A stretch of DNA of 64,000 nt from contig NZ_JALKAA010000002.1 in NCBI RefSeq assembly GCF_024171605.1, positions 682,001 through 746,000 of the forward strand, written 5' to 3'. The position numbers and the translations under genes were made by a program. The stretch is from Pontibacter sp. HSC-36F09 (lineage in GTDB: Bacteria; Bacteroidota; Bacteroidia; Cytophagales; Hymenobacteraceae). Below the pieces are notes generated by a model, which worked only from the letters and a program-made list of their open reading frames with translations, did not search any database and was not told the origin of the DNA. This document shows positions 1 through 64,000 of the stretch, piece by piece (within the stretch, counting starts at the first letter, position 1; each line of letters opens with the position of its first letter).

Positions 1-349
1 GCTCGTCCAGCAATTCTCCGGTAGCGCCGCCTATCACTTTTATGTTAAAGCAGTCGAGGAGCTCTTTGGGTGCGTTGAGCGTAGAAACCGAGTCGTGGTT
101 ACCGCCTGTGATGATAATGTGGCGGCAACAGGTAGCGCATACCCTAGTCAGGAAGGTATAATATTGTTTGAGGGCCGTGTTGGAGGGAGCGCCGGTGTCG
201 AAGACGTCGCCGGCCATCAGAAGCACCTCAATCTTTTCGGTTTCAATGGTTTGCAGGAGCCAATCCAGGAAATGCTGGTGTTCTTCGGTTCGTTCGAGGT
301 TGACGAGTCGCTGGCCGAGGTGCCAGTCTGAAGTGTGTAGTATGCGCAT
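1..349 (-). CDS. sbcD: Exonuclease SbcCD subunit D, N-terminal part (truncated by window edge)
   Basis: The reading frame starts at an ATG at 349 and runs off the left edge without a stop, so only about 116 N-terminal residues are seen. They begin MRILHTSDWHLGQ and continue with LLMAGDVFDTGAPS and ITGGNHDS. These are the first metal-binding motifs (DxH, GDxxD, GNHD) of the Mre11/SbcD calcineurin-like phosphoesterase family. SbcD is the nuclease subunit that works with the SMC-like ATPase SbcC to open hairpins and process double-strand ends. sbcC is usually next downstream, which would lie outside the window. The 133 bp upstream spacer contains copies of the GGTATA word and no clear promoter. 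Confidence 0.93.
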   Translation of the reverse strand, partial: MRILHTSDWHLGQRLVNLERTEEHQHFLDWLLQTIETEKIEVLLMAGDVFDTGAPSNTALKQYYTFLTRVCATCCRHIIITGGNHDSVSTLNAPKELLDCFNIKVIGGATGELLDE

Positions 350-482
350 ATCCCTGTTCCTTTCTCCTTTGCACCACAAGTTACATTAAGGTATACCTAT
401 ACTGCAAGTTTGTGATATAAATTTTTCCGGATCAGGTATAGCGCTTTTGCTATATAAATGGAGGTATACAGGGTTTGGTAGC

Positions 483-905
483 TTACTGATTAATCCAGAT
501 CAGGGCATCCTTTTGGTTGGAGAAATTTTTGAATAAAAACCGGTTGATGTTTTGTGCTTCTGCGCGGGTGGCGACTGCCTCGAGGGCTATTTTGGAGAAA
601 AGGCTGCTTGGTAATATTCTGGCCAATTTATGAAGTGAAGTCTGGGAGAGCAGTTCATAGAAACTTGTCGACATCCAGTCTTTGGTAGAGGTGTCCAGCA
701 AAGTCAGCCGTTCTGCGTTGGCTACTGCCCTGGTGATGCCTGTATCACGAAGTGCTTCATAGAGCTTGGTGCCGCCCGTAATCATTTCGCTTTGAGTTAC
801 TCCCCGCAGCCACTCAGCCATCAATAAATCATTCTTCTTATCAACTTCTATTTTGTAGAAATCCGAAGAGTATATAGTTTGAAAAGAGGAATGTTTTAAC
901 AACAT
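483..905 (-). CDS. STAS/SpoIIAA-like domain protein
   Basis: A 140-residue protein with no signal peptide or membrane segment. The arrangement of a short N-terminal strand region (FYKIEVDKKNDLLMAEW), a GGTKLYEALRDTGI helix, an AERLTLLDTSTKDWM segment and a C-terminal NFSNQKDALIWI segment resembles the small SpoIIAA/STAS-fold proteins common in Cytophagales. Such proteins are usually cytoplasmic and of unknown partner. It has its own spacer on both sides and no obvious operon partner. The family assignment comes from overall pattern recognition; the function is unknown. Confidence 0.7.
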   Translation of the reverse strand: MLLKHSSFQTIYSSDFYKIEVDKKNDLLMAEWLRGVTQSEMITGGTKLYEALRDTGITRAVANAERLTLLDTSTKDWMSTSFYELLSQTSLHKLARILPSSLFSKIALEAVATRAEAQNINRFLFKNFSNQKDALIWINQ

Positions 906-977
906 GATAACAGATAAATCATGTAAAGGTACGTGAAAATACTAGTTGACAGTCACGCTGCGTACCAATTTTAACTA

Positions 978-1373
978 TTATTCTTTCACCGGAAGACCAG
1001 CTGATTTAAGGTCTTGATACCCACCGATGTTATAAACGTTTTTAAAGCCGGCTTCTTCCATCAGTTTGGCTGCTTTGCCGCTTCGGTTTCCGCTGGCGCA
1101 GTACAGGTAGTAGGTTTTGTTTTTGTCCCAAGTCTGCATTTCTTTTTCAAACTGGCCGCTCAGGAAGTCGGCGTGCTGGGTGTTTTCGAGGTGTCCCGCT
1201 TCAAACTCAGTAGGAGTGCGCACATCAACCAGCATAACTTCTTGGTTGTCGATCTTTTCATGGTGGGCTTTGTATTCGGTGGCAGAAATAGTTTTGACTT
1301 TTGCGTCGCCTTGCTGTGGGCTGGTGCAGCTCATCAGGCTAGCTGCCATTATGGTGATTAGGAATAGTTTCAT
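978..1373 (-). CDS. Rhodanese-domain lipoprotein
   Basis: A 131-residue protein with a lipoprotein signal peptide (lipobox SLMSC, lipidated Cys16) followed by a single rhodanese domain. The domain shows the VDVRTPTEFEAGHL entry motif and the active-site loop CASGNRSG with catalytic Cys92, as in PspE/GlpE-type single-domain sulfurtransferases. It should be anchored in the periplasm-facing leaflet and handle sulfane sulfur (thiosulfate or persulfide). It lies 122 bp downstream of an ArsR-family gene on the same strand, so the two may be co-transcribed. Persulfide metabolism is a reasonable inference but the substrate is not shown. Confidence 0.88.
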   Translation of the reverse strand: MKLFLITIMAASLMSCTSPQQGDAKVKTISATEYKAHHEKIDNQEVMLVDVRTPTEFEAGHLENTQHADFLSGQFEKEMQTWDKNKTYYLYCASGNRSGKAAKLMEEAGFKNVYNIGGYQDLKSAGLPVKE

Positions 1374-1495
1374 GGAGAATTCGGGTTAACCTATGTTATT
1401 GTAAACGTAAGCAAGCATTTTTTGGTGCGCCGGCTCTTTCCAGAGTTCGATTCAAAAAGTAAGTATATGAAAATAATTTCATTTTACTATGCATT

Positions 1496-1813
1496 CTAAC
1501 CAGCTTCTTGTACAGGTTTGCAGCCTTTGATGCAATCAATGATGTCAGAGATGCTGGAGTCAGTGAGAAAATAAAATACATTTTTCCCCTGTCGGCGGGT
1601 TTCCACCAGACCTTTGTCGCGCATGTTGGTGAGGTGATGCGAGAGGAGCGACTGTTCGATTTCCAGCACTTCCTGTAACTGACTCACGGTGAGTTGGTCT
1701 TCCTGCTCCAGCAGATCAATGATGCTGATGCGCACCGGATGCGCCACGCATTTGAGCACATAGGCCGTTCGTTCCAGCTTTTTCTTTTCTACCCTTACTT
1801 TCAGGTCGGTCAT
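1496..1813 (-). CDS. ArsR-family winged-helix regulator
   Basis: A 105-residue ArsR/SmtB-type protein: the N-terminal AHPVRISIIDLL helix, a recognition region QSLLSHHLTNMRDKGLV, and the wing ETRRQGKNVFYFL. The arsenic-site motif ELCVC is absent. Cysteines occur at residue 22 (LKCVAHP) and at 94 and 98 (CIKGC), which could form a thiol-based or metal sensor. The downstream rhodanese gene makes sulfane sulfur a plausible signal by analogy with BigR/SqrR, but the cysteine positions differ from those proteins. An inverted repeat 27 bp before the start codon is a likely autoregulatory operator. Confidence 0.88.
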   Translation of the reverse strand: MTDLKVRVEKKKLERTAYVLKCVAHPVRISIIDLLEQEDQLTVSQLQEVLEIEQSLLSHHLTNMRDKGLVETRRQGKNVFYFLTDSSISDIIDCIKGCKPVQEAG

Positions 1814-1839
1814 GGGAGTTCGAATAATAGGTAATTACA

Positions 1840-1863
1840 ATACATGATCATTTATTCATGTAT
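1840..1863 (-). promoter_or_regulatory. Candidate ArsR operator
   Basis: Two perfect 8 bp arms, ATACATGA and TCATGTAT, separated by 8 bp, lie just upstream of the ArsR gene. The ATAnnTGA...TCAnnTAT layout is the usual one for ArsR/SmtB operators. Binding is inferred, not shown. Confidence 0.6.
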
Positions 1864-2015
1864 AAATTTTAATACAATTTTAAACCGCTTTAGGTTCCGG
1901 TGAAGTTGGCTGTAGCACAGGTATATCGAAACGGGTCAGGTATAGCGGAAAAAGTATATGCGTGACCTGGTAAGTATGTGAGGCGGGTATAGATTTAATC
2001 AGGTTTCCTGAAACA

Positions 2016-2044
2016 GGAAAAGCCGGCACGGGGCCGGCTTTTCC
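2016..2044. terminator. Terminator downstream of catalase
   Basis: A perfect 12 bp stem, GGAAAAGCCGGC with its complement, around a 5-base loop lies 25 bp beyond the catalase stop codon. The A/T run is inside the stem, so it can act in either direction. Confidence 0.8.
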
Positions 2045-2068
2045 ATAGCACAAAATTATGGTGTCATC

Positions 2069-3574
2069 TTAGTGGGCTTGCACACCGCCTGTGTGGGCGC
2101 TTACATCAACGCCCAGGCCTTGCGCTATACCTAGTCCGAGACCGATATCGGCGCGGAAGAAGTGACACAGTTGACGGTTTATAATCTCTGCCCGCTTCGG
2201 TCCGTCTATACCTTGCATGGCTCCCACGATATTACTGATGGTGTTTTTCTTCTCCTCCGGCGTCATCAAACGGAACAGGTCACCCGGCTGGGTATAGTGG
2301 TCGTTCTCGCCTTCGGCGTTACGGTCGTACCAGTCGGCTACCACGTTGCTGCCCAGGTTTTGAGCAGGCTCTTTGTAAGTTTCGTCTGCTTTGATGTTGT
2401 CGAAAGAGTTCGGGAAATAATTTGGTGCGCTGCCGCCATTGCCATCCACCCGCATGGCACCGTCGCGTTGGTAGTTGTTCACTGCAAACGGGCAACGGTT
2501 TACCGGAATCTGCTCGTAATTTGCCCCGATGCGGTAGCGCTGCGCATCCGGGTACGACAGGATGCGGCCCTGCAGCATGCGGTCCGGCGAGAAGCCGATG
2601 CCATCCACGAGGTGGGCCGGTGCAAAAGCTGCCTGCTCCACGTGCGCAAAGTAGTTGTCCGGAACTTCGTTCAGCTCCAGCACGCCCACATCAATCAGCG
2701 GATAGTCTTTCTGCGACCATACCTTGGTCAGGTCAAATGGATTCCACTTGTAGTTTGCTGCCTCGGCTTCCGGCATGATCTGTACTTTCAGAGCCCAGCG
2801 TGGGAAGTCGCCTCTATCGATGGCTTCTACCAAATCGCGCTGCGCGTGGTCCGGGTCCATACCTTTCATCACGGTGGCTTCTGAATCTGTGAAATTCTGG
2901 ATGCCTTGCAGTGTCTTGAAATGGAATTTTACGAAGTAGCGCTCGTTTTCGTGGTTAATAAAAGAGAAGGTATGGCTACCAAAACCATGCATGTGGCGGT
3001 AAGAAAACGGCGTGCCACGGTCGCTCATCAAAATCATTACCTGGTGCAAACTTTCCGGGTTCAGTGACCAGAAATCCCATACCATGGTTGCGCTTTTGGT
3101 GTTGGTGCGCGGATCGCGTTTCTGGGTATGAATAAAGTCAGGGAATTTTTTCGGGTCCTTGATGAAGAACACCGGCGTGTTGTTGCCCACCAGATCCCAG
3201 TTACCTTCTTCGGTATAAAACTTTACGGCAAAACCACGCGGATCGCGCTCAGAGTCTGCACTGCCTTTTTCGCCGCCAACAGTAGAGAAGCGCAGGAACA
3301 CGCGGGTTTCTTTGCCTATCTCGCTGAACAATCTGGCTTTGGTATACCTGGTGATATCGTGGGTAACGGTAAAGGTGCCGTATGCGCCGGTGCCTTTGGC
3401 ATGTACCACGCGCTCCGGGGTACGCTCACGGTTGAAGTGCGCCAGTTTTTCGTGCAGGATATAGTCTTCGAGCAGGATCGGGCCGCGTGGACCGGCGGTC
3501 ATGCTGTTTTCGTGCTCGTAATATGGTTTGCCGGAGGCAGTAGTCAGTTTCTGATTTGGGTTCTCGGTGTTCAT
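2069..3574 (-). CDS. katA: Monofunctional heme catalase (clade 3, small subunit)
   Basis: A 501-residue catalase that breaks down hydrogen peroxide in the cytoplasm. The distal His58 lies in [12 protein letters not shown], the distal Asn131 in [11 protein letters not shown], and the proximal heme-ligand Tyr341 in [14 protein letters not shown]. The length fits clade 3 small-subunit enzymes. An in-frame ATG at 3616 would add 14 residues, but a good promoter at 3614-3645 predicts a transcription start near 3607, inside that extension. The start at 3574 (MNTENPNQK) is therefore preferred, and it also matches the family. No regulator gene is directly attached; a YeiH-type exporter lies upstream on the same strand. 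Confidence 0.96.
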
Positions 3575-3613
3575 ATAGCGAAGGGTTTTGAGGTTTCTGC
3601 TGAATTGTTGCCT

Positions 3614-3645
3614 CAAAAGTATAGCCCTATGATATATAGATCAAA
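3614..3645 (-). promoter_or_regulatory. Bacteroidota-type promoter of catalase
   Basis: On the minus strand, TTTG (3642-3645) is followed after 20 bp by TACTTTTG (3614-3621). This matches the phylum consensus TTTG, N19-20, TAnnTTTG. It places transcription start near 3607, about 33 bases before the chosen ATG. Confidence 0.7.
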
Positions 3646-3692
3646 TCGATTGATTTTATGATGCGATAGTTTTCGTTTATAACATGGCAAGG

Positions 3693-4643
3693 TTAACCCA
3701 GACCGTAGATTACGGCCAGTGAAACTACCGAAATGATCAGCCACAAAATAACGCCCTGCCAGAAAGGTTTCGCGCTGATTGCTTTCAAGGCACTAAGGCT
3801 AATGTTGGCACCGATCAGGAAAAGGCTGAGCAAAAGTCCTTTTTTGGCTAGTAGCACAATGGTGGGAGAAACCACCTCAACAGCAGGTATAAATGTGCTG
3901 ATGACCGAGGCCAATACGAAAAGCAGAATGAAGGTCGGTATGCTCAGTTTCTTTTTTCCGTCTTTGAACATTAAACCGGAAACCAGCACCAGCGGCACGA
4001 TCCAAAGTGCGCGGGTGAGTTTAAGCGTGGTCGCAATTCGCAGGGCTTCGTCGCCGTAGCGGGTGGCGGCGCCTACTACCGAACTGGTATCATGTATAGC
4101 AATGGCCGCCCAGGTGCCAAACTGCTCCTGGGAAAGTCCGAGGGCATTTCCGATGGGTGGAAAAATGAAAAGCGCTACCGCATTCAAAACAAACACAATA
4201 CCGAGCGCTACAGAAATTTCCTGATCGTTTGCCTTGATGGCCGGCGCCACCGCTGCAATGGCGCTGCCTCCGCAGATAGCCGTGCCCGACGAAACCAGGT
4301 GCGTGAGGCGCGGAGGGGTATAGAACAGCTTGCCCAGTAACAGGCCGATCAGCATGGTAGCGGCCAGCGAAACTAAGGTATAGACAATACCCATCAGTCC
4401 GGTTTCAGCCACCTGATACAGGTCTATGCCGAAGCCCAGGCCTACCACCGCCGCCTGTAACAGGTATTTCGAAATTTTGCCGGTACGCGCCTTAAACGGA
4501 TTACCCAACAGCAGCCCGACAACTAATCCGGCCGCCAGAGCCATGGCTGAATTGAGCAACGATGTGAACAGAATCAGAAGAACAAAGGCTATGAAGATCG
4601 TTTTCTGGAATAGGGGAGATGAGAGCGGAAAAAGTTTGGACAT
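3693..4643 (-). CDS. yeiH: YeiH-family putative sulfate exporter
   Basis: A 316-residue integral membrane protein of the UPF0324/YeiH family, with about nine to ten hydrophobic segments. Recognisable family motifs are GLLLGNPF near residue 43, the glycine-rich SSGTAICGGSAIAAVAPAIKA and IHDTSSVVGAA. Family members are annotated as putative sulfate exporters of the inner membrane, but the transported species is not firmly established. The minus-strand sequence TAAATTTG at 4673-4680 is a good -7 element about 30 bases before the start; no clear -33 partner is seen. It lies between the catalase and an outer-membrane gene, all on the minus strand with separate spacers. Confidence 0.88.
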   Translation of the reverse strand: MSKLFPLSSPLFQKTIFIAFVLLILFTSLLNSAMALAAGLVVGLLLGNPFKARTGKISKYLLQAAVVGLGFGIDLYQVAETGLMGIVYTLVSLAATMLIGLLLGKLFYTPPRLTHLVSSGTAICGGSAIAAVAPAIKANDQEISVALGIVFVLNAVALFIFPPIGNALGLSQEQFGTWAAIAIHDTSSVVGAATRYGDEALRIATTLKLTRALWIVPLVLVSGLMFKDGKKKLSIPTFILLFVLASVISTFIPAVEVVSPTIVLLAKKGLLLSLFLIGANISLSALKAISAKPFWQGVILWLIISVVSLAVIYGLG

Positions 4644-4766
4644 GCTTCGGGTGGCGTTTGGCTGATCGCTGACAAATTTACGCTTCTTTATTACTTTAGA
4701 TATGTGACTTTTGTCGCATTCAGGCAGATAAAGAATTTGTAAGACCTTGCAGCAGGTATAGCCGCG

Positions 4767-5915
4767 TTAAAAAGCCTCTCCGATCATCACATAAAAATTC
4801 ACTCCTTCGCGCCCATACCCGATATCTGCCCGAATGTTGAGTTTTTGCTCGGGGTTCAGGGCGTAGCGCAATCCAGTTCCGACGGAGTATTTGAGCGTAG
4901 AGAAATGCACGTATTTTGGTTTGTCGAACACATCGCCTATACCTGCAAAAGCCGCCATGCCAAAGCGCCAGAACAGCGGGAAGCGGTACTCCAGCTGCGT
5001 GCCTGCAAAGTTGTCTTCCAGAAAGCGGTTTTTGGCATAGCCGCGCAATATGCGGTCGCCCCCGGCCATGGCCATGCGCATCACAGGTATATCGCCGTTG
5101 TTGAGGTTAAAGCTTGTGTTATGCGCCAGAATGTGGTTCGGTTTCAGCTGGAAATACTTCCGGAAGTCGAGGTTGAAATTGTTGTAGCCAAAGTCTCCAC
5201 CGAACGTGCTGCCAAAGCGGTAGCCGGACATTTCGAGGTAAGTGCCGCTACTGGCAAAGGCCACATTGTCCCGGCTGTCGAGCAGGAAAACAAGACCCAG
5301 GCCGCTGTTCAGTCCACCCTGGTAGCCCGGAATCTGCTGGGTAAGCAGCTGGCTCTCTCTGTCTTCGTTAATCGGGTTGAGTTGGAGGTCGTAGTAGTTC
5401 GCGATCTGAAAGTCAGGTCCCAGGAAAGTGCGTGTTCCTACCTTTCTCAAAGCAGCCAATCGGGCGCTCACATAATCGTATTCATAGATTTCCTCATCAG
5501 AAAGCGGCGTGTCGTTGCCGATACCATAAAATCGGTCGGTATATACCCGGTGGCGCAGCTCGCCACGCAGCAGGAATTTTTCATCGCGCGTAAAAATGGC
5601 CCAATCCAAGAGTTGGTCGGTTTGCTTGCGCAAGGTATAATCCACGATCAGCCGCATGGTGGAGAGACGGGTATAGTCCTCGCCTTCGCTGTTTTTCAGT
5701 TTGAAGAAACCAAGCAGCGCTGCCCCAAATCCGAGCTTCGTGTCGGGGGTATAGTATAGTACCGGAATCGGAATCAGGCCGCGTGTTTTCTCAGCTTTAG
5801 GCGGAGTCGTGTCGGGTATAGCATCAGCCTGTTGGTCCTGCGCCAGCACTTGGGTAGGCGTGCCCAGCAGCAAACAGAATCCCAGCAAGCAGCTGGCAAG
5901 TGCATGTCGTTTCAT
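4767..5915 (-). CDS. Omp85-type outer-membrane barrel protein (BamA/TamA C-terminal domain only)
   Basis: A 382-residue exported protein with a cleavable signal peptide ending VLAQ near residue 25, a short acidic linker and then a bacterial surface antigen (Omp85) barrel. The barrel starts at about LIPIPVLYYTPDTKLGFGA and ends in the aromatic residue typical of outer-membrane strands (MIGEAF). No POTRA domains are present, so it is not BamA itself. The motif GGDRILRGYAKNRF is the family's conserved (V)RG-F/Y loop-6 region (here LRGY). It is paralogous to the protein at 6617-7750; both start the barrel and end the protein with nearly the same words. The role is unknown, with surface-layer or lipid/protein insertion functions conceivable. 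Confidence 0.85.
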   Translation of the reverse strand: MKRHALASCLLGFCLLLGTPTQVLAQDQQADAIPDTTPPKAEKTRGLIPIPVLYYTPDTKLGFGAALLGFFKLKNSEGEDYTRLSTMRLIVDYTLRKQTDQLLDWAIFTRDEKFLLRGELRHRVYTDRFYGIGNDTPLSDEEIYEYDYVSARLAALRKVGTRTFLGPDFQIANYYDLQLNPINEDRESQLLTQQIPGYQGGLNSGLGLVFLLDSRDNVAFASSGTYLEMSGYRFGSTFGGDFGYNNFNLDFRKYFQLKPNHILAHNTSFNLNNGDIPVMRMAMAGGDRILRGYAKNRFLEDNFAGTQLEYRFPLFWRFGMAAFAGIGDVFDKPKYVHFSTLKYSVGTGLRYALNPEQKLNIRADIGYGREGVNFYVMIGEAF

Positions 5916-6061
5916 AAAACTGATAAGGTATAAGGTGAGGGGGTGGGTTCTGTGTTATAACAGGTATAAAGCAGGACTTTTCCAGTAGAAATGTAGGGAA
6001 GTTTAAGTGATTTTTGCTAGTAGTGAGGGGATTTTTTTGTCTTGCTGGCAGGTATAGCTTC

Positions 6062-6593
6062 ATGGCGCGAGCGTCCACGCTCGTGTCTGCTATCGTGGGG
6101 CCTCTGGCCCGGGTATAGGTATAGGTATAGCGGAAATGTGGTTTTGCATGGGGCCAGTTTTTAACTGGCGTAGCGGCGGCTTTTGCAGGTATAGCAACTA
6201 GTTTCGTTTCATTGCTTCGCCTGTGCGGCGGGCACCTACTTTTTGTCTTGACACAAATCGAGGGCCCCTTCCCCCAAAGTAGGCAAAAAAGTCAAGACTC
6301 CCCAAACTCGCTGAACGCTCAAACAGTGGTTAGTCATTTAGGTGCACTTGGAAAAGTTGTCTGTTTCATAGCTCAAGGGGCAAGTTACTTTTTCTATACC
6401 TACCAGGAGTCTGTGCTACAACGCTTATACCTTGAACTGGTAGTAACTCAAACTCCCCTCCTTGGATAAGGAGGGGGTAGGGGTGGTTGGACCTGGTATA
6501 GCAAAGGAACTGCATCAACTACGAAGCTATACCTGAGAACTGGCAGTGCGGAAAACTCCCCCTTTGAAGGGGGCAGGGGGATGTTAATCGTGC
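6062..6593. repeat. Intergenic repeat element, copy A
   Basis: This spacer element shares long near-identical blocks with 12525-13000. Shared blocks include ATGGCGCGAGCGTCCACG, the GGTATA tandem (3 units here, 6112-6129), GGCGTAGCGGCGGCTTTTGC, AGTCAAGACTCCCC and a closing CCCCTTTGAAGGGGGCAGGGG hairpin word. Copy A has about 100 bp not found in copy B, including a second hairpin-like block (CCCCTCCTTGGATAAGGAGG) around 6456. It carries no convincing coding sequence or transposase. It fills most of the ~700 bp between the two paralogous Omp85 genes, and the remaining 145 bp next to the 5915 start shows nothing clear. Confidence 0.85.
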
Positions 6594-6616
6594 ATAACTC
6601 TTACCAACACTAATAT

Positions 6617-7750
6617 TTAAAACGCTTCCCCGATCATCAGATAAATATTGAATCCTTCGCGGCCATAGCCTATATCCAGCCTCGAGTTGAGTTTCTGATC
6701 GGGGCGGATGGCGTAGCGCAGGCCGGTGCCTACGGAGTACTTCACTGTCGAAAAACTTATGTCTTTTGGTTTGTCGAACACATCGCCTATACCTGCAAAG
6801 GCCGCTCCACCCAGACGCCAGAACAGCGGGAAACGATACTCCGCCTGTGTGCCGGCAAAGTGGTCGTCGTGGAAGCGGTTACGGGCGTAGCCGCGCAGTA
6901 TCTTGTCGCCGCCAGCGGTGGCCAGGCGCTGTACCGGCACTTCGCCCTCGTTTAGCCGGAGCATGGTGTTGGTAGCCAGCACGCGGTCATTGCCCAGGCC
7001 ATAATAGCGGTTGAATTCGAAGTTGAGGTTATTGTAGCGGAAGTCGCTGCCGAAAGTCTTGCCGAAATGGTAACCCGATAGCTCCAGGTAAAAACCTTTG
7101 CTCGGATAGGCGGTGTTGTTGCGGTGGTCGATCAGGAAAATAGCGCCCAGACCCACATTGCGCCCTTTTCTGTAGCCGGGTAGCTGCTGCGAGAGCAACT
7201 GACTGTCTTCCTCCAGTTTTACATTATAATACTCCGTAAACTGAATGTCCGGCCCTAGGAAGCTGCGGAAGCCCACGTTTTTGAGCACTGCAATTTTCGC
7301 TGAAACCATGTCATAGTCATAGATCTCACGGTCGTCTTTTCGGCTATCGTTGCCGAGGCCGTAGAAGCGGTCGGTATAAATGCGGTGCCGCAGCTCGCCA
7401 CGCAGCATCAGACGCTCCTCGCGGGTAAAAATATTCCAGTACAGCCATTGGTCGGTTTGCTTGTTCAGGGTATAGTCCACCACCAGGCGGGCCAGCGAGA
7501 GGCGGGTATAGGTGGTGTCGGTATAGCTGCGAAGGCGGAAGTAACCCAGCAATGAGGCACCAAAGCCTAATTTGGTGTCGGGGGTATAGTAGAGGACGGG
7601 CGCAGGTATAAGCCCTTTTACGCTGCGCATGTCCGGCTTAGGCGGATCAACTGTTTTGTCTTCTACGGTTTGTTCCTGCGCCAGCACTGGGGCAGATTTT
7701 AAAAAGAGTAATGCTAGTAGCAGATAGGTGAGGTATAGGTATAAGCGCAT
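6617..7750 (-). CDS. Omp85-type outer-membrane barrel protein, paralogue
   Basis: A 377-residue paralogue of the 4767-5915 protein with the same plan: signal peptide (hydrophobic stretch ending VLAQ), linker, then a barrel beginning LIPAPVLYYTPDTKLGFGA and ending YLMIGEAF. GGDKILRGYARNRF marks the conserved loop-6 region. Starting at the ATG at 7750 gives a normal signal peptide; the in-frame ATG at 7810 would add 20 polar residues before it and is rejected. No POTRA domains are visible. The intergenic repeat lies exactly between the two paralogues, which suggests an old tandem duplication. Confidence 0.85.
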   Translation of the reverse strand: MRLYLYLTYLLLALLFLKSAPVLAQEQTVEDKTVDPPKPDMRSVKGLIPAPVLYYTPDTKLGFGASLLGYFRLRSYTDTTYTRLSLARLVVDYTLNKQTDQWLYWNIFTREERLMLRGELRHRIYTDRFYGLGNDSRKDDREIYDYDMVSAKIAVLKNVGFRSFLGPDIQFTEYYNVKLEEDSQLLSQQLPGYRKGRNVGLGAIFLIDHRNNTAYPSKGFYLELSGYHFGKTFGSDFRYNNLNFEFNRYYGLGNDRVLATNTMLRLNEGEVPVQRLATAGGDKILRGYARNRFHDDHFAGTQAEYRFPLFWRLGGAAFAGIGDVFDKPKDISFSTVKYSVGTGLRYAIRPDQKLNSRLDIGYGREGFNIYLMIGEAF

Positions 7751-7983
7751 GCAAACGTTGTTTCTGGAACGGGTTCTTAAAATATCAGGAGTACATACGT
7801 AAAGCAGCATTTCTGGTCTATACCGGGGTGCTGCATTTGTAGATTATGGAAGTTTCTATATTAGATAAAGTATATGGAGGTTGATCCTGAATATTTTATG
7901 AAGTTTTACAAGGAATTTTAAAGTGAAGATGTCTATATTGTGTTCTAAACCTAAACTAACCTCTTCTTCACCTTCACAGAACA

Positions 7984-10900
7984 ATGAGAAAAATCTTAAC
8001 CATTGCAGCTTGTCTCGCCCTGGGAGCAGCAGGCAGTGCGATGGCGCAGGAGACCTTTCCGCGCAATGGCGTATATGATGAGCGCACCGGACTGGTAGCT
8101 CTCACCAACGCCACCATCCACACCGATTACAAAACCAAAATTGAAAACGCTACCCTCCTGATCCGTAACGGGAAGGTAGAGGCTGTGGGCACCAAAGTAC
8201 AAGTGCCTGCCGGCGCTATCGTAGTGGATGCCAAGGGCAAGCACATCTACCCGGGCCTGGTAGATATGTTCACCAGCTACGGTTTGCCGGAAGTGCAGCC
8301 AGCCCGCCGCAACTGGACAGCACCACCGCAAGAGGAGTCTACCAAGCAGGGTGCCTACAACTGGAACCAGGCCATTCGTCCAGAAACCAACGCGGTAGAG
8401 CTTTTTAAAGTAGACAAAAAACAGGCAGAGGAACTGCGCAAACTGGGCTTCGGTACTGTGTTGGCAGTGCACCGCGACGGTATTGCCCGCGGTACGGCCA
8501 CACTGGTAACATTGGCTGATAAGCGCGAGAACGAAGTGATCCTGCTGGATAAGGCAGCCGCTGCGCTTTCGTTCGAAAAAGGTTCTTCGCCGCAGGATTA
8601 CCCCAATTCCCTGATGGGATCTATCGCCCTGTTGCGCCAGACATACCTGGATGCGCAATGGAACAACATGAACCCGGGTCGTGAGCAGAACATCTCGCTG
8701 GCCGCTTTTACAGGTGCTAACAACTATCCACAGATATTCGAAGCGAACAGTAAACTGAACATGCTGCGTGCCGACAAGGTAGGCGACGAGTTCAGGAAGC
8801 AATACATCATCAAAGGTGGTGGCGACGAGTACCAGATGATCAAAGAGATTAAGGCGACCAATGCCCCGATCATCGTTCCATTGAATTTTCCGGAGGCTTA
8901 CAACGTGGAGGATCCTTATGATGCCCGTCGTGTGCCACTTGATGCGATGAAGCATTGGGAAATGGCCCCGTCCAACCCGGCAGCTTTGCAAAAGGCAGGT
9001 ATACCGTTCGCCTTCACTACCGCCGACCTTAAAGACAAAAAAGACTTTTTGCCAAACCTGCGCAAAGCCATTGAGTATGGCCTGTCAGAAGAGGAAGCCC
9101 TGAAAGCACTAACTGCTACGCCGGCTCAACTTCTGAAAGCCGACAAGCACGTAGGTAGCCTTGATAAAGGCAAACTGGCCAACTTCATCATCACAAGCGG
9201 CAACCTGTTTGCCGAGGACAATGTGATCCTGGAGAACTGGGTGCAGGGCAATCAGTACAAGATCACCGAGGTACCCGCCGATTACCGTGGCATCTATACC
9301 CTGAAGATCGGGCAGCAGCCGGAGCGCAAACTCCAGATTGCCGGCACACCTGAAAAACCGGAGTTGAAAGTAATTGGTCAGGACACCGTGACAGGCAAGA
9401 TCACTGTTAGCGGCAACCTGGTAACGCTGTCATTCAACAAAGACAAGAAAAGCAAAGAAGCCATCCGTTTGAGCGGTTGGTACGCAGACAAGAACCTGCA
9501 GGGCGAAGGCCAGCTGCCGGACGCAACATTGGTGAAATGGAACGCAAAGTTCTCCGAAGCCATGACTGAGAAAGCTAAGAAAGACGCGGCCAAAGAAAAG
9601 CAGGCAATTGAACTGGGTAACATGATCTATCCGTTCCAGGCCTTCGGACAGGCTGAGTTGCCAAAACAGGAGACGGTGCTGATCAAAAATGCTACGGTAT
9701 GGACGAACGAGAAAGAAGGCGTACTGCAGAATACCGACATGGTGCTGAAAAATGGCAAGATCGCAAAAGTAGGCAAAAACCTGACCGAGTCGGGCGCCCG
9801 CGTAATTGACGGAACAGGCAAGCACGTAACAGCCGGTATCATCGACGAGCACTCGCACATTGCGCTGCAGGGTGTGAACGAAGGTACGCAGGCCGTAACC
9901 GCCGAAGTACGCATGATGGACGTGCTGAACCATGAAGATCCGAACATCTACCGTCAGTTGGCTGGTGGCGTGACCACTTCGCAATTGCTGCACGGCTCTG
10001 CCAACCCGATCGGTGGTCAGTCAGCTCTCATTAAGCTGCGTTGGGGCAAGAGCCCGGACGAACTGTTTGTGGAAAATGCCGACGGCTTTATCAAATTTGC
10101 TTTGGGTGAAAACGTGAAGCATTCCAACCGCGCTCCTGCACACAACGTGCGCTTCCCGCAAACAAGAATGGGTGTGGAGCAGGTATACGTAGATGCTTTC
10201 CAGCGTGCCAAAGAGTACGAGCAGGCCTGGAAGAACTACAACAAAATGTCGAAGAAGCAGAAAGCTGCTGCCGGTGAGCCACGCCGCGACATCGAACTAG
10301 AGACCCTGGTAGAAATTCTGAATGGCAAGCGCCATATTACGTGCCACTCTTACGTGCAGTCAGAGATCAACATGATGATCAAAGTTGCCGACCAGATGGG
10401 CTTCAAAGTGAATACCTTTACCCACATCCTGGAAGGGTATAAAGTAGCTGACAAAATGCGCGACCACGGTGCCGGCGGTTCTACCTTCGCTGACTGGTGG
10501 GCTTATAAGATGGAGGTGAAAGACGCCATCCCGCAGAACGCCGGTATTATGCATCACCTTGGCGTGACCACAGCTATCAACTCTGATGATGCTGAAATGG
10601 CCCGTCGCCTGAACCAGGAAGCTGCCAAAAGCGTGAAGTATGCCGGGGTGAGCGAAGAGGATGCCCTGAAAATGGTGACCCTGAACCCAGCTAAACTCCT
10701 GCACCTGGACGACCGCATGGGTAGCATTAAAGTAGGCAAAGACGCCGACGTAGTGCTATGGAACAACCACCCGCTTTCGATCTACGCCCGTGCTGAGAAA
10801 ACATTTGTGGACGGCATCGCTTACTACGACCTGGAGCGTGACACGCAAATGCGTACCGAACTGGAGAAGGAGCGCATGCGCCTCGTGCAAAAGATGCTGC

Positions 10901-11010
10901 AGGCCAAAACAACTGGTGCCAGAACACAGGGCCCGCCAATGCGTCGCGCCTCTGTGGTACACTGCGAGGACGTAGAGCACCACGCGGAAGAGGACTACAT
11001 GGCTTACTAA
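7984..11010 (+). CDS. Exported two-domain amidohydrolase
   Basis: A 1008-residue protein with a signal peptide ending AMAQ. Two amidohydrolase-superfamily units follow in tandem. In the first (about 30-440), the metal-site strand reads GLVDMFTSYG, so the HxH pair is missing. In the second (about 560-985), the metal ligands are present: His623 and His625 in DEHSHIA, His788 in CHSY, His814 in THILEG and Asp868 in NSDDAE. The second unit is therefore the likely active hydrolase of the imidazolonepropionase/cyclic-imidase type, acting in the periplasm. An inverted repeat and 98 bp separate it from a second amidohydrolase gene, so they probably form an operon. The substrate is unknown. Confidence 0.9.
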   Translation: MRKILTIAACLALGAAGSAMAQETFPRNGVYDERTGLVALTNATIHTDYKTKIENATLLIRNGKVEAVGTKVQVPAGAIVVDAKGKHIYPGLVDMFTSYGLPEVQPARRNWTAPPQEESTKQGAYNWNQAIRPETNAVELFKVDKKQAEELRKLGFGTVLAVHRDGIARGTATLVTLADKRENEVILLDKAAAALSFEKGSSPQDYPNSLMGSIALLRQTYLDAQWNNMNPGREQNISLAAFTGANNYPQIFEANSKLNMLRADKVGDEFRKQYIIKGGGDEYQMIKEIKATNAPIIVPLNFPEAYNVEDPYDARRVPLDAMKHWEMAPSNPAALQKAGIPFAFTTADLKDKKDFLPNLRKAIEYGLSEEEALKALTATPAQLLKADKHVGSLDKGKLANFIITSGNLFAEDNVILENWVQGNQYKITEVPADYRGIYTLKIGQQPERKLQIAGTPEKPELKVIGQDTVTGKITVSGNLVTLSFNKDKKSKEAIRLSGWYADKNLQGEGQLPDATLVKWNAKFSEAMTEKAKKDAAKEKQAIELGNMIYPFQAFGQAELPKQETVLIKNATVWTNEKEGVLQNTDMVLKNGKIAKVGKNLTESGARVIDGTGKHVTAGIIDEHSHIALQGVNEGTQAVTAEVRMMDVLNHEDPNIYRQLAGGVTTSQLLHGSANPIGGQSALIKLRWGKSPDELFVENADGFIKFALGENVKHSNRAPAHNVRFPQTRMGVEQVYVDAFQRAKEYEQAWKNYNKMSKKQKAAAGEPRRDIELETLVEILNGKRHITCHSYVQSEINMMIKVADQMGFKVNTFTHILEGYKVADKMRDHGAGGSTFADWWAYKMEVKDAIPQNAGIMHHLGVTTAINSDDAEMARRLNQEAAKSVKYAGVSEEDALKMVTLNPAKLLHLDDRMGSIKVGKDADVVLWNNHPLSIYARAEKTFVDGIAYYDLERDTQMRTELEKERMRLVQKMLQAKTTGARTQGPPMRRASVVHCEDVEHHAEEDYMAY

Positions 11011-11085
11011 ATTGTTAAATTGTAAAATGGCTAAATTGCTGTTTGGGGATTGTGAAAATCGCAAGCGAACTAACAATTTAACAAT
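11011..11085. repeat. 13 bp inverted repeat between the amidohydrolase genes
   Basis: ATTGTTAAATTGT at 11011-11023 and its exact complement at 11073-11085 enclose 49 bp. The right arm runs on into a degenerate run of AACAATNNANCAAT words up to 11104, five bases before the next start codon. It may form an mRNA hairpin within the operon. Confidence 0.75.
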
Positions 11086-11108
11086 GCAGCAATCTAACAA
11101 TCAATAAG

Positions 11109-12440
11109 ATGAAAATTCACACAAGATATATTTCCGCTTTCGTGGCTCTTATGCTGAGCGTGCCTGCCTTTGCGCAGGTGCCGGTGCCCGCCGCGAAGCA
11201 AAGTAAGCCTGTACTGCTCACAGGTGCTACCCTGCACGTGGGCAACGGCAAGGTGGTAGAAAACGCCGCCGTTGGTTTCGACAATGGCAAGATCACCTAT
11301 GCAGGTCCGCTAAGCGGCGCAAACCGCAACGGGCACGAAGTGATCGACGTGGCCGGGCAGCACATTTATCCAGGTCTGATCCAACCGAACTCACAGCTTG
11401 GTCTGAACGAGATTGAGAGCGTGCGTGCTACGCTGGATATGCGTGAAGTGGGGCAGTTTAACCCGAACGTGCGCGCTGTGGTAGCCTACAATACCGACTC
11501 TGATATTGCCCCGACCATACGTGCCAATGGCGTTTTAATGACGCAGGTAACGCCGGTGGGCGGAACGATTTCGGGTTCTTCGTCGGTCGTGCAACTGGAC
11601 GCCTGGAACTGGGAAGATGCCATTGTGAAAGCCGACATAGGTATACACCTGAGCTGGCCGAACATGATCATCAACACAGGTATGGCGCCTAACCCGCGCA
11701 TGGCCAGCATGGGCCAGAACCGCGAGCAGGCCATTGTCGAACTGGGTCAGTTGCTGCGAGACGCTTCAGTGTACAAGCAGGCCAAAAACGAAAGAGAGAA
11801 CCTGAAACTCTCCTCGCTGACAGGTTTATTCGACGGCTCTAAAAAGCTATACCTGCACGCCAACTATGGCAAGGAGATCATTGAAGGAGTGAACTTCGTG
11901 AAGCAGCACGGCGTGAAGGACATCGTAGTAGTAGGTGCCCGCGACGCAGTTGCCGTAGCCGATTTCCTGAAAGCTAATAACATTGCCGTGATCTATTCTG
12001 GCGTACATGCTCTGCCCTCCCGTTCTGACGAGGATGTGGACATGCCATACAAAACGCCATTCCTGTTGCAGCAGGCCGGTATCCCTTTCGCTTTGGACTA
12101 TGACCTGAGCACACACGGTATCCGTAATCTGCCTTTTATAGCCGGTACAGCGGTGGCCCACGGTCTTGACAAGGAGCAGGCACTGGCTGCGATCACCCTC
12201 AACACGGCCAAAATCCTGGGCGTAGACCAGCAGGTAGGTTCTGTTGAAGTAGGCAAAGACGCGACCATCGTAGTTTCCGCCGGTGATATCCTGGATATGC
12301 GCACCAACAATGTAACGCACGCCTTCATCCAGGGCCGCAAGATCGACCTGAACGACAAGCAGAAGTACCTCTACGAGAAGTTCAACGGCAAGTACCGGAC
12401 AGAGCAGCCTGCTACTGCAGGTCCAAAAGCTCAGAAATAA
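11109..12440 (+). CDS. Exported amidohydrolase-like protein, metal site degenerate
   Basis: A 443-residue protein with a signal peptide ending PAFAQ, resembling the first half of the preceding 1008-residue protein. Composite-domain strands (LTGATLHVGNGKVVENAAVG, and the C-terminal LGVDQQVGSVEVGKDATIVV) are typical of amidohydrolases. After HIYPGLI, the place of the HxH pair reads QPNSQLG, so the first two metal ligands are absent. It is probably a non-catalytic partner or an enzyme with an altered site. It is co-oriented with the active paralogue and 98 bp away, which suggests a periplasmic complex; this is inference. Confidence 0.87.
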   Translation: MKIHTRYISAFVALMLSVPAFAQVPVPAAKQSKPVLLTGATLHVGNGKVVENAAVGFDNGKITYAGPLSGANRNGHEVIDVAGQHIYPGLIQPNSQLGLNEIESVRATLDMREVGQFNPNVRAVVAYNTDSDIAPTIRANGVLMTQVTPVGGTISGSSSVVQLDAWNWEDAIVKADIGIHLSWPNMIINTGMAPNPRMASMGQNREQAIVELGQLLRDASVYKQAKNERENLKLSSLTGLFDGSKKLYLHANYGKEIIEGVNFVKQHGVKDIVVVGARDAVAVADFLKANNIAVIYSGVHALPSRSDEDVDMPYKTPFLLQQAGIPFALDYDLSTHGIRNLPFIAGTAVAHGLDKEQALAAITLNTAKILGVDQQVGSVEVGKDATIVVSAGDILDMRTNNVTHAFIQGRKIDLNDKQKYLYEKFNGKYRTEQPATAGPKAQK

Positions 12441-12468
12441 AATTTTACACTCTCACCTTAAACGAAAG

Positions 12469-12499
12469 AGCGCTGCCCGGTTGAGGCGGCGCTTTTTGT
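12469..12499 (+). terminator. Terminator of the amidohydrolase operon
   Basis: The stem AGCGCTGCC / GGCGGCGCT (one G-T pair) has a 7-base loop and is followed by TTTTTGTT, 29 bases after the stop codon. Confidence 0.8.
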
Positions 12500-12524
12500 T
12501 TTTGTTGCTATCGCAGGTGCTGTG

Positions 12525-13000
12525 ATGGCGCGAGCGTCCACGTTCGTGTCTACGATAGTGGGGCCTCTGGCCCGGGTATAGGTATAGGTATAGGTATAGG
12601 TATAGGTATAGGTATAGGTATAGGTATAGGTATAGGTATAGGTATAGCGGGAATGTGGTTTTGCATAGGACCAGTTTTTAACTGGCGTAGCGGCGGCTTT
12701 TGCAGGTATAGCAAATAGTTTCGTTGCATTGCTTCGCCTGTGCGGCGGGCACCTTCTTTTTGTATTGACACAAAAAGAAGGCAAAAAAGTCAAGACTCCC
12801 CAAACTCGCTGAACGCTCAAACAGTGGGTAGTCATTTAAGTGCACCTGGCTCAGGAAATTTGTTTCATAGCCTAAGGGGCAAGTTACTCTTGCTATACCT
12901 GCAAGCGTGCTGATACAATAACTACAACGCTTATACTTATAAATTCGCAACGGCAGGAAAGTCCCCCTTTGAAGGGGGCAGGGGGATGTTAAGCGTGCCG
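12525..13000. repeat. Intergenic repeat element, copy B
   Basis: This is the second copy of the element at 6062-6593, in the same orientation. It keeps the same order of blocks from ATGGCGCGAGCGTCCACG to the CCCCTTTGAAGGGGGCAGGGG hairpin word near 12964. Relative to copy A it lacks about 100 bp near its end and a ~20 bp block near 12765, but its GGTATA tandem is four times longer. It occupies the spacer between the convergent amidohydrolase and ComEC genes. Open frames across it are repeat artefacts. Confidence 0.85.
12575..12646. repeat. GGTATA tandem repeat, 12 units
   Basis: Twelve perfect head-to-tail GGTATA hexamers (72 bp) inside repeat copy B. Copy A has three units at 6112-6129. The unit is the core of the word scattered through the whole window. 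Confidence 0.98.
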
Positions 13001-13035
13001 GAAAATCTTATCAAAAACCCTGAGATAGACCTCTG

Positions 13036-15141
13036 CTACAACTCCACCACCAACGCCCCTAACTCCGTCACATCATAAAACGCTATACCTGCCTCTGCCA
13101 GTTGTGGCCTTAATCGCTGCAGGTACCAGGGGGCATTGGAGGCGTCGAGTACTAACTGTTTGAAGCGGAAGGGCTGCAGTTCCTCGGGCTTTATTCGCAC
13201 GTTTTGGGTGATCAGCAGGTAATCAACTTCAAAATCGGGGAGTGGCTGCACTTTGATCGGTTTCGAAACCACGAGCAGGCGCTTGCCCTGCCAAACAAGC
13301 AGACTGTTGTTGTCAGGTAGTATCACGTGGCTTATACCTGTAGTTGAAGCATCTGTGAAGGTATAGGTATTGGCTTGTTGCACACCTTTGTGCCACAGGT
13401 AGGGCTGAATATTGAAGGTATAGTTCTGTGGCGCCAGCGGTTGGTCGCTTAATACTGCTCCCTGCTGTCCGCGTACAAAGCTGAGCGCAGTGGCATTGCG
13501 CATGTTGTAGACCACTAAACTACGTTGGTTGCGCTGCGAGCTTATTTCTATAATTTCCTGAACCGCCAGCATGGCCACCACAACAGTAGCCAAAGCAAAG
13601 TAGCGGAGTTTTTTGTACGAGAAAAATAGAATGATGAGGAGCATCAGGGCATAAAGCAGCCAGGCTTGGGTATAGCTGATATCGATGCCATTTATCAGGG
13701 CCTCCGGAAGCTGGTGCACCCGTATGGTGAATTCGTTCATGAACCAGATGGACCAAAAATGGGATTGGAACGCCAGGTACGACAGAAAAGGCACCCACGA
13801 GAAGGCCAGGGCTGCCACACCGGTATACAGCGCCAGGGTAGAAAGCGGCACGACGACCAGGTTAGCCAACCAGAAGTAGACCGGGAACTGGTGGAAATAT
13901 AGCAAGCCCAGCGGGAAGGTGATGAGTTGCGCGGCTACCGAAATCGTAGACAAAGCCCAGACCTTATCCAGCAGCCAGTTATCAAATGTCACGATCTTGT
14001 AGAGCAAAGGCTGCAGGTATACGATGCCGAGTACGGCCAGGAAGGAGAGCTGAAACCCGACGTCCAGCAGGTAGTAAGGTTCGTAGAGCAGCAGGAAAAA
14101 GGCCGCTATACCTAGTGTATTGTAGATGTTGGGGCGGCGGCTGATGGTGCGCGCTACCGTTACCAAACTGAACATGACCACAGCCCGGAGTACTGAGGGA
14201 GAAAGACCCGTGATAAAGGCATACATCCACAGAAAAGCGATCAAGAAAGCAGCTACAACTATTTTTTGGCGGCGGGTGCGGTTCACATACACCAGAAACA
14301 ACATCAGCACACTGTAGATCAGGCCCACGTGTAGTCCCGATACGGCCAGCACGTGCGTAGTGCCGGTGTTGTTGTATACCTGCAGAATCTCGTTATCCAG
14401 TTCGTCTTTTACACCCAGCAGCAACGCCGAGGAAATGCCATATTCGCGACGCTCTTCTATAGATTCTTTCAGCAGCACGTCCAGTTTGCGACGAAGTTGA
14501 ATGCTGTAGTGTAGGACCGGATTCGGCGGATCGGAGCCTATGAACTGGTACTGCTGCGGCTGCAAAAAATGGCGGTGGTATACCTGTTTGTTGGCCAGGT
14601 ACTGACGGTAGTCGAATTGGTTGGGGTTGGCAGGTGGTGCCACAAGCAGAGGCGCGCCTTTTATCAGCAGCCGGTCGCCATAACTTACTTCATACTCCCG
14701 CTTAGAGTCATGTGGCACGGAGAGCTGCACTTTGCCCTCTGCAACTTGCCACTGGCCGTTTACCTGCACCTGTTCTATTTGCAGCACCGTGTTCTGGTAG
14801 CCGGGTTTCTGCACCACGTAATCATCCACGACACCAACATAGTAAGCGGGCGTAGCAGAAAGCTTGCTCAGGTGCAGCGGGCGGTGCACTTCGGTATGCT
14901 GATGCGTGACCCACATGCCGCCGGCAACAAAGCAAAACAGCCCGGCTATACCTGCCAGTGTGTTGGCTTCTACGGATTTCAACCGGCGTGCGACAAGGTA
15001 TAGCACCAGGTATAGGGCAACAAAAAAGGCAAAGAGCTCAGGGCTATACCTGAACTCTTTGCCTTTGTACAGGTACACGAGTATACCTGCTATAAAGCTA
15101 AGAACAATGCGAACAAAAGGGTAGGGAGCCCACCGTTTCAT
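13036..15141 (-). CDS. comEC: ComEC/Rec2-family DNA-uptake channel
   Basis: A 701-residue inner-membrane protein. Two to three N-terminal hydrophobic segments are followed by an OB-like DUF4131 region (about 80-190), then the polytopic ComEC competence domain (about 230-520) with the hallmark TTHVLAVSGLHVGLIYSVL. The C-terminal ~150 residues lack the HxHxDH metallo-beta-lactamase signature found in Bacillus ComEC, as is usual in Bacteroidota. It would carry single-stranded DNA across the inner membrane. Its start overlaps the stop codon of the upstream GNAT gene by one base (TGATG), so translation is likely coupled. Confidence 0.93.
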   Translation of the reverse strand: MKRWAPYPFVRIVLSFIAGILVYLYKGKEFRYSPELFAFFVALYLVLYLVARRLKSVEANTLAGIAGLFCFVAGGMWVTHQHTEVHRPLHLSKLSATPAYYVGVVDDYVVQKPGYQNTVLQIEQVQVNGQWQVAEGKVQLSVPHDSKREYEVSYGDRLLIKGAPLLVAPPANPNQFDYRQYLANKQVYHRHFLQPQQYQFIGSDPPNPVLHYSIQLRRKLDVLLKESIEERREYGISSALLLGVKDELDNEILQVYNNTGTTHVLAVSGLHVGLIYSVLMLFLVYVNRTRRQKIVVAAFLIAFLWMYAFITGLSPSVLRAVVMFSLVTVARTISRRPNIYNTLGIAAFFLLLYEPYYLLDVGFQLSFLAVLGIVYLQPLLYKIVTFDNWLLDKVWALSTISVAAQLITFPLGLLYFHQFPVYFWLANLVVVPLSTLALYTGVAALAFSWVPFLSYLAFQSHFWSIWFMNEFTIRVHQLPEALINGIDISYTQAWLLYALMLLIILFFSYKKLRYFALATVVVAMLAVQEIIEISSQRNQRSLVVYNMRNATALSFVRGQQGAVLSDQPLAPQNYTFNIQPYLWHKGVQQANTYTFTDASTTGISHVILPDNNSLLVWQGKRLLVVSKPIKVQPLPDFEVDYLLITQNVRIKPEELQPFRFKQLVLDASNAPWYLQRLRPQLAEAGIAFYDVTELGALVVEL

Positions 15142-15569
15142 CAGCCCTTAAAGACCATTTTGTAGTGCTGTATATCGCACTCCGTGAACATATTGCCTTC
15201 GGCCACGAAGCCGTGGCGCTTGTAGAAGTTAACGGCCAGCAGCTGTGCGTTCAGGTATACCTTGCTGTAGGCATGGTCGGACTGCACATCCTGCAGTACG
15301 GCCTGCAACAGCGCGGCACCTACCTGTCGGTTGCGGTAGTCAGCCAGCACGGCAAAGCGCTCCAGTTTTATACCTTGCTCCGTCTGGCGCCAGCGGGCAG
15401 CGCCGCAGGGTATACCCTCACAGGTAGCCAGGTAGTGACGGGCCGTGGACTCAAACTGGTCACGTTCCGCCTCACGGGGCACCTGCTGCTCTTCTACAAA
15501 AACCTGTTCACGTATGCTGAACGCGGCAGACCTATCCTGCTCACGTTCAGCACGTATTACCTCAATCAT
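15141..15569 (-). CDS. GNAT-family N-acetyltransferase
   Basis: A 142-residue single-domain GNAT protein. REQVFVEEQQVP near the N terminus and the acetyl-CoA loop LADYRNRQVGAALLQAVL are the family motifs, with YLNAQLLAVNFYKRHGF as motif B. The substrate is unknown. It lies 21 bp after phoH and overlaps comEC by one base, so phoH, this gene and comEC look like one minus-strand operon. Confidence 0.9.
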   Translation of the reverse strand: MIEVIRAEREQDRSAAFSIREQVFVEEQQVPREAERDQFESTARHYLATCEGIPCGAARWRQTEQGIKLERFAVLADYRNRQVGAALLQAVLQDVQSDHAYSKVYLNAQLLAVNFYKRHGFVAEGNMFTECDIQHYKMVFKG

Positions 15570-15590
15570 CTTGTGTTATCCGATCAGCTG

Positions 15591-16619
15591 CTATACCTTT
15601 CTTTTGCGGCCATTCACGCTCACGGGAGTGCCTTCTTCAGCGGCTTCAGCCTCGAGTCTGGCGGTTTGCCGATCCTCGTCTGCTTTGGTATAGGCCTCCA
15701 CGATGTCGCGCACCAAGCGGTGACGCATTACGTCTTCCGGCTGCATTTCGATGAAACCGATCCCTTTGATATCGCGCAAGGTATGCAGGGCATCAATAAG
15801 GCCGGATTTCTGGCGATGCGGCAAGTCGATCTGCGAACGGTCGCCGTTGATCATGACCTTCGAGGTAGGGCCCATACGGGTCAGGAACATCTTGATCTGC
15901 GCCGGCGTGGTGTTCTGCGCCTCGTCCAGCAACACAAAGGCATTGCTCAGGGTACGGCCACGCATGTAAGCCAGCGGTGCGATCTCAATTATCTTGCTTT
16001 CCTGATAGTATTTGAGCTTTTCCATCGGGATCATGTCCTCCAGGGCGTCGTAGATCGGGCGCAGATATGGGTCCACCTTCTCCTTCATGTCGCCTGGCAG
16101 AAAGCCCAGGTTTTCGCCGGCTTCCACCACAGGGCGGGAGATGATGATCTTCTTTACCTCTTTGTTCTTGAGCGCGCGCACAGCCATAGCCACCGAGATA
16201 TACGTTTTGCCGGTACCCGCAGGCCCCAGCGCAAACACCAGGTCATTGTTCTCCACCAGGTCTACCAGTTTTTTCTGGTTAGGCGTCTTGGCTTTGATAA
16301 TGCCGCCCTTGCTGCCATATACAATCACGTCCGGCGAAGTGACGATTACATCTTCCTCCGTAAAAGAGTCAGATGAAAGGTATCTATTTACGCTGTTATG
16401 CGTAATCTTCCCGAACTTGTGATAGTGATCGATCAGCGAAGAAAGGATCTCGTGTATTTTAGTTATCTCGGGCGTTTGCCCCTGAATTTTGATTTCGTTG
16501 CCTCTGGATATGATCTTGCTGCTCGGAAATGCGGCTGCAAGCTGCTTGATATTCTGATTCTCTGTCCCCAGAAAATCGATAAGAGAGATATTCTCTAATG
16601 TTATTACTTTCTCTACCAA
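15591..16619 (-). CDS. phoH: PhoH-like P-loop ATPase
   Basis: A 342-residue cytoplasmic protein. An N-terminal small RNA-binding-like region (about 20-75) is followed by a PhoH ATPase domain with Walker A GPAGTGKT (132-139) and Walker B VLLDEAQN (about 229-236). The length and two-part layout fit the PhoL/YbeZ group, which pairs with the RNase YbeY in RNA metabolism; ybeY is not in the window. It is first gene of the apparent phoH-GNAT-comEC operon and is divergent from the SAM hydrolase gene at 16717. Confidence 0.95.
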   Translation of the reverse strand: MVEKVITLENISLIDFLGTENQNIKQLAAAFPSSKIISRGNEIKIQGQTPEITKIHEILSSLIDHYHKFGKITHNSVNRYLSSDSFTEEDVIVTSPDVIVYGSKGGIIKAKTPNQKKLVDLVENNDLVFALGPAGTGKTYISVAMAVRALKNKEVKKIIISRPVVEAGENLGFLPGDMKEKVDPYLRPIYDALEDMIPMEKLKYYQESKIIEIAPLAYMRGRTLSNAFVLLDEAQNTTPAQIKMFLTRMGPTSKVMINGDRSQIDLPHRQKSGLIDALHTLRDIKGIGFIEMQPEDVMRHRLVRDIVEAYTKADEDRQTARLEAEAAEEGTPVSVNGRKRKV

Positions 16620-16716
16620 ATGTTTAAGCTTATATAGTACGTTGGTAATATATTCTGTAAATTAGCTAAAATTGTTACAATATGATGACAAATCTACTTA
16701 AATTATAGTTCGCTCT

Positions 16717-17493
16717 ATGGCTGTAATTACATTCACCTCCGACTTTGGTTATACCGACCATTATGCGGCTGCTGTTAAGGCCGCCATGCTGTCGCTGCAG
16801 CCACAGGCCCGTATCGTGGACATTTCGCATGGCATCGATCCGTTCAACATTCCGCAGGCCGAATACGTGATCGGCTCCGTTTTCCGTGAATTTCCGGAAG
16901 GCACTGTGCACCTGATCGCCGTAGATACGCACGGTTGCAAACAGGGCAAATATCATGCTGCGAAATACAAAGGACACTACTTTTTGCTGGCTGACAACGG
17001 GTTGCTTTCCCTGCTCACCGACGGGCAGGCCGAAATTGTGGTAGAGCTGCAAACCGATGAGGCTGTGCTGCCTTTCCCGGCCAAAGAACTGCTGGCTCCT
17101 GCCGCACTCTTCCTGGCAAAAGGTGGCGATATTGATGTGCTGGGCGAGCGCACTACCAGCTACAAGCAACTGCTTAACCGCCAGTTGCGCCTCAACGACC
17201 ACGCTGTAACAGGGCACGTCATTCATGTGGACCGCTACGGCAACCTGATCACCAACATTACCAAAGACAGTGTGGAAACCATTGCGCATGGCCGTACCTA
17301 TACCGTGCACTTTGGCCGCGAAACGGTTGGTCGCATCCACCAGAACTATACTCAGGTAGAAGACGGCGATTGCTGCTGCCTTTACAATCACCTCGGCCAG
17401 CTCTGCATCGGCATCAACAAAGGCAACGCCGCCGAACTGCTCGGCCTCGGCTTCGACTCGCAGGTTGATGTGCGGTTTTACCCGGGGGCTTAG
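16717..17493 (+). CDS. SAM hydroxide adenosyltransferase / DUF62 family protein
   Basis: A 258-residue protein of the fluorinase-like family that hydrolyses S-adenosylmethionine to adenosine and methionine. The N-terminal substrate-binding motif is TFTSDFGYTDHY (Asp9), the second site is AVDTHGCKQG, followed by LADNGLLSLL. The C-terminal beta-domain contains HVDRYGNLITNI, the family's RFGNLxTN-like motif. The usual VDPGVG loop is replaced by VDTHGC, so the catalytic triad needs checking against the Bacteroidota subgroup. It is divergent from phoH. Confidence 0.88.
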   Translation: MAVITFTSDFGYTDHYAAAVKAAMLSLQPQARIVDISHGIDPFNIPQAEYVIGSVFREFPEGTVHLIAVDTHGCKQGKYHAAKYKGHYFLLADNGLLSLLTDGQAEIVVELQTDEAVLPFPAKELLAPAALFLAKGGDIDVLGERTTSYKQLLNRQLRLNDHAVTGHVIHVDRYGNLITNITKDSVETIAHGRTYTVHFGRETVGRIHQNYTQVEDGDCCCLYNHLGQLCIGINKGNAAELLGLGFDSQVDVRFYPGA

Positions 17494-17500
17494 TTTTGGA

Positions 17501-17713
17501 ATGAGTGGATGAGTGATTGAGTGTATGAGTGATTGTGTAAATGAGTGAGTTTCTTGATTTGGGGGTTGATTGATGGGGAGAATCGGTGGGGATCTTACAC
17601 TTCTACATGAAATGGGTTCTGGAGTTTATGGCATAAGCCATACCTTTGTGTGCCTATTTGGTTTGAGTGATTAAGAAAATAACAATTCACTCAATCACTC
17701 ATTCACTCAATCA
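17501..17713. repeat. Degenerate GAGTGATT repeats forming an inverted pair
   Basis: The spacer begins with GAGTGGATGAGTGATTGAGTG-type words (17501-17536) and ends with their complement (17686-17713). A 15 bp exact inverted repeat, ATGAGTGATTGAGTG at 17509-17523, pairs with 17688-17702. The right arm stops 12 bases before the next start codon. Confidence 0.8.
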
Positions 17714-17724
17714 AAAATCAAGCT

Positions 17725-18015
17725 ATGCTTATTCGCATTGTACGCATGACCTTTCAGCCGGAGAAGACAGATGATTTTCTGGAGATTTTCCGCAATTCCA
17801 AAGACAAGATCAGGGCCTTTGAGGGCTGCAACCATGTAGAGCTGCTGCAGGACCTCAACCACCCGAATATCTACAGCACCTACAGCCTCTGGGACTCCGA
17901 GGAAGACCTCAATAACTACCGCGACTCTGCACTTTTTGGTCAGGTATGGAAAGCCACCAAAGCCCTTTTTGCCGACAAACCGCAGGCCTGGTCGAATGTG
18001 GCAGTGAACATTTAA
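17725..18015 (+). CDS. Antibiotic biosynthesis monooxygenase (ABM) fold protein
   Basis: A 96-residue single-domain protein with the ferredoxin-like ABM pattern: the first strand MLIRIVRMTF, a helix FLEIFRNSKDKIRAFEGC, the strand HVELLQD, then the YSTYSLWDSEEDLNNYRDSALFGQVW helix region. Family members include quinol monooxygenases such as YgiN, but many have no known reaction. No partner gene is evident. The start codon directly follows the degenerate GAGTGATT repeat. Confidence 0.85.
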   Translation: MLIRIVRMTFQPEKTDDFLEIFRNSKDKIRAFEGCNHVELLQDLNHPNIYSTYSLWDSEEDLNNYRDSALFGQVWKATKALFADKPQAWSNVAVNI

Positions 18016-18152
18016 ACCGTGATCAGTTACCCGTAAACAATTTGCAGGTATAGCCGTGATGTTTTTGACAGTTTAAACAATCCAACTGCTTTTCCTGTAC
18101 CTTTGCTACGTATACCTGATAACTGTTTATTGCTAACTGTTAACTGTAAAAA

Positions 18153-18683
18153 ATGAATTACTTCGAGCTATACCATATACCTGAGAGTTTTTTGCCGGAC
18201 GAGAAAGCGATCAAGCGTCGCTATTACGAACTGAGCCGCGAGTATCACCCGGACTTTTATGCCAACGAAGACCAGGGCACACAGCAGAAGATACTGGAGC
18301 TTTCCACACTCAACACCAACGCCTATCGTACCCTCGGCGATGCCGACCTGCGCATGCAATACATCCTGAAAGAGCATGGTATACTGGAGGAAGGCAAAAA
18401 CGAACTACCCGGCGATTTCCTGATGGAAATGATGGAGCTGAATGAGGAGCTGATGGAGCTGGAGTTCGACTTCGATGCCGCCAAACTGCACGAAATAGGA
18501 GAGAAGAGCACCGGTGCCATGGCACAGCTGGAAAATGATATATTGCCGGTGCTGCAGCGATACCCTGAGCTTTATGGAGTTACCAAAGAAGAGGCCCTGC
18601 AGGAGGTTAAAACCTACTATTTGAAGAAAAAATATTTGTTGCGTATTCAGGAAACTTTATCTAAGTTTGCAACCCGTTCCTGA
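18153..18683 (+). CDS. hscB: Fe-S cluster co-chaperone HscB
   Basis: A 176-residue J-domain protein. The invariant HPD of the J domain is at residues 32-34 (EYHPDFY), and the C-terminal three-helix region contains LPGDFLMEMMELNEEL, the HscB hallmark that contacts the scaffold IscU. It stimulates the Hsp70 HscA during Fe-S cluster transfer. hscA and iscU are not nearby. The start codon follows a degenerate ACTGTTAACTGT-type repeat (18118-18150). Confidence 0.95.
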   Translation: MNYFELYHIPESFLPDEKAIKRRYYELSREYHPDFYANEDQGTQQKILELSTLNTNAYRTLGDADLRMQYILKEHGILEEGKNELPGDFLMEMMELNEELMELEFDFDAAKLHEIGEKSTGAMAQLENDILPVLQRYPELYGVTKEEALQEVKTYYLKKKYLLRIQETLSKFATRS

Positions 18684-18702
18684 TAGTCGATCAGGGATTG
18701 CA

Positions 18703-18724
18703 GTTCGACTCCGGCCCAAGGTAC
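18703..18724 (+). repeat. Duplicated 3' end of tRNA-Leu
   Basis: These 22 bases are identical to 18815-18836, which form the T loop, 3' T stem and acceptor strand of the intact tRNA-Leu, plus one base. The 5' side of a T stem is not kept, so this is a remnant, not a second tRNA. It begins 20 bp after hscB and 49 bp before the intact tRNA. Confidence 0.93.
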
Positions 18725-18751
18725 TATACCTGAAACCGGTCAGAACAAAAT

Positions 18752-18835
18752 GCCTTGGTGGCGGAATTGGTAGACGCGCTGGTCTCAAACACCTGTGAGG
18801 TTACACTCGTGCCGGTTCGACTCCGGCCCAAGGTA
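18752..18835 (+). tRNA. tRNA-Leu (CAA)
   Basis: An 84-base class II tRNA. The acceptor GCCTTGG pairs with CCAAGGT (ending in a G-U pair), the D arm is GCG...CGC, the anticodon loop is CTCAAAC with anticodon CAA, a long variable arm TGAG/CTCG follows, and the T arm is GCCGG-TTCGACT-CCGGC. The anticodon stem CTGGT/ACCTG has one T-T mismatch at positions 28-42. CCA is not encoded. Confidence 0.95.
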
Positions 18836-18840
18836 CAGAA

Positions 18841-18878
18841 ACAACAAAACCCACTGATTGTCAGTGGGTTTTGTTGTT
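18841..18878. terminator. Bidirectional terminator after tRNA-Leu
   Basis: A perfect 17 bp inverted repeat (ACAACAAAACCCACTGA and its complement) with a 3-base loop lies five bases after the tRNA. The T/A-rich outer stem would serve both the tRNA and the convergent Sel1-repeat gene. Confidence 0.9.
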
Positions 18879-18906
18879 TATAGGGGCATAAATACTGGCA
18901 CAATCT

Positions 18907-20355
18907 CTAGGATTCTACATTTTTTAGATTTTCTGCTCTTTGGCGCCATTGTTCAGCAAGATCTTTGTCCTTTCTAATGCCTTTGCCACCCATTTCATAA
19001 AGCTTCGCTATATATAACATTCCTTGAACGTTTCCCATTTCGGCCGCTTTTTGATACCACTCTAAAGCAACTCTATAGTTTTTCTTAACACCTTTACCTT
19101 CGGTATAAAAGATTCCTATGTTTACCATTGAATCTGCATTGCCTTTTTCTGCTGCTTGCAAAAACCACTCTCTGGCCGTTGTATAGTTTCTTTTTACTGC
19201 TTTACCATCTAAATACATGAATCCAACTGCATGCATAGATCTTGCCTCTCCTAAGGCAGCGCTCTTTTTATACCACTCAAGCCCTTCACGGTAGTCAGCA
19301 CTGACACCATGCCCTTTAACGTACATTGAAGCTATGTTGTGCATCGCTGCCGCAATTCCCTGATCAGCTGCTTTTAGATACCAATTCATGGCAACATGCT
19401 GATCTTCTATGACACCATGGCCACCTCTAGAATAAATGTTACCTAAGTTAATCATTGAATCCGCAAACCCCTCCTCAGCAGCCTTTTCATACCACTCAAT
19501 TGCTTGTGTATAATCTTTATCAACTCCCAGACCGTTGGCATAAAGAACTCCTAAGTTGTGAAAAGCACCTACATTACCGTTATCGGAGGCTCGCAAAGAC
19601 CATTTTAAGGCTTCTTTGTAGTCTACCTCTGTCCCGCGCCCCATTAAGTAGGCAATTCCTAAATTAGCCATAGCGTTTAAGTTTCCCTTTTCTGCAGCTA
19701 TTCTATACCATCTTAATCCTTCAGCAGCGTCTGCCTCTACGCCTATACCTCTACTATACCAAATTCCAGTAATAAGCATTGCATCTGAATTACCTTTCTC
19801 TGCTGCTGCTAAATACCACTTGATTCCTTGTTTAGCACTTTGGTCGACACCTAACCCTTCTGAATATAGCCGACCAATCTGAAGCATTGCGTTTGATAGT
19901 CCCATTTCAGCAGCTTTAAAGTAATACTGCATCGCTGCCTCATACATCTCTTCCGTTTTAGCAGAGTTACCTTTAATATACATTGGAAGCGCTTTTAGTG
20001 CAGTATTAAGTTGTACAACAACCTTCTGGTTTTCTTCCTCACCATTGTTAAACTTGATGTAGTTATCTACTTCAATTAGTAAGGAGTCATTTAGGGCGAT
20101 ATCTACGTAGTCATTATTTTGAGTGAGGTTGTGAAGTGCATGTATTTTCACTAAAGCAACCTCGGAATTCCATTCTTTCAAAAGCCTTTCTGCAGCAATT
20201 GCTTTTTCAAAAGCTATAGAATACTCAGCATTTTCTAATGCGAACTGCGCTTCACTATAGTTAATTTCCCAGGAGTCAGACTTGGTGTAACTCTGCGCAT
20301 TTGCAGGCGATACTGCTATAAAAAAAATAAACAGCAGCACTATGATACTTCTCAT
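18907..20355 (-). CDS. Secreted Sel1-like repeat protein
   Basis: A 482-residue protein with a signal peptide (hydrophobic stretch ending ANAQ near residue 21). Residues about 155-480 hold nine Sel1-like repeats of roughly 36 residues. Examples are SMVNIGIFYTEGKGVKKNYR and AMHNIASMYVKGHGVSADYR, each with the A-WY-KAAE-GN pattern. Such alpha-solenoids mediate protein contacts, and this one would act in the periplasm or outside. The gene is clearly AT-richer than its neighbours, uses AT-ending codons and lies just past the tRNA-Leu, so it may be acquired. The partner is unknown. Confidence 0.9.
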   Translation of the reverse strand: MRSIIVLLFIFFIAVSPANAQSYTKSDSWEINYSEAQFALENAEYSIAFEKAIAAERLLKEWNSEVALVKIHALHNLTQNNDYVDIALNDSLLIEVDNYIKFNNGEEENQKVVVQLNTALKALPMYIKGNSAKTEEMYEAAMQYYFKAAEMGLSNAMLQIGRLYSEGLGVDQSAKQGIKWYLAAAEKGNSDAMLITGIWYSRGIGVEADAAEGLRWYRIAAEKGNLNAMANLGIAYLMGRGTEVDYKEALKWSLRASDNGNVGAFHNLGVLYANGLGVDKDYTQAIEWYEKAAEEGFADSMINLGNIYSRGGHGVIEDQHVAMNWYLKAADQGIAAAMHNIASMYVKGHGVSADYREGLEWYKKSAALGEARSMHAVGFMYLDGKAVKRNYTTAREWFLQAAEKGNADSMVNIGIFYTEGKGVKKNYRVALEWYQKAAEMGNVQGMLYIAKLYEMGGKGIRKDKDLAEQWRQRAENLKNVES

Positions 20356-20418
20356 ACTATGTAAATTTTTTAGTAGTTCTGTTAAATATATATAAATTCT
20401 AATAAAGATTTTTTGTTC

Positions 20419-20625
20419 TCAGGGGATGTTTTTTAGAGTGATTGAGCCACAGCCACCTTCCCATACCTTACCATTGAGCTTATTAGCTGTACTGGACAAT
20501 CCATAGATGTTGGATGAAACTACTTCTGCAGATTCTGCAATATGATAGTCTGCAGCACTCTTCTTGCCTCTATCTTCCTCATTCTCAAGGTATAGTGTGG
20601 TGTTAATAACTGATTTATATATTTT
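20419..20625 (-). pseudogene. C-terminal fragment of an unidentified protein
   Basis: An open frame of 68 codons on the minus strand begins directly after a TAA (20626-20628) and ends in TGA (20419-20421). It contains no ATG. The translation includes TTLYLENEEDRGKKSAADYH and ends WEGGCGSITLKNIP, which looks like real protein rather than noise. It is probably the tail of a gene whose start was lost. I do not recognise the family. It lies in the AT-rich stretch after the Sel1 gene. Confidence 0.4.
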
Positions 20626-20869
20626 TTAAAGAATATTCAGTTTGTGCTCACTTTGGAATTATAGGAGAATTGTTTTAGCAGTTTGGGGGTGATGATGAAT
20701 GCTTTCTCTGTTAAAACATCATTCAAACGCGAGAGACAAAGATTTTGAAGATCTGTAAGTATTAATACTTATGGATTTATCACTTATGAATGAAAAAGCG
20801 AGTGGTTTTTAAATATTATAATTTTCTAATGTAATATAAGTATAGTTATTAGAATATATAGGAAGCACA
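20626..20869. other. AT-rich spacer before the adhesin operon
   Basis: No coding sequence or RNA gene is seen in this strongly AT-rich spacer. It leads into the -7 element of the adhesin operon. Confidence 0.5.
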
Positions 20870-20877
20870 TAAATTTG
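20870..20877 (+). promoter_or_regulatory. Candidate -7 element of the adhesin operon
   Basis: TAAATTTG matches the Bacteroidota -7 consensus TAnnTTTG and would start transcription near 20884, about 47 bases before the chosen start codon. No clear TTTG -33 box lies at the right distance. Confidence 0.45.
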
Positions 20878-20930
20878 CTGGGAAAATACTGATGCTGTAT
20901 CAGTATAAATTCTTCCAACCCAGCCAATTC

Positions 20931-23900
20931 ATGAAATCCAACACTGCTTTCTCCACCTCGAAAAGGAGCGGTAAAGTCTATGATGTTTTCAAAGTACTTT
21001 TGAAGACGCTGCCGCTCTTGCTTATCTTCTGTGGAGGGTTCTTTCTATCGCATAATGCCCATGCCCAGAGTCAGTATACCCACGATTTCTCTACTCCGGC
21101 AGCCTTAAGTGGTTATTCAGCCTCCTGGCCCTGGAATACTACTGCCACCATCTCTGTCGGAGGTGTGGAATATGAGTTAACCCAAAGTGGTAATGGCAGC
21201 TGGGAGAACAGAGGCAATGGAGGCGCTAATAACAGTGCAAGCCTTTATTATAGTACAGCGTCTACAACCCAGGTAACCATCAAACGCAAGGATAACCAGA
21301 ATTTTAAGTTCTATGGTCTTTGGATGAGTTACGATTGCTTCGGCGGTAGTTATACACCGCCTCACTTAACTGTAACCTATACCGGGAGCAGTCTGCCGCA
21401 GGATAAATTTAATGAACGAAACCAGCAGGGGCTGGCGCTTTCAAAAAATGTGGAGGTTAGCTCAGTTACTCTTTTCTTTTCAGGACTTCATACCTTAAAC
21501 CTCGACGACCTGGTTGTAGGGAATATTGGTGCACCCTTATCCAGTAATGCAAATCTATCAAACCTGACTTTATCACAGGGTTCTTTGTCGCCGGCTTTTC
21601 AAGCCGGCACAACCGCTTACACAGCAAGCGTAGCCAATACAGTAACTTCGGTTTCAGTTACGCCTGTCAAAGCTGATGCTAATGCAACTGTTAGTGTAAA
21701 CGGAACTGAGCTGACTAGTGGCGTTACTTCCATACCAGTTAATCTGTATGTTGGCGCCAACACTATAACTGTTTTAGTAAGGGCACAGGATGGTACGACC
21801 AAATCCTATACCGTTACAGTGACGCGGGCTGCTGCTCCACCGGTAGCACCTTCCACCCCCGACCTGGCAAGCGCAAGCGATACAGGGCAGAGCAATAGCG
21901 ATAACATCACCAACGATAACACGCCGACTTTTACCGGAACGGCAACTCCTAATACTACGATTAATCTATATGCTGGATATACCCTGGTGGGCACTTCCAC
22001 TGCCGACGGCGCTGGTAACTGGTCAGTAACAAGCAGTACCCTGCCAGATGGAGCCCGTACCATTACGGCAAGAGCGGAAGATGGGGCAGGAAATCAAAGC
22101 CCCGCTTCAGCCTTCTTAGATGTGAGGATAGATACAACGGCGCCTAACACTACCATAATCGCTAGCCCAGCTGCTCTTACGAACGCAACCAGCGGCACCT
22201 TTAACTTAACAAGCAGCGAGGCTGGCAACAACTTTCAAGTAAGTGTGGATGGCAGCCCGTTTACCTCCGCTGCCACGCCACTTACGTTGACGGGGTTAAG
22301 CGAAGGTACGCACACCCTACAAGTGCAGGCTGTGGATATGGCCGGAAATGTGGATCCTACACCTGCCTCCTATACCTGGACGGTCGACCTGACAGCTCCG
22401 GTCGTGACAAGCATCACCCGCCACAACCCGGCAACAGCAACTACCAACGCCAGCACTGTTACTTACCAGGTTTCCTTCAGGGAGTCCGTTATGGGCGTAA
22501 GTACAGATGATTTCTCCCTGGTAAGTACAGCAACGGCAAGCGGTACCATTGCAGGTGTAAGCGGATCGGGAGAGCGATACGAGGTAACTGTCTCCGGCAT
22601 TAGTGGAGCCGGCACGCTGCGCCTGGATCTGAAGAGTGGTTCCGGTATTAAGGATGCGGTCGGCAACGTACTCACTTATGCCTATACCTCCGGCCAGGTA
22701 TATACATTGGCCCCGCCGCTAACGGCCTCTATCACCTCGCTGAGTCATGTGAGTTGTAATGGCGGAGCCAATGGGCAGGCTACTGTAACGGCAGCTGGCG
22801 GACTGGCACCTTATACCTATTCCTGGGGTACTGGTGGTGGAACTTCGCCAACGGCCACGATGCTTGCTGCAGGTAACTATACCGTTACCGTTAGAGATGC
22901 CCTGGGGAATACTGCCACGGCTGTTGCCAAAATTATGCAGCCTAGCGCATTAAGAACTAGTACTTCCCAAATCAATGTTTCGCAATATGGCGGAGCCGAT
23001 GGCCAGGCTGCTGTCTCACCAGCTGGTGGCGTGGCACCTTATGCCTATTCCTGGAGCCCGTACGGGGGGACAGCCGCCATTGCAACAGGGTTACGTGCCG
23101 GCGTGTATATGGTGGTGGTGACGGATGCCAACGGGTGTACTGCGAGCCGTACGATTACCATTACGCAACCGGCAAACACGGCCCCGGTGGCCGTCAACGA
23201 TAACTATTCGGTAAACCGCGGCCAAACGTTGACTGTACCTGCACCCGGCCTGCTCGGCAACGACACCGATGCCGAGGGAGCAACCCTGACTGTAACTATG
23301 GTGAGTGGCCCGACACATGGCACACTGACCCTGAATGCAAACGGAAGCTTTACCTATACCCACAATGGTTCCGCCTCCTCTTCAGACTCATTCACCTACA
23401 AGGCCTCTGACGGTGCTGCACTGAGCAATACCGCCACCGTGATCATTTCGGTGCTTACGCCTTCTACTACCGTGGCATCCATTACCCTGCTGGACAGAAA
23501 CCCCACCAACGCAAGCAGCCTGCGCTATGCCGTCACTTTTGCTGAACCGGTAACCGGTGTGGATGCCGCTGACTTCTCCCTGACTACCACTGGTACTGTG
23601 GCCCGTACGATAGGATCCGTAACTGGCTCTGGTACCAGCTATACGGTGCAGGTCAATGACGTGAGGGGAGACGGCACCCTGCGCCTCGACTTTACAAGTC
23701 TGGCAGGTGTGACGCCGAACGTGCGTGCCGCCTATACCTCTGGCCAGGCGTACATCATCGATACAACGGCGCCTATCGCCTCCTTCTCCAGTGTTCCTTC
23801 TGTCCTGACTAATTCTAATTCAACTTATTTTGGTTTTGCGAGCAGCGAGCCTGGCGATACCTATCAGGTAAGCATGGATGGCAGCGCCTTTACCTCCGCT

Positions 23901-26900
23901 ACCTCACCTCATAATCTTAGGGATATAAGCGAAGGCACGCATACCTTCCAGGTGCGAGCAACAGATCTAGCCGGAAACGTAAGTCAGCCGGTGTCCCATA
24001 CCTGGACGGTCGACCTGACGGCACCGGTCGTAACGAGTATCACCCGCTTTAACCCTACAGAGGCCACCACCAGCGCCACAACGCTTATTTACCTGGTCAC
24101 TTTCAGCGAGCGCGTGGCAGGCATAAATGCAGAGGATTTCGCTCTGACTCAAACGGGAACGGCAACAGGCACCATAGAACGTGTCATTTGGCGAGACAAC
24201 AGGGTATTTGAGGTGGTCGTCAATAATGTGAGCGGAAGCGGCACCTTGCGTCTGGATGTAAAAGCGAGTGGCACAGGCATTACGGATTTGGCCAATAACG
24301 GGATCACTTCAGGTTATACCTCCGGCCAGTCTTATACCATAAACACCACCCCACCAGCCATTACCTCCGTTTCAGTGCCTGCCGATGGTACGTACAGGGA
24401 GGCACAGCAACTGGACTTCACGTTGAACTTCAGTAAAGCCGTCATAGTAAATACCCCGGGCGGAACCCCAGCGATCGGCCTTACCATAGGCACATCTTCC
24501 CGTCAGGCGTATTACCTGGGCGGCTCCGGCACCTCAGCGCTGAGTTTCCGCTACACCGTGCAGTCCGGCGATCTGGATACGGACGGCATCACGCTGTCTG
24601 CTGCCATTGCCCTGAACGGCGGAACAATAACTGACGCCTTTGGCAACACGGCGGTCCTGACGCTGAACGGGGTGTCTTCTACGGCCAATGTTTGGGTAGA
24701 CGCCGTCGCGCCAACGCTGCAAACAGTCACCATTGCCTCGTCTAACAGCGACGTCACGAAAGCAAAAGCAGACGATATCGTCACGCTTCGCCTGGAAGCA
24801 TCCGAGCCCATCGCCACGCCAACTGTGACCATCGCAGGACACACGGCTACGGTAACGGCCACTGCTGCCAATACCTACATTGCCACCTATACCCTGACTG
24901 CGACAGATGCGGAGGGCACGGTTCCCTTCACCATCAACTACCAGGACCTGGCGGGCAACGCGGGCACAGCTGTCAGCGGCACCACCAATGGCAGCAGCGT
25001 TATCTTCGACAGAACATCGCCGACCGGAACGCTTGCCATCAACGGCGGGGCCACTCATACCGCTTCCCCAGGGGTTGCACTGAGCCTTACAGCAACCGAT
25101 GCGCTGACTGGTGTAGCCAGCATGCGCTTCTCTAACGATAATATTGCATGGAGTGCCTGGCAGTCTTTTGCGACAAGCAAAACCTGGACCCTGCCTGCTG
25201 GCAACGGCAACCGCAAGGTATACGCGCAGTTGCGCGACGGAGCCGGCAACATCCGTCTGGTAGAGTCACAAATCATACTGGACAATGTGCCGCTCACGCT
25301 CACCCTCTCCAGCGGTGTGGGAGCGGCCACCAACACGTCTTTTGAAGTAACCTTCACATTCAGTAAAGCCGTAACCGGTTTCTCACTTGCAGATCTGATA
25401 GTGACGAATGCGACGGCTTCCAACCTGATGACCGCAGACAATAAGGTATACAAGGCAACGATAACGCCTTCCTCCGAAGGAGAAGTAAAAGTAAGCGTAG
25501 CAGCTGGTGCAGCAATTGATGTCGCGGGCAATGGCAACACAGCCTCTAATACCATCAGTACCCTGTATGACAATACAGGACCGACACTGGTAGTTGCTAC
25601 CACAGCTCCGAACCCGACCAACGCTCCTTTTGACGTGAGCTTCACTTTTGCTGAGGAAGTGAGCGGCTTTGACCTGGCGGATATTATCGTTGCAAACGGT
25701 ACGGCTTCCAACCTGACTGTAACAGACGGCAGGCGCTACAGTGCGCTTATCACGCCGGCAGCAAGCGGTGAGGTAGCCGTGAGCGTGGCAGCAGAAAAAG
25801 CGCAGGACGCAGCCGGCAACAACAATACCGCTTCCAATATTCTGAAGGTGCGTTACGATGCCGAGAGGCCGACGGTGGTGCTGTCTACAAACGCAACAGA
25901 TCCTACCAATGCACCCTTTACGCTTACCATTCGCTTCAGCAAAGAGGTGACCGGTTTTACAGTGGAAGATCTGGAAGTATCCAATGGACTTGCCTCCGCC
26001 TTTACCAGTGTGTCTGCACAGGAATATACAGCCCTGATTACGCCCCAGGCAAACGGAGCAGTGATCATTAACATGCTGGAGGACGTAGCCTGGGATAGAA
26101 CAGGAAACGGAAATAAAGCTGCTTCCGCCTTATGGTTGTTTTTCGACCAGACCCGACCTACCGTAGCCCTCGCTTCGCCGGCGCCGGCTACTGTGAATGG
26201 TGCGTTTGATTTAACCATTAAGTTCAGCGAACCGGTAATAGGCTTCGCCGAAACAGGTATAGCCCTTGTAAACGGAACAACCTCCCGTCTGGTGGCCATG
26301 TCTGCCGATGAGTATACGGCACGCATTACCCCGCTTGCTGACGGGGAGGTGAAGCTACAGATAAGCAACAATGCAGCGCTCGACTCGGCTGGCAATCAGA
26401 ACCTGGCTTCTGCCGAGCTAACCCGACGCTACGACAGTGCAAGACCACAGGTAACGGTAGCAAGCATTGTTACCAGCCCTGTCAACGCCGCCTTTACGGC
26501 ACAGTTCACCTTTACCGAAGCAGTGGCAGGCTTTGATTTAACGGACGTGACCGTTACGAACGGAGCAGCTTCTGATTTTGTAAAAGTGAGTGCCACAGCC
26601 TATACCGCTCTTATTACACCTGCCTCAAACGGCGAAGTAACCGTAGCGGTGGCAGCGGGCAAAGCCAGGGACGAGGCAGGCAATGATAACCAGGCTTCCA
26701 ACGTGCTCAAATTAAACTTTGATACAGACAAACCTACCTTGCTACTCGCTTCTTCGGCACCGGCTGCAGTAAATGCACCATTCAGCGTGACCTTCACCTT
26801 CAGCAAGGAGGTAAGCGGTTTCGAGATAGGTGATATTGCCATTACCAATGGCGCGGCTGCTGATTTTGCGGTAGTCAATCCGAAAACTTATACCGTACGG

Positions 26901-29900
26901 GTTATACCTGCTGCGGAGGGAGAAGTGCAGGTAAGCGTGGCAGCCGATAAGGCCCTGGACGCGGCCGGCAACGGCAGCGGCGCCTCCAATATGCTGACGC
27001 GCCGCTACGATACCTTGCGACCAGCTGTGGTACTCAGTACGGGCGCTCCGGATCCTGTCAACAGTGCATTCTCCATTAATATTGAGTTTAGTGAAGACGT
27101 TGCAGGATTTGCAGCTACAGGTATAGCCGTTACCAACGGCACACTCACCCGATTCAGCCAGGTTGACGGGCGACGATACAGTGCGCTGGTAACCCCTGCG
27201 GCAACTGGTGAGGTAGCAGCTCAGGTTCCTGCCAACGCAGCGACGGATGAGGCCTCAAACGGCAACTTGCCATCTAACACACTCACCCGGGTTTATGACG
27301 CAGTTCGTCCTGCCGTAGTGCTGGCAACCGCTGCTCCAGACCCGTTAAACAGGTCTTTCCAGGTAAGTATAACGTTCACTGAGCCTGTGACAGATTTTGC
27401 AGCGCAGGATATAACGGTATCAAACGCCACGCTCTCAGGTCTGACGACAGCAGATAACAAGCTGTATACCATAGAGGTAAGCCCTGCGGCAGACGGACTG
27501 GTGACACTCTCGGTGCCTGCCGGTGTAGCGCAGGACGCTGCTAGTAATGATAATACTGCTTCTGAAAAGTTAACCAGAACCTTCAATGCTACCAGACCGG
27601 CACTTGCCCTGTCCACCAACGCCACCAACCCGACCAATGCTGCTTTTGAGGTGACCTTCACTTTCAGCACGGCAGTGAGCGGATTTGAAGTGAGCGATAT
27701 TGCGGTGAACAACGGAGCAGCTTCTGCCTTTACGCAAGTCTCAGCGCAGGTATACACGGCCCGAGTTACGCCAGGTGCCGTAGGTGAAGTGATCATTAAC
27801 GTGAATGAAAATGTGGCCCGCGATGCTGCCGGTAACGGCAATACAGCGCCCACAACCCTGAAACTGAACATCGACAAGACGCAACCAACCGTCGTGCTGA
27901 CCTCCGGTGCACCTGAGAGGCTGAACGCAGCCTTCGAAGTAACTGTCGTATTCAGCGAAGCGGTAACCGGATTCACAGCCGCTGATGTAACGGTTGTAAA
28001 TGGTACGGTGACAGGTTTCTCGGTAGAGAGTGACAAGGAGTATACCCTGCAGATCATGCCGCAGACGAACGGAGAGGTACGTGTATCGCTCGCTGCCGGA
28101 GTGGCGCAGGATGCAGCCGGTAACCTGAACCTTGCTTCAGAACAACTCATCCGATTCTATAACAACACAAGGCCAGCAGTGGAAGTGGCAACAGCGGTGA
28201 CCAGCCCTGTCAATGCCGCCTTTACAGCTCGCTTTACCTTCTCCGGGGCAGTGGAAAGCTTTGAGCTGACCAACATCACGGTAGAAAACGGAAGTGTTTC
28301 CAACCTGACAAAGGAAAGCGCTACGGTATACACCGCCCTCGTGACACCAAGTTCAAATGGTGTGGTGACAGTCGCCGTAGCCGAGAATCAGACACAAGAT
28401 GCTTTCGGTAATGGCAACCTGCCTTCCAACCGACTGCAGGTAAGCTACGATGTGAGCCAGCCTGTTCTGGTGCTGTCGACAACCGCGGCTGATGTGGTGA
28501 AGACCCCATTTGAAGTAACCTTTTCCTTCAGCAAGTCCGTGACAGGCTTTGAGCTGGGAGATATCACGGTGACCAATGGCTTGGCCTCAGCCCTGAAAGC
28601 GGTAAGCTCGTCAGTGTACACAGCCCTGGTAACGCCGCTGGCCGATGGTGAAGTAGGTATAGCTGTGGCTGCTGATGTGGCCCGCGATGCTGCCGGTAAC
28701 GGCAACAAGGAGGCGGTCGCCTTAACCAGAGTGTACGACGACACCAGACCAACCCTGGTCCTGAGCACAGAAGCGAAAAGCCCGATCAATGCTGCCTTTG
28801 AGGTTGTATTTACCTTTAGCGAGCCGGTTTCCGGTTTCTCTCTGGAAGATATCTCAGTAGAAGGTGGGACTATAGCCGTGCTGTCTCCTTCCGGAACAAG
28901 CAAGGTATACACGGCTACCATCACGCCAACTACAGAAGGGGAAGTTGCTGTAGAAGTTGCTGAGGATGTGGCACAGGATAGAGCCGGTAACGGCAATCTG
29001 GCCTCTGATGTGTTACGCCTGCAGTATGACAAATCCCGTCCGGCGGTTACGCTTGCCACCACTGCTCCGGCCCTGACCAATGCCGCTATACCACTGACGA
29101 TTGAGTTCAGTGAGCCGGTAACAGGCTTTGCCTTAGCCGATATCAGGGTAACAAACGGTGCAGCCACTGACCTCACCAAAGTGAGCGAAACAAGGTATAG
29201 CGCCCTCGTGACCCCGACCGTTGACGGAGCGGTAAGTATAGCTGTTGCCGAAAACAAAGTAGCTGATGCTGCAGCGAACAGTAACACAGCCTCAAACCTG
29301 CTGAGCCTGACTTACGACGGTACAGCACCTGCCGGCTACGTAGTAGCCTGGAGCGCTGCGCGTGTGGATGTGTCGAACCTGGAGGCTATTGCGCTGCTGC
29401 TTTCCGGAGCTGAGCCGGGTACTACCTATACCTACCACATCACCAGTGGTCAGGAAAGTACAGGAGTATCAGGAACGGGAGAGGTGACAGAGGAGAGCTT
29501 CGATATAGCAAACCTTGACCTGGAAGAACTGCAGGATGGCACACTGACCGTGCGGCTATACCTGACGGACAGGGCCGGAAACAAGGGCGGTGAAGTAACG
29601 GCACAGGTTATTAAAATTACCCGCAACATCGCTTCCGTAACAGCACCCGATATGATCGAAGTGCCAATCCGAACTACTTTTGCGCAGGTGCCGCTGCCAG
29701 CTACTGTTGGCGTTTCCTACTCTAACGGCGAGACAGCGCAAGTGAAAGTACGCTGGGAAGCCGGCGCCTACAACGGGCTTGTGGCCGGACCTTATGTGCT
29801 GACCGGTATACTGGAACTGGAAGAAATGACCACTAACCTGGAGAACCTGACAGCGAAAGTGACCGTGGAAGTACAGCCCAACAAAGTGCCAACGGCACTG

Positions 29901-30458
29901 GCCTTCAGCGCCACTACCTTTAAGCCGGAAGCCACGGCAGACAAGGTGATCGGCACGCTCTCCACCACCGACCCGGATGACACGGAATTTGTCTATACGC
30001 TGGCAAGCGGCGAGGGCGACACGCACAACGCGATCTTCGAGATCCGCGGCGACCAGGTATACCTCAAATCCAACAAGGGCCTGTCAGGTATGACCACCTT
30101 CACCATCCGCGTGCGCAGCACTGACCCTTACGCGAACACGATCGAGCGGGCTTTTACCTTAACCAAGGAAGCTTACGACCGCACGGTGGACCAACTCAAG
30201 ATCGTCAACGCCTTCTCTCCAAACGGTGACGGCATCAACGATAACTGGACCATTCCGGAACTCAGGTTCTACAACGAGGTCTACATCCAGGTGTTTGACC
30301 GCTCGGGCGTACGCGTGTTCGAGACGAATGATCCGGAGAAGGGCTGGGACGGACTCGGTCCGAATGGGCAGATCCTGAAAGGGGGCTACCTCTTCACGGT
30401 GGAAGTGAAGGACATCAACTGGGTGAAGCGCGGGGTGGTGACCATCCTGGGTAAATAA
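20931..30458 (+). CDS. Giant multidomain adhesin with T9SS type B sorting domain
   Basis: A 3175-residue secreted protein (ATG 20931; an in-frame ATG at 20892 would only lengthen the signal region). Order by residue: signal peptide to ~45 (ending AHAQ); an unassigned N-terminal domain; a cadherin-like beta-sandwich (~209-300, LSNLTLSQGSLSPAF); an Ig-like domain with NTTINLYAGYTLVG; further Ig-like units; two SprB-type repeats (~600-748, CNGGANGQATVTAAGG); a tandem Ig domain starting PVAVNDNYSV; more Ig units; 14 Ig-like repeats of 96 residues (~1454-2800); a Big_4-like unit; a cadherin-like domain (TTDPDDTEFVYTL); and the gliding-type CHU_C sorting domain (AFSPNGDGINDNW to the end). It should cross the outer membrane by T9SS and act in adhesion or gliding, as SprB does. 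It is first in an operon with PorP/SprF and OmpA-like genes. Confidence 0.93.
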   Translation: MKSNTAFSTSKRSGKVYDVFKVLLKTLPLLLIFCGGFFLSHNAHAQSQYTHDFSTPAALSGYSASWPWNTTATISVGGVEYELTQSGNGSWENRGNGGANNSASLYYSTASTTQVTIKRKDNQNFKFYGLWMSYDCFGGSYTPPHLTVTYTGSSLPQDKFNERNQQGLALSKNVEVSSVTLFFSGLHTLNLDDLVVGNIGAPLSSNANLSNLTLSQGSLSPAFQAGTTAYTASVANTVTSVSVTPVKADANATVSVNGTELTSGVTSIPVNLYVGANTITVLVRAQDGTTKSYTVTVTRAAAPPVAPSTPDLASASDTGQSNSDNITNDNTPTFTGTATPNTTINLYAGYTLVGTSTADGAGNWSVTSSTLPDGARTITARAEDGAGNQSPASAFLDVRIDTTAPNTTIIASPAALTNATSGTFNLTSSEAGNNFQVSVDGSPFTSAATPLTLTGLSEGTHTLQVQAVDMAGNVDPTPASYTWTVDLTAPVVTSITRHNPATATTNASTVTYQVSFRESVMGVSTDDFSLVSTATASGTIAGVSGSGERYEVTVSGISGAGTLRLDLKSGSGIKDAVGNVLTYAYTSGQVYTLAPPLTASITSLSHVSCNGGANGQATVTAAGGLAPYTYSWGTGGGTSPTATMLAAGNYTVTVRDALGNTATAVAKIMQPSALRTSTSQINVSQYGGADGQAAVSPAGGVAPYAYSWSPYGGTAAIATGLRAGVYMVVVTDANGCTASRTITITQPANTAPVAVNDNYSVNRGQTLTVPAPGLLGNDTDAEGATLTVTMVSGPTHGTLTLNANGSFTYTHNGSASSSDSFTYKASDGAALSNTATVIISVLTPSTTVASITLLDRNPTNASSLRYAVTFAEPVTGVDAADFSLTTTGTVARTIGSVTGSGTSYTVQVNDVRGDGTLRLDFTSLAGVTPNVRAAYTSGQAYIIDTTAPIASFSSVPSVLTNSNSTYFGFASSEPGDTYQVSMDGSAFTSATSPHNLRDISEGTHTFQVRATDLAGNVSQPVSHTWTVDLTAPVVTSITRFNPTEATTSATTLIYLVTFSERVAGINAEDFALTQTGTATGTIERVIWRDNRVFEVVVNNVSGSGTLRLDVKASGTGITDLANNGITSGYTSGQSYTINTTPPAITSVSVPADGTYREAQQLDFTLNFSKAVIVNTPGGTPAIGLTIGTSSRQAYYLGGSGTSALSFRYTVQSGDLDTDGITLSAAIALNGGTITDAFGNTAVLTLNGVSSTANVWVDAVAPTLQTVTIASSNSDVTKAKADDIVTLRLEASEPIATPTVTIAGHTATVTATAANTYIATYTLTATDAEGTVPFTINYQDLAGNAGTAVSGTTNGSSVIFDRTSPTGTLAINGGATHTASPGVALSLTATDALTGVASMRFSNDNIAWSAWQSFATSKTWTLPAGNGNRKVYAQLRDGAGNIRLVESQIILDNVPLTLTLSSGVGAATNTSFEVTFTFSKAVTGFSLADLIVTNATASNLMTADNKVYKATITPSSEGEVKVSVAAGAAIDVAGNGNTASNTISTLYDNTGPTLVVATTAPNPTNAPFDVSFTFAEEVSGFDLADIIVANGTASNLTVTDGRRYSALITPAASGEVAVSVAAEKAQDAAGNNNTASNILKVRYDAERPTVVLSTNATDPTNAPFTLTIRFSKEVTGFTVEDLEVSNGLASAFTSVSAQEYTALITPQANGAVIINMLEDVAWDRTGNGNKAASALWLFFDQTRPTVALASPAPATVNGAFDLTIKFSEPVIGFAETGIALVNGTTSRLVAMSADEYTARITPLADGEVKLQISNNAALDSAGNQNLASAELTRRYDSARPQVTVASIVTSPVNAAFTAQFTFTEAVAGFDLTDVTVTNGAASDFVKVSATAYTALITPASNGEVTVAVAAGKARDEAGNDNQASNVLKLNFDTDKPTLLLASSAPAAVNAPFSVTFTFSKEVSGFEIGDIAITNGAAADFAVVNPKTYTVRVIPAAEGEVQVSVAADKALDAAGNGSGASNMLTRRYDTLRPAVVLSTGAPDPVNSAFSINIEFSEDVAGFAATGIAVTNGTLTRFSQVDGRRYSALVTPAATGEVAAQVPANAATDEASNGNLPSNTLTRVYDAVRPAVVLATAAPDPLNRSFQVSITFTEPVTDFAAQDITVSNATLSGLTTADNKLYTIEVSPAADGLVTLSVPAGVAQDAASNDNTASEKLTRTFNATRPALALSTNATNPTNAAFEVTFTFSTAVSGFEVSDIAVNNGAASAFTQVSAQVYTARVTPGAVGEVIINVNENVARDAAGNGNTAPTTLKLNIDKTQPTVVLTSGAPERLNAAFEVTVVFSEAVTGFTAADVTVVNGTVTGFSVESDKEYTLQIMPQTNGEVRVSLAAGVAQDAAGNLNLASEQLIRFYNNTRPAVEVATAVTSPVNAAFTARFTFSGAVESFELTNITVENGSVSNLTKESATVYTALVTPSSNGVVTVAVAENQTQDAFGNGNLPSNRLQVSYDVSQPVLVLSTTAADVVKTPFEVTFSFSKSVTGFELGDITVTNGLASALKAVSSSVYTALVTPLADGEVGIAVAADVARDAAGNGNKEAVALTRVYDDTRPTLVLSTEAKSPINAAFEVVFTFSEPVSGFSLEDISVEGGTIAVLSPSGTSKVYTATITPTTEGEVAVEVAEDVAQDRAGNGNLASDVLRLQYDKSRPAVTLATTAPALTNAAIPLTIEFSEPVTGFALADIRVTNGAATDLTKVSETRYSALVTPTVDGAVSIAVAENKVADAAANSNTASNLLSLTYDGTAPAGYVVAWSAARVDVSNLEAIALLLSGAEPGTTYTYHITSGQESTGVSGTGEVTEESFDIANLDLEELQDGTLTVRLYLTDRAGNKGGEVTAQVIKITRNIASVTAPDMIEVPIRTTFAQVPLPATVGVSYSNGETAQVKVRWEAGAYNGLVAGPYVLTGILELEEMTTNLENLTAKVTVEVQPNKVPTALAFSATTFKPEATADKVIGTLSTTDPDDTEFVYTLASGEGDTHNAIFEIRGDQVYLKSNKGLSGMTTFTIRVRSTDPYANTIERAFTLTKEAYDRTVDQLKIVNAFSPNGDGINDNWTIPELRFYNEVYIQVFDRSGVRVFETNDPEKGWDGLGPNGQILKGGYLFTVEVKDINWVKRGVVTILGK
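25290..29330 (+). repeat. Fourteen in-frame 288 bp units coding Ig-like repeats
   Basis: The unit is almost always exactly 96 codons: a P-T-V-V-L-S start, FTFSKEVTGF, a DIxVTNGxAS segment, YTALITP, GEVxVxVAA, then DAAGNGNTAS and YDxxRP. One unit has a single extra residue. The DNA has drifted, so units are alike in protein rather than base sequence. The D-AGNGN-AS turn is acidic/polar and may bind calcium. Confidence 0.92.
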
Positions 30459-30484
30459 GTCGGCAACGCAAGAGATTCTTTGAA

Positions 30485-31480
30485 ATGAAAAAGTTAATTC
30501 TATCCCTATTATTAGTTGCTTCTGTTCTGGGCGCAAATGCCCAGAACAGAAAGCATATTGCCAACTTCCAGCTGTTTCAGCACTACTACAATCCTTCGCT
30601 GACGGGCTACGAGGGCTCCCAACTCAAGGGCTTCCACCGCAACCAGTGGACAGGCTTTGAGGGGGCCCCCAGAACCTACTTTGCCTCGGCCGAGCTGGAT
30701 CTGGCCGACCTTTCGGGCTGGCAGCAGAACGACGTGCTCAAAACAAAGCAGCACGATTTCTTTGATCGCCAGGCCGGCGCCCGCCATGCTTTCGGCGTGA
30801 GTGTGCTGCAGGATACCTTCGGCCCCTTCTCGGAAAGCCAGGTGCACCTGGGCTATGCCTCCCGCGTGCGGCTATCTGAAAAGCTGAGCCTGCGCTGGGG
30901 CGGCGCCCTTACATACAGCGCCCAGCGTCTGGACGGCAACAGACTGACGGTGGACAACGAAAATGATCCGGAGTTTCAGGGGGTGCTGGGCCAGCGTTTG
31001 CGCCAGGGCAAGCTCGACCTGAACCTGGGCTGGACGCTGACGGCCGATAAGTTTTACTTCGGTTATGCCATGCAGGACGTGACCAAGGGTGGTATTGTGT
31101 CGGGCGGAGACGAGTTTTTGCAGGACCTCTATACCCGCAAGCACCTGTTGCAGGCGGGCTACCGCAAGGCCCTCTCTGATCAGTTCGGACTGGTGGCCAA
31201 TGCCCTGTTGCAGTATGATGATGAGCTGAAGGAGAGCGCCGAACTGCAGCTTAAAGCCGTGTACCAGAACATGCTCTGGCTGGGGGGCAGCTACCGCCAG
31301 GACCTGGCCTGGAGCGCGACTGCCGGTTTGCGCCTGGATCAGTTCCGCATCGGTTATGTCTATGAGATCCCGGTGCAGAACGCCCGGCACGTGAGCCGGA
31401 GCACCAACGAGATCTCCCTGACCTATAATCTGATCCCGGTGAAGTATCCGAAGTATGGAAGACAAGTGACAATCTGGTAA
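30485..31480 (+). CDS. PorP/SprF-family T9SS outer-membrane protein
   Basis: A 331-residue outer-membrane barrel protein with a signal peptide ending ANAQ. The family hallmark is near the N terminus: FQLFQHYYNPSLTGYEG followed by RNQWTGFEGAPRTY. SprF in Flavobacterium is needed to bring SprB to the surface, and type B substrates commonly sit next to such a partner. The gene starts 26 bp after the giant adhesin's stop, and the next gene begins 12 bp after it, so the three form an operon. It most likely serves this adhesin. Confidence 0.93.
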   Translation: MKKLILSLLLVASVLGANAQNRKHIANFQLFQHYYNPSLTGYEGSQLKGFHRNQWTGFEGAPRTYFASAELDLADLSGWQQNDVLKTKQHDFFDRQAGARHAFGVSVLQDTFGPFSESQVHLGYASRVRLSEKLSLRWGGALTYSAQRLDGNRLTVDNENDPEFQGVLGQRLRQGKLDLNLGWTLTADKFYFGYAMQDVTKGGIVSGGDEFLQDLYTRKHLLQAGYRKALSDQFGLVANALLQYDDELKESAELQLKAVYQNMLWLGGSYRQDLAWSATAGLRLDQFRIGYVYEIPVQNARHVSRSTNEISLTYNLIPVKYPKYGRQVTIW

Positions 31481-31492
31481 AGCAAAGTGAAC

Positions 31493-32767
31493 ATGAAGAA
31501 GATCGTATACACCATCGGGTTGATGCTGGGGGTTATTGTAACGGGCCAGGCCCAGACCAAACTCCTGGAAACGAATGCTGAAATGGCCGGTGTGGCCCTG
31601 GTGGGAGAGGAGATGCTCCTGATTACCAAAAAAGAAGATGGCGGCCAGTACCTCTATACCGCCCGTCGGACTAATCCGGAAGCGGCCGAGCGGGCCCTTT
31701 CCCTGAACGCTGGTCAGGTGAACGCCGTGGTGGGCGGCAACCTGGCAGCAGGCGAAGTGTTCGTCTACCACAAGTCGGGCCGCAAGGCAGAGAAGATCAG
31801 CATCTACAAATGGACAAACGGGGGATTTGTGAAGGGGGCGGAACTGCCTGTGCCCCAACTGCGCAACCACTCCTACAACCTGGGCCTGTACCTGACCCAG
31901 GACCGGCGGCAGCTGTATATTGCCGCTGAGTTGGCAGGCTCGCAAGGCTATGATGACCTATACCTGAGCGAGTGGAATGATGACAGCTGGTCGAGGCCAA
32001 GGAATCTTGGCAGGCAAGTAAATTCCAAAGCAGCTGAGTTTGCCCCTTTTGTCAGCAACGATTCCCTTTTCTTTTCGCGTCAGCAGGGAGAGACGGCCTA
32101 CATTTATGGAGCGCCCCTAAAGAACGGACAAGCGGGCGAGGCGGTGCGGCTGGCTGGTGTGGTCAATGGGAAAGAGGCCTACAACGCCTACTTGAGCAAG
32201 AGCAAGGACCAGACGGTCTGGGTGAGTGCAACAGCGCAGGAGCAGCCGCGCTACATTGCCTACCTGTTGGGAGAACAGCCTACAGAAGCGGTAGCAGCTT
32301 CCCCGGCACCACTTGCCGAAGCAGCAGCAGCAGCAGCAGCACCTGCCGAAGCTGTTGCAGCGCCCCCAGCTGAGACTGTTGCAGCACCACCGGCTGAGAC
32401 TGTTGCAGCATCAACTGCCGCAGTGGCCGCAGAACCTGTGAAAGCAGCAGCAATGCGGACTGCTGCGCCGTCGCTGGTGCTCTACAACGAGTTTAATCGG
32501 GTGCATCTGAGCCTGCAGCAACTGGCAGGCTTGTCGCGCTTTTTGCGCCAGCAGCCGGACGGTGCCTCCTTTGTCATCAAAGGTTACTCGGACGGTTACG
32601 GCGAGCCTGCGGCCAGGCAGCGGGTAAGTGAACAGCGCGCCCAAAGCCTGAAAAACTATATGCAGCGTTACTTTGCAGACAAGGGTTTCGAGATGGAAAT
32701 AGAGGGCGAGGCGCTGCCCGACAAAGGCAAGGCCCACCGCAAAACCGAGCTATACCTGGTACAATAG
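31493..32767 (+). CDS. PD40-repeat and OmpA-like envelope protein
   Basis: A 424-residue exported protein (ATG 31493; a GTG two codons upstream is less likely) with a signal peptide ending GQAQ. The middle has PD40/WD40-like strands (LTQDRRQLYIAAE, FVSNDSLFFSRQQGE). An Ala/Pro-rich linker (about 265-325) with AxxAAPPAETVAAPPAETV repetition follows, then an OmpA-like C-terminal region (about 335-424, IKGYSDGYGEPAARQRVSEQRAQ). This resembles the OmpA-like proteins that anchor T9SS machinery to peptidoglycan, without the TPR part of PorE. It closes the adhesin operon. Confidence 0.82.
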   Translation: MKKIVYTIGLMLGVIVTGQAQTKLLETNAEMAGVALVGEEMLLITKKEDGGQYLYTARRTNPEAAERALSLNAGQVNAVVGGNLAAGEVFVYHKSGRKAEKISIYKWTNGGFVKGAELPVPQLRNHSYNLGLYLTQDRRQLYIAAELAGSQGYDDLYLSEWNDDSWSRPRNLGRQVNSKAAEFAPFVSNDSLFFSRQQGETAYIYGAPLKNGQAGEAVRLAGVVNGKEAYNAYLSKSKDQTVWVSATAQEQPRYIAYLLGEQPTEAVAASPAPLAEAAAAAAAPAEAVAAPPAETVAAPPAETVAASTAAVAAEPVKAAAMRTAAPSLVLYNEFNRVHLSLQQLAGLSRFLRQQPDGASFVIKGYSDGYGEPAARQRVSEQRAQSLKNYMQRYFADKGFEMEIEGEALPDKGKAHRKTELYLVQ

Positions 32768-32798
32768 CAAACTTATTGTTAGTCGGAAATGAATGCAA

Positions 32799-32836
32799 GA
32801 GGCCACTTTGTTAAGAAGTGGCCTCCTATCTTTTTT
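32799..32836 (+). terminator. Terminator of the adhesin operon
   Basis: A perfect 10 bp stem GAGGCCACTT/AAGTGGCCTC with a 7-base loop, followed by CTATCTTTTTT, 32 bases after the stop codon. Confidence 0.92.
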
Positions 32837-32994
32837 ACGTGTTTCGGTAGTTTTTTTATCACTTAATACGCCCTTACTATCACAATCCCACATCTTTCCT
32901 CTAAATTACATCCCTTCAAAAGACTGCTCGTACGCATAATCCGTACAGAGTAGGCAATACAAAAGAATTATACCTTAAAACTAAAGAATAACGA

Positions 32995-33927
32995 ATGGCG
33001 ACAGGTCTTCTCGCACTATTGGATGATGTGGCGGCACTGGTGAAAGTCAGTGCGGCAAGCTTGGATGACGTACCCACGCAAGTGGCAAAAACGACCGGTA
33101 AAGTGTCCGGCATCGTGATCGACGATACAGCCGTGACACCGAAGTATGTGGTGGGCCTCGATCCGAAACGCGAGCTCTCCATCATTTACCAGATCGCCAA
33201 AAAATCTCTCATCAACAAAGCGATCTTTCTGGGGCCAGCCGCGCTGGTACTCGGCTACTTTGCGCCAGCAGTTATACCTTACATCCTCATGGTGGGTGGT
33301 GCTTACCTGTGCTTCGAGGGCTATGAAAAAGTGCACTCCATGTTCAGCAAAAGCCACGAACCTACTGATGAGCCGACAGAGGATATGAAAGTGATTACCC
33401 CGGAGGAGCTGGAAAAAGAACGGGTAGGCAGTGCCGTGCGCACAGACTTTATCCTTTCAGCAGAGATCATGGCCATTGCTTACGCCACTGTGGCCGGCAG
33501 TCCGTTGATGAACCAGATCGTGGTGCTGTTTACAGTGGCCATCTTCATTACCATTGCCGTGTATGGCTTTGTGGCCCTGATCGTGAAAGCAGACGACATT
33601 GGAGTGCACATGGCTCAGGACAAATTTCACCCGACCACCCAGAAAATCGGACGCGGCATTGTGAAGTCTATGCCAAAATTCCTGGTGATACTAGGGTATT
33701 TGGGCACAGCTGCGATGCTGTGGGTGGGCGCTGAGATCATTGCGCATGGCTTGCACCTTCCGCTGGAGGTGCTGGAAGGTCCCTTTGCTGATATACCTGC
33801 CCTTGCCTGGTTTGTAAAAGTGCTGGTGCTGGCCTTGGGTGGTTTGCTGCTCGGCGCTGTCATCGCGATGGTGATCAACTTAGGCAAAAAAATGTTCAAA
33901 AAACCAGCTGAGAAGGTAGCCCACTAA
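32995..33927 (+). CDS. DUF808 (YedI-like) inner-membrane protein
   Basis: A 310-residue protein with the full DUF808 pattern: MATGLLALLDDVAALVK at the start, DDTAVTPKYVVG near 42, then about four to five hydrophobic segments (FLGPAALVLGYFAPAVIPYIL, AEIMAIAYATVAG, VLFTVAIFITIAVYGFVALIVK and a C-terminal pair). The protein is inner-membrane and of unknown function. It is convergent with the LysR gene, only 3 bp apart, with no room for a separate terminator. Confidence 0.93.
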   Translation: MATGLLALLDDVAALVKVSAASLDDVPTQVAKTTGKVSGIVIDDTAVTPKYVVGLDPKRELSIIYQIAKKSLINKAIFLGPAALVLGYFAPAVIPYILMVGGAYLCFEGYEKVHSMFSKSHEPTDEPTEDMKVITPEELEKERVGSAVRTDFILSAEIMAIAYATVAGSPLMNQIVVLFTVAIFITIAVYGFVALIVKADDIGVHMAQDKFHPTTQKIGRGIVKSMPKFLVILGYLGTAAMLWVGAEIIAHGLHLPLEVLEGPFADIPALAWFVKVLVLALGGLLLGAVIAMVINLGKKMFKKPAEKVAH

Positions 33928-33930
33928 GCC

Positions 33931-34824
33931 TTAACTCCCTTTTGCGGCATACCTGACAGCTGTTTCTGTCACTAATTTCAGGATGTTTTTGAGCACCGGG
34001 CTATTGTCGTTTTTACGCCAGGTCACATACAGGTTTGTGTTGTAGGGCAGGGGGATGAAACGCACGTTTGGTAAAGCACTGAACGAATAGGAGTAAGGCA
34101 GAATCGTCACTCCCAGGCCTTTGGACACCAGCCCCAGTATCATGCCTCCAAAGTCTGTCTCGATGCGCACGTCCGGTATGAAGCGTTGGTCTTCGAAGAT
34201 CTGGCGAAGGCCTGCGGTATAGAACGTAGTTTGCGCCAGGTTCGACAAAATGAACTTGTCATTTTCGAGATCGTGCATACCTGTGAAGTTCTGCTCGGTG
34301 AGGCGGTGGCTGTGGGGCACGACCAGTGCATAAGGCTCCGAGTAAAGCCACTCCGACTGCAAAGCCGGGTTTTCGGCGGGGTCGCGCCGGAAGGCTATGT
34401 CCATCTGGTAGCTAAGCAGCAACTGCTCAAAGCTGATGTCAGTCGGCTCCACCAGGTCCACCTTCAGCTCCGGCAGGACAGTGGAAATGCTCGTGATCAG
34501 ATCCGGCATGAAACCGTAAGCGATAGAACCTGGATAACCGATCCGAACGGTACCAAAAGCCCCCTCGTGTATTTTACGCGCCTGCAAGTGCACACGGTTA
34601 ATCTCATCAAGCAGCGGCGTCCACTGCTCGCGCAAAAACGCGCCTGCCTCGGTCAGCTTCACACTCCGCTTGTTTCGCTCGAACAGCAGTACACCCAGTT
34701 CCACTTCCAGCGCTTTGATCTGCCGGCTGAGAGCAGACTGTGTGATGAACATGCGCTCGGCCGTGTTCCAGAAGTGCAGTTCCTGCGCCAGTGCCAAAAA
34801 GTACTTAATCTGCTGTAGCTCCAT
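33931..34824 (-). CDS. LysR-family transcriptional regulator
   Basis: A 297-residue LysR regulator. The winged helix-turn-helix is at residues 1-60 (MELQQIKYFLALAQELHFWN, TQSALSRQIKALEVELG), followed by a periplasmic-binding-like effector domain. Starting at 34824 matches the family; an ATG 30 bases upstream would add ten polar residues. It is divergent from a small membrane protein gene at 34927, which is the natural candidate target. The effector is unknown. Confidence 0.94.
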   Translation of the reverse strand: MELQQIKYFLALAQELHFWNTAERMFITQSALSRQIKALEVELGVLLFERNKRSVKLTEAGAFLREQWTPLLDEINRVHLQARKIHEGAFGTVRIGYPGSIAYGFMPDLITSISTVLPELKVDLVEPTDISFEQLLLSYQMDIAFRRDPAENPALQSEWLYSEPYALVVPHSHRLTEQNFTGMHDLENDKFILSNLAQTTFYTAGLRQIFEDQRFIPDVRIETDFGGMILGLVSKGLGVTILPYSYSFSALPNVRFIPLPYNTNLYVTWRKNDNSPVLKNILKLVTETAVRYAAKGS

Positions 34825-34926
34825 TCGCTGTGATTCGTTTTCTGCATTAGTCAAGCGAATAAAAGCATTTTTTAGCCCGTTTTCACCTGTTTACTTTGCA
34901 ATAAATAATTTAATGTGAATTAAACG

Positions 34927-35184
34927 ATGGCTACACTACGAAAATATATGGGAGAGGTAGTAGGTTGGGGAGGTGCTTTTTTTTCGCTTGCGGCCTTCAG
35001 CCTGAACAGCATGGGCCTCACGCATGGGCAATCAGTAGAGTATCTGGGCATGAACATCATCGGGTGTTTACTCCTGATCTTTTACGGCTTGTCTAAGAAA
35101 GCGCACGCTAGCTATGTGTTAAACGGCATCTTTCTGCTTGTCGCTGTCATTGCGCTGGCCAGGGCCTACTTCCTACAGGTATAG
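34927..35184 (+). CDS. Small membrane protein (CBU_0592-like)
   Basis: An 85-residue protein with three hydrophobic segments (VVGWGGAFFSLAAFSL, LGMNIIGCLLLIFYGL, VLNGIFLLVAVIALARAYF). The layout resembles the small CBU_0592-type membrane proteins of unknown function. It is divergently transcribed from the LysR gene across 102 bp. Confidence 0.72.
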   Translation: MATLRKYMGEVVGWGGAFFSLAAFSLNSMGLTHGQSVEYLGMNIIGCLLLIFYGLSKKAHASYVLNGIFLLVAVIALARAYFLQV

Positions 35185-35224
35185 CCTGACAACTTTAAAC
35201 TATCCAGGCTCCCCGGAGCACACG

Positions 35225-35260
35225 ATCCCCTGCAACTGAAAAGCTGCAGGGGATTTTTTA
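35225..35260 (+). terminator. Terminator after the small membrane protein gene
   Basis: A stem ATCCCCTGCA/TGCAGGGGAT with a 10-base loop is followed by TTTTTT. Confidence 0.88.
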
Positions 35261-35405
35261 TGTCGATGGTATAGTGGCAGGTAGCTTGAGGGCTCTGGCT
35301 CCTTCCTCTGTCTATCCTCTTTGGTTATTTGTGTTGCGCCTTGATTAACAATTGCTTAGAGACGTAAAACAGAGCTACGGTACATTGGTTATTTTTCAAT
35401 CGGGA

Positions 35406-35432
35406 GGCAACCCTTTTGGGATTTAGTCCGTG
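35406..35432 (+). promoter_or_regulatory. ECF-type promoter ahead of the sigma factor gene
   Basis: GGCAACC (35406-35412) and CGTG (35429-35432) are 16 bp apart, the AAC-N16-CGT layout recognised by many ECF sigma factors. Transcription would start near 35439, just before the GTG start. This suggests that the sigma factor transcribes its own operon. Confidence 0.5.
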
Positions 35433-35455
35433 ATGGGAGCGCAAATTCTGGAACA

Positions 35456-36022
35456 GTGAGCAAAACAGAAGGCGAAGTATTGGATGAGCTGCTACGTCAG
35501 TGTCTGAAACAGGACCGCGGGGCACAGAGAGAGCTTTACCGGCTCTTCTTCGGGTATGCCATGAGTGTTTGTGTCCGTTACTCGCAGGATGCTGAAGAAG
35601 CGAAAGATGTGCTGAACGACGGGTTTATGAAGGTGTTCACCAGACTGGATCAATATCACCCGCCCAAGCCGTTCAAAGGTTGGCTGCGGCGGATCATGAT
35701 CAACACAGCGCTGGACAACTACCGGCATAACCTGAAGAACTATCACCTGCAGGACATCGACAAAGCAGAGCCGGCCTCCGATCCGTTTGATGTGGAGCAG
35801 CAGCTTAACTACGAGTACCTGATCTCACTGGTGCAGCAACTGTCGCCTGCCTACCGGGCTGTTTTCAATCTGTATGCCATAGACGGCTATACCCACGAAG
35901 AAATAGCCGAAACGCTGGATATAGCAGTGGGTACGTCGAAGTCGAACCTGGCCAAGGCGAGGGCAAATTTGCGGGAGGCATTACAAAGAAGCAAAATCGA
36001 TGAGCGCAAACAATATGTCTGA
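35456..36022 (+). CDS. ECF-subfamily RNA polymerase sigma factor
   Basis: A 188-residue ECF sigma factor. Region 2 contains ELYRLFFGYAMSVCVRYSQDAEEAKDVLNDGFMKVF and WLRRIMINTALDNYR; region 4 contains LSPAYRAVFNLYAIDGYTHEEIAETL and GTSKSNLAKARANL. It starts with GTG; the nearest upstream ATG (35433) is out of frame. Its last 23 bases overlap the next gene, which encodes a membrane-anchored anti-sigma-like protein, so the pair forms an envelope-signal switch. Confidence 0.93.
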   Translation: MSKTEGEVLDELLRQCLKQDRGAQRELYRLFFGYAMSVCVRYSQDAEEAKDVLNDGFMKVFTRLDQYHPPKPFKGWLRRIMINTALDNYRHNLKNYHLQDIDKAEPASDPFDVEQQLNYEYLISLVQQLSPAYRAVFNLYAIDGYTHEEIAETLDIAVGTSKSNLAKARANLREALQRSKIDERKQYV

Positions 36023-37226
36023 CGAGGAGCTGGACCGCCTGTTCAGGAAATCAGCTGGGCAATACGACCCTCCCTTCGACGAAGAGGCGTGGAAGGCGAT
36101 GGAACGCAAACTGGACGGCGCGCAGGGCGGCTGGGCAGGTATAAAACGCTTGTTACCCATCGTGCTGCTGGCCTTGCTGGTGACGGTAGGCGTCGTCTGG
36201 AAATTGATGGAAAGAGAAGCGCCAATTCGGGAGACCATTGCTATACCTGCAGAACAAGCAGCAAAGCAAGATGCGGGAGTAGCTGCTATACCTGATCACA
36301 CCAAAGGGCTGGAGCAAACTTTCTTACCGAAGCCTGATTCACCCGCTGCGCCATATCTTGCCGTGCAGCCAGGTTCCGGAGTCCACTTAGCAGAGAAAAC
36401 CGTGCGGGAACGCACCGCTATACCTGAGCACCGTACTATACCTGGCGCTGCTATACCTGACAGCCGCGTCACCAGGGTAGAGGAGCCTTTGCAAACTGTC
36501 GAATCAGTGATAGCAAGGGTACCCCATTCAGTTGCAGGTATAGCCCGGCAGGCAGCGGCACTGTCTATACCTGACACTGCTCCAATACCTGCCGATAGCA
36601 GTCAGGCAGAGGAGCGGGGAGAGCGGGTGTTCCTGCGCAGTGTCCGGGTGACGCTGGTTGCGGCGCCAGATATCACCACCGTGCGCTTCAAAGATCCGGA
36701 TGCGGTAAGTGCCAATGCGGGGGTGCTGTTTAGTGTGCCCCTTACCAGGAGGTTGAGCCTGGTGTCGGGTGCTGTGTGGGCGAACAAATTGTACCAGGCC
36801 ACGCCCGAAAACTACAAACCCTCCCCGGGCTACTGGGACGGCAAACGGCAACCGGATGTGATTGCCGCGCAATGCAAGGTGCTGGATATACCTGTCAACC
36901 TGCAGTACCAGGTGCTGGGCTGGGGCAAGAACATGCTGACAGTGCAGGCGGGACTATCCAGTTACCTGATGCTCAACGAAGCATACACCTATACCTACTA
37001 CTACCCCGGAAGAGAGCCCTACCGTAACACCCGGGAATTCACTAACGAGAACAGACACTGGTTCGGGATACAGAATCTGTCTGTAGGCTATACGCGTCAA
37101 CTGTCTCCTGCCATCACGATCGGAGCAGAGCCCTTCGTCAAAATACCGCTAGCAAGTATTGGCGAGGGGCGAGTGAAGCTCATAAGTGCAGGAGTGTTTT
37201 TTACAGCCGGCTTTACTTTAAGATAA
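36000..37226 (+). CDS. Anti-sigma-like membrane protein fused to an outer-membrane-type barrel domain
   Basis: A 408-residue protein. Residues 1-48 are a soluble acidic region starting MSDEELDRLFRKSAGQYDPPFDEEAW, typical of the cytoplasmic end of Cytophagales anti-sigma partners. One membrane helix follows (about 50-66). A Pro-rich linker (about 70-205) contains repeated AIPD/AIPE words, and the C-terminal ~190 residues have alternating beta-strands like outer-membrane porin-type barrels (VLFSVPLTRRLSLVSGAVW ... VFFTAGFTLR). A second ATG at 36015 is also possible. It overlaps the sigma gene. Spanning both membranes is inferred. Confidence 0.75.
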   Translation: MSANNMSDEELDRLFRKSAGQYDPPFDEEAWKAMERKLDGAQGGWAGIKRLLPIVLLALLVTVGVVWKLMEREAPIRETIAIPAEQAAKQDAGVAAIPDHTKGLEQTFLPKPDSPAAPYLAVQPGSGVHLAEKTVRERTAIPEHRTIPGAAIPDSRVTRVEEPLQTVESVIARVPHSVAGIARQAAALSIPDTAPIPADSSQAEERGERVFLRSVRVTLVAAPDITTVRFKDPDAVSANAGVLFSVPLTRRLSLVSGAVWANKLYQATPENYKPSPGYWDGKRQPDVIAAQCKVLDIPVNLQYQVLGWGKNMLTVQAGLSSYLMLNEAYTYTYYYPGREPYRNTREFTNENRHWFGIQNLSVGYTRQLSPAITIGAEPFVKIPLASIGEGRVKLISAGVFFTAGFTLR

Positions 37227-37343
37227 CAGCTTCAAATTTTTACGGGAATTCAACACTCCACGCTATGGCATGCCTAAGGTTGTGTCAGGAAGAATCTCTG
37301 TGCTTTTACTTTTTAAATCACTTCTCCTTAATTTTTAATAAAG

Positions 37344-37844
37344 ATGAAAACCTATCGAATTAATTTCGGAATACTGCTTGGCGCGCTGCTGAGCCTGTCC
37401 TTTATGATGACCGCCTGTGACGACGACGACGATGACAACACCGTAATACCAGGCGATGAGATCGTGGCCCTCAAAGAAGTAGCGCTGACCGGTGCCAACG
37501 AGGTGCCTGCTGTCACTACCCAGGCGACCGGTACCTTCAAGGGTACTTATAACATGGATACCAAAGTGATGAACTATACCATCACTTTTCAGGGTATCAC
37601 GCCAACTGCCATGCACTTTCACAAGGGCGGCGTGACTGTGTCCGGACCGGTTACGATACCGATTAACCCCGGTACCAGCAATGACCCTTACTCCAGTGCA
37701 AACCCTTACAATAGTCCACTGACGCGATCCACTTCCCCACTCACAGCTGCACAGGAGGCGGAGTTGCTGGCCGGAGAGTGGTACATTAACATACACAGCG
37801 ACCAATTCCCTAACGGGGAAATCCGGGGACAGGTCACACGCTAA
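37344..37844 (+). CDS. CHRD-domain lipoprotein
   Basis: A 166-residue lipoprotein: the signal peptide ends in the lipobox MMTAC followed by an Asp run, a typical Bacteroidota surface-lipoprotein tail. The CHRD domain spans about residue 48 to the end, with LTGANEVPAVTTQATG, MHFHKGG and the closing WYINIHSDQFPNGEIRGQV. The family takes its name from chordin and its biochemical role is unclear. It has its own spacer, about 118 bp after the barrel gene. Confidence 0.93.
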   Translation: MKTYRINFGILLGALLSLSFMMTACDDDDDDNTVIPGDEIVALKEVALTGANEVPAVTTQATGTFKGTYNMDTKVMNYTITFQGITPTAMHFHKGGVTVSGPVTIPINPGTSNDPYSSANPYNSPLTRSTSPLTAAQEAELLAGEWYINIHSDQFPNGEIRGQVTR

Positions 37845-38042
37845 AGCTATGACATGTTGCCCGGCTGTTCTGCTCACTGGCGGCCGGGCAACTATGTCAG
37901 TCTGTAGAAGTAGAGGGCAGAGAGGGCATCTATGAGACGGATTGATTTTGCTTTTTGTACATTTTTTATTATGTTTAAACATATAATCACAACAGCTTAC
38001 AGTTTAGCATGACGATGCGACTCTGAAATTACTCCCTCTCAA

Positions 38043-39257
38043 ATGATTGAAACCCAAGACGAGCTATTAAAAGACCTGGAAGCCATCCGGCAGATTCCTA
38101 TTGTACCCACCATGCTCGAAGTTATATGCCAGACTACCGGAATGGGGTTTGCGGCCATTACACGCGTAACAGAAGACAGATGGCTGGCATGCAGTGTGCG
38201 CGACGAAGTGAACTTTGGCCTGGAAGCGGGAGGAGAATTGCAGGTGGAAACAACGCTTTGTAATGAAATAAGATCACACCGCAACCCGATCGTGATCGAT
38301 AATGTGGCAGAGGACCCGCTTTACTCCGACCACCATACACCCAGAATATACGGACTCCAGAGTTATATCTCCATACCTATCATTCTCAAAAACGGAGACT
38401 TTTTCGGCACACTCTGCGCCATTGATTCCAAGCCAGCTTCTCTGAACAACTCCAAGGTGATCAACACATTCAAGCTGTTCGCCGAACTGATCGCCTTTCA
38501 TCTTCAGAGTATAGATATGCTGGAGCAAAGCCATAAAGTTGCTACAGAGCTGAGGCAGGAGAATGAAGGCCTGGCCAGTGCCAATTTTGACCTCGGTAAC
38601 TTTGTGTACACTGCCTCGCACGACCTGAAATCGCCGGTGGCCAACATTGCAGGACTGATAGAGGAACTTTCGGATTCTGTTTCGAAAGAGAACTTAAACC
38701 GGACAGAGATCAAGCAGATCACGGATCTGATCAAGTCATCTCTCAAGCGCTTTTCCACCACCATACGGGACCTGACTACGCTCGTGGAAATCGACAAGGT
38801 GAGCGACGAGGAAAAATCTGAGAAGCCTGACTTGCATGAGATGGTAGAAGCCGTGAAACAGGATCTGCAGAGCATGATTTTAGCCTCTGGCGCGCAGCTG
38901 AACGTGATTGCCGCTGACGCTGAGGTGGCGGGCTTTTCTAAAAAGAACCTCAAGAGCATTTTAGGCAACCTGATCAGCAACGCCATCAAGTACCGCTCGC
39001 CTGATAGAGCGCCAAAAATCAATATAAAGCTGGAGAAGTATGCAGGCAGATCCTACCTGTCGGTGCAGGACAACGGACTAGGCATACCGGTTGAAAAGCA
39101 GGAAAGTGTCTTCACCATGTTTGGGCGCATCCATGAGCATATAGAGGGTAGTGGCATTGGCCTTTATATCGTGAAACGAATGGTCGACAATGCACAGGGA
39201 GAAATCAAGGTGAGCAGCGTGATGCACGAGGGTACTACCATCACGATTATTTTTTAG
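38043..39257 (+). CDS. Soluble GAF-domain sensor histidine kinase
   Basis: A 404-residue cytoplasmic kinase without membrane segments. A GAF domain (about 20-155, with YISIPIILKNGDFFGTLCAID) is followed by a HisKA phosphoacceptor region with His193 in TASHDLKSP, and an HATPase domain with N-box NLISNAIKY, G1 DNGLGIP and G2 GSGIGLY. The GAF may sense a small ligand or redox state. No response regulator is adjacent, so the partner is elsewhere. A 14 bp palindrome TATGTTTAAACATA lies at 37970-37983 upstream. Confidence 0.93.
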   Translation: MIETQDELLKDLEAIRQIPIVPTMLEVICQTTGMGFAAITRVTEDRWLACSVRDEVNFGLEAGGELQVETTLCNEIRSHRNPIVIDNVAEDPLYSDHHTPRIYGLQSYISIPIILKNGDFFGTLCAIDSKPASLNNSKVINTFKLFAELIAFHLQSIDMLEQSHKVATELRQENEGLASANFDLGNFVYTASHDLKSPVANIAGLIEELSDSVSKENLNRTEIKQITDLIKSSLKRFSTTIRDLTTLVEIDKVSDEEKSEKPDLHEMVEAVKQDLQSMILASGAQLNVIAADAEVAGFSKKNLKSILGNLISNAIKYRSPDRAPKINIKLEKYAGRSYLSVQDNGLGIPVEKQESVFTMFGRIHEHIEGSGIGLYIVKRMVDNAQGEIKVSSVMHEGTTITIIF

Positions 39258-39395
39258 GAAAGCCCATTCAGAACTTTCCAACATAATGACCCCAAAGAAT
39301 CAGGACACTGATTTTTGTTCATGTCCCTTTCTCTTTCTCCATTTCTTCAATGAGATAAGTTAGAGGCGTAGCTTAGATTACCTTATTCACAAGAC

Positions 39396-40172
39396 TTAGC
39401 AGCCTTTGCGCAAATTATCTGCGTAGTCATTGGGCAATTCGGATTCCTCAACGGCTCTGGCGGCTTTCTCGAAGTCGTAAGTGAAACGGATAAACTCCAC
39501 CTCTATACTGTCTTTATTCAGCACCGAACTGTGCTCATTGATGGTCAGCATGACATAACCTCCCCGGTTGTCGGCATCTTTGGGTTTGCCCACCGAACCA
39601 ATGTTGATGGCATGCCGGAAGTGGGGCTGCTCTCCTTCGGCACTGTCGAGGATTCGGTGGTAGGGCTTGTGCGTGTGGCCAAAGCACATGATATCTGCAT
39701 CGGCGTCCTTCATAATACGCAGCAAGCTTTTCTCGTCGCGGTCTTCGAACAGGTACTCGTTGATCTTTCGCGGACTGCCGTGCACCAGCAGCAGGTTCAG
39801 TTTGTCGTTATTCAGTTCAAACGCTACTTTGATGTGTGCAGGCAAGGTACGCAGGTAGCGGCGCTGCGCAGGGTTGATGATCTTGTTCGTGAAAGCGATT
39901 GAAACCGCGCCATTGGCCTTTTCCTCCTCTGTTTTGTAGGCGCAACCGCAGTCGTCGCTCTCCCGGCCTATGCCAAAATCGTAATTGCCCGCTATGGTAG
40001 GGATGTTGCGTTTGCGGATCTCATCAATCACCTCATTTGGCCAGATGTTATACCCCACCAGATCGCCGAGGCAGTAAATGAAGTCAGCCTGGCGGGCCTC
40101 TACGTCTGCAAAAAAGGCCTCTAGAGCAGGCAGGTTGGCGTGTATATCACTGAAAAGGGCTATCCGGGTCAT
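39396..40172 (-). CDS. Calcineurin-like metallophosphoesterase
   Basis: A 258-residue protein with all metal-site motifs: FSDIHANL, GDLVGY, GNYD, LVHGSPR and GHTHKPY. The family includes YfcE-type phosphodiesterases. The start at 40172 puts FSDIH at the very N terminus, as is normal; an ATG 36 bases upstream is rejected. There is no signal peptide, so it is cytoplasmic. The physiological substrate is unknown. Confidence 0.9.
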   Translation of the reverse strand: MTRIALFSDIHANLPALEAFFADVEARQADFIYCLGDLVGYNIWPNEVIDEIRKRNIPTIAGNYDFGIGRESDDCGCAYKTEEEKANGAVSIAFTNKIINPAQRRYLRTLPAHIKVAFELNNDKLNLLLVHGSPRKINEYLFEDRDEKSLLRIMKDADADIMCFGHTHKPYHRILDSAEGEQPHFRHAINIGSVGKPKDADNRGGYVMLTINEHSSVLNKDSIEVEFIRFTYDFEKAARAVEESELPNDYADNLRKGC

Positions 40173-40357
40173 GGGTAACGTGATTGATAAAGGAGCTACT
40201 GCTAACAATACAAATCAGAAATCAGGTATGCGTTCTTAGGTATGTTTGCTAACTGAAATTACTTTATGATTGCAATATTACGATTAAAGCTTAGCTCCCG
40301 CAACGGGGCGCCGTTAACGAATTGTTATGGATGGATGCTAAATTCGTAAGGTAGGGA

Positions 40358-40660
40358 CTAGCTGCGCTCAACCACGATATACCTGGCTGAGAAGCCGTTC
40401 TGCTTATAGAGTAACTGAAGTGCCGTAATCAGGGAAGCTATACCTGTTGCTTTGGTCTGCCGGCCGCCCAGCGGACGAAGGTAGTTCTGGAACCCGCTAC
40501 CAGGCACGCGGAGCACGACACGCCGCGCGTCGGGCTCTTCTACTTCGGTCAGCGCTTTGGCAAGCACCGCCTGGCGCATGTAGGGGAGGGCTGTTTTCAT
40601 GCTGCGGTAATCCGAAAAGGCATAAAGGCGGTAGTAGGAGCTGAGCTTGACAGAATTCAC
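40358..40660 (-). CDS. Hypothetical protein
   Basis: A 100-residue soluble protein starting MNSVKLSSYYRLYAFSDYRS. I do not recognise a family. It is basic, has no signal peptide and lies 24 bp after another small gene on the same strand, as the last of three. The DNA contains one CTATACC word. Confidence 0.6.
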   Translation of the reverse strand: MNSVKLSSYYRLYAFSDYRSMKTALPYMRQAVLAKALTEVEEPDARRVVLRVPGSGFQNYLRPLGGRQTKATGIASLITALQLLYKQNGFSARYIVVERS

Positions 40661-40684
40661 GCTTCAAAAATAGCGTATAAAACT

Positions 40685-40978
40685 TTACCAGTACATCATA
40701 TCCAGCAGATTGATTTTAGTAGTGTAGGGTTCCAGCGCACGCTTGGAGGCCAGCCCCCTGATCAGCCCAACGATATGGTTCTCCGGGTTGCTCCATACCT
40801 CCGCAAAGAAATCGCCCATGTCGTACAGCTGAATGCGGTAGCCGCGACGGCCCCGCTCAGCCAAGAAAGTCCCATGAGCCCATATCATTTCTAATCTGCC
40901 AGCCAGTGTGTGGGTGTTAAAAAAGCTGAGATTCGGGCTATGGTAAGGATATTCGGGTGTAGATGCTGTATTAATCAC
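40685..40978 (-). CDS. Hypothetical protein
   Basis: A 97-residue soluble protein including LEMIWAHGTFLAERGRRGYR and YDMGDFFAEVWSNPENH. This compact pattern is common in small uncharacterised Cytophagales proteins. Its start overlaps the end of the upstream gene by 8 bases, so the two are likely translated together. Confidence 0.7.
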   Translation of the reverse strand: MINTASTPEYPYHSPNLSFFNTHTLAGRLEMIWAHGTFLAERGRRGYRIQLYDMGDFFAEVWSNPENHIVGLIRGLASKRALEPYTTKINLLDMMYW

Positions 40979-41210
40979 TGCAGGACTCCTCAGGGTTGTC
41001 GTAATCCCAGTACACTTCTATAGTAGTGGGCTTATACAGGTAGGCAGGTATGGGGGTATAGATGATCAGCTGCCAGCCAGCCTTCTGCATGTCCTCCCGG
41101 TGCAGACGCCTTACCTGCCACATCAATCTCTCATGTATTTCCAGTCCAACAGGGCGGTGACTCCCCACATACGGACTTCCCTCCTCAAATTTGAATGTGG
41201 TCGTATGCAT
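40971..41210 (-). CDS. Hypothetical protein
   Basis: A 79-residue soluble protein, first of three small minus-strand genes. It has no recognised domain. WQLIIYTPIPAYLYKPTTIEVYWDYD is beta-rich. It overlaps the next gene by 8 bases. Its upstream spacer (41211-41465) is AT-rich. Confidence 0.65.
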   Translation of the reverse strand: MHTTTFKFEEGSPYVGSHRPVGLEIHERLMWQVRRLHREDMQKAGWQLIIYTPIPAYLYKPTTIEVYWDYDNPEESCSD

Positions 41211-41465
41211 AAACTACAATTTTTACAGCTATCCCTTATACTACGTAAGTTGTTATGATTTAAGGTGCAGATTTCGAAAGATTTATCTGTTGGGAAGCTC
41301 TAACCTGTTTATAAAGTTCTTTCGCGAAAAGAATCCTAGCTATAATTAATATAAACATTATTATAATGTCTTTAATTAAAACAATATATTATATGAAACG
41401 TAATATGGTGCTAGTAACCTAATCTACACTGTGAAATCCCTGAAGCCAATAAAGGAGAGCACTCT

Positions 41466-43235
41466 ATGATCAAACTCTTAACCTTATGCTTACTTATAAT
41501 TGGCGCATATCCATCTTTTGCTCAGTTCAATTCAATAACATTTCTGAGTCAAATTCCCATTTCTGCAAATACAGGTGAAAAGCCGCAATCGAAAGTATGG
41601 GCATATGCAGGTACATTCTGGACAGTGTTGCCTGATAATACTGGTACGCATGTCTGGAAATTAGTTGGCACTCAATGGGTGAGTGTTCTGAAGATTTCTG
41701 ACAAGACTACTTCGAAGGTTGATTGTAAAGTAGTTGGAGAAGTAACACATGTCTTGCTGTTTCATGAGTCTAATGATGAAAATCTTCCTGCATATTTTGA
41801 TATAGTTACATTAAGCTACATCGCTGAAGATGAAAACTATTCAGACCATAAAGCAGCATCCAATCTATCACTTGGAAATGGCGTTGAGACAGCAACCTTT
41901 GATATTGACGGCAAGGGCAGGATGTGGCTCGCGTACGCAAGGGCCAACAAGGTAAGGGTAAGGTATAGCGATTCACCATATAGCAGTTGGAGTGACGAGA
42001 AGGAACTAACAAGCGGTTTAAAAAGTGATGACATATGTGCAGTAGTAGCCTTGCCAGGAAGAGTGGGTATTTTCTGGTCAAACCAGAATTCTAAAAAGTT
42101 TGGCTTTATGACGCATGAAGATGGAGTTGATACCAACACGTGGTCAGTAGTGGAAAATGTGGATCACAAAACGAATGGAAGCAGAGAAGGTGGGCTAGCG
42201 GACGACCATCTGAACATGGCCGTAGCCAACGATGGCACACTATACTGCGCGATCAAAACAAGTTATAAACACAGCGACCAACCAATACTTGGACTTTTTG
42301 TGCGAAGACCCTCAGGCATATGGGACAATTTGTATAGTGTTACCAAGCAGGGCACCAGAACCCGACCAATTGTTATTCTGAACGAAGTAGAGAAAATTAT
42401 TAGGGTAATTTATACTGAAAGAGAAGGGGGAGGCAATATTGTTTATAAAGAGTCTTCACTGGACAATATTGATTTTGGAGATGAAAGTTCAAATGATCCT
42501 GACGAGCAAAAATCCAATAGGGAATTTGTCTTGATAGAGGGGTTCTATAACAACGTAACAAGCACTAAAGACAATTTTACCGATGATATTGTCATCATGG
42601 CTTCCAGTGCAGGCAACTCACCTAGCCGACCAGTAGCAGTGAGTGTACTGGCAACCTCCAGAATAATCCCACTACCCGTCGAACTTACCAGTTTCACTGC
42701 CAGATTGGCGGCAGATGATGCAGTTTTGGAATGGAAAACGGCCTCAGAGCAGGATAATGACTATTTCAGCGTAGAGTCGAGTATAGACGGCCGTACTTTT
42801 ACTCCGATCGGTCGGGTGAATGGCAATGGGACCACACAGTTGCAAAGAAGCTATTCCTTCACGGATAAGAATATTTCAAGGTATAGGGCAGCGGGCATCT
42901 ACTATAGGTTAAGACAAGTTGACTACAACGGTGAGTTTGAGTTCAGCCAGATCAGGCATGTAAGTGCGCCCGGCCTTCCTGACGCCATAACTCTAAAGGC
43001 ATTCCCAAGCCCTTTTGATGACTACCTGGAGGTTCTGATCACTTCCAGTGAAGAACAAGCAAGCTCTATTGTACTCTATAACGCGCAGGGGCGAATCATG
43101 CAATCTCAAACCATAGCGCTCAAAAGGGGGATTAACACGATTTCGTTAACAGAACTGAACCTGGCAGGCGGCATCTATTTCCTGAAAGTCACTACTGCAG
43201 AAAAGCAGAATGTCCTGAAACTGGTTAGTGAATGA
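41466..43235 (+). CDS. Secreted protein with T9SS type A sorting domain
   Basis: A 589-residue exported protein with a signal peptide ending SFAQ. Residues about 25-400 contain repeated strand blocks such as VRVRYSDSPYSSWSDEKELT and GRVGIFWSNQNSKKFGF, which suggest a sialidase-like beta-propeller, although Asp-box motifs are not clear. An ELTSFTARLAADDAVLEWKT module common in T9SS proteins follows (about 400-500), then the type A sorting domain (FPSPFDDYLEVLI to LKVTTAEKQNVLKLVSE). It would be secreted and surface-attached. The first two thirds are AT-richer than neighbouring genes. Confidence 0.85.
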   Translation: MIKLLTLCLLIIGAYPSFAQFNSITFLSQIPISANTGEKPQSKVWAYAGTFWTVLPDNTGTHVWKLVGTQWVSVLKISDKTTSKVDCKVVGEVTHVLLFHESNDENLPAYFDIVTLSYIAEDENYSDHKAASNLSLGNGVETATFDIDGKGRMWLAYARANKVRVRYSDSPYSSWSDEKELTSGLKSDDICAVVALPGRVGIFWSNQNSKKFGFMTHEDGVDTNTWSVVENVDHKTNGSREGGLADDHLNMAVANDGTLYCAIKTSYKHSDQPILGLFVRRPSGIWDNLYSVTKQGTRTRPIVILNEVEKIIRVIYTEREGGGNIVYKESSLDNIDFGDESSNDPDEQKSNREFVLIEGFYNNVTSTKDNFTDDIVIMASSAGNSPSRPVAVSVLATSRIIPLPVELTSFTARLAADDAVLEWKTASEQDNDYFSVESSIDGRTFTPIGRVNGNGTTQLQRSYSFTDKNISRYRAAGIYYRLRQVDYNGEFEFSQIRHVSAPGLPDAITLKAFPSPFDDYLEVLITSSEEQASSIVLYNAQGRIMQSQTIALKRGINTISLTELNLAGGIYFLKVTTAEKQNVLKLVSE

Positions 43236-43301
43236 TTTCTTTATGTAGACTTCCCCGAACCTCGGCCATTCTAATGTTACAAAAGCCCAACACCAACATC
43301 A

Positions 43302-44066
43302 TCACTTACAAGAATTCTCCACCTTCTCAAACAGCATAAAATGCTGGATCGGCAGGAAATCCTCCTGGCGCTTCAGGCGAAAGCCGTTTGCCTCCAGCTC
43401 TTTTCTGATCTGCTCTTTGGTCATTTTGTGTAAGGCCCTGATCTGGACATCCGGGTCTTCAGCCTTATACTCGAGCAGCAGGAGTTTGCCGTCTGGCTTC
43501 AGAGCCTGGTGAATAGACCGAAGTATCTCTTTTGGATAAGCCAGCTCATGGTACACGTCCACCATCAGGGCAATGTTTACTGTTTGGGCTGGCAAATTAA
43601 CCTGCAGACTGTCGCCTTTAACGACCGTCACATGGCTGGCTCCCTCTTTATCCCGTCGAGACTGGAGTGTCTTTATGAACCGATCCTGCACTTCCACTGC
43701 GTATACCTTGCCTTCCGGCACCTTAGGCGCTATCTGAAAGGTATAGAAACCGGTGCCGGCCCCAATGTCGGCTACCACCATGTTGGGCTGCAGGTTCATG
43801 TTCTCTATCGTGCGGGTAGAGTTCTCTTCTTCCTGCCGCGTGTCGCGGTTCAGCCAGTTGCCGCCGGTGGCCGTCATGATAGCGGCGATCTCACGGCCCA
43901 TGTATACCTTGCCGGTACCTCCTGATGAGGGGTTTTTGTAGGTATAGCCCTCCTGCGCTACAGTGGTTGGCTGCTGGGCCTGGCAAGCGTGGCAACTGCT
44001 GAGGCACACGGTTGTGAGCAGCGCAAGCAGGAAAGTAGAGCCGGGAAAGTGGGAGCGCTTTGTCAT
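43302..44066 (-). CDS. Exported class I SAM-dependent methyltransferase
   Basis: A 254-residue protein whose first 28 residues look like a lipoprotein signal (hydrophobic core and CLSSC). A Rossmann methyltransferase core follows with motif I VADIGAGTGFYTFQIA, the acidic VYAVEVQD and the post-motif MVDVYHELAYPKEIL. Homologues with signal peptides are known in other phyla. Periplasmic methylation is odd because SAM is cytoplasmic. It overlaps the upstream gene by 4 bases (ATGA), so the pair is an operon. Confidence 0.85.
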   Translation of the reverse strand: MTKRSHFPGSTFLLALLTTVCLSSCHACQAQQPTTVAQEGYTYKNPSSGGTGKVYMGREIAAIMTATGGNWLNRDTRQEEENSTRTIENMNLQPNMVVADIGAGTGFYTFQIAPKVPEGKVYAVEVQDRFIKTLQSRRDKEGASHVTVVKGDSLQVNLPAQTVNIALMVDVYHELAYPKEILRSIHQALKPDGKLLLLEYKAEDPDVQIRALHKMTKEQIRKELEANGFRLKRQEDFLPIQHFMLFEKVENSCK

Positions 44067-44521
44067 ATAGTGAATTTCTCCAGGCGCTGGGTCAGGTCGT
44101 CTATCAACTGCTCAGTCCACTTTTCTGCCACAAGCTCGTAGTCCGCTGCATCCCAGTTTTGCAGGTAGGCCTTCTCCAGCCACACGTTGTCCTGGTTGGG
44201 CCCGATGGTGTAAAAGTTGCGGTCCAGCTTAAAAAGCAGGTCTTTAGTCAGGTCGAAATTGTCGGCGCCCACCCGTTGAAAGCCCTCCAGACGCAGGCGC
44301 AGTCCCATCTGGTTGACATTTCCCTTGTCTAGGCTGATCTCGGTGGTGGCGTCGGAGCCTGGTTCGCGCGTCCAGGTGTCTACCAGTTTCTCTAATTTAA
44401 AGTCATGGAAAAGCGGGATAACATCCGCCAGATGCTGATGGATATGCTGCGCCAGCTCGGGCAGCACAGATTCGTAAAGCTTGCGTAAAGCCACTTTGTC
44501 TTTAATGGGGGAATCTTGCAT
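44063..44521 (-). CDS. Hypothetical protein, operon with methyltransferase
   Basis: A 152-residue soluble, mostly helical protein with no recognised family. LFHDFKLEKLVDTWTREPG and FKLDRNFYTIGPNQDNVWLE are its more distinctive stretches. It has no signal peptide. Its stop overlaps the start of the methyltransferase gene by 4 bases, so they are co-translated. Confidence 0.7.
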   Translation of the reverse strand: MQDSPIKDKVALRKLYESVLPELAQHIHQHLADVIPLFHDFKLEKLVDTWTREPGSDATTEISLDKGNVNQMGLRLRLEGFQRVGADNFDLTKDLLFKLDRNFYTIGPNQDNVWLEKAYLQNWDAADYELVAEKWTEQLIDDLTQRLEKFTI

Positions 44522-44708
44522 GATAAAACGGTATGCTGTTCTTTCTATACGAGCAGACCCTTGATTTTGCCGCCCGGCAGGAAGGATACTTACTAAACGA
44601 TTGCAGATAGCATTTCAGGTATAGCAGGCCGCCTTAAAATTGCTGAGTGGGGCTTTTGGTCTATTTTTTGTAACTTGTGCTGAAATTTATCATTCACTTT
44701 AACATTCT

Positions 44709-46904
44709 ATGAAAGAACAGATCATATCGGCCGGCAAGGTATCCGGCATAGTGGCCCTGTTGGCGCTGGCAAGCTGTACTTCGGTGCAAACGCCACAGAC
44801 ACAGGACACACAAGCTGCCACCGAGCAGAAGCAGGCAGAAACCAACGTGCTCCTGCAGGAGTGGAGCGGTCCATACCAGGGCGTTCCCGCCTTCGACAAA
44901 ATGAACCTGGCCGACCTGAAGCCGGCAATGGAGAAGGCCATGGCCCTTAACCTGGCTGAGATCGAGGCGATTGCCAACAACACGCAGCCTGCCACCTTCG
45001 AAAACACGATCGAGGAGATGGAAAGAGCAGGCGAGGAACTGGATCGCGTGTTCACCTACTACGGCATCTGGGGCAGTAATATGTCTACACCGGAGTTCCG
45101 CGAGGTTCAAAAAGAAATGGCTCCGAAAATCTCCGAGTTCAGCTCTAAGATTTCTCAGAACGAGAAGCTTTTCCAGCGCATCAAAACGGTATACGAAAAC
45201 TCGCAGAAGAACCCGCTGCCAGCTGACCAGCAGCGTGTTGTGGAGCTCATCTACAAGAACTTCGCCATGGAAGGTGCTGATCTGAGCCCGGAAAAGAAAC
45301 AACGCTACGCTGCCATCAACAAGGAGCTTTCTTCGCTGTACACTGCTTTTGGCAACAATATTCTGGCCGATGAGGAGAAGTATGTGGTATATTTCACCAA
45401 AGACCAGTTGAGCGGTTTGCCGGAGTCGTTCGTGAAAGCTGCTGCCAAAGCTGCCGCCGACCGTGGCAAGCCGGGTCAGTATGCGGTAACCAACACCCGT
45501 TCTTCTATGGACCAGTTCCTGACTTACTCGGACGAGCGCGGCTTGCGCGAGCAGGTATGGAAAAACTACTACTCTCGTGGCGATAACAACGACGCGAACG
45601 ACAACAAGCAGAACATCGTCAACATCTTGAAACTGCGCAAAGAGCGTGTAGGGTTGATGGGTTACGACAACTATGCTGAGTGGCGTCTGCAGGACCGCAT
45701 GGCCAAAACACCAGAGGCGGCGATGGAGTTGATGATGGCCGTATGGCCAGCTGCTACCGCCCGTGCCCGCGAAGAAGTGGCCGACATGCAGAAACTGGCC
45801 AATGCTACCAGCAAAACCAAGATCACGATCGAGCCTTGGGATTACCGTTACTACGCCGAGAAAGTGCGCAAAGACAAGTACGACCTCGACTCCGACGAAG
45901 TAAAGAACTACCTCGAACTGGGCAACCTGACGCAGGCTATGTTCTTTACAGCAGGCGAACTGTTCAACTTCAACTTCAAGCCAGTACCTGAAGGAACTGT
46001 ACCTGTATTCCATGAAGATGTGAAGGTATGGGAAGTGACCGACAAGACTACTGGTGACCATATCGGCCTCTGGTACCTCGATCCGTTCGCGCGTCAGGGC
46101 AAGCGCTCTGGTGCCTGGGCAACTACATATCGTGCCCACACTACTTTCGATGGCAAAAAGAACGTGCTGTCGTCTAACAACTCCAACTTCGTGAAGCCTG
46201 CGCCGGGTGAGCCTGTGCTGGTATCGTGGGACGATGCGACTACCTTCTTCCACGAGTTCGGTCACGCACTGCACTTCCTGGCCTCTAACGTGAAGTACCC
46301 GACGCTGAACAGCGGCGTGCGTGACTACACCGAGTTCCAGTCGCAGTTGCTGGAGCGCTGGTTGTCTACCGACAAAGTGATCAACCAGTTCCTGAAGCAC
46401 TACAAGACCGGCGAGCCAATGCCGAAAGAACTGGTAGCCAAGATTGAGAAGGCTGCCACCTTCAACCAGGGGTTTGAAACGACAGAGTTCCTGGCTTCAG
46501 CCCTGATGGATATGCACTTCCACCTGGCCGACCCGAACAACCTGGATCCGGACAAATTTGAGAAAGAGACACTTGCTAAATTAGGTATGCCAAAAGAGAT
46601 CGTGATGCGTCACCGCTCACCGCACTTCGGGCACGTGTTCTCCGGCGAGGGCTATGCCACCGCTTACTATGGTTACATGTGGGCTGATGTGCTGACTTCG
46701 GATGCCTCCGAGGCTTTCACAGAGGCGCCTGGTGGATTCTACGATAAAGACGTTGCCGCCAAACTGGTGAAGTACCTGTTTGCGCCACGCAACTCTATGG
46801 ATCCGGCCGAAGCTTACCGTATGTTCCGTGGCCGCGATGCCAAAATCGATGCGCTGATGCGTGACCGTGGTTTCCCGGTGCCGAATACACAGGGTAAAAA
46901 ATAA
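44709..46904 (+). CDS. M3-family metallopeptidase, Dcp-like lipoprotein
   Basis: A 731-residue zinc peptidase of the thimet/peptidyl-dipeptidase group. The active site HEFGH occupies residues 515-519 in TTFFHEFGHALHF, and the third ligand region is FETTEFLASALMD. The N terminus is a lipoprotein signal (LALASC, lipid Cys about 19), so it is anchored in the envelope and likely trims peptides in the periplasm. Length and motifs fit Bacteroidota Dcp. It is monocistronic with a strong terminator. Confidence 0.93.
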   Translation: MKEQIISAGKVSGIVALLALASCTSVQTPQTQDTQAATEQKQAETNVLLQEWSGPYQGVPAFDKMNLADLKPAMEKAMALNLAEIEAIANNTQPATFENTIEEMERAGEELDRVFTYYGIWGSNMSTPEFREVQKEMAPKISEFSSKISQNEKLFQRIKTVYENSQKNPLPADQQRVVELIYKNFAMEGADLSPEKKQRYAAINKELSSLYTAFGNNILADEEKYVVYFTKDQLSGLPESFVKAAAKAAADRGKPGQYAVTNTRSSMDQFLTYSDERGLREQVWKNYYSRGDNNDANDNKQNIVNILKLRKERVGLMGYDNYAEWRLQDRMAKTPEAAMELMMAVWPAATARAREEVADMQKLANATSKTKITIEPWDYRYYAEKVRKDKYDLDSDEVKNYLELGNLTQAMFFTAGELFNFNFKPVPEGTVPVFHEDVKVWEVTDKTTGDHIGLWYLDPFARQGKRSGAWATTYRAHTTFDGKKNVLSSNNSNFVKPAPGEPVLVSWDDATTFFHEFGHALHFLASNVKYPTLNSGVRDYTEFQSQLLERWLSTDKVINQFLKHYKTGEPMPKELVAKIEKAATFNQGFETTEFLASALMDMHFHLADPNNLDPDKFEKETLAKLGMPKEIVMRHRSPHFGHVFSGEGYATAYYGYMWADVLTSDASEAFTEAPGGFYDKDVAAKLVKYLFAPRNSMDPAEAYRMFRGRDAKIDALMRDRGFPVPNTQGKK

Positions 46905-46918
46905 ACCTTTTCCATCAT

Positions 46919-46958
46919 AAAACAGAAAAGCCGCTGAAGTCAGCGGCTTTTCTGTTTT
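46919..46958. terminator. Bidirectional terminator
   Basis: A 19 bp perfect inverted repeat (AAAACAGAAAAGCCGCTGA and its complement) with a 2-base centre lies between the convergent M3 peptidase and NTF2-fold genes. Confidence 0.93.
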
Positions 46959-46972
46959 ATACCTGCGAGCTC

Positions 46973-47371
46973 TTAAGCTGGTTGATTGGATACACTGCTG
47001 TTCCATATGTCTTTGTGCAGCTTCCAGCGGTTGTTTTCCTTCTTCCAGACAACGAGGTACTTGCCATGGTCTATCTCCTGGTCTCCCGCTGCATACAGTT
47101 TGTAAGTGCCTGTTTCTATGGCCGCCTCCTCGTATTGCTCCAAGTCAACGGTGTTAAGTTTCAGTCGTTTCAGGCCCATGTCCCGGGCTCCCTGCCAGAA
47201 ATTCTGAACGGCCGCCTTGCCTTGCAGCATATCGAAGCCAGTCGGGAGGAGCATGGCTTCGTTTGTGTACAGATCTGCCATGCCGGCGGTGTCACCCTGT
47301 TCAAAAGTTGATTCGAATTGCCGATTGGCATTTTTGATCTCTTCCGAGGTGGTTGTGCTTATTGTTTCCAT
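46973..47371 (-). CDS. NTF2-fold (SnoaL/DUF4440-like) protein
   Basis: A 132-residue protein with the NTF2-like pattern: the first helix NRQFESTFEQGDTAGMADLY, TNEAMLLPTGFDMLQGKAAVQNFW, then the strands ETGTYKLYAAGDQEIDHGKYLVVWKKENNRWKLHKDIWNS. These small alpha+beta proteins bind ligands or act as simple hydrolases or isomerases. The role is unknown. There is no signal peptide. Confidence 0.87.
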   Translation of the reverse strand: METISTTTSEEIKNANRQFESTFEQGDTAGMADLYTNEAMLLPTGFDMLQGKAAVQNFWQGARDMGLKRLKLNTVDLEQYEEAAIETGTYKLYAAGDQEIDHGKYLVVWKKENNRWKLHKDIWNSSVSNQPA

Positions 47372-47835
47372 AGTTATGCTATTTGTATAAGTAGATTATA
47401 AAAATCCAGTTTCCTACCTCACCAGTTGCTTACAGTAAGGCGGTTAAAGTGGGCTTCAGCCGCTCAGACTTGTATGGCATGCTGTGATCTGCAAAGTGTC
47501 TCTGTCTAAAAGGATACGCATCGACCGAATAGTTATACTTAATATGATAGTTTCTTTTTTAACATCTTTAGCGAATACACCTTTTTGGAAAGTTTAAGAT
47601 AGTGTATTGATAGCCAAGCCTCTATAAGATAGTGTTCGGCCTTTGAAATTGATCCGGTTCAGGTGGGGCAAGGCATGTGGGAGAGAGTAATGGAAAAATC
47701 ATTAAAAAATAACCTCTTCATAACAACCTTTTAATTAGTGCTGCGTAACTCTTGAGTTGAAAAGAAGTGTGGGTACGGATTAGGTGAGAAAACTGACCAA
47801 CTCTGCCCAAACCCTCAGAATACCGATTGCCACCT
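47372..47835. other. Non-coding spacer
   Basis: About 460 bp between divergent genes. I see no open frame of coding quality, no strong hairpin and no recognised RNA. Two copies of AAGATAGTGT (47597-47606, 47627-47636) are the only repetition noticed. Confidence 0.5.
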
Positions 47836-48117
47836 ATGGATGAATTTTCTCTATTTACTAGCAAGCTTCAGTCTTGCGATTTGATTGTACTGACAGAAGC
47901 GGACGAAATACGTACTTATTGTCGCTTTTATGCCAATGGCCTTTACCAGGACCGAATGTTTATTTCGGATGTCTCTGTGAAGGCAAACCTGGCGCAACTC
48001 AGCAGTGAGGAGGACGTCATCGATTGGAATGGGGTACAAGATCTCCGGAAAAAATACTGTGCGTCTTTGCAGTCCAGGGAGAACTTAAATACTGCGCCAT
48101 CCGCGGAGCCGGTCTAG
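47836..48117 (+). CDS. Hypothetical protein
   Basis: A 93-residue soluble acidic protein (ATG 47836; a TTG three codons upstream is less likely) containing SCDLIVLTEADEIRTYCRFY and SVKANLAQLSSEEDVIDWNG. I recognise no family. Coding quality is moderate. It stands alone between two non-coding spacers. Confidence 0.5.
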   Translation: MDEFSLFTSKLQSCDLIVLTEADEIRTYCRFYANGLYQDRMFISDVSVKANLAQLSSEEDVIDWNGVQDLRKKYCASLQSRENLNTAPSAEPV

Positions 48118-48198
48118 CAATTTTCAAATAGCTTCTTTAGCGGATTATCACATGGAGGCATGCTGTCAGGCACGTTTTCCGGGGAAGGTAAGGCGTAT

Positions 48199-48237
48199 AA
48201 AAAGCGAAGGCTCCCTTATGAGGAGCCCTGCTTTTCA
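48199..48237. terminator. Probable terminator
   Basis: A GGCTCC/GGAGCC stem flanked by AAAAAGC and GCTTTT gives an interrupted hairpin about 80 bp after the small gene at 47836. The remaining spacer up to 48424 has no coding sequence. Confidence 0.6.
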
Positions 48238-48424
48238 AAGGATTGCCTGAAAGGCAACCTTCAACTTTTAGCCGGTGCAAATATAGGGATAATTATACCT
48301 GCAATTGGTGCATTTCGTGAAAAAAAATATTCTTTTTGAACTATCTTTAAAAGATGTTATTAAACCTGACTTCAGTGATACTTTAGGGTAGTGTCTGGCA
48401 AGAAGAAGTTGACCTATAAAATAT

Positions 48425-48460
48425 AACAGAAAGAGGGAGCCCAGGCTCCCTCTTTCTGTT
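48425..48460. terminator. Terminator of the small membrane-associated gene
   Basis: A perfect 16 bp stem AACAGAAAGAGGGAGC and its complement with a 4-base loop, 30 bp beyond the minus-strand gene's stop. Confidence 0.9.
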
Positions 48461-48489
48461 TCTCGTCATGAGATTATAGCAGACGCTTT

Positions 48490-48783
48490 CTACTTATCGC
48501 TTTGGTAGCCAACAAGCTTGATCATCTTATTGTAGTTGCCCAACAGTAAGAAAGAAGGAGCCCATTGTCCTACGAAAAGCGCTTCCTCATCCTTCTTCAT
48601 AATCTTTAGCGTTGCCGATACGGCCATAGAGCCCAATGCAGCCCATAAAAATACATCGGATGGGATACGGGAGGTATAGTCTTCGATGGCTGCAGCTACT
48701 GGTCCTTCCTTATGCTGAGGATTGATTCTGTCAGCCTTGTTCTTCAAATCCTGTGCGTCTCTTTTAAGATCTTGTGTGTCCAT
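48490..48783 (-). CDS. Small membrane-associated hypothetical protein
   Basis: A 97-residue protein. A charged helical start (DTQDLKRDAQDLKNKADRIN) is followed by one or two hydrophobic stretches (VFLWAALGSMAVSATLKIM, FVGQWAPSFLLLGNY). Similar small proteins are widespread in Cytophagales with no known function. Upstream, ATGGTA-CAA-TACCAT (48802-48816) is a short palindrome. Confidence 0.75.
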   Translation of the reverse strand: MDTQDLKRDAQDLKNKADRINPQHKEGPVAAAIEDYTSRIPSDVFLWAALGSMAVSATLKIMKKDEEALFVGQWAPSFLLLGNYNKMIKLVGYQSDK

Positions 48784-48995
48784 AGTTCATATTTTGTTTA
48801 GATGGTACAATACCATACAGAACGAAATAGAATGATGATTGTTTGCAAAAATTGAAAAATATGGAGGATGCATAGCCCGGCAGAGCCGTTAAGGACTATA
48901 TTATTGCAACAATATATGTAAATTGGCAGCCTGAAACGGCGGACTACCTTTGGGGGTCCCCTTTTCGAGACTGAACCCGATAGACAGCCTATATT

Positions 48996-51179
48996 TTGGA
49001 GCTTTCCACACTTCTTGAATCACTGGCCGGCACGCCCCAAACCACCCTGGCATTAGGAGTGCTTTTGCTACCGCTACTGGCTTTCGTGCTGCTATACCTG
49101 GCGGGCAAAAAGCTACCCCGGCAGGGTGACTGGCTGGGGATTGGCGCCACCGGACTTGCCTTTGCACTTTCGATCTATCTCTTTACCCAGATCTGGAATA
49201 CGGAAGTATACCACAGCCGGGCCGTCTGGTTTAAGCTGCCTTCCAGCTTCATAGCCGATTTCACAGCAGGTATACTGCTCGATAACCTGACGGTGCTGAT
49301 GCTGGTCATCGTCACATTTATCTCTCTGCTGGTGCAACTCTTTTCGGTGGGCTACATGCACGGCGACAAAGGGTATAGCCGCTACTTCGCCTACCTGGGC
49401 CTCTTTACTTTTAGCATGCTGGGTATTGTGCTGGTTGATAACCTGCTGCTGCTCTTTATGTTCTGGGAGCTGGTGGGCTTGTCTTCCTATCTGCTCATCG
49501 GTTTCTGGTACGAGCGCCCGGCTGCCGTGGCAGCCAGTAAAAAAGCTTTCCTCGTCAACCGCGTAGGCGATATCGGGCTGTTGCTCGGCCTGTTTGCTTT
49601 CTATACCTATTTCCGTACGTTCGATCTGGAGGCCTTGCGTACCTTGATGGGGGCAGGGGAGTGGTTGAACGGGACCTTTGTGACAAGCTATACCTTTGAG
49701 GGACAGTTTTGGTCAGTTGAGTTAAGTTCGCTGTTTCTGACGCTGGCCGGGCTCGGTCTGTTTATGGGCTGTGTGGGCAAGTCGGCGCAGTTTCCGTTGC
49801 AGGTATGGCTACCCGACGCTATGCAAGGCCCGACACCTGTCTCCTCGCTGATACATGCTGCGACCATGGTAGCGGCTGGCGTATACCTGGTGGCGCGCTG
49901 CTATGCTTTCTTCACAGTAGATGCCCTCACGGTCATCGCTATTATTGGCGCCATCACGGCTTTGCTCGGTGCGCTGGCGGCACTCACGCAATACGACATT
50001 AAGGCAGTGCTGGCCTTCTCCACGATCTCGCAACTGGGCTACATGGTAATGGGCATGGGCACCGGAGCACACGACGCTTCGCTCTTTCACTTGACTACGC
50101 ACGCTTTCTTCAAGGCAGCGCTTTTCCTCAATGCCGGTATTATCATCCACGCCATGCACCGCGGACTGCACCATGCACATCTGCTTGCCGGGGTAGACCC
50201 ACAGGATATCCGTAACATGGGAGGTCTGCGCAAGGCAATGCCACTCACCTTCTATACCTATCTGCTGGCTGCGGCTGCGCTGGTCGGGTTGCCTTTGTTT
50301 TCCGGTTTCCTTTCCAAAGATGCCATCCTTTCAGGCAGTTGGGCCTGGGCACAGACGATGAGCCAGGCCAATGGAAACAACCTGTACTTTATAGTGCCTG
50401 TAATCGGCTTTACAGTTGTGTTGCTCACGGCTTACTACATGGGGCGGCATCTTTGGTTTATGTTCTTCGGTTCGTTCCGTTTGCCTTTCGATGTGCGAGC
50501 GCTGCGATTGTCGGCTGGTCAGGAGATGGAGCGGGTGATGCTTATACCTGTAGTATTATTGGCGGTGTTGTCGCTGGGTATTTTCTTTTCTCTCAACCCG
50601 TTATCCTTTGCCGGAAGTTGGGTGATGCAGGGCATCAGCTTGACACAACTTTCACAGGAAGGCACTCAGCTTGCCGATAGTTTGATTAAGGCTGTGACAA
50701 CGCAGGATGCTGCCAACGGCACTGCTCACCTGATGATCGGGCTGCTTTCAGTTCTGCTAGGTATAGCAGGTATAGCCCTGGCCTTTGGCAGGTATAAAGG
50801 AAAAAGTAGTGAGGCACTCCTGCAGGAACAGCCACGCGGTACTCTGGCAAAGCTGACGTATCACCATTACTACCTCGATACCGCCTACGACAAGGTGTTT
50901 ATAAGACCCGTGTTGCAGATGGCCCGCATGCTATACCGCTTCGACAAACGTGTGATCGACTATACCCTGGACTACGCGAGCAAATGGCTGGTGGTGTTCT
51001 CCAAAATCGTAAAGTGGTTTGATAGTTGGGTAGTGGATGGCAGCGTGTGGCTGATCGGGGTGATGGCCAAAGTGCTCGGCCGTTTCGGGCGCGGACTTCA
51101 GAATGGCAAGGTGCAATCTTACTACGCTTACTCCCTTTTCGGATTTATTCTGATAATACTATACATCATGCTGAATTGA
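48996..51179 (+). CDS. nuoL: NADH-quinone oxidoreductase subunit L
   Basis: A 727-residue polytopic proton-pumping subunit of Complex I in the inner membrane. Conserved parts include FWELVGLSSYLLIGFW, KKAFLVNRVGDIGLL, KSAQFPLQVWLPDAMQGPTPVSSLIHAATMVAAG and ISQLGYMVMGMG. The long C terminus includes the lateral-helix region. No ATG lies after the upstream in-frame stop, so the TTG at 48996 is the best start. nuoA-K are not upstream; a spacer and an opposite-strand gene precede it. It heads an L-M-N group. Confidence 0.95.
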   Translation: MELSTLLESLAGTPQTTLALGVLLLPLLAFVLLYLAGKKLPRQGDWLGIGATGLAFALSIYLFTQIWNTEVYHSRAVWFKLPSSFIADFTAGILLDNLTVLMLVIVTFISLLVQLFSVGYMHGDKGYSRYFAYLGLFTFSMLGIVLVDNLLLLFMFWELVGLSSYLLIGFWYERPAAVAASKKAFLVNRVGDIGLLLGLFAFYTYFRTFDLEALRTLMGAGEWLNGTFVTSYTFEGQFWSVELSSLFLTLAGLGLFMGCVGKSAQFPLQVWLPDAMQGPTPVSSLIHAATMVAAGVYLVARCYAFFTVDALTVIAIIGAITALLGALAALTQYDIKAVLAFSTISQLGYMVMGMGTGAHDASLFHLTTHAFFKAALFLNAGIIIHAMHRGLHHAHLLAGVDPQDIRNMGGLRKAMPLTFYTYLLAAAALVGLPLFSGFLSKDAILSGSWAWAQTMSQANGNNLYFIVPVIGFTVVLLTAYYMGRHLWFMFFGSFRLPFDVRALRLSAGQEMERVMLIPVVLLAVLSLGIFFSLNPLSFAGSWVMQGISLTQLSQEGTQLADSLIKAVTTQDAANGTAHLMIGLLSVLLGIAGIALAFGRYKGKSSEALLQEQPRGTLAKLTYHHYYLDTAYDKVFIRPVLQMARMLYRFDKRVIDYTLDYASKWLVVFSKIVKWFDSWVVDGSVWLIGVMAKVLGRFGRGLQNGKVQSYYAYSLFGFILIILYIMLN

Positions 51180-51427
51180 TGTTAATTTCGCGATCAGGTT
51201 CTACAGGATGATCGGATTAGCAGGATGAAGGCTATACCTGTATACCTCATACAGAATTCTGCTTCCAGCTTGTGGAGCAATTGCGCAAATCTATACCTAT
51301 GCTCAGGAGGAGCTGTGGCTGAAAACAAAAAGGACCCGGCATCACATCGGGGAAAAGCATAACAATACAGATACACACATGCGTAGTCGTGTGTCGTGAT
51401 ACGTGATAAAAGTGTCGTAACATATTG

Positions 51428-53173
51428 ATGAATTATACTCTTTCCAGCCTTATTTTTCTTCCTCTGCTGGCGGCGCTCGTGGTGTTGCTGCTGCCGACGC
51501 GCATGCAGCGGGGCATAAAAGCAGTAGCGCTGGGTGGTACGCTGTTGCAACTGGCCGTAGCCGTGTGGCTATACCTGGGTTTCGATGGTGCTAAGGTGGC
51601 GAACGGACAGACAGGCTATCAGTTTGTGGAAAAACTCGACTGGATCGGTTTCTCCTTGGGTAGTCTGGGACGCTTTCAGATCGAATATTTTGTGGGCGTG
51701 GACGGTGTAAGTATCAGCATGGTGCTGCTCACAGGTATAGTGGGTGTGATCGGCGTTATCTCGTCATGGAACATCACCAAAAACGTGAAGGGCTATTTCT
51801 CGCTATACCTCTTACTCATGACCAGCGTAATGGGCTGTTTCCTGGCGCTGGACTTCTTCCTGTTCTACCTCTTTTTTGAGTTCATGCTCCTGCCCATGTA
51901 CTTTCTCATAGGTATGTGGGGTGGGCCGAAACGGGAGTATGCCGCGCTTAAATTCTTCATCTATACCCTGATCGGATCGCTTTTCATTTTGGTCGTAATG
52001 ATCGGGCTCTATACCTCTGTGATTGATCCGGAGGCGACGGCGCAGCAAATGGGTCTGATCGGGCAGGACGTTCCTGCCAGTCTGGACATGGTTCGCCAAG
52101 TACAGCAGATGCTGCAACAGGGCGCAATCAGCGAGGCCGACATGGTGCGGACCTTCAGCATACCAGCCATGATGGAGCCGGCTAACTTTATACCGGGCAG
52201 TTTGCTCCATGTATTTTCAGGAGTTTCCCTCTTCGATCTCCCGATTCGCTTTGTGGCTTTCCTGCTGGTGCTGGCGGGTTTCCTGATCAAGGTGCCGTCT
52301 GTGCCGGTGCATACCTGGCTTCCTGATGCGCACGTGGAGGCACCTACACCTATCTCGGTACTGCTGGCGGCAATCCTGCTAAAGGTGGGCGGCTACGGTC
52401 TGATTCGCATTGCCTACCCTGTTTTCCCGGATGCTGGTGCTTACTTCTCTACTTTTGTCGGCGGGCTGGGGGTGCTCTCTATTATATATGGGGCTCTCTG
52501 TGCATTGGCCATGAATGATCTCAAAAAACTGATCGCTTACTCGTCGGTATCGCACATGGGCTTTGTGCTGCTGGGCCTGGCCTCGCTCACCAATGAAGGC
52601 GTGAATGGCGCTATTTACATGATGTTCAGCCACGGCCTTATCTCGGCAATGCTTTTCCTGGTGGTGGGAGTGATTTATGACCGCGCGCACGACCGCATGA
52701 TCCTGAATTTTCGGGGACTTGCCAAACGCATGCCGGCCTATACCGCTTTTGTTGTGATCGCTTTTTTTGCTTCGCTGGGTTTGCCGGGCTTCTCGGGTTT
52801 TATCGCCGAGCTGCTGGTGCTGCTGGGTAGTTTCAGTGCACCGGAAGCAACAGGTATGCTGCCACGCTGGATGGCGATCGTAGCTGTGATCGGTCTGCTG
52901 CTGTCTGCGGCTTATTACCTGTGGGCGCTGCAGCGTATGTTCTTCGGCAAGTACTGGATCTTCCCGGAGTTGCGAGGGAAAGCCCAGCTCACCGATCTAA
53001 CCAAACGCGAGTACCTGATGCTGTTGCCGCTGGCTATTCTGGCTTTTGTCTTCGGCATTTTTCCGCATCTGCTCCTCGACAAAACAGGCATGACAGTGAC
53101 AGGCTTTACGGAGCTGGTGCTGCGAAACGGACAGGAGCAGCTCAACATCCTGCAAGCGATTTTACAGAGATAA
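51428..53173 (+). CDS. nuoM: NADH-quinone oxidoreductase subunit M
   Basis: A 581-residue antiporter-like Complex I subunit with about 14 hydrophobic segments. Hallmarks are LFYLFFEFMLLPMYFLIGMWGG, WLPDAHVEAPTPISVLLAAILLKVGGYGLIR and ISYSSVSHMGF-like YSSVSHMGFVLLG. ATG 51428 is the start. The 248 bp spacer after nuoL is unusually long for this operon and contains AGGATGA-type words and GGTATA copies. Confidence 0.95.
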   Translation: MNYTLSSLIFLPLLAALVVLLLPTRMQRGIKAVALGGTLLQLAVAVWLYLGFDGAKVANGQTGYQFVEKLDWIGFSLGSLGRFQIEYFVGVDGVSISMVLLTGIVGVIGVISSWNITKNVKGYFSLYLLLMTSVMGCFLALDFFLFYLFFEFMLLPMYFLIGMWGGPKREYAALKFFIYTLIGSLFILVVMIGLYTSVIDPEATAQQMGLIGQDVPASLDMVRQVQQMLQQGAISEADMVRTFSIPAMMEPANFIPGSLLHVFSGVSLFDLPIRFVAFLLVLAGFLIKVPSVPVHTWLPDAHVEAPTPISVLLAAILLKVGGYGLIRIAYPVFPDAGAYFSTFVGGLGVLSIIYGALCALAMNDLKKLIAYSSVSHMGFVLLGLASLTNEGVNGAIYMMFSHGLISAMLFLVVGVIYDRAHDRMILNFRGLAKRMPAYTAFVVIAFFASLGLPGFSGFIAELLVLLGSFSAPEATGMLPRWMAIVAVIGLLLSAAYYLWALQRMFFGKYWIFPELRGKAQLTDLTKREYLMLLPLAILAFVFGIFPHLLLDKTGMTVTGFTELVLRNGQEQLNILQAILQR

Positions 53174-53226
53174 CACCTTGGTGCTATAAGCATTATCAGG
53201 GACACTACTATACCTTATACCGACAC

Positions 53227-54738
53227 GTGGAAGAACAGGCAGCACAACTCCCCCAGGCCATCGACAGTATTTTAGCTGGAGCAGGGTCGCTGCTGCCCGA
53301 ATTACTGCTGGCCATTTTCTTCCTGCTGCTGGTCACGCTCGATCTCTTCAAATCCAAAACAGTGAAGCGGCTGTTGCCTTGGGTGGCGCTGACCGGGCTT
53401 TTTTCTGTACTAGTGCTGTTGGTGCTGGGGCCACAAGGTATAGACGGGGTGCAGTTTCTCAACCTGCTGCGCTCTGACGGTATCGCGCGCTACACAGGTA
53501 TACTCTTCAGCTTGACAGGCATCTTTACCATCCTCCTCTCCCTGCAAAACCCGAAAATAGAAAGACGCAAACAGGGCGAAGGCCGGGGCGAGTACTATGC
53601 CCTGATCCTAATGCTCGTGCTGGGCCTCAACCTGATGGCCAAATCAGTGAACCTGCTGATGGTTTTCCTGGCGATTGAGGTTGTTTCCATTGCTTCCTAT
53701 ATCCTGACGCTCACCCTGAAAGAAGAAAAAAAAGCTGTGGAGGCCGGTCTGAAATACGTGCTTTACGGTACCTTGTCGGCAGGAGTGATGCTCTACGGCA
53801 TGTCCTTTTTCTACGGCCTGACTGGCTCGCTGGACTATACCCTGGTTTCGTTCTGGCGCAGTCTGCTCGATGCCAGTCCGCTGATGGTGACGGTGGCGGC
53901 CATACTCGTGTTTGCCGGTTTCCTGTTCAAAATATCCGCCGCTCCTTTCCATTTCTGGACACCGGAAGTATACCAGGGGGCACCGATGCCGATTGTAGCG
54001 CTCTTCTCCACGGGTCCTAAAATGGCGGGCATCATCGTCATCATGCGTTTTGTGGCTGCCTTTGCTGATCCGACCATTGCGGGTGCCTTTGCTGATGTGC
54101 AGCTTTTCTTAGGTATAGCCGCCCTGGCTACGCTTGCGGTAGGTAATTTTACAGCACTTTGGCAGCGTACGCCTCGTCGCCTGATGGCTTTCTCATCGGT
54201 GTCGCATGCGGGTTTTCTGCTTATGGCGCTGCTGGCTTTTGGCAGTGACTATACCGTAAGCGTGCTGTTTTATATGACGGTGCTGCTTTTCATGAACTTC
54301 GGTATTTTCCTGTTCCTGCAGATGGCCGAAGAAGACTGGCAGGTGCACACACTCGAAGATTTTAAGGGAATGGGGACTCGTGTTCCTTTTGCCGGCGTTA
54401 TGGCGCTGCTCTTTCTGCTCTCACTTACGGGTCTTCCGCCACTGGCCGGCTTCATGGGCAAGCTGCTGGTTTTTAGCAACGTTTGGGAAGCTTATACTGC
54501 CAACGGGCAGCCGATGCTGTTGGTTTTGCTCGTGGTGGGTATTCTGTTGACAGGGGTGGCTTTATTCTACTATATCAAAATACCATATCACCTTTTCCTG
54601 AAAAGGAATCAAACTGCCGAAAATTTAGTTATTTCACTGTCAAATAAGCTGCTGCTGGTTTTTTTCGCCCTGCCGCTGCTGGTCCTCTTTTTTAAACCTG
54701 ACCTGCTGCTGCAATGGATACAGAAACTGCTGGCCTAG
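53227..54738 (+). CDS. nuoN: NADH-quinone oxidoreductase subunit N
   Basis: A 503-residue antiporter-like Complex I subunit. It has LMVFLAIEVVSIASYILTL, KYVLYGTLSAGVMLYGMSFFYG, PFHFWTPEVYQGAPMPIVALFSTGPK and SSVSHAGFLLMALLAF. The frame is open back into nuoM, but no ATG exists after the nuoM stop. The GTG at 53227 (MEEQAAQLPQ) gives the normal N terminus, 53 bp after nuoM. purF-like follows 16 bp downstream. Confidence 0.93.
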   Translation: MEEQAAQLPQAIDSILAGAGSLLPELLLAIFFLLLVTLDLFKSKTVKRLLPWVALTGLFSVLVLLVLGPQGIDGVQFLNLLRSDGIARYTGILFSLTGIFTILLSLQNPKIERRKQGEGRGEYYALILMLVLGLNLMAKSVNLLMVFLAIEVVSIASYILTLTLKEEKKAVEAGLKYVLYGTLSAGVMLYGMSFFYGLTGSLDYTLVSFWRSLLDASPLMVTVAAILVFAGFLFKISAAPFHFWTPEVYQGAPMPIVALFSTGPKMAGIIVIMRFVAAFADPTIAGAFADVQLFLGIAALATLAVGNFTALWQRTPRRLMAFSSVSHAGFLLMALLAFGSDYTVSVLFYMTVLLFMNFGIFLFLQMAEEDWQVHTLEDFKGMGTRVPFAGVMALLFLLSLTGLPPLAGFMGKLLVFSNVWEAYTANGQPMLLVLLVVGILLTGVALFYYIKIPYHLFLKRNQTAENLVISLSNKLLLVFFALPLLVLFFKPDLLLQWIQKLLA

Positions 54739-54754
54739 ATACTTTTACAGCCCT

Positions 54755-56647
54755 ATGAGCGATTCCATTAAGCACGAATGCGGTATAGCCCTGATCAGGC
54801 TCCGAAAACCAATCGAATATTACGTTGAAAAGTATGGCACTCCGATGTACGGTGTCAACAAGCTATACCTGCTGATGCAAAAGCAGCACAACCGCGGACA
54901 GGACGGGGCAGGGGTAGCCAGTATCAAGATAGCTGCCGGTCCGGGTATGGAGTATATCAACCGCTTCCGTTCTGTAAAGACCCGCGCCATCGACAGCATT
55001 TTCGGGAAGATCGGCAAGGAGTTTAAAAAGCTGAAGGAAGATCAGCCTGAGAAAGCCCTGAATACGAAATGGGTATGGGAGAACCTCCCTTTTCTGGGCG
55101 ATGTATACCTGGGGCACCTGCGCTACGGTACGCACGGCGTCAACAGTATAGACAACTGCCACCCGATGGTGCGCGAAAACAACTGGCGCAGCCGCAGCCT
55201 GGCCGTGGCCGGTAACTTCAATATGACCAACGTGGACGAGCAGTTCCAGAAACTGATCGAACTGGGCCAGCATCCAAAGCAAAAGACTGATACCATTACG
55301 GTGCTCGAAAAGATCGGCCACTTCCTGGACGAGGAAAACCAGATGTTGTTCGAGTCTTACAAAGACGAATACTCCAACAAAGAAATCACCTCCCTGATCG
55401 AAGATAACCTGAGTCTGCAGCGTGTGCTCAAGCGTGCCTGTAAGGACTTCGACGGTGGCTATGCCATGGCAGGCCTGACGGGTTATGGCGCCTCTTTTGT
55501 GGTGCGCGACCCGAACGGTATACGCCCGGCCTACTATTACATGGACGACGAGGTGGTAGTGATCGCATCAGAGAAGCCTGCCATCAAGACTGCCTTCGAC
55601 ATTGAGTATAGTGAGATCCGCGAGATCACGCCGGGCCACGCCTTAATCGTAGACAAGGCTGGCAATGCTGATCTGAAAGAGATCATGCCGCAACTCGAAA
55701 AGAAATCATGCAGTTTTGAGCGCATCTACTTCTCCCGCGGCAACGACCCGGAGATCTACGAAGAGCGCAAGAACATGGGCCGTCGCCTGTGTCCTCAGAT
55801 TCTGGAAGCCATTGACTACGACCTGAAAAACACGGTTTTCTCATACATTCCGAACACAGCGGAGTCGTCCTGGCTGGGTATGATGAAAGGAATCGAGGAT
55901 TACCTGCGTACCTACCGCAAGCGAGCCATCTTGAACCAGGAGCTTTCAGAAGAACAGCTTGACGAGATCCTGCAGTTCAAGCCGCGTGCCGAGAAACTGG
56001 TGATCAAGGACGTGAAGCTGCGTACCTTCATCACCGACAACGATAGCCGCGACGACCTGGTAACGCACGTGTATGACACGACTTACGAAGTGGTGAAGAA
56101 AGGCATCGACACCCTGGTAGTACTCGACGACTCTATTGTGCGCGGCACAACACTCGAGAAAAGCATCATCCGCATGCTCGACAAGCTGGAGCCGAAGAAG
56201 ATCATCATCGTTTCGTGCGCACCGCAGATCCGCTACCCGGATTGCTACGGCATCGATATGTCGCGCGTGAAGGAATTCGTGGCTTTCCGTGCCATGCTGG
56301 CTTTGCTGAAAGACCGTGGTCTGTACTACAAAGTAGACGAGGTATACGACAAGATACAGGCTGTACAAGGTACACCGGCCATCATGGAGACAAACTATGT
56401 AAAAGAACTCTTCGACCTTTTCACGCATGAGGAGATCTCAGCGAAAGTGTCGGAAATCGTGAAAGCGCCGGAGGTGAATGCCGAAGTGCAGGTGATCTAC
56501 CAGCGTATCGAAGACCTGCACCTGGCCTGTCCGAACCACAGTGGCGACTGGTACTTTACTGGCAACTACCCAACGCCGGGCGGTACCCGTGTGGTGAACC
56601 GTGCCTTCATGAACTTCGTGGAAAACAAGGCCGTTCGCGCCTATTAA
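54755..56647 (+). CDS. purF: PurF-like glutamine amidophosphoribosyltransferase, long form
   Basis: A 630-residue protein: an N-terminal glutaminase with nucleophile Cys9 (HECGIA, preceded by a short propeptide) and GHLRYGTHG, and a C-terminal phosphoribosyltransferase with the PRPP loop VVLDDSIVRGTTL. PurF makes phosphoribosylamine, the first step of purine synthesis. It is about 130 residues longer than canonical PurF, with extra segments around 95-115 and 180-230. Bacteroidota often carry both this form and a standard PurF, so the role of the long form is less sure. It is probably co-transcribed with nuoN. Confidence 0.88.
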   Translation: MSDSIKHECGIALIRLRKPIEYYVEKYGTPMYGVNKLYLLMQKQHNRGQDGAGVASIKIAAGPGMEYINRFRSVKTRAIDSIFGKIGKEFKKLKEDQPEKALNTKWVWENLPFLGDVYLGHLRYGTHGVNSIDNCHPMVRENNWRSRSLAVAGNFNMTNVDEQFQKLIELGQHPKQKTDTITVLEKIGHFLDEENQMLFESYKDEYSNKEITSLIEDNLSLQRVLKRACKDFDGGYAMAGLTGYGASFVVRDPNGIRPAYYYMDDEVVVIASEKPAIKTAFDIEYSEIREITPGHALIVDKAGNADLKEIMPQLEKKSCSFERIYFSRGNDPEIYEERKNMGRRLCPQILEAIDYDLKNTVFSYIPNTAESSWLGMMKGIEDYLRTYRKRAILNQELSEEQLDEILQFKPRAEKLVIKDVKLRTFITDNDSRDDLVTHVYDTTYEVVKKGIDTLVVLDDSIVRGTTLEKSIIRMLDKLEPKKIIIVSCAPQIRYPDCYGIDMSRVKEFVAFRAMLALLKDRGLYYKVDEVYDKIQAVQGTPAIMETNYVKELFDLFTHEEISAKVSEIVKAPEVNAEVQVIYQRIEDLHLACPNHSGDWYFTGNYPTPGGTRVVNRAFMNFVENKAVRAY

Positions 56648-56667
56648 TAAAGATTCAATTTCCTTTC

Positions 56668-56703
56668 AAAGGCCTGTTCTGTATAAGAACAGGCCTTTTT
56701 TGT
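56668..56703 (+). terminator. Terminator after purF
   Basis: An AAGGCCTGTTCT/AGAACAGGCCTT stem with a 5-base loop is followed by TTTT, 20 bases past the stop. Confidence 0.93.
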
Positions 56704-57090
56704 GTTGCCATAAGCACGTTATGAATGGTATTGTACAAGCTTCAAGCCACTACAAATTTTGAACAATTCTTTACTCCCCTGCTTTTAATCTACGCTGGTT
56801 TCAATGGTGCTTTCCCTATTCATGGCTATGCAAAATACTGCCCATCTCAAAGGTCAGTATCGTTACCCTATTCTGTTTCTGACCAGCTAAGAGATCATTC
56901 TCTGTATCCTGAGCAGGCAAACAGTTGTCGACTTCTTAGCCTCGGTGAGTTCTTTTATCACCTTGCCACTTTGGGGATTTTACTCTTCAGTATCCCGGTG
57001 CTTGGAGCAGTATTTACCATGGCATATTCCTATAACTACTGTTCAGAGGCTGTGCACCTGCGAAGGGAAAAAGTAAATGGTAATAATAGC
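56704..57090. other. Spacer with a doubtful open frame
   Basis: An open frame (56725-57111, plus) has an atypical composition and ends inside the terminator of the facing gene. It includes a hydrophobic stretch LLFSIPVLGAVFTMAY. It may be gene debris; I do not call a gene here. Confidence 0.35.
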
Positions 57091-57128
57091 AAAGAGAGAA
57101 GCCTTTGCTAGCAAAGGCTTCTCTCTTT
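57091..57128. terminator. Terminator of the Big_1 lipoprotein gene
   Basis: A perfect 38 bp palindrome of AAAGAGAGAAGCCTTTGC with its complement and a TA centre, 18 bp beyond the minus-strand stop. Confidence 0.92.
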
Positions 57129-57145
57129 ATCTGAGTGTAGATCGT

Positions 57146-57973
57146 TTAGTTTCCTCGCTTGGCTACTCTCGTACCGGATTTTCCAGTATCGAATCTTGGA
57201 GCACCATCTGGCTTTGTCGTACGAATCGGGCCCATTCTGTTAGAAATAATAACTGGCACGGCACCTGTCACAATTTTACCTTCCTGTACATCTGACTTCT
57301 TATACAGTGCAACAGTAAACCAGTCATCGACAAAAGCTTCATCATCAAAGGTAAAGCAATCCATAAATGTTATGGCATTTTTGGCCGTATCCAGAATACC
57401 TTGCTTGAAATAGCTGGTGGTCTTGGTTTCACTTCCAAACTGATATTCTCCTTTCACATCGATATAATATTGGCTAAGGTCGAGGTTAGAGGTATACTTA
57501 ATCAAGTAGTCGTATTCGTAGCAACTGCCATTCGAGCGCAGTCTCTTCGGAGTGACACTTGATTCGGTTTGTGAAAGACTAAGCTGGGCAGTGCTTGCCG
57601 CAAAGTCTACTGAATTGGCCGTGCAATCGCCGTGGTTGTTGACAGTTGCCCGGACCTTTCCGTTTTCCTGGCCATATACCCAGCTAACTTCCGCTATACC
57701 CTGGGCGTTAGTATTTGTTGTGTTTGTGCTCACGGAACCGCCGCCTTCCACTACCTCCCAGCTAACCTGAGCGTTTGAAACTGGTTGCCCGGAAGGGTCT
57801 GTCACTCGAACCTGTAGAGGGGAAGTCATCGCCTGGCCCGGTAATCCGAGTTGGTCATTGCCCTCATGTACAGCAATGGTATTGCACACTACCGCGTCGT
57901 CGTCATCACAGCTTACGAGGGTGGCACATAAAATCAGAATGAAGGAGAAACTTATGCTGTTTAATAGCTTCAT
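57146..57973 (-). CDS. Ig-like (Big_1) lipoprotein
   Basis: A 275-residue lipoprotein. The signal peptide ends in the lipobox TLVSC, then DDDD. A Big_1/invasin-type Ig domain spans about 50-130 (LQVRVTDPSGQPVSNAQVSWEVVEGGGSV, AQGIAEVSWVYG). The C-terminal part (about 135-275) contains strands including YEYDYLIKYTSNLDLSQYYIDV and is unassigned. It is likely a surface or envelope protein. The Asp run after Cys resembles the export signal of surface lipoproteins. Confidence 0.85.
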   Translation of the reverse strand: MKLLNSISFSFILILCATLVSCDDDDAVVCNTIAVHEGNDQLGLPGQAMTSPLQVRVTDPSGQPVSNAQVSWEVVEGGGSVSTNTTNTNAQGIAEVSWVYGQENGKVRATVNNHGDCTANSVDFAASTAQLSLSQTESSVTPKRLRSNGSCYEYDYLIKYTSNLDLSQYYIDVKGEYQFGSETKTTSYFKQGILDTAKNAITFMDCFTFDDEAFVDDWFTVALYKKSDVQEGKIVTGAVPVIISNRMGPIRTTKPDGAPRFDTGKSGTRVAKRGN

Positions 57974-58135
57974 GAAAGATAATATTGGGGGTGGAAAAAG
58001 ATAGAACAGTCAGGTAAGCACAATGCTAAAGGTGAGGAGCATTGAATGGAGAGTGCTTATAAATACGATTCTATCTTATAATTGTTATATAAGGTTTGCC
58101 TATTTATTCTTTAAATATGATTTAATTGGATGTAT

Positions 58136-58336
58136 TTATTTCATTAAGTCTGCAATCGCCATAATAGCAAAAGCGATGGTGCCGCCATAAACGGCAAATT
58201 TCGTGATAGGGGAGGCGTTGGCAAGGAAGGCGGTGTGCTGGTTGTATTTGATAACGCCCATGAGCGTGAGGGACAGGTACAGGAAGAGCGCCAGAGGAAT
58301 GATGTTGAAGAGGATTTCGAAGATGTCACTTGCCAT
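58136..58336 (-). CDS. Small two-helix membrane protein
   Basis: A 66-residue protein starting MASDIFEILFNI with two hydrophobic helices (IPLALFLYLSLTLMG, FAVYGGTIAFAIMAIADL). An upstream in-frame ATG (58369) would add 11 polar residues. No family is recognised with certainty. It is divergent from an ElaA-like gene. Confidence 0.72.
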   Translation of the reverse strand: MASDIFEILFNIIPLALFLYLSLTLMGVIKYNQHTAFLANASPITKFAVYGGTIAFAIMAIADLMK

Positions 58337-58439
58337 GGCTGCTCCTATATTTGGATGGGTATGGTGCAAATATAGGTATAAATAACCGGCCGCCGTATCT
58401 TTGCGCCAAACACGACACCAGCTTTAGTCCCCTATACCC

Positions 58440-58895
58440 ATGACCTTCACCAAAATCTGCAAAGCCTTCCACGAGCTTACCCCAAACGAACTGTACGACA
58501 TGCTGCGGCTCCGGAGCGAGGTATTCGTCGTGGAGCAAAACTGCGTGTTCCCCGACATGGATGACAAGGATCAGCTGTGCCATCACGTCCTGCTTTACAA
58601 CGAAAATCAGGTATTAGTCGCCACCTCCAGACTAGTACCAAAAGGTATAGCTTATCCGGATATGATGTCGATCGGCCGCATTGTAACAAGTCAACTGGTA
58701 CGTGGCACGGGTGTAGGCAAGGAGTTGGTTGAACTGTCGATTGAGGAATGCTATCGACTATTCGGAAAGGGACCGATCCGGATCGGGGCGCAGCTGTATG
58801 CTAAGAAATTTTACGAACGCTTCGGCTTTGAGCAGTCCAGCGAGGTATACGATGAGGACGGTATTGACCACATCAAAATGGTGAAGCAGGTATAG
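58440..58895 (+). CDS. ElaA-like GNAT acetyltransferase
   Basis: A 151-residue GNAT protein of the ElaA subgroup: LTPNELYDMLRLRSEVFVVEQNC near the start, SIGRIVTSQLVRGTGVGKELV (acetyl-CoA loop) and AQLYAKKFYERFGFEQSSEVYDEDGI at the end. It is cytoplasmic; the substrate is unknown. It is distinct from the GNAT at 15141. Confidence 0.92.
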   Translation: MTFTKICKAFHELTPNELYDMLRLRSEVFVVEQNCVFPDMDDKDQLCHHVLLYNENQVLVATSRLVPKGIAYPDMMSIGRIVTSQLVRGTGVGKELVELSIEECYRLFGKGPIRIGAQLYAKKFYERFGFEQSSEVYDEDGIDHIKMVKQV

Positions 58896-58951
58896 CAAGT
58901 AGTTGATATATAGTGCTTTTTCATTATCTTGTTTTGTAATCCCGAGACGCT

Positions 58952-59383
58952 ATGAAAACAAGGTTTGTATACCGGTATGGTTTGCTGCTCGCGCTGTTCT
59001 TTGGGCTAAACGCCTGTATAGAAAAAGAGGACGACTACATCAGCAAGTACTGCCCGGGCTCCTGCACGGAGGTAAACGGGCAGGTGTTGAATGGCAGCGG
59101 ACAGCCCTTACGAGGGATGCAGTTGCTGGCAACCTGGCAGAACCTACGAACATTCAAAGCGGGTGGAGGAGGTGCTACCCGAAAAAAAGCTGTGGCCTAT
59201 ACCGATGACAGCGGCAACTATACCTTGCGTTTCCTGCTGCGAGATGATGAAATGCTGGAAGGGCAAATTGAAGTAGTGCCGCAAGGGCGAAATTGCAACC
59301 AGACGACTTGCCAAAGCTATACCCTGTACTGGGATGAACTGAAACGCGATACGACTTTCAGTCACGATTTCCTGATCGATTAA
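58952..59383 (+). CDS. Carboxypeptidase-regulatory-like lipoprotein
   Basis: A 143-residue lipoprotein with lipobox GLNAC (lipid Cys about 22). A carboxypeptidase-regulatory-like (prealbumin-type) beta-sandwich follows: VNGQVLNGSGQPLRGMQLLATW, YTDDSGNYTLRFLL. Several cysteines (CPGSC, CNQTTC) may form disulfides. It lies 44 bp before the barrel gene and is probably co-transcribed with it. Confidence 0.78.
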   Translation: MKTRFVYRYGLLLALFFGLNACIEKEDDYISKYCPGSCTEVNGQVLNGSGQPLRGMQLLATWQNLRTFKAGGGGATRKKAVAYTDDSGNYTLRFLLRDDEMLEGQIEVVPQGRNCNQTTCQSYTLYWDELKRDTTFSHDFLID

Positions 59384-59427
59384 TGCGCCTGTGACTGTGG
59401 CTATACCTGTCTAAACTGCCCAACCCT

Positions 59428-60096
59428 ATGCATCATCCGCTAAACCGTTATCTTCTTGTCTTTGCTTTTCTGGTATGCTTTTCGGTTGCTGCCCAGGCGC
59501 AGCGTGTTCAGCGTGTTGGCCTGCAGGTAGGGTCCGCATCCCCGATTGGCGATTTCAAGAAAGACCGTTTTGAGGACGACTACCCACCGATGGCCAGGAG
59601 AGGCGTAACTGTGCAGGGGACCTATCAAGTAGACATAAAGCCATACCTGGCAGTAGGCGCCTCGGCAGGTTTTCGTTTCCATCGCTTCGATATGGACGCC
59701 TTTGCGGCACCTGACGACGAACTGGCGCTACGACGGGAGGCAACTGGCTGGAAGAGTACCCATGCGCTGGCGGACCTGTACCTTCAGAGCCGTCCTGGGA
59801 GCCTTTTTGGGTATGTGAAGGGATCTGTAGGAGGGGTTTACAGCAAATCGCCCGGAGTGCAGGTGGATACACCCTATGGCCCCATCCGCCGCAGTTCCGA
59901 CACAGCAGTGGCTCCCGCTTACGGTATTGCCAGTGGCTTTGGCATACAGGATGGCCGGTTTCTGTTTTCGGTAGAAATAGGCTTACTTGCTACCCAACCC
60001 TCCTTTGAAGTAACCAATGCCCAAGGTGTAAGAAGCACAATAAGGCAACCCATGCACACGATTAACTCCATGCTGGGCCTGAGCTATACCTTGTAA
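59428..60096 (+). CDS. Outer-membrane beta-barrel protein
   Basis: A 222-residue exported protein with a signal peptide ending AAQAQ. The mature part alternates amphipathic strands and turns (VGLQVGSASPIGDFK, KPYLAVGASAGFRFHRF, GYVKGSVGGVYS, MLGLSYTL), as in small porin-family OmpW/OmpA-type barrels. It ends in a hydrophobic strand. It pairs with the upstream lipoprotein gene. Confidence 0.8.
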   Translation: MHHPLNRYLLVFAFLVCFSVAAQAQRVQRVGLQVGSASPIGDFKKDRFEDDYPPMARRGVTVQGTYQVDIKPYLAVGASAGFRFHRFDMDAFAAPDDELALRREATGWKSTHALADLYLQSRPGSLFGYVKGSVGGVYSKSPGVQVDTPYGPIRRSSDTAVAPAYGIASGFGIQDGRFLFSVEIGLLATQPSFEVTNAQGVRSTIRQPMHTINSMLGLSYTL

Positions 60097-60104
60097 AGCG
60101 CTGC

Positions 60105-60146
60105 AAAAGAAAATGCCCGAGCTATATTGCCCGGGCATTTTCTTTT
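60105..60146. terminator. Bidirectional terminator
   Basis: A 15 bp perfect stem AAAAGAAAATGCCCG and its complement with a 12-base loop lies between the convergent barrel gene and the gene at 60163. Confidence 0.92.
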
Positions 60147-60162
60147 GAATTAATCAAGCCAC

Positions 60163-60447
60163 TTAAATTACCATCACCAGTTCAGCAAAGGCATCCACTA
60201 GCTGCAGAAGTCTGGTTGTTAGCACAACTTTCTGATCCTCTACCTGCTCCTGCAAATCGATAGTAGTTTGCGCTGCCAGTGCGTTTGAGCTAGCCAGGTT
60301 GGCAGATGGTTGATGTTGCTGGCACGTCGCGTCCTGGCTGTAATAAGTCGCAGCGTAGGAATTTTGCCTGGTTTCTTTGCTGTCGCTCTCCTGCGACAGG
60401 CTTATAAAGAGTAGTCCTCCTAACAGGATAAGTCCTGAATTCTTCAT
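60163..60447 (-). CDS. Small exported hypothetical protein
   Basis: A 94-residue protein with a hydrophobic N terminus (NSGLILLGGLLFISLSQ) that may be a signal peptide or anchor. A low-complexity Gln/Ser/Ala part and a C-terminal helix (VLTTRLLQLVDAFAELV) follow. No family is recognised. It lies 13 bp after the DUF2807 gene, as the last gene of the GntR/ABC cassette. Confidence 0.6.
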   Translation of the reverse strand: MKNSGLILLGGLLFISLSQESDSKETRQNSYAATYYSQDATCQQHQPSANLASSNALAAQTTIDLQEQVEDQKVVLTTRLLQLVDAFAELVMVI

Positions 60448-60460
60448 AGCGGTGCAGGGT

Positions 60461-61204
60461 TTACTTGCGCAGGATGACCAGGGCTTCGCCAGAAAGCTCC
60501 ACCTGCGCCTGCTCGGACAACGTGTACTGCAGTGCAGGTATAGACACGTTGAGTAAGGTTAGGTGACTGCGGTTGCGGATATCCAGATTCGCCTGCTGAA
60601 TCTTATTGTCCGGATGAATGAGCAACTTGGAATCACTTTCCGGGCTGGTGCCTGTCACGGCCTGCAGGTGCTGTAACTGATTTCCGTGCAGTTGCACCAT
60701 CACCCCGTTGTCAAGCTCCAACCTGAGGCTGTCCTGCTTAAATCCCATCAGCGAAGTGTTCAGGTAACTGGCTGTATTCAGGCGCTTGCTGTTGGTTATC
60801 TGCTTGCCATTCAGGGTATGTGTCGCGTTAGCGCGCAGTGTCTTCAGCACAGGGGTTTTGATGACGAGGTGTGGAGTGCCCCAGCCACGCACGCCTTTCT
60901 GCGTGTCATCGGTGGTCACATCTATCTGCAGTTTTTTGTTGTCCTGGCTGATCTGCACGACTTCTTCGTTTCCTTTGTACAGGTATACCGCATGCTCGTC
61001 GCCGGGTTCAATCAGCACTTTTAGCATATCGCCGGCATTCACCTCCACCTCCTCAAAGCCACTGAAGTCCATGGCAATATAGTTTTTGTAAGGATCCTGG
61101 TAAGATTTGGTATTGTATTCGGCTTTCAGAGCGATGTTGTAAGTGGCCAGTGCGCTAGCAAGCACCACTAAAGCGAAGAGTAAGAGTTTATTGCTGGTTT
61201 TCAT
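60461..61204 (-). CDS. DUF2807-type (GIN domain) protein
   Basis: A 247-residue protein starting MKTSNKLLLFALVVLA, a signal peptide or membrane anchor. The remainder is a beta-helix-like DUF2807 region: MDFSGFEEVEVNAGDMLKVLIEPG near the start and LDIRNRSHLTLLNVS at the end. Its ATG overlaps the GntR stop codon (ATGA), which fixes the start; a longer open frame upstream runs over the GntR gene and is not real. It is an envelope protein of unknown role. Confidence 0.82.
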   Translation of the reverse strand: MKTSNKLLLFALVVLASALATYNIALKAEYNTKSYQDPYKNYIAMDFSGFEEVEVNAGDMLKVLIEPGDEHAVYLYKGNEEVVQISQDNKKLQIDVTTDDTQKGVRGWGTPHLVIKTPVLKTLRANATHTLNGKQITNSKRLNTASYLNTSLMGFKQDSLRLELDNGVMVQLHGNQLQHLQAVTGTSPESDSKLLIHPDNKIQQANLDIRNRSHLTLLNVSIPALQYTLSEQAQVELSGEALVILRK

Positions 61205-61593
61205 GGTTTCTGCTCGATTTCTTGTTCGTAATTTTCTGATTTGTATACTTCGTAGCGCTTCTGAATCTCGTCCAGGTCTATTTCCAACAAATAGATATTT
61301 CTGAAAAACGCTGGCAAATCCTGCTGCAGAAAACGCTCCTTCCGTTGCGCCTTCACCTTCTTCACGGCATCCGGCGTCACAAAAAAACCAAGGCCGCGCT
61401 TGTTGTAGATCACCTCTTGGTTCTGAAGCTGCTCGTAGGTGCGCATCACGGTATTGGGGTTCACCTGAAAGGTTACTGCCAGATCGCGTACCGAGGGTAT
61501 CTTGTCTTCTGCAGCCCACTTGCCCAGTAATATCTGGTCGCTTACGTGCCCTGCAATCTGCAGGTAGATGGGTTCATTCTCTTTAAATTCCAT
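61201..61593 (-). CDS. GntR-family regulator, YtrA type
   Basis: A 130-residue regulator with only a GntR winged helix (about 8-75: YLQIAGHVSDQILLGKW, IPSVRDLAVTFQVNPNTVMRTYEQLQ) and a short C-terminal helical tail, the YtrA layout. YtrA regulators repress their own ABC-transporter operons in answer to envelope stress. It lies 12 bp after the permease gene. The inverted repeat at 63234-63257 is the probable operator. Confidence 0.93.
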   Translation of the reverse strand: MEFKENEPIYLQIAGHVSDQILLGKWAAEDKIPSVRDLAVTFQVNPNTVMRTYEQLQNQEVIYNKRGLGFFVTPDAVKKVKAQRKERFLQQDLPAFFRNIYLLEIDLDEIQKRYEVYKSENYEQEIEQKP

Positions 61594-61605
61594 GCTTTTC
61601 CTCCC

Positions 61606-62382
61606 CTAAACTTGCTTTTCCTTTATTTTGAAATAAGCCACCAACCAACTTACAAGTGCCAGCACAACCAGCAGCAACAGCAAAAGCGGCTCATTCCCTT
61701 CGTAAGCACCTACATCGAAACGTTTGTCATTTTCCATAAAATAGGCCCCTGAAAAAGGAGTCGCCGATGCCAGGTCGCGGCCGAGCATGGCCTGCACCAC
61801 TTGCTTATTCAGGTTGTAAAGCAGCAAAATGCCCAGAAAACCTGCAAAAGCCGTTTTGATAAAGTGATGCTTGTTGAAGTAAGCCGAGCCCACCAGCATC
61901 AGGGCGTTGAACAGCGCATAAAAGGCCAGTAGCACATGCAGGGGCGGTTCAGACGTAAGAATGTTCATTACTTCATGCTCAGGTCCTACACGCGGATCAA
62001 TGTTGAGCAGAATGTAGACGATCAAATAAAAAGAAGGTATAAACAGCAACAGGTAGATGGGAAACGAGTACAGCCAGCCGACCAGGTACTTCTCGAACTG
62101 AGACGCCGGCAAGGTCAGAAAAGCGATCGCCTTCTTCTTATCGCCCAGTTGCGCAAATACGGTGCTTGAAAACACCATACCTGCCCCCATGATAAAGAAC
62201 AGGAAAAAGATAGACTGCTCTGTAGCCAACATAGGCCTGGACGCCATATAACTGGCCATGCCGATGATAAGAAACATGGCGCCGAGTAGCACAGCCAGTG
62301 ACATCAGGTAGGTTTTGTAGTGCTCCACTGTATGCTTGCGAAACAGCAGCGCAAAGCGGCTCAGGTTAAAGTGATTGTTCAT
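61606..62382 (-). CDS. ABC transporter permease-like membrane protein
   Basis: A 258-residue protein with about six hydrophobic segments (YLMSLAVLLGAMFLIIGM, IFFLFFIMGAGMVFSSTVFAQ, FPIYLLLFIPSFYLIVYIL, VLLAFYALFNALMLVGSAYF, AGFLGILLLYNL, LLLLLLVVLALVSWLVAYF). It fits the two-gene ABC-2 style of YtrA-controlled transporters. Its start overlaps the ATPase gene by 17 bases. The substrate is unknown. Confidence 0.85.
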   Translation of the reverse strand: MNNHFNLSRFALLFRKHTVEHYKTYLMSLAVLLGAMFLIIGMASYMASRPMLATEQSIFFLFFIMGAGMVFSSTVFAQLGDKKKAIAFLTLPASQFEKYLVGWLYSFPIYLLLFIPSFYLIVYILLNIDPRVGPEHEVMNILTSEPPLHVLLAFYALFNALMLVGSAYFNKHHFIKTAFAGFLGILLLYNLNKQVVQAMLGRDLASATPFSGAYFMENDKRFDVGAYEGNEPLLLLLLVVLALVSWLVAYFKIKEKQV

Positions 62383-63220
62383 AGTGAGGTCTTTGAAGGA
62401 TTTCGGTTACAGATGTATTGCCACTGGTGATGGCGTTGAAGAGCAGTTCCATGTCTACTTTGCTGTAGTTGCCCATCACGTTTAGCAGAATGGCCTGCCT
62501 GCCACGCAGCGCATCTTCAGCATAAAGAGCATTATGGGCTTCGGATTCAGGTATGGTCGTGAAAGTGAGTCGTTCACTGATCGTATCAAGCGACTCATTC
62601 AGCACGATCTCCCGGTCGTGCACCACCACCAATGTATCGATCAGGCTGTCGAGGTCGCGCACCTGGTGGGTGGAGATGATGATGCAGCGATTCTCGGTGA
62701 GGGCAGAGGCAATGATGCGGCGGAACTGTACCTTGGAAGGTATATCCAGGCCATTGGTCGGTTCGTCCATGATCAGCACGCTGGTGTTGGTGGCAAGGCC
62801 GAAGGCGATGATGGCCTTCTTCTGCTGACCAAACGACATTTTGCTGAACACAGCGTGCGCTGGCACCTCAAACTCGGAAAGGTAACGGTAAAAGGCCTCT
62901 TCGTCGAAGAGGGGATAGAAGGGCGCCGTGTTCGCCACAAATTGCCTGGCTGTTAGTGACGGCATGTAGATTTCTTCCGGAATGAAATAGAGATCCCCGA
63001 GCATAGCCGGCTGGCGCTTGTGCGAATCGAATCCGTTTACCTGACAAGTGCCCTCCAGAGGAGAAACCAGCCCGACCATGTTCTTGAGCAGTGTGGACTT
63101 GCCCGCTCCGTTCTTGCCCAGTAGCCCGTAAATATGGCCCTCCTGCAGCGTTAGGTTCAGGTTCCGGAACAGCAGCGACTTGCGGCTATACCCGAAACTA
63201 AGGTTCTTGATCTCAATCAT
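62366..63220 (-). CDS. ABC transporter ATP-binding protein
   Basis: A 284-residue ATPase (ATG 63220; an upstream ATG at 63256 lies inside the operator and is rejected). Walker A GKNGAGKST is at 35-43, the signature is MSFGQQKKA (about 128-136), Walker B is LIMDEPTNGLD (149-159) and the switch His is 185 (STHQ). A ~70-residue C-terminal extension follows. It is first in the cassette ATPase, permease, GntR, DUF2807 and small protein. Confidence 0.94.
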   Translation of the reverse strand: MIEIKNLSFGYSRKSLLFRNLNLTLQEGHIYGLLGKNGAGKSTLLKNMVGLVSPLEGTCQVNGFDSHKRQPAMLGDLYFIPEEIYMPSLTARQFVANTAPFYPLFDEEAFYRYLSEFEVPAHAVFSKMSFGQQKKAIIAFGLATNTSVLIMDEPTNGLDIPSKVQFRRIIASALTENRCIIISTHQVRDLDSLIDTLVVVHDREIVLNESLDTISERLTFTTIPESEAHNALYAEDALRGRQAILLNVMGNYSKVDMELLFNAITSGNTSVTEILQRPHYEQSL

Positions 63221-63233
63221 TTGTATTTGTTTT

Positions 63234-63257
63234 AGTGTATTAGTTACATAGTACACT
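63234..63257 (-). promoter_or_regulatory. GntR (YtrA-type) operator
   Basis: AGTGTA and TACACT are separated by 12 bp. The YtrA operator of Bacillus is reported as AGTGTA-N13-TACACT, so only the spacing differs by one. It covers the predicted transcription start of the cassette. Confidence 0.75.
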
Positions 63258-63258
63258 A

Positions 63259-63289
63259 CAAATGTATATATAGTTTTATCAATACCAAA
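63259..63289 (-). promoter_or_regulatory. Promoter of the GntR/ABC cassette
   Basis: On the minus strand TTTG (63286-63289) is followed after exactly 19 bp by TACATTTG (63259-63266). This is a full Bacteroidota housekeeping promoter, ending one base before the operator. Confidence 0.85.
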
Positions 63290-63440
63290 TTATTTTTTAA
63301 AATATTTAGATAAGGGTATATAAGCTTAAGATGAAGCAGTTGGGATAACAGTGGGTCTGCTTTTTACCATTATCCGGGGATTCAGGAGAATTGAAAAACA
63401 ATGAAAGGAGGTGAGGCTTATAAATCAGTTATACCTATAC

Positions 63441-63665
63441 CTAGGAAGAGGTGTGATTAGAAAGGGCCAGGTATACCTGCTCCGCATCCTGCTTCTCGAA
63501 TATTTTCTGGGAGGCTCCGAAGTCAAGCACAAGTTTGGCGGTTTGCTGCTCCGTTTCTGGTTTAAAATAAGCGTAGCACAGTTTGCCCACATCCAGCAGG
63601 AAGGTAGCACGTGTAGCGCCGCTGCCGAGCTGAATGCTTATAAAGTTGCTGTTATCGTGCTGCAT
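63441..63665 (-). CDS. Hypothetical protein
   Basis: A 74-residue open frame (FISIQLGSGATRATFLLDVG, VLDFGASQKIFEKQDAEQVY) that follows the CAP-domain gene by 30 bp on the same strand. Composition looks coding but no family is recognised. Confidence 0.5.
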   Translation of the reverse strand: MQHDNSNFISIQLGSGATRATFLLDVGKLCYAYFKPETEQQTAKLVLDFGASQKIFEKQDAEQVYLALSNHTSS

Positions 63666-63695
63666 GGCTATACCTGGGTTCTGCTCAGGTATACG

Positions 63696-64000
63696 TTAGT
63701 TTCGGAATTTCTGCGTGATCATCAAGCCATGCTCTTTGCTCTGCAGCACGCCTATACCTACCCGCCCAAAGCGCAGGTGCAGGATGTTGGCCCGGTGGCC
63801 AGGCGATTCCATTAGCCCTTCGTGGGCAATGGCAAGGGTAGGGGCCAGGGCCAGGTTCTCGCCAGCTGCCCTGAACGGAATATGGGCAGCCCGGATTCTG
63901 TCCGCTGCACTGGCTCCCTCCGGCGAGACATGCGAAAAATAGCCGCGCGAGAACATATCAGCTGCATGTTGCCGGGCAATCCTGGTAAGGGCCGTATCCG
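63696..64000 (-). CDS. CAP-domain (SCP/PR1-like) protein, C-terminal part (truncated by window edge)
   Basis: The frame is open to the right edge; about 100 C-terminal residues are visible. They contain the CAP-family sequence HAADMFSRGYFSHVSPEGASAADR with the metal-site His, then AGENLALAP and LMESPGHRANIL, and finish soon after GVGVL-like VGIGVLQSKEHG. Bacterial CAP proteins (YkwD type) are usually secreted, and some act on cell walls or lipids. The N-terminal signal lies outside the window. Confidence 0.92.
   Translation of the reverse strand, partial: DTALTRIARQHAADMFSRGYFSHVSPEGASAADRIRAAHIPFRAAGENLALAPTLAIAHEGLMESPGHRANILHLRFGRVGIGVLQSKEHGLMITQKFRN

Follow-up and report, generated by a model that had tools for sequence, protein, structure and literature searches.

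A dispersed short DNA word with branch-specific spellings in Pontibacter genomes, a candidate tag for self-DNA

Word copies and genes in the 64-kb window

The window (positions 1–64000), that is, the whole 64-kb stretch of Pontibacter DNA that was analysed, carries nuoL (48996–51179), nuoM and nuoN (51425–54738, + strand), two Omp85 genes (4767–5915 and 6617–7810, − strand) and comEC (13036–15141, − strand; Pfam Competence PF03772 plus DUF4131), whose product is the inner-membrane DNA channel of transformation. The 7-mer GGTATAG was present in it 142 times, 67 times on the + and 75 times on the − strand, whereas 100 dinucleotide shuffles averaged 5.18 copies and never exceeded 13; this confirmed the original prediction of a frequency far above chance. 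All nine sites predicted in nuoL were found at exactly those positions, at 49092 (−), 49372 (+), 49601 (−), 49688 (−), 50252 (−), 50760 (+), 50769 (+), 50931 (−) and 50960 (−), together spanning 49092–50966. A similar density had been claimed for the Omp85 genes (4 and 6 sites), comEC (9 sites) and nuoM and nuoN (6 and 5 sites), and these indeed held 27 to 50 sites per 10 kb. The assignment to the class of dispersed words on both strands, of the kind of DNA uptake words (DUS) and HIP1, in Pontibacter thus stood; the sparsity claimed for the AT-rich gene at 18907–20355 did not, as this gene, 1.45 kb long and with a GC content of 0.40, contains three exact sites, close to the mean density of the window. 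The M3 peptidase gene at 44709–46904, with a higher GC content of 0.54, has no word site at all.

At 12575–12647 (+ strand), 3′ of comEC and within an intergenic repeat, GGTATA is repeated 12.2 times in tandem; as 12 overlapping sites, this array accounts for 12 of the 142 sites of the window. The sister copy of this repeat bears a shorter GGTATA array with three overlapping sites (6112–6130, + strand).

Abundance and spellings in the genome and the genus

The word observation proved larger than originally supposed. The 4.43-Mb genome contained 6,653 copies of GGTATAG (3,456 on the + and 3,197 on the − strand), 17-fold more than of its reversed form (396; 203 on the + and 193 on the − strand), and in 444 kb AGGTATAG was the top 8-mer by z-score, with 562 copies versus 16.4 expected from a second-order Markov model, an approximately 34-fold excess. 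The core can be written [A/G]GGTAT[A/g][G/C/A]: single-base changes at the six inner positions give 18 neighbours, of which only A7→G was far above third-order expectation (108 versus 27.8; the next-highest were 47 versus 27.3 and 40 versus 22.6), and at the outer positions of the 8-mer A1→G and G8→A/C were likewise raised. Like the DUS and the uptake words of Pasteurellaceae (USS), it is a short, asymmetric word in tens-fold excess, present about once per kilobase on both strands.

For the analysis of placement, 707 sites were taken from 280 kb of contig C1, from two further stretches of 20 kb and from the window itself. Called genes contained 419 of them, compared with 52.2 expected under synonymous codon shuffles, and 304 of 1,181 ATA codons fell within the word. 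Reverse sites outnumbered forward ones in genes (271:148), a bias that codon use also predicts (34:18). The predicted occurrence on both strands and in different reading frames was borne out by the near balance of the strands and by enrichment in all six relative frames over the synonymous shuffles; because of the latter, both ways in which the prediction could have failed, namely no excess over matched words or an excess due to codon use in one frame, do not apply. Word sites showed no bias among quintiles within genes, which speaks against a role in uptake and is a difference from the Pasteurellaceae USS (compare the passages on this point in PMC2346458). Convergent intergenic spacers appeared denser, with 35 sites in 5.3 kb, 14 of which lie in the spacer with the 12-copy array. 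Paired sites acting as inverted-repeat terminators were rejected, as close pairs in opposite orientation were not in excess and those in the same direction were.

Among 50 Pontibacter genomes, a load of roughly 1,000 copies per strand or above was reached by GGTATAG in 12 and by AAGTATAA and/or AACTATAG in 27; by this cut-off, 39 of the 50 were word-rich and 11, with none of the spellings at that level, word-poor. TATA is constant between the spellings, which resemble the clade dialects around a constant core known from DUS and USS. The rooted tree required three changes between word and none, with group B basal and group A forming one clade. Among named species, P. roseus and P. lucknowensis use dialect A, P. 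chinhatensis dialect B and P. populi dialect C. The word is thus genus-wide in most Pontibacter, its spelling differing between branches, and these dialects are the new result beyond the original observation. Outside the genus, GGTATAG was not in excess in 150 genomes from other genera of the family and not comparably abundant in the family, nor was AAGTATAA in the order. A z-score scan of other genera of the family, covering twenty 20-kb stretches pooled with four nuoL loci, detected no comparably strong word: the best score, 12.5 for GGGGCCCC, came from a single stretch, whereas AACTATAG scored 29.3 in a stretch of equal size from Pontibacter, and TTCCGGAA of Adhaeribacter exceeded expectation only about threefold.

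Conservation, re-spelling in place and competence genes

Cross-dialect alignments were made at nuoL, nuoM, nuoN and 54755–56647. Among the 310 cells of B genomes at 22 A-columns, 88 read AAGTATA[AGC], and among the 96 cells of A genomes at eight B-columns, 55 read AGGTATA[GAC]; where TATA was kept, the preceding bases matched the other group's own dialect. Gaps were not in excess at word sites (320 versus 304 at random sites, of 1,296 cells). As judged from these alignments, the spellings occupy the same gene positions and were converted by substitution. The comparison of site conservation between species also favoured the word, 526 of 788 sites (67%) being kept versus 417 of 1,437 (29%) for permuted words, although the cells in both the conversion and the conservation counts are not independent events because related genomes were counted repeatedly. 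Origin by substitution followed by conservation is likewise a property of DUS and USS.

The second replicons of three genomes were word-poor, with observed/expected ratios of 1.4, 2.7 and 1.7 versus 13.0, 10.5 and 9.6 for the chromosomes, the latter taken from sampled stretches. One of these replicons (C2 of G129) carries relaxase, TraG and TraM genes and is a conjugative plasmid. One 20-kb stretch of the second replicon of G073 contained 20 copies of AAGTATA, a chromosomal level. A low-GC polysaccharide cluster was also word-poor (6.5 sites per 10 kb), as was a cytochrome-oxidase operon (7 per 10 kb), which is presumably core and, like the G073 stretch, counts against a role in uptake.

The genes comEC and dprA and a gene for a ComEA-like helix-hairpin-helix (HHH) protein of approximately 310 aa were each present in all 50 genomes, with broken frames in three genomes for comEC, two for dprA and one for the HHH gene. 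In G000 the HHH gene lies on C1 at about 442,750–443,700. Both comEC and dprA were broken in G089 and G046, and the HHH gene also in G089; such joint breakage of comEC and dprA has a probability of 0.0024 if independent, a figure that is based on three and two genomes and for which assembly quality was judged solely by ORF coverage, normal in the sampled stretches of both. Despite these losses G046 has a full word load, and the word ratio of G089 is slightly low (6.1 versus 8.1 to 9.6), indicating weak decay at most. Since the frames of comEC, dprA and the HHH gene are intact in each of the 11 word-poor genomes, the presence of these genes does not track the word, and their loss as the cause of word loss is unsupported.

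Known or proposed DUS/USS receptors are described as type IV minor pilins in sections of PMC3868556 and PMC12616744. No full type IV pilus ATPase (PF00437) was found in the 50 genomes, only short matches covering some 40 to 70 of the 370 positions, and a putative reader would therefore be of another kind. A literature search on Pontibacter competence returned nothing. In Riemerella anatipestifer, also of the Bacteroidota, transformation requires ComEC, DprA and an HHH protein, and the machinery is without known pilus parts (main text of PMC8459023, in which 'uptake sequence' or 'DUS' is not mentioned). Pontibacter shares these three families. The surface-gene family DUF5689 of Riemerella was rejected as reader because its distribution does not follow that of the word: it is present in 17 of 39 word-rich and 5 of 11 word-poor genomes and absent in G000.

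A self-DNA word and its alternatives

Among the functions originally offered for the word, an uptake signal fits best because of the dialects, the in-place conversion, the conservation, the word-poor second replicons and the competence genes; from these observations we infer competence itself, a reader and a drive, while no reader protein was found. On balance we consider it probable that the word serves as a self-DNA uptake or recombination word, a tag for homologous DNA, which would most likely be read during transformation, at the uptake of free DNA. A putative sequence-specific surface or periplasmic DNA-binding protein would prefer DNA bearing the word and pass it to the ComEA-like triple HHH protein and ComEC, and the incoming DNA would be protected by DprA and then recombined. 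Because word-bearing alleles would be imported more often, point mutations creating the word would spread in any gene frame and on both strands. A change in the specificity of the reader would cause existing sites to be re-spelled in place, giving rise to clade dialects, and its loss would let the sites decay.

An unlikely alternative is a HIP1-like chromosomal mark, in which the word is the site of action of a DNA-modification, repair or replication protein whose activity or mutational bias accumulates it, without any role in uptake. HIP1 of cyanobacteria is likewise a dense, dispersed chromosomal word (its core CGATCGC occurred 54 times versus 2.9 expected in 18.3 kb of Thermosynechococcus, locus L089), and an enzyme with changing specificity would also yield dialects. 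However, HIP1 is a palindrome, GCGATCGC, linked to orphan methyltransferases and spelled the same in all cases described in the relevant parts of PMC4390886, whereas the Pontibacter word is asymmetric and differs between clades. The two methyltransferase families examined as reader were not universal in word-rich genomes: PF01555 was found in 31 of the 50 genomes, and 13 of the 39 word-rich genomes lack it; Eco57I-type (PF07669) matches, although some match occurred in 47 of 50 genomes, were strong and full-length only sporadically and merely partial in the word-rich G000, G038, G046, G103, G111 and G121.

Lower still is the probability of a Chi-like signal, read by an AddAB/RecBCD-type enzyme that protects or recombines the chromosome, with dialects following changes of the enzyme. 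Chi sites are asymmetric, short, species-specific and strand-biased, and the present word is also an asymmetric 8-mer that is chromosomal and scarce on second replicons. Its preference for the G-rich (leading) strand was, however, not significant (318 versus 286, p = 0.21; 604 of the 707 sites, with weak-skew segments dropped and skew standing in for replication direction), so that the strand bias relative to origin and terminus raised in the original prediction was not seen, nor, in the same skew-based set, was the polar orientation from origin to terminus of KOPS/segregation-type words. Three spellings in one genus and a tens-fold excess also go beyond what is known of Chi.

We regard as very improbable a selfish micro-repeat, in which GGTATA hexamers expand in tandem and an insertion element copies them around. 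It could account for the (GGTATA)12 array and the three-copy version in two copies of one intergenic repeat and for the excess of close same-direction pairs at multiples of 6 bp, which is partly due to the single 12-copy array; against it, 419 of the 707 sites are within called genes, the spelling changes in place, and the gap test, with no indel excess at aligned sites, ruled out repeat insertion as the source of the gene sites. An artefact of composition or codon use, for which the ATA, TAT and CTA codons contained in the word gave no actual support, is refuted with near certainty by the synonymous shuffles, the rarity of the reversed word and the absence of the excess from the 150 genomes of family members outside the genus.

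The self-DNA tag that we favour shares with the Neisseriaceae DUS, whose receptor is ComP, a short asymmetric word at very high copy number and clade dialects around a constant core, one genome even having two dialects (as described in part of PMC3630211). It differs in the phylum, in a 7–8 bp word with constant TATA instead of the CTG core, in that the search for a type IV pilus ATPase gave no full-length match, and in being known from sequence alone. For the Pasteurellaceae USS of the Hin and Apl types, PMC1626085 reports in the sections concerned that the sites arose by substitution, that two spellings occur in different subclades and that competence genes are defective in three species; its table gives an 8-mer excess of 26- to 51-fold in the rows considered and 16-fold in H. 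ducreyi. The Pontibacter word resembles these in origin, subclade spellings, some competence gene defects and magnitude of excess, a difference being that uptake was measured there. More tentatively, and with slightly less than even confidence, we propose that Pontibacter may possess an uptake-signal system of its own with at least three dialects, operating without type IV pili through a new class of outer-surface or periplasmic receptor and re-spelling thousands of sites in place by dialect switching.

To our knowledge, Neisseriaceae and Pasteurellaceae are the only groups for which DNA uptake words have been described. Such words are restricted to these families also in the wording of the relevant passages of PMC1939737 and PMC7811141, and we found no description of a self-DNA tag of the uptake kind for this bacterial group. 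If true, this would be a third origin of uptake words, in Bacteroidota and without a pilus ATPase, and the dialects and word-poor lineages within one genus would provide an independent replicate of the evolution of uptake specificity. It would also open a route to a new kind of DNA receptor, whose gene would be expected wherever the word is abundant and would have been lost or altered in clades that are word-poor or have re-spelled it, and the right word on DNA could help to transform these environmental bacteria.

Abundance, form and placement of the word

The window lies at G000:C2:682001-746000 and holds 142 copies of GGTATAG, where 100 dinucleotide shuffles gave an expectation of 5.18. In the whole source genome (G000, a 4.43-Mb assembly) GGTATAG occurred 3,456 + 3,197 times, corresponding to one site per 665 bp, versus 203 + 193 for the reversed word. 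The strongest 8-mer in 444 kb of this genome (the window plus nineteen stretches, leaving out a 1.6-kb contig) was AGGTATAG, with 562 copies versus 16.4 under a second-order Markov model. As a positive control, the same type of scan recovered the HIP1 core from two Thermosynechococcus loci (54 versus 2.9 and 20 versus 1.4). The word is best written [A/G]GGTAT[A/g][G/C/A]. Of its 18 single-base variants across the six inner positions, A7->G alone lay far over the third-order expectation (108 versus 27.8; next were 47 versus 27.3 and 40 versus 22.6).

Called genes, obtained with a simple ORF model covering 72% of the 444 kb, held 419 of the 707 word sites versus 52.2 after synonymous codon shuffles, and all six relative frames exceeded this expectation. 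This rules out codon use, in a single frame or otherwise, as the source of the word. A quarter of the ATA codons (304 of 1,181) lie inside it. Density was approximately 23 sites per 10 kb outside called genes and 13 inside, a gap to be read as approximate because some outside sites fall in genes missed by the model, such as nuoN. Sites on the G-rich and the other strand numbered 318 versus 286, a non-significant difference (604 of 707 sites, weak-skew segments being dropped). Thus, the original prediction of a dispersed word, far above chance, strand-balanced and present in different reading frames, was borne out. The orientation excess within genes (271 versus 148) is the one predicted from codon use, and sites had no positional bias within genes; both results count against an uptake reading.

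The window also contains two copies of an approximately 450-bp intergenic repeat (6060-6580 and 12525-12990) with GGTATA in tandem runs of 3 and 12 units, and two short arrays at 17499-17548 and 17687-17713, built of 8-bp units (GAATGAGT, TCACTCAA) and adjoining a SAM hydroxide adenosyltransferase gene. The gene at 20892-30458 encodes an Ig-like repeat protein of 3,188 aa whose C-terminal domain (CHU_C) is of the type IX secretion kind.

Spellings, conservation and history within Pontibacter

Words were counted in 50 Pontibacter genomes including G000, with roughly 1,000 copies per strand as the lower limit for a word-rich genome. Twelve were rich in GGTATAG, all with >2,000 (A genomes: G000, G038, G046, G069, G071, G081, G091, G095, G101, G103, G111 and G121), 23 reached the level with AAGTATAA (B genomes) and seven with AACTATAG (C genomes; G058 borderline at 1,004 and 998), both of the latter spellings being present in G018, G033 and G058. 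In total, 39 genomes were word-rich and 11 word-poor (G002, G013, G028, G075, G097, G109, G113, G115, G125, G127 and G131), G115 being intermediate for GGTATAG (1,381 and 1,397). The same words were present in the nuoL surroundings of named genomes; the closest named relatives of the window by nuoL (90-94% protein identity) include Pontibacter amylolyticus and Pontibacter sp. BT731. Outside the genus, genome-wide counts covered two spellings: comparable abundance was absent for GGTATAG from 150 genomes representing five further genera in the family, and for AAGTATAA from 235 genomes of an order sample. Twenty 20-kb stretches of other genera yielded no word of comparable strength.

Several further signals were seen in passing. 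AAGTATAR and AACTATAR occurred together in stretch L045 as well as in G018, G033 and G058, comparable to the two-dialect Simonsiella genome outlined in PMC3630211. Pontibacter sp. E15-1 (L184, L185, L042; 62 kb) showed a weak, possible fourth spelling (GGTATAAA, 27 versus 2.8; GGGTATGG, 23 versus 2.4), and G002 (L192, L193, L236-L238), without the usual words, showed a 5- to 8-fold excess of TATATAAA and CTATATA words. CTCTACC in word-poor G125 (43 versus 6.3; L191, L224-L227; 100 kb) and CTACACC in P. beigongshangensis and P. qinzhouensis (L057, L075; 16 and 14 versus about 2) each differ from the word by a single base and may be remnants or a weak spelling. Further over-represented words in the family were TTCCGGAA in Adhaeribacter (about 3-fold; L068, L069, L086, L206-L209), ACCTAGGG in genus g4 (16 versus 0.9; L210-L212; 60 kb) and AAATTCAT in the single 20-kb stretch L222 (12 versus 0.4).

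Four nuo-region genes, codon-aligned across 40 genomes with kin genomes counted repeatedly, showed re-spelling in place. At the 22 columns where 50% or more of the A genomes carry the A word, B cells read AAGTATA[AGC] in 88 of 310 cases, and at 8 B-word columns A cells read AGGTATA[GAC] in 55 of 96; re-spelling was less frequent in C genomes, where 6 of 82 cells at A columns read AACTATAG. In a second tally, which took columns found in two or more genomes and in which kin genomes again recur, the three bases preceding a kept TATA matched the other group's own dialect. B cells at A columns had AAG 82 times out of 137. A cells had AGG 102 times out of 162 at B columns and 23 times out of 35 at C columns, and the 59 B cells at C columns included 29 with AAG and 18 with AAC. 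At A columns the word-poor genomes were mixed (AGG 17, AAG 8, n=39). Gaps were no commoner at sites (320 of 1,296) than at random places (304 of 1,296), so sites arise by substitution. The word was kept in 526 of 788 cases versus 417 of 1,437 for permuted words when the window was compared pairwise with 11 A genomes (77.5-86.1% identity; kin counted repeatedly).

In a quick four-protein tree rooted on Adhaeribacter, with nine weak forks, P. arcticus (B word) branched first, the A genomes formed one clade, C was nested in B, and Pontibacter also enclosed the word-poor lineages together with Botryobacter (Botryobacter ruber, L070, itself falls within the genus). This requires three changes between word and none, e.g. 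a single gain with two losses, or a gain, a loss and a regain. A separate midpoint-rooted tree placed P. ruber next to A instead of next to the C group.

Competence genes and word-poor replicons

The predicted density in comEC (13036-15141) was confirmed with nine word sites. comEC, a ComEA-like helix-hairpin-helix (HHH) gene and dprA were each present in all 50 genomes. The HHH gene has ∼304 to 346 codons and HHH_3 domains, three in G000, whose protein appears from its sequence to carry one N-terminal membrane anchor; a second HHH_3-matching protein of 752-816 residues was found in every genome. In Riemerella, another Bacteroidota genus, transformation requires ComEC, DprA and an HHH protein (PMC8459023). 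The family profile for a full pilus ATPase gave short matches only (∼40-70 of 370 positions; 3 of 50 genomes just above the cut-off); we infer an ATPase of a different kind.

comEC was broken in G089, G046 and G119, dprA in G089 and G046, and the HHH gene in G089, apparently through separate losses (L281 and L282 in G089, L283 in G046, L284 in G119). That both dprA-broken genomes are among the three comEC-broken ones has a probability of 0.0024 under independence, which suggests that the competence genes act in a single pathway in Pontibacter. ORF coverage, the sole check of assembly quality, was normal in sampled stretches of G089 (135 kb) and G046 (50 kb), so these genomes do not look error-rich. 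G046 retains a full word load, which fits an uptake reading only if gene loss was recent; in G089, with all three genes broken, the load is only slightly low. All 11 word-poor genomes have unbroken comEC, HHH and dprA frames, and word loss is thus not explained by these genes.

The small contig was word-poor in each of three two-contig genomes. Observed/expected AAGTATA ratios were 1.4 on the first small contig (all 74 kb) versus 13.0 on its chromosome, 2.7 on the second (100 kb out of 204) versus 10.5, and 1.7 on the third (80 kb out of 116) versus 9.6, with 40 to 77 kb sampled from each chromosome; an exception on the second was a 20-kb stretch with 20 sites (G073:C2:20001-40000). One small contig carries relaxase, TraG and TraM, and we infer that the remaining two are plasmids. 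A low-GC polysaccharide cluster of G000 was word-poor (6.5 sites per 10 kb), but so was a cytochrome-oxidase operon (7 per 10 kb), hence constraint matters too.

Relation to known systems

A Chi-like role fails on the lack of significant strand bias, and HIP1 on palindromy and constant spelling, in both of which the Pontibacter word differs. The presence of two methyltransferase families did not track the word among the 50 genomes. A case of methylation-dependent DNA uptake is reported from Campylobacter. No uptake word in Bacteroidota was described in the open-licence literature searched, where long result lists were covered in part, and no paper there combined 'Pontibacter' with 'GGTATA'. 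Origin by substitution, clade-specific spellings (two subclade spellings in Pasteurellaceae) and some broken competence genes are shared with the Pasteurellaceae as outlined in PMC1626085, and dialects, with two in some genomes, with the Neisseriaceae, where one such genome is noted in PMC3630211. A search, by way of its ATPase, for the pilus machinery that these known DUS/USS families use gave no full match in Pontibacter, and the word, with its putative uptake role, is therefore not classed as a member. Its dense, asymmetric form, origin by substitution, conservation between genomes, scarcity on second replicons and dialects that share a constant core nevertheless make up the pattern of a DNA uptake sequence. 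A role in the uptake or recombination of self-DNA is therefore the favoured reading, and a moderately probable one.
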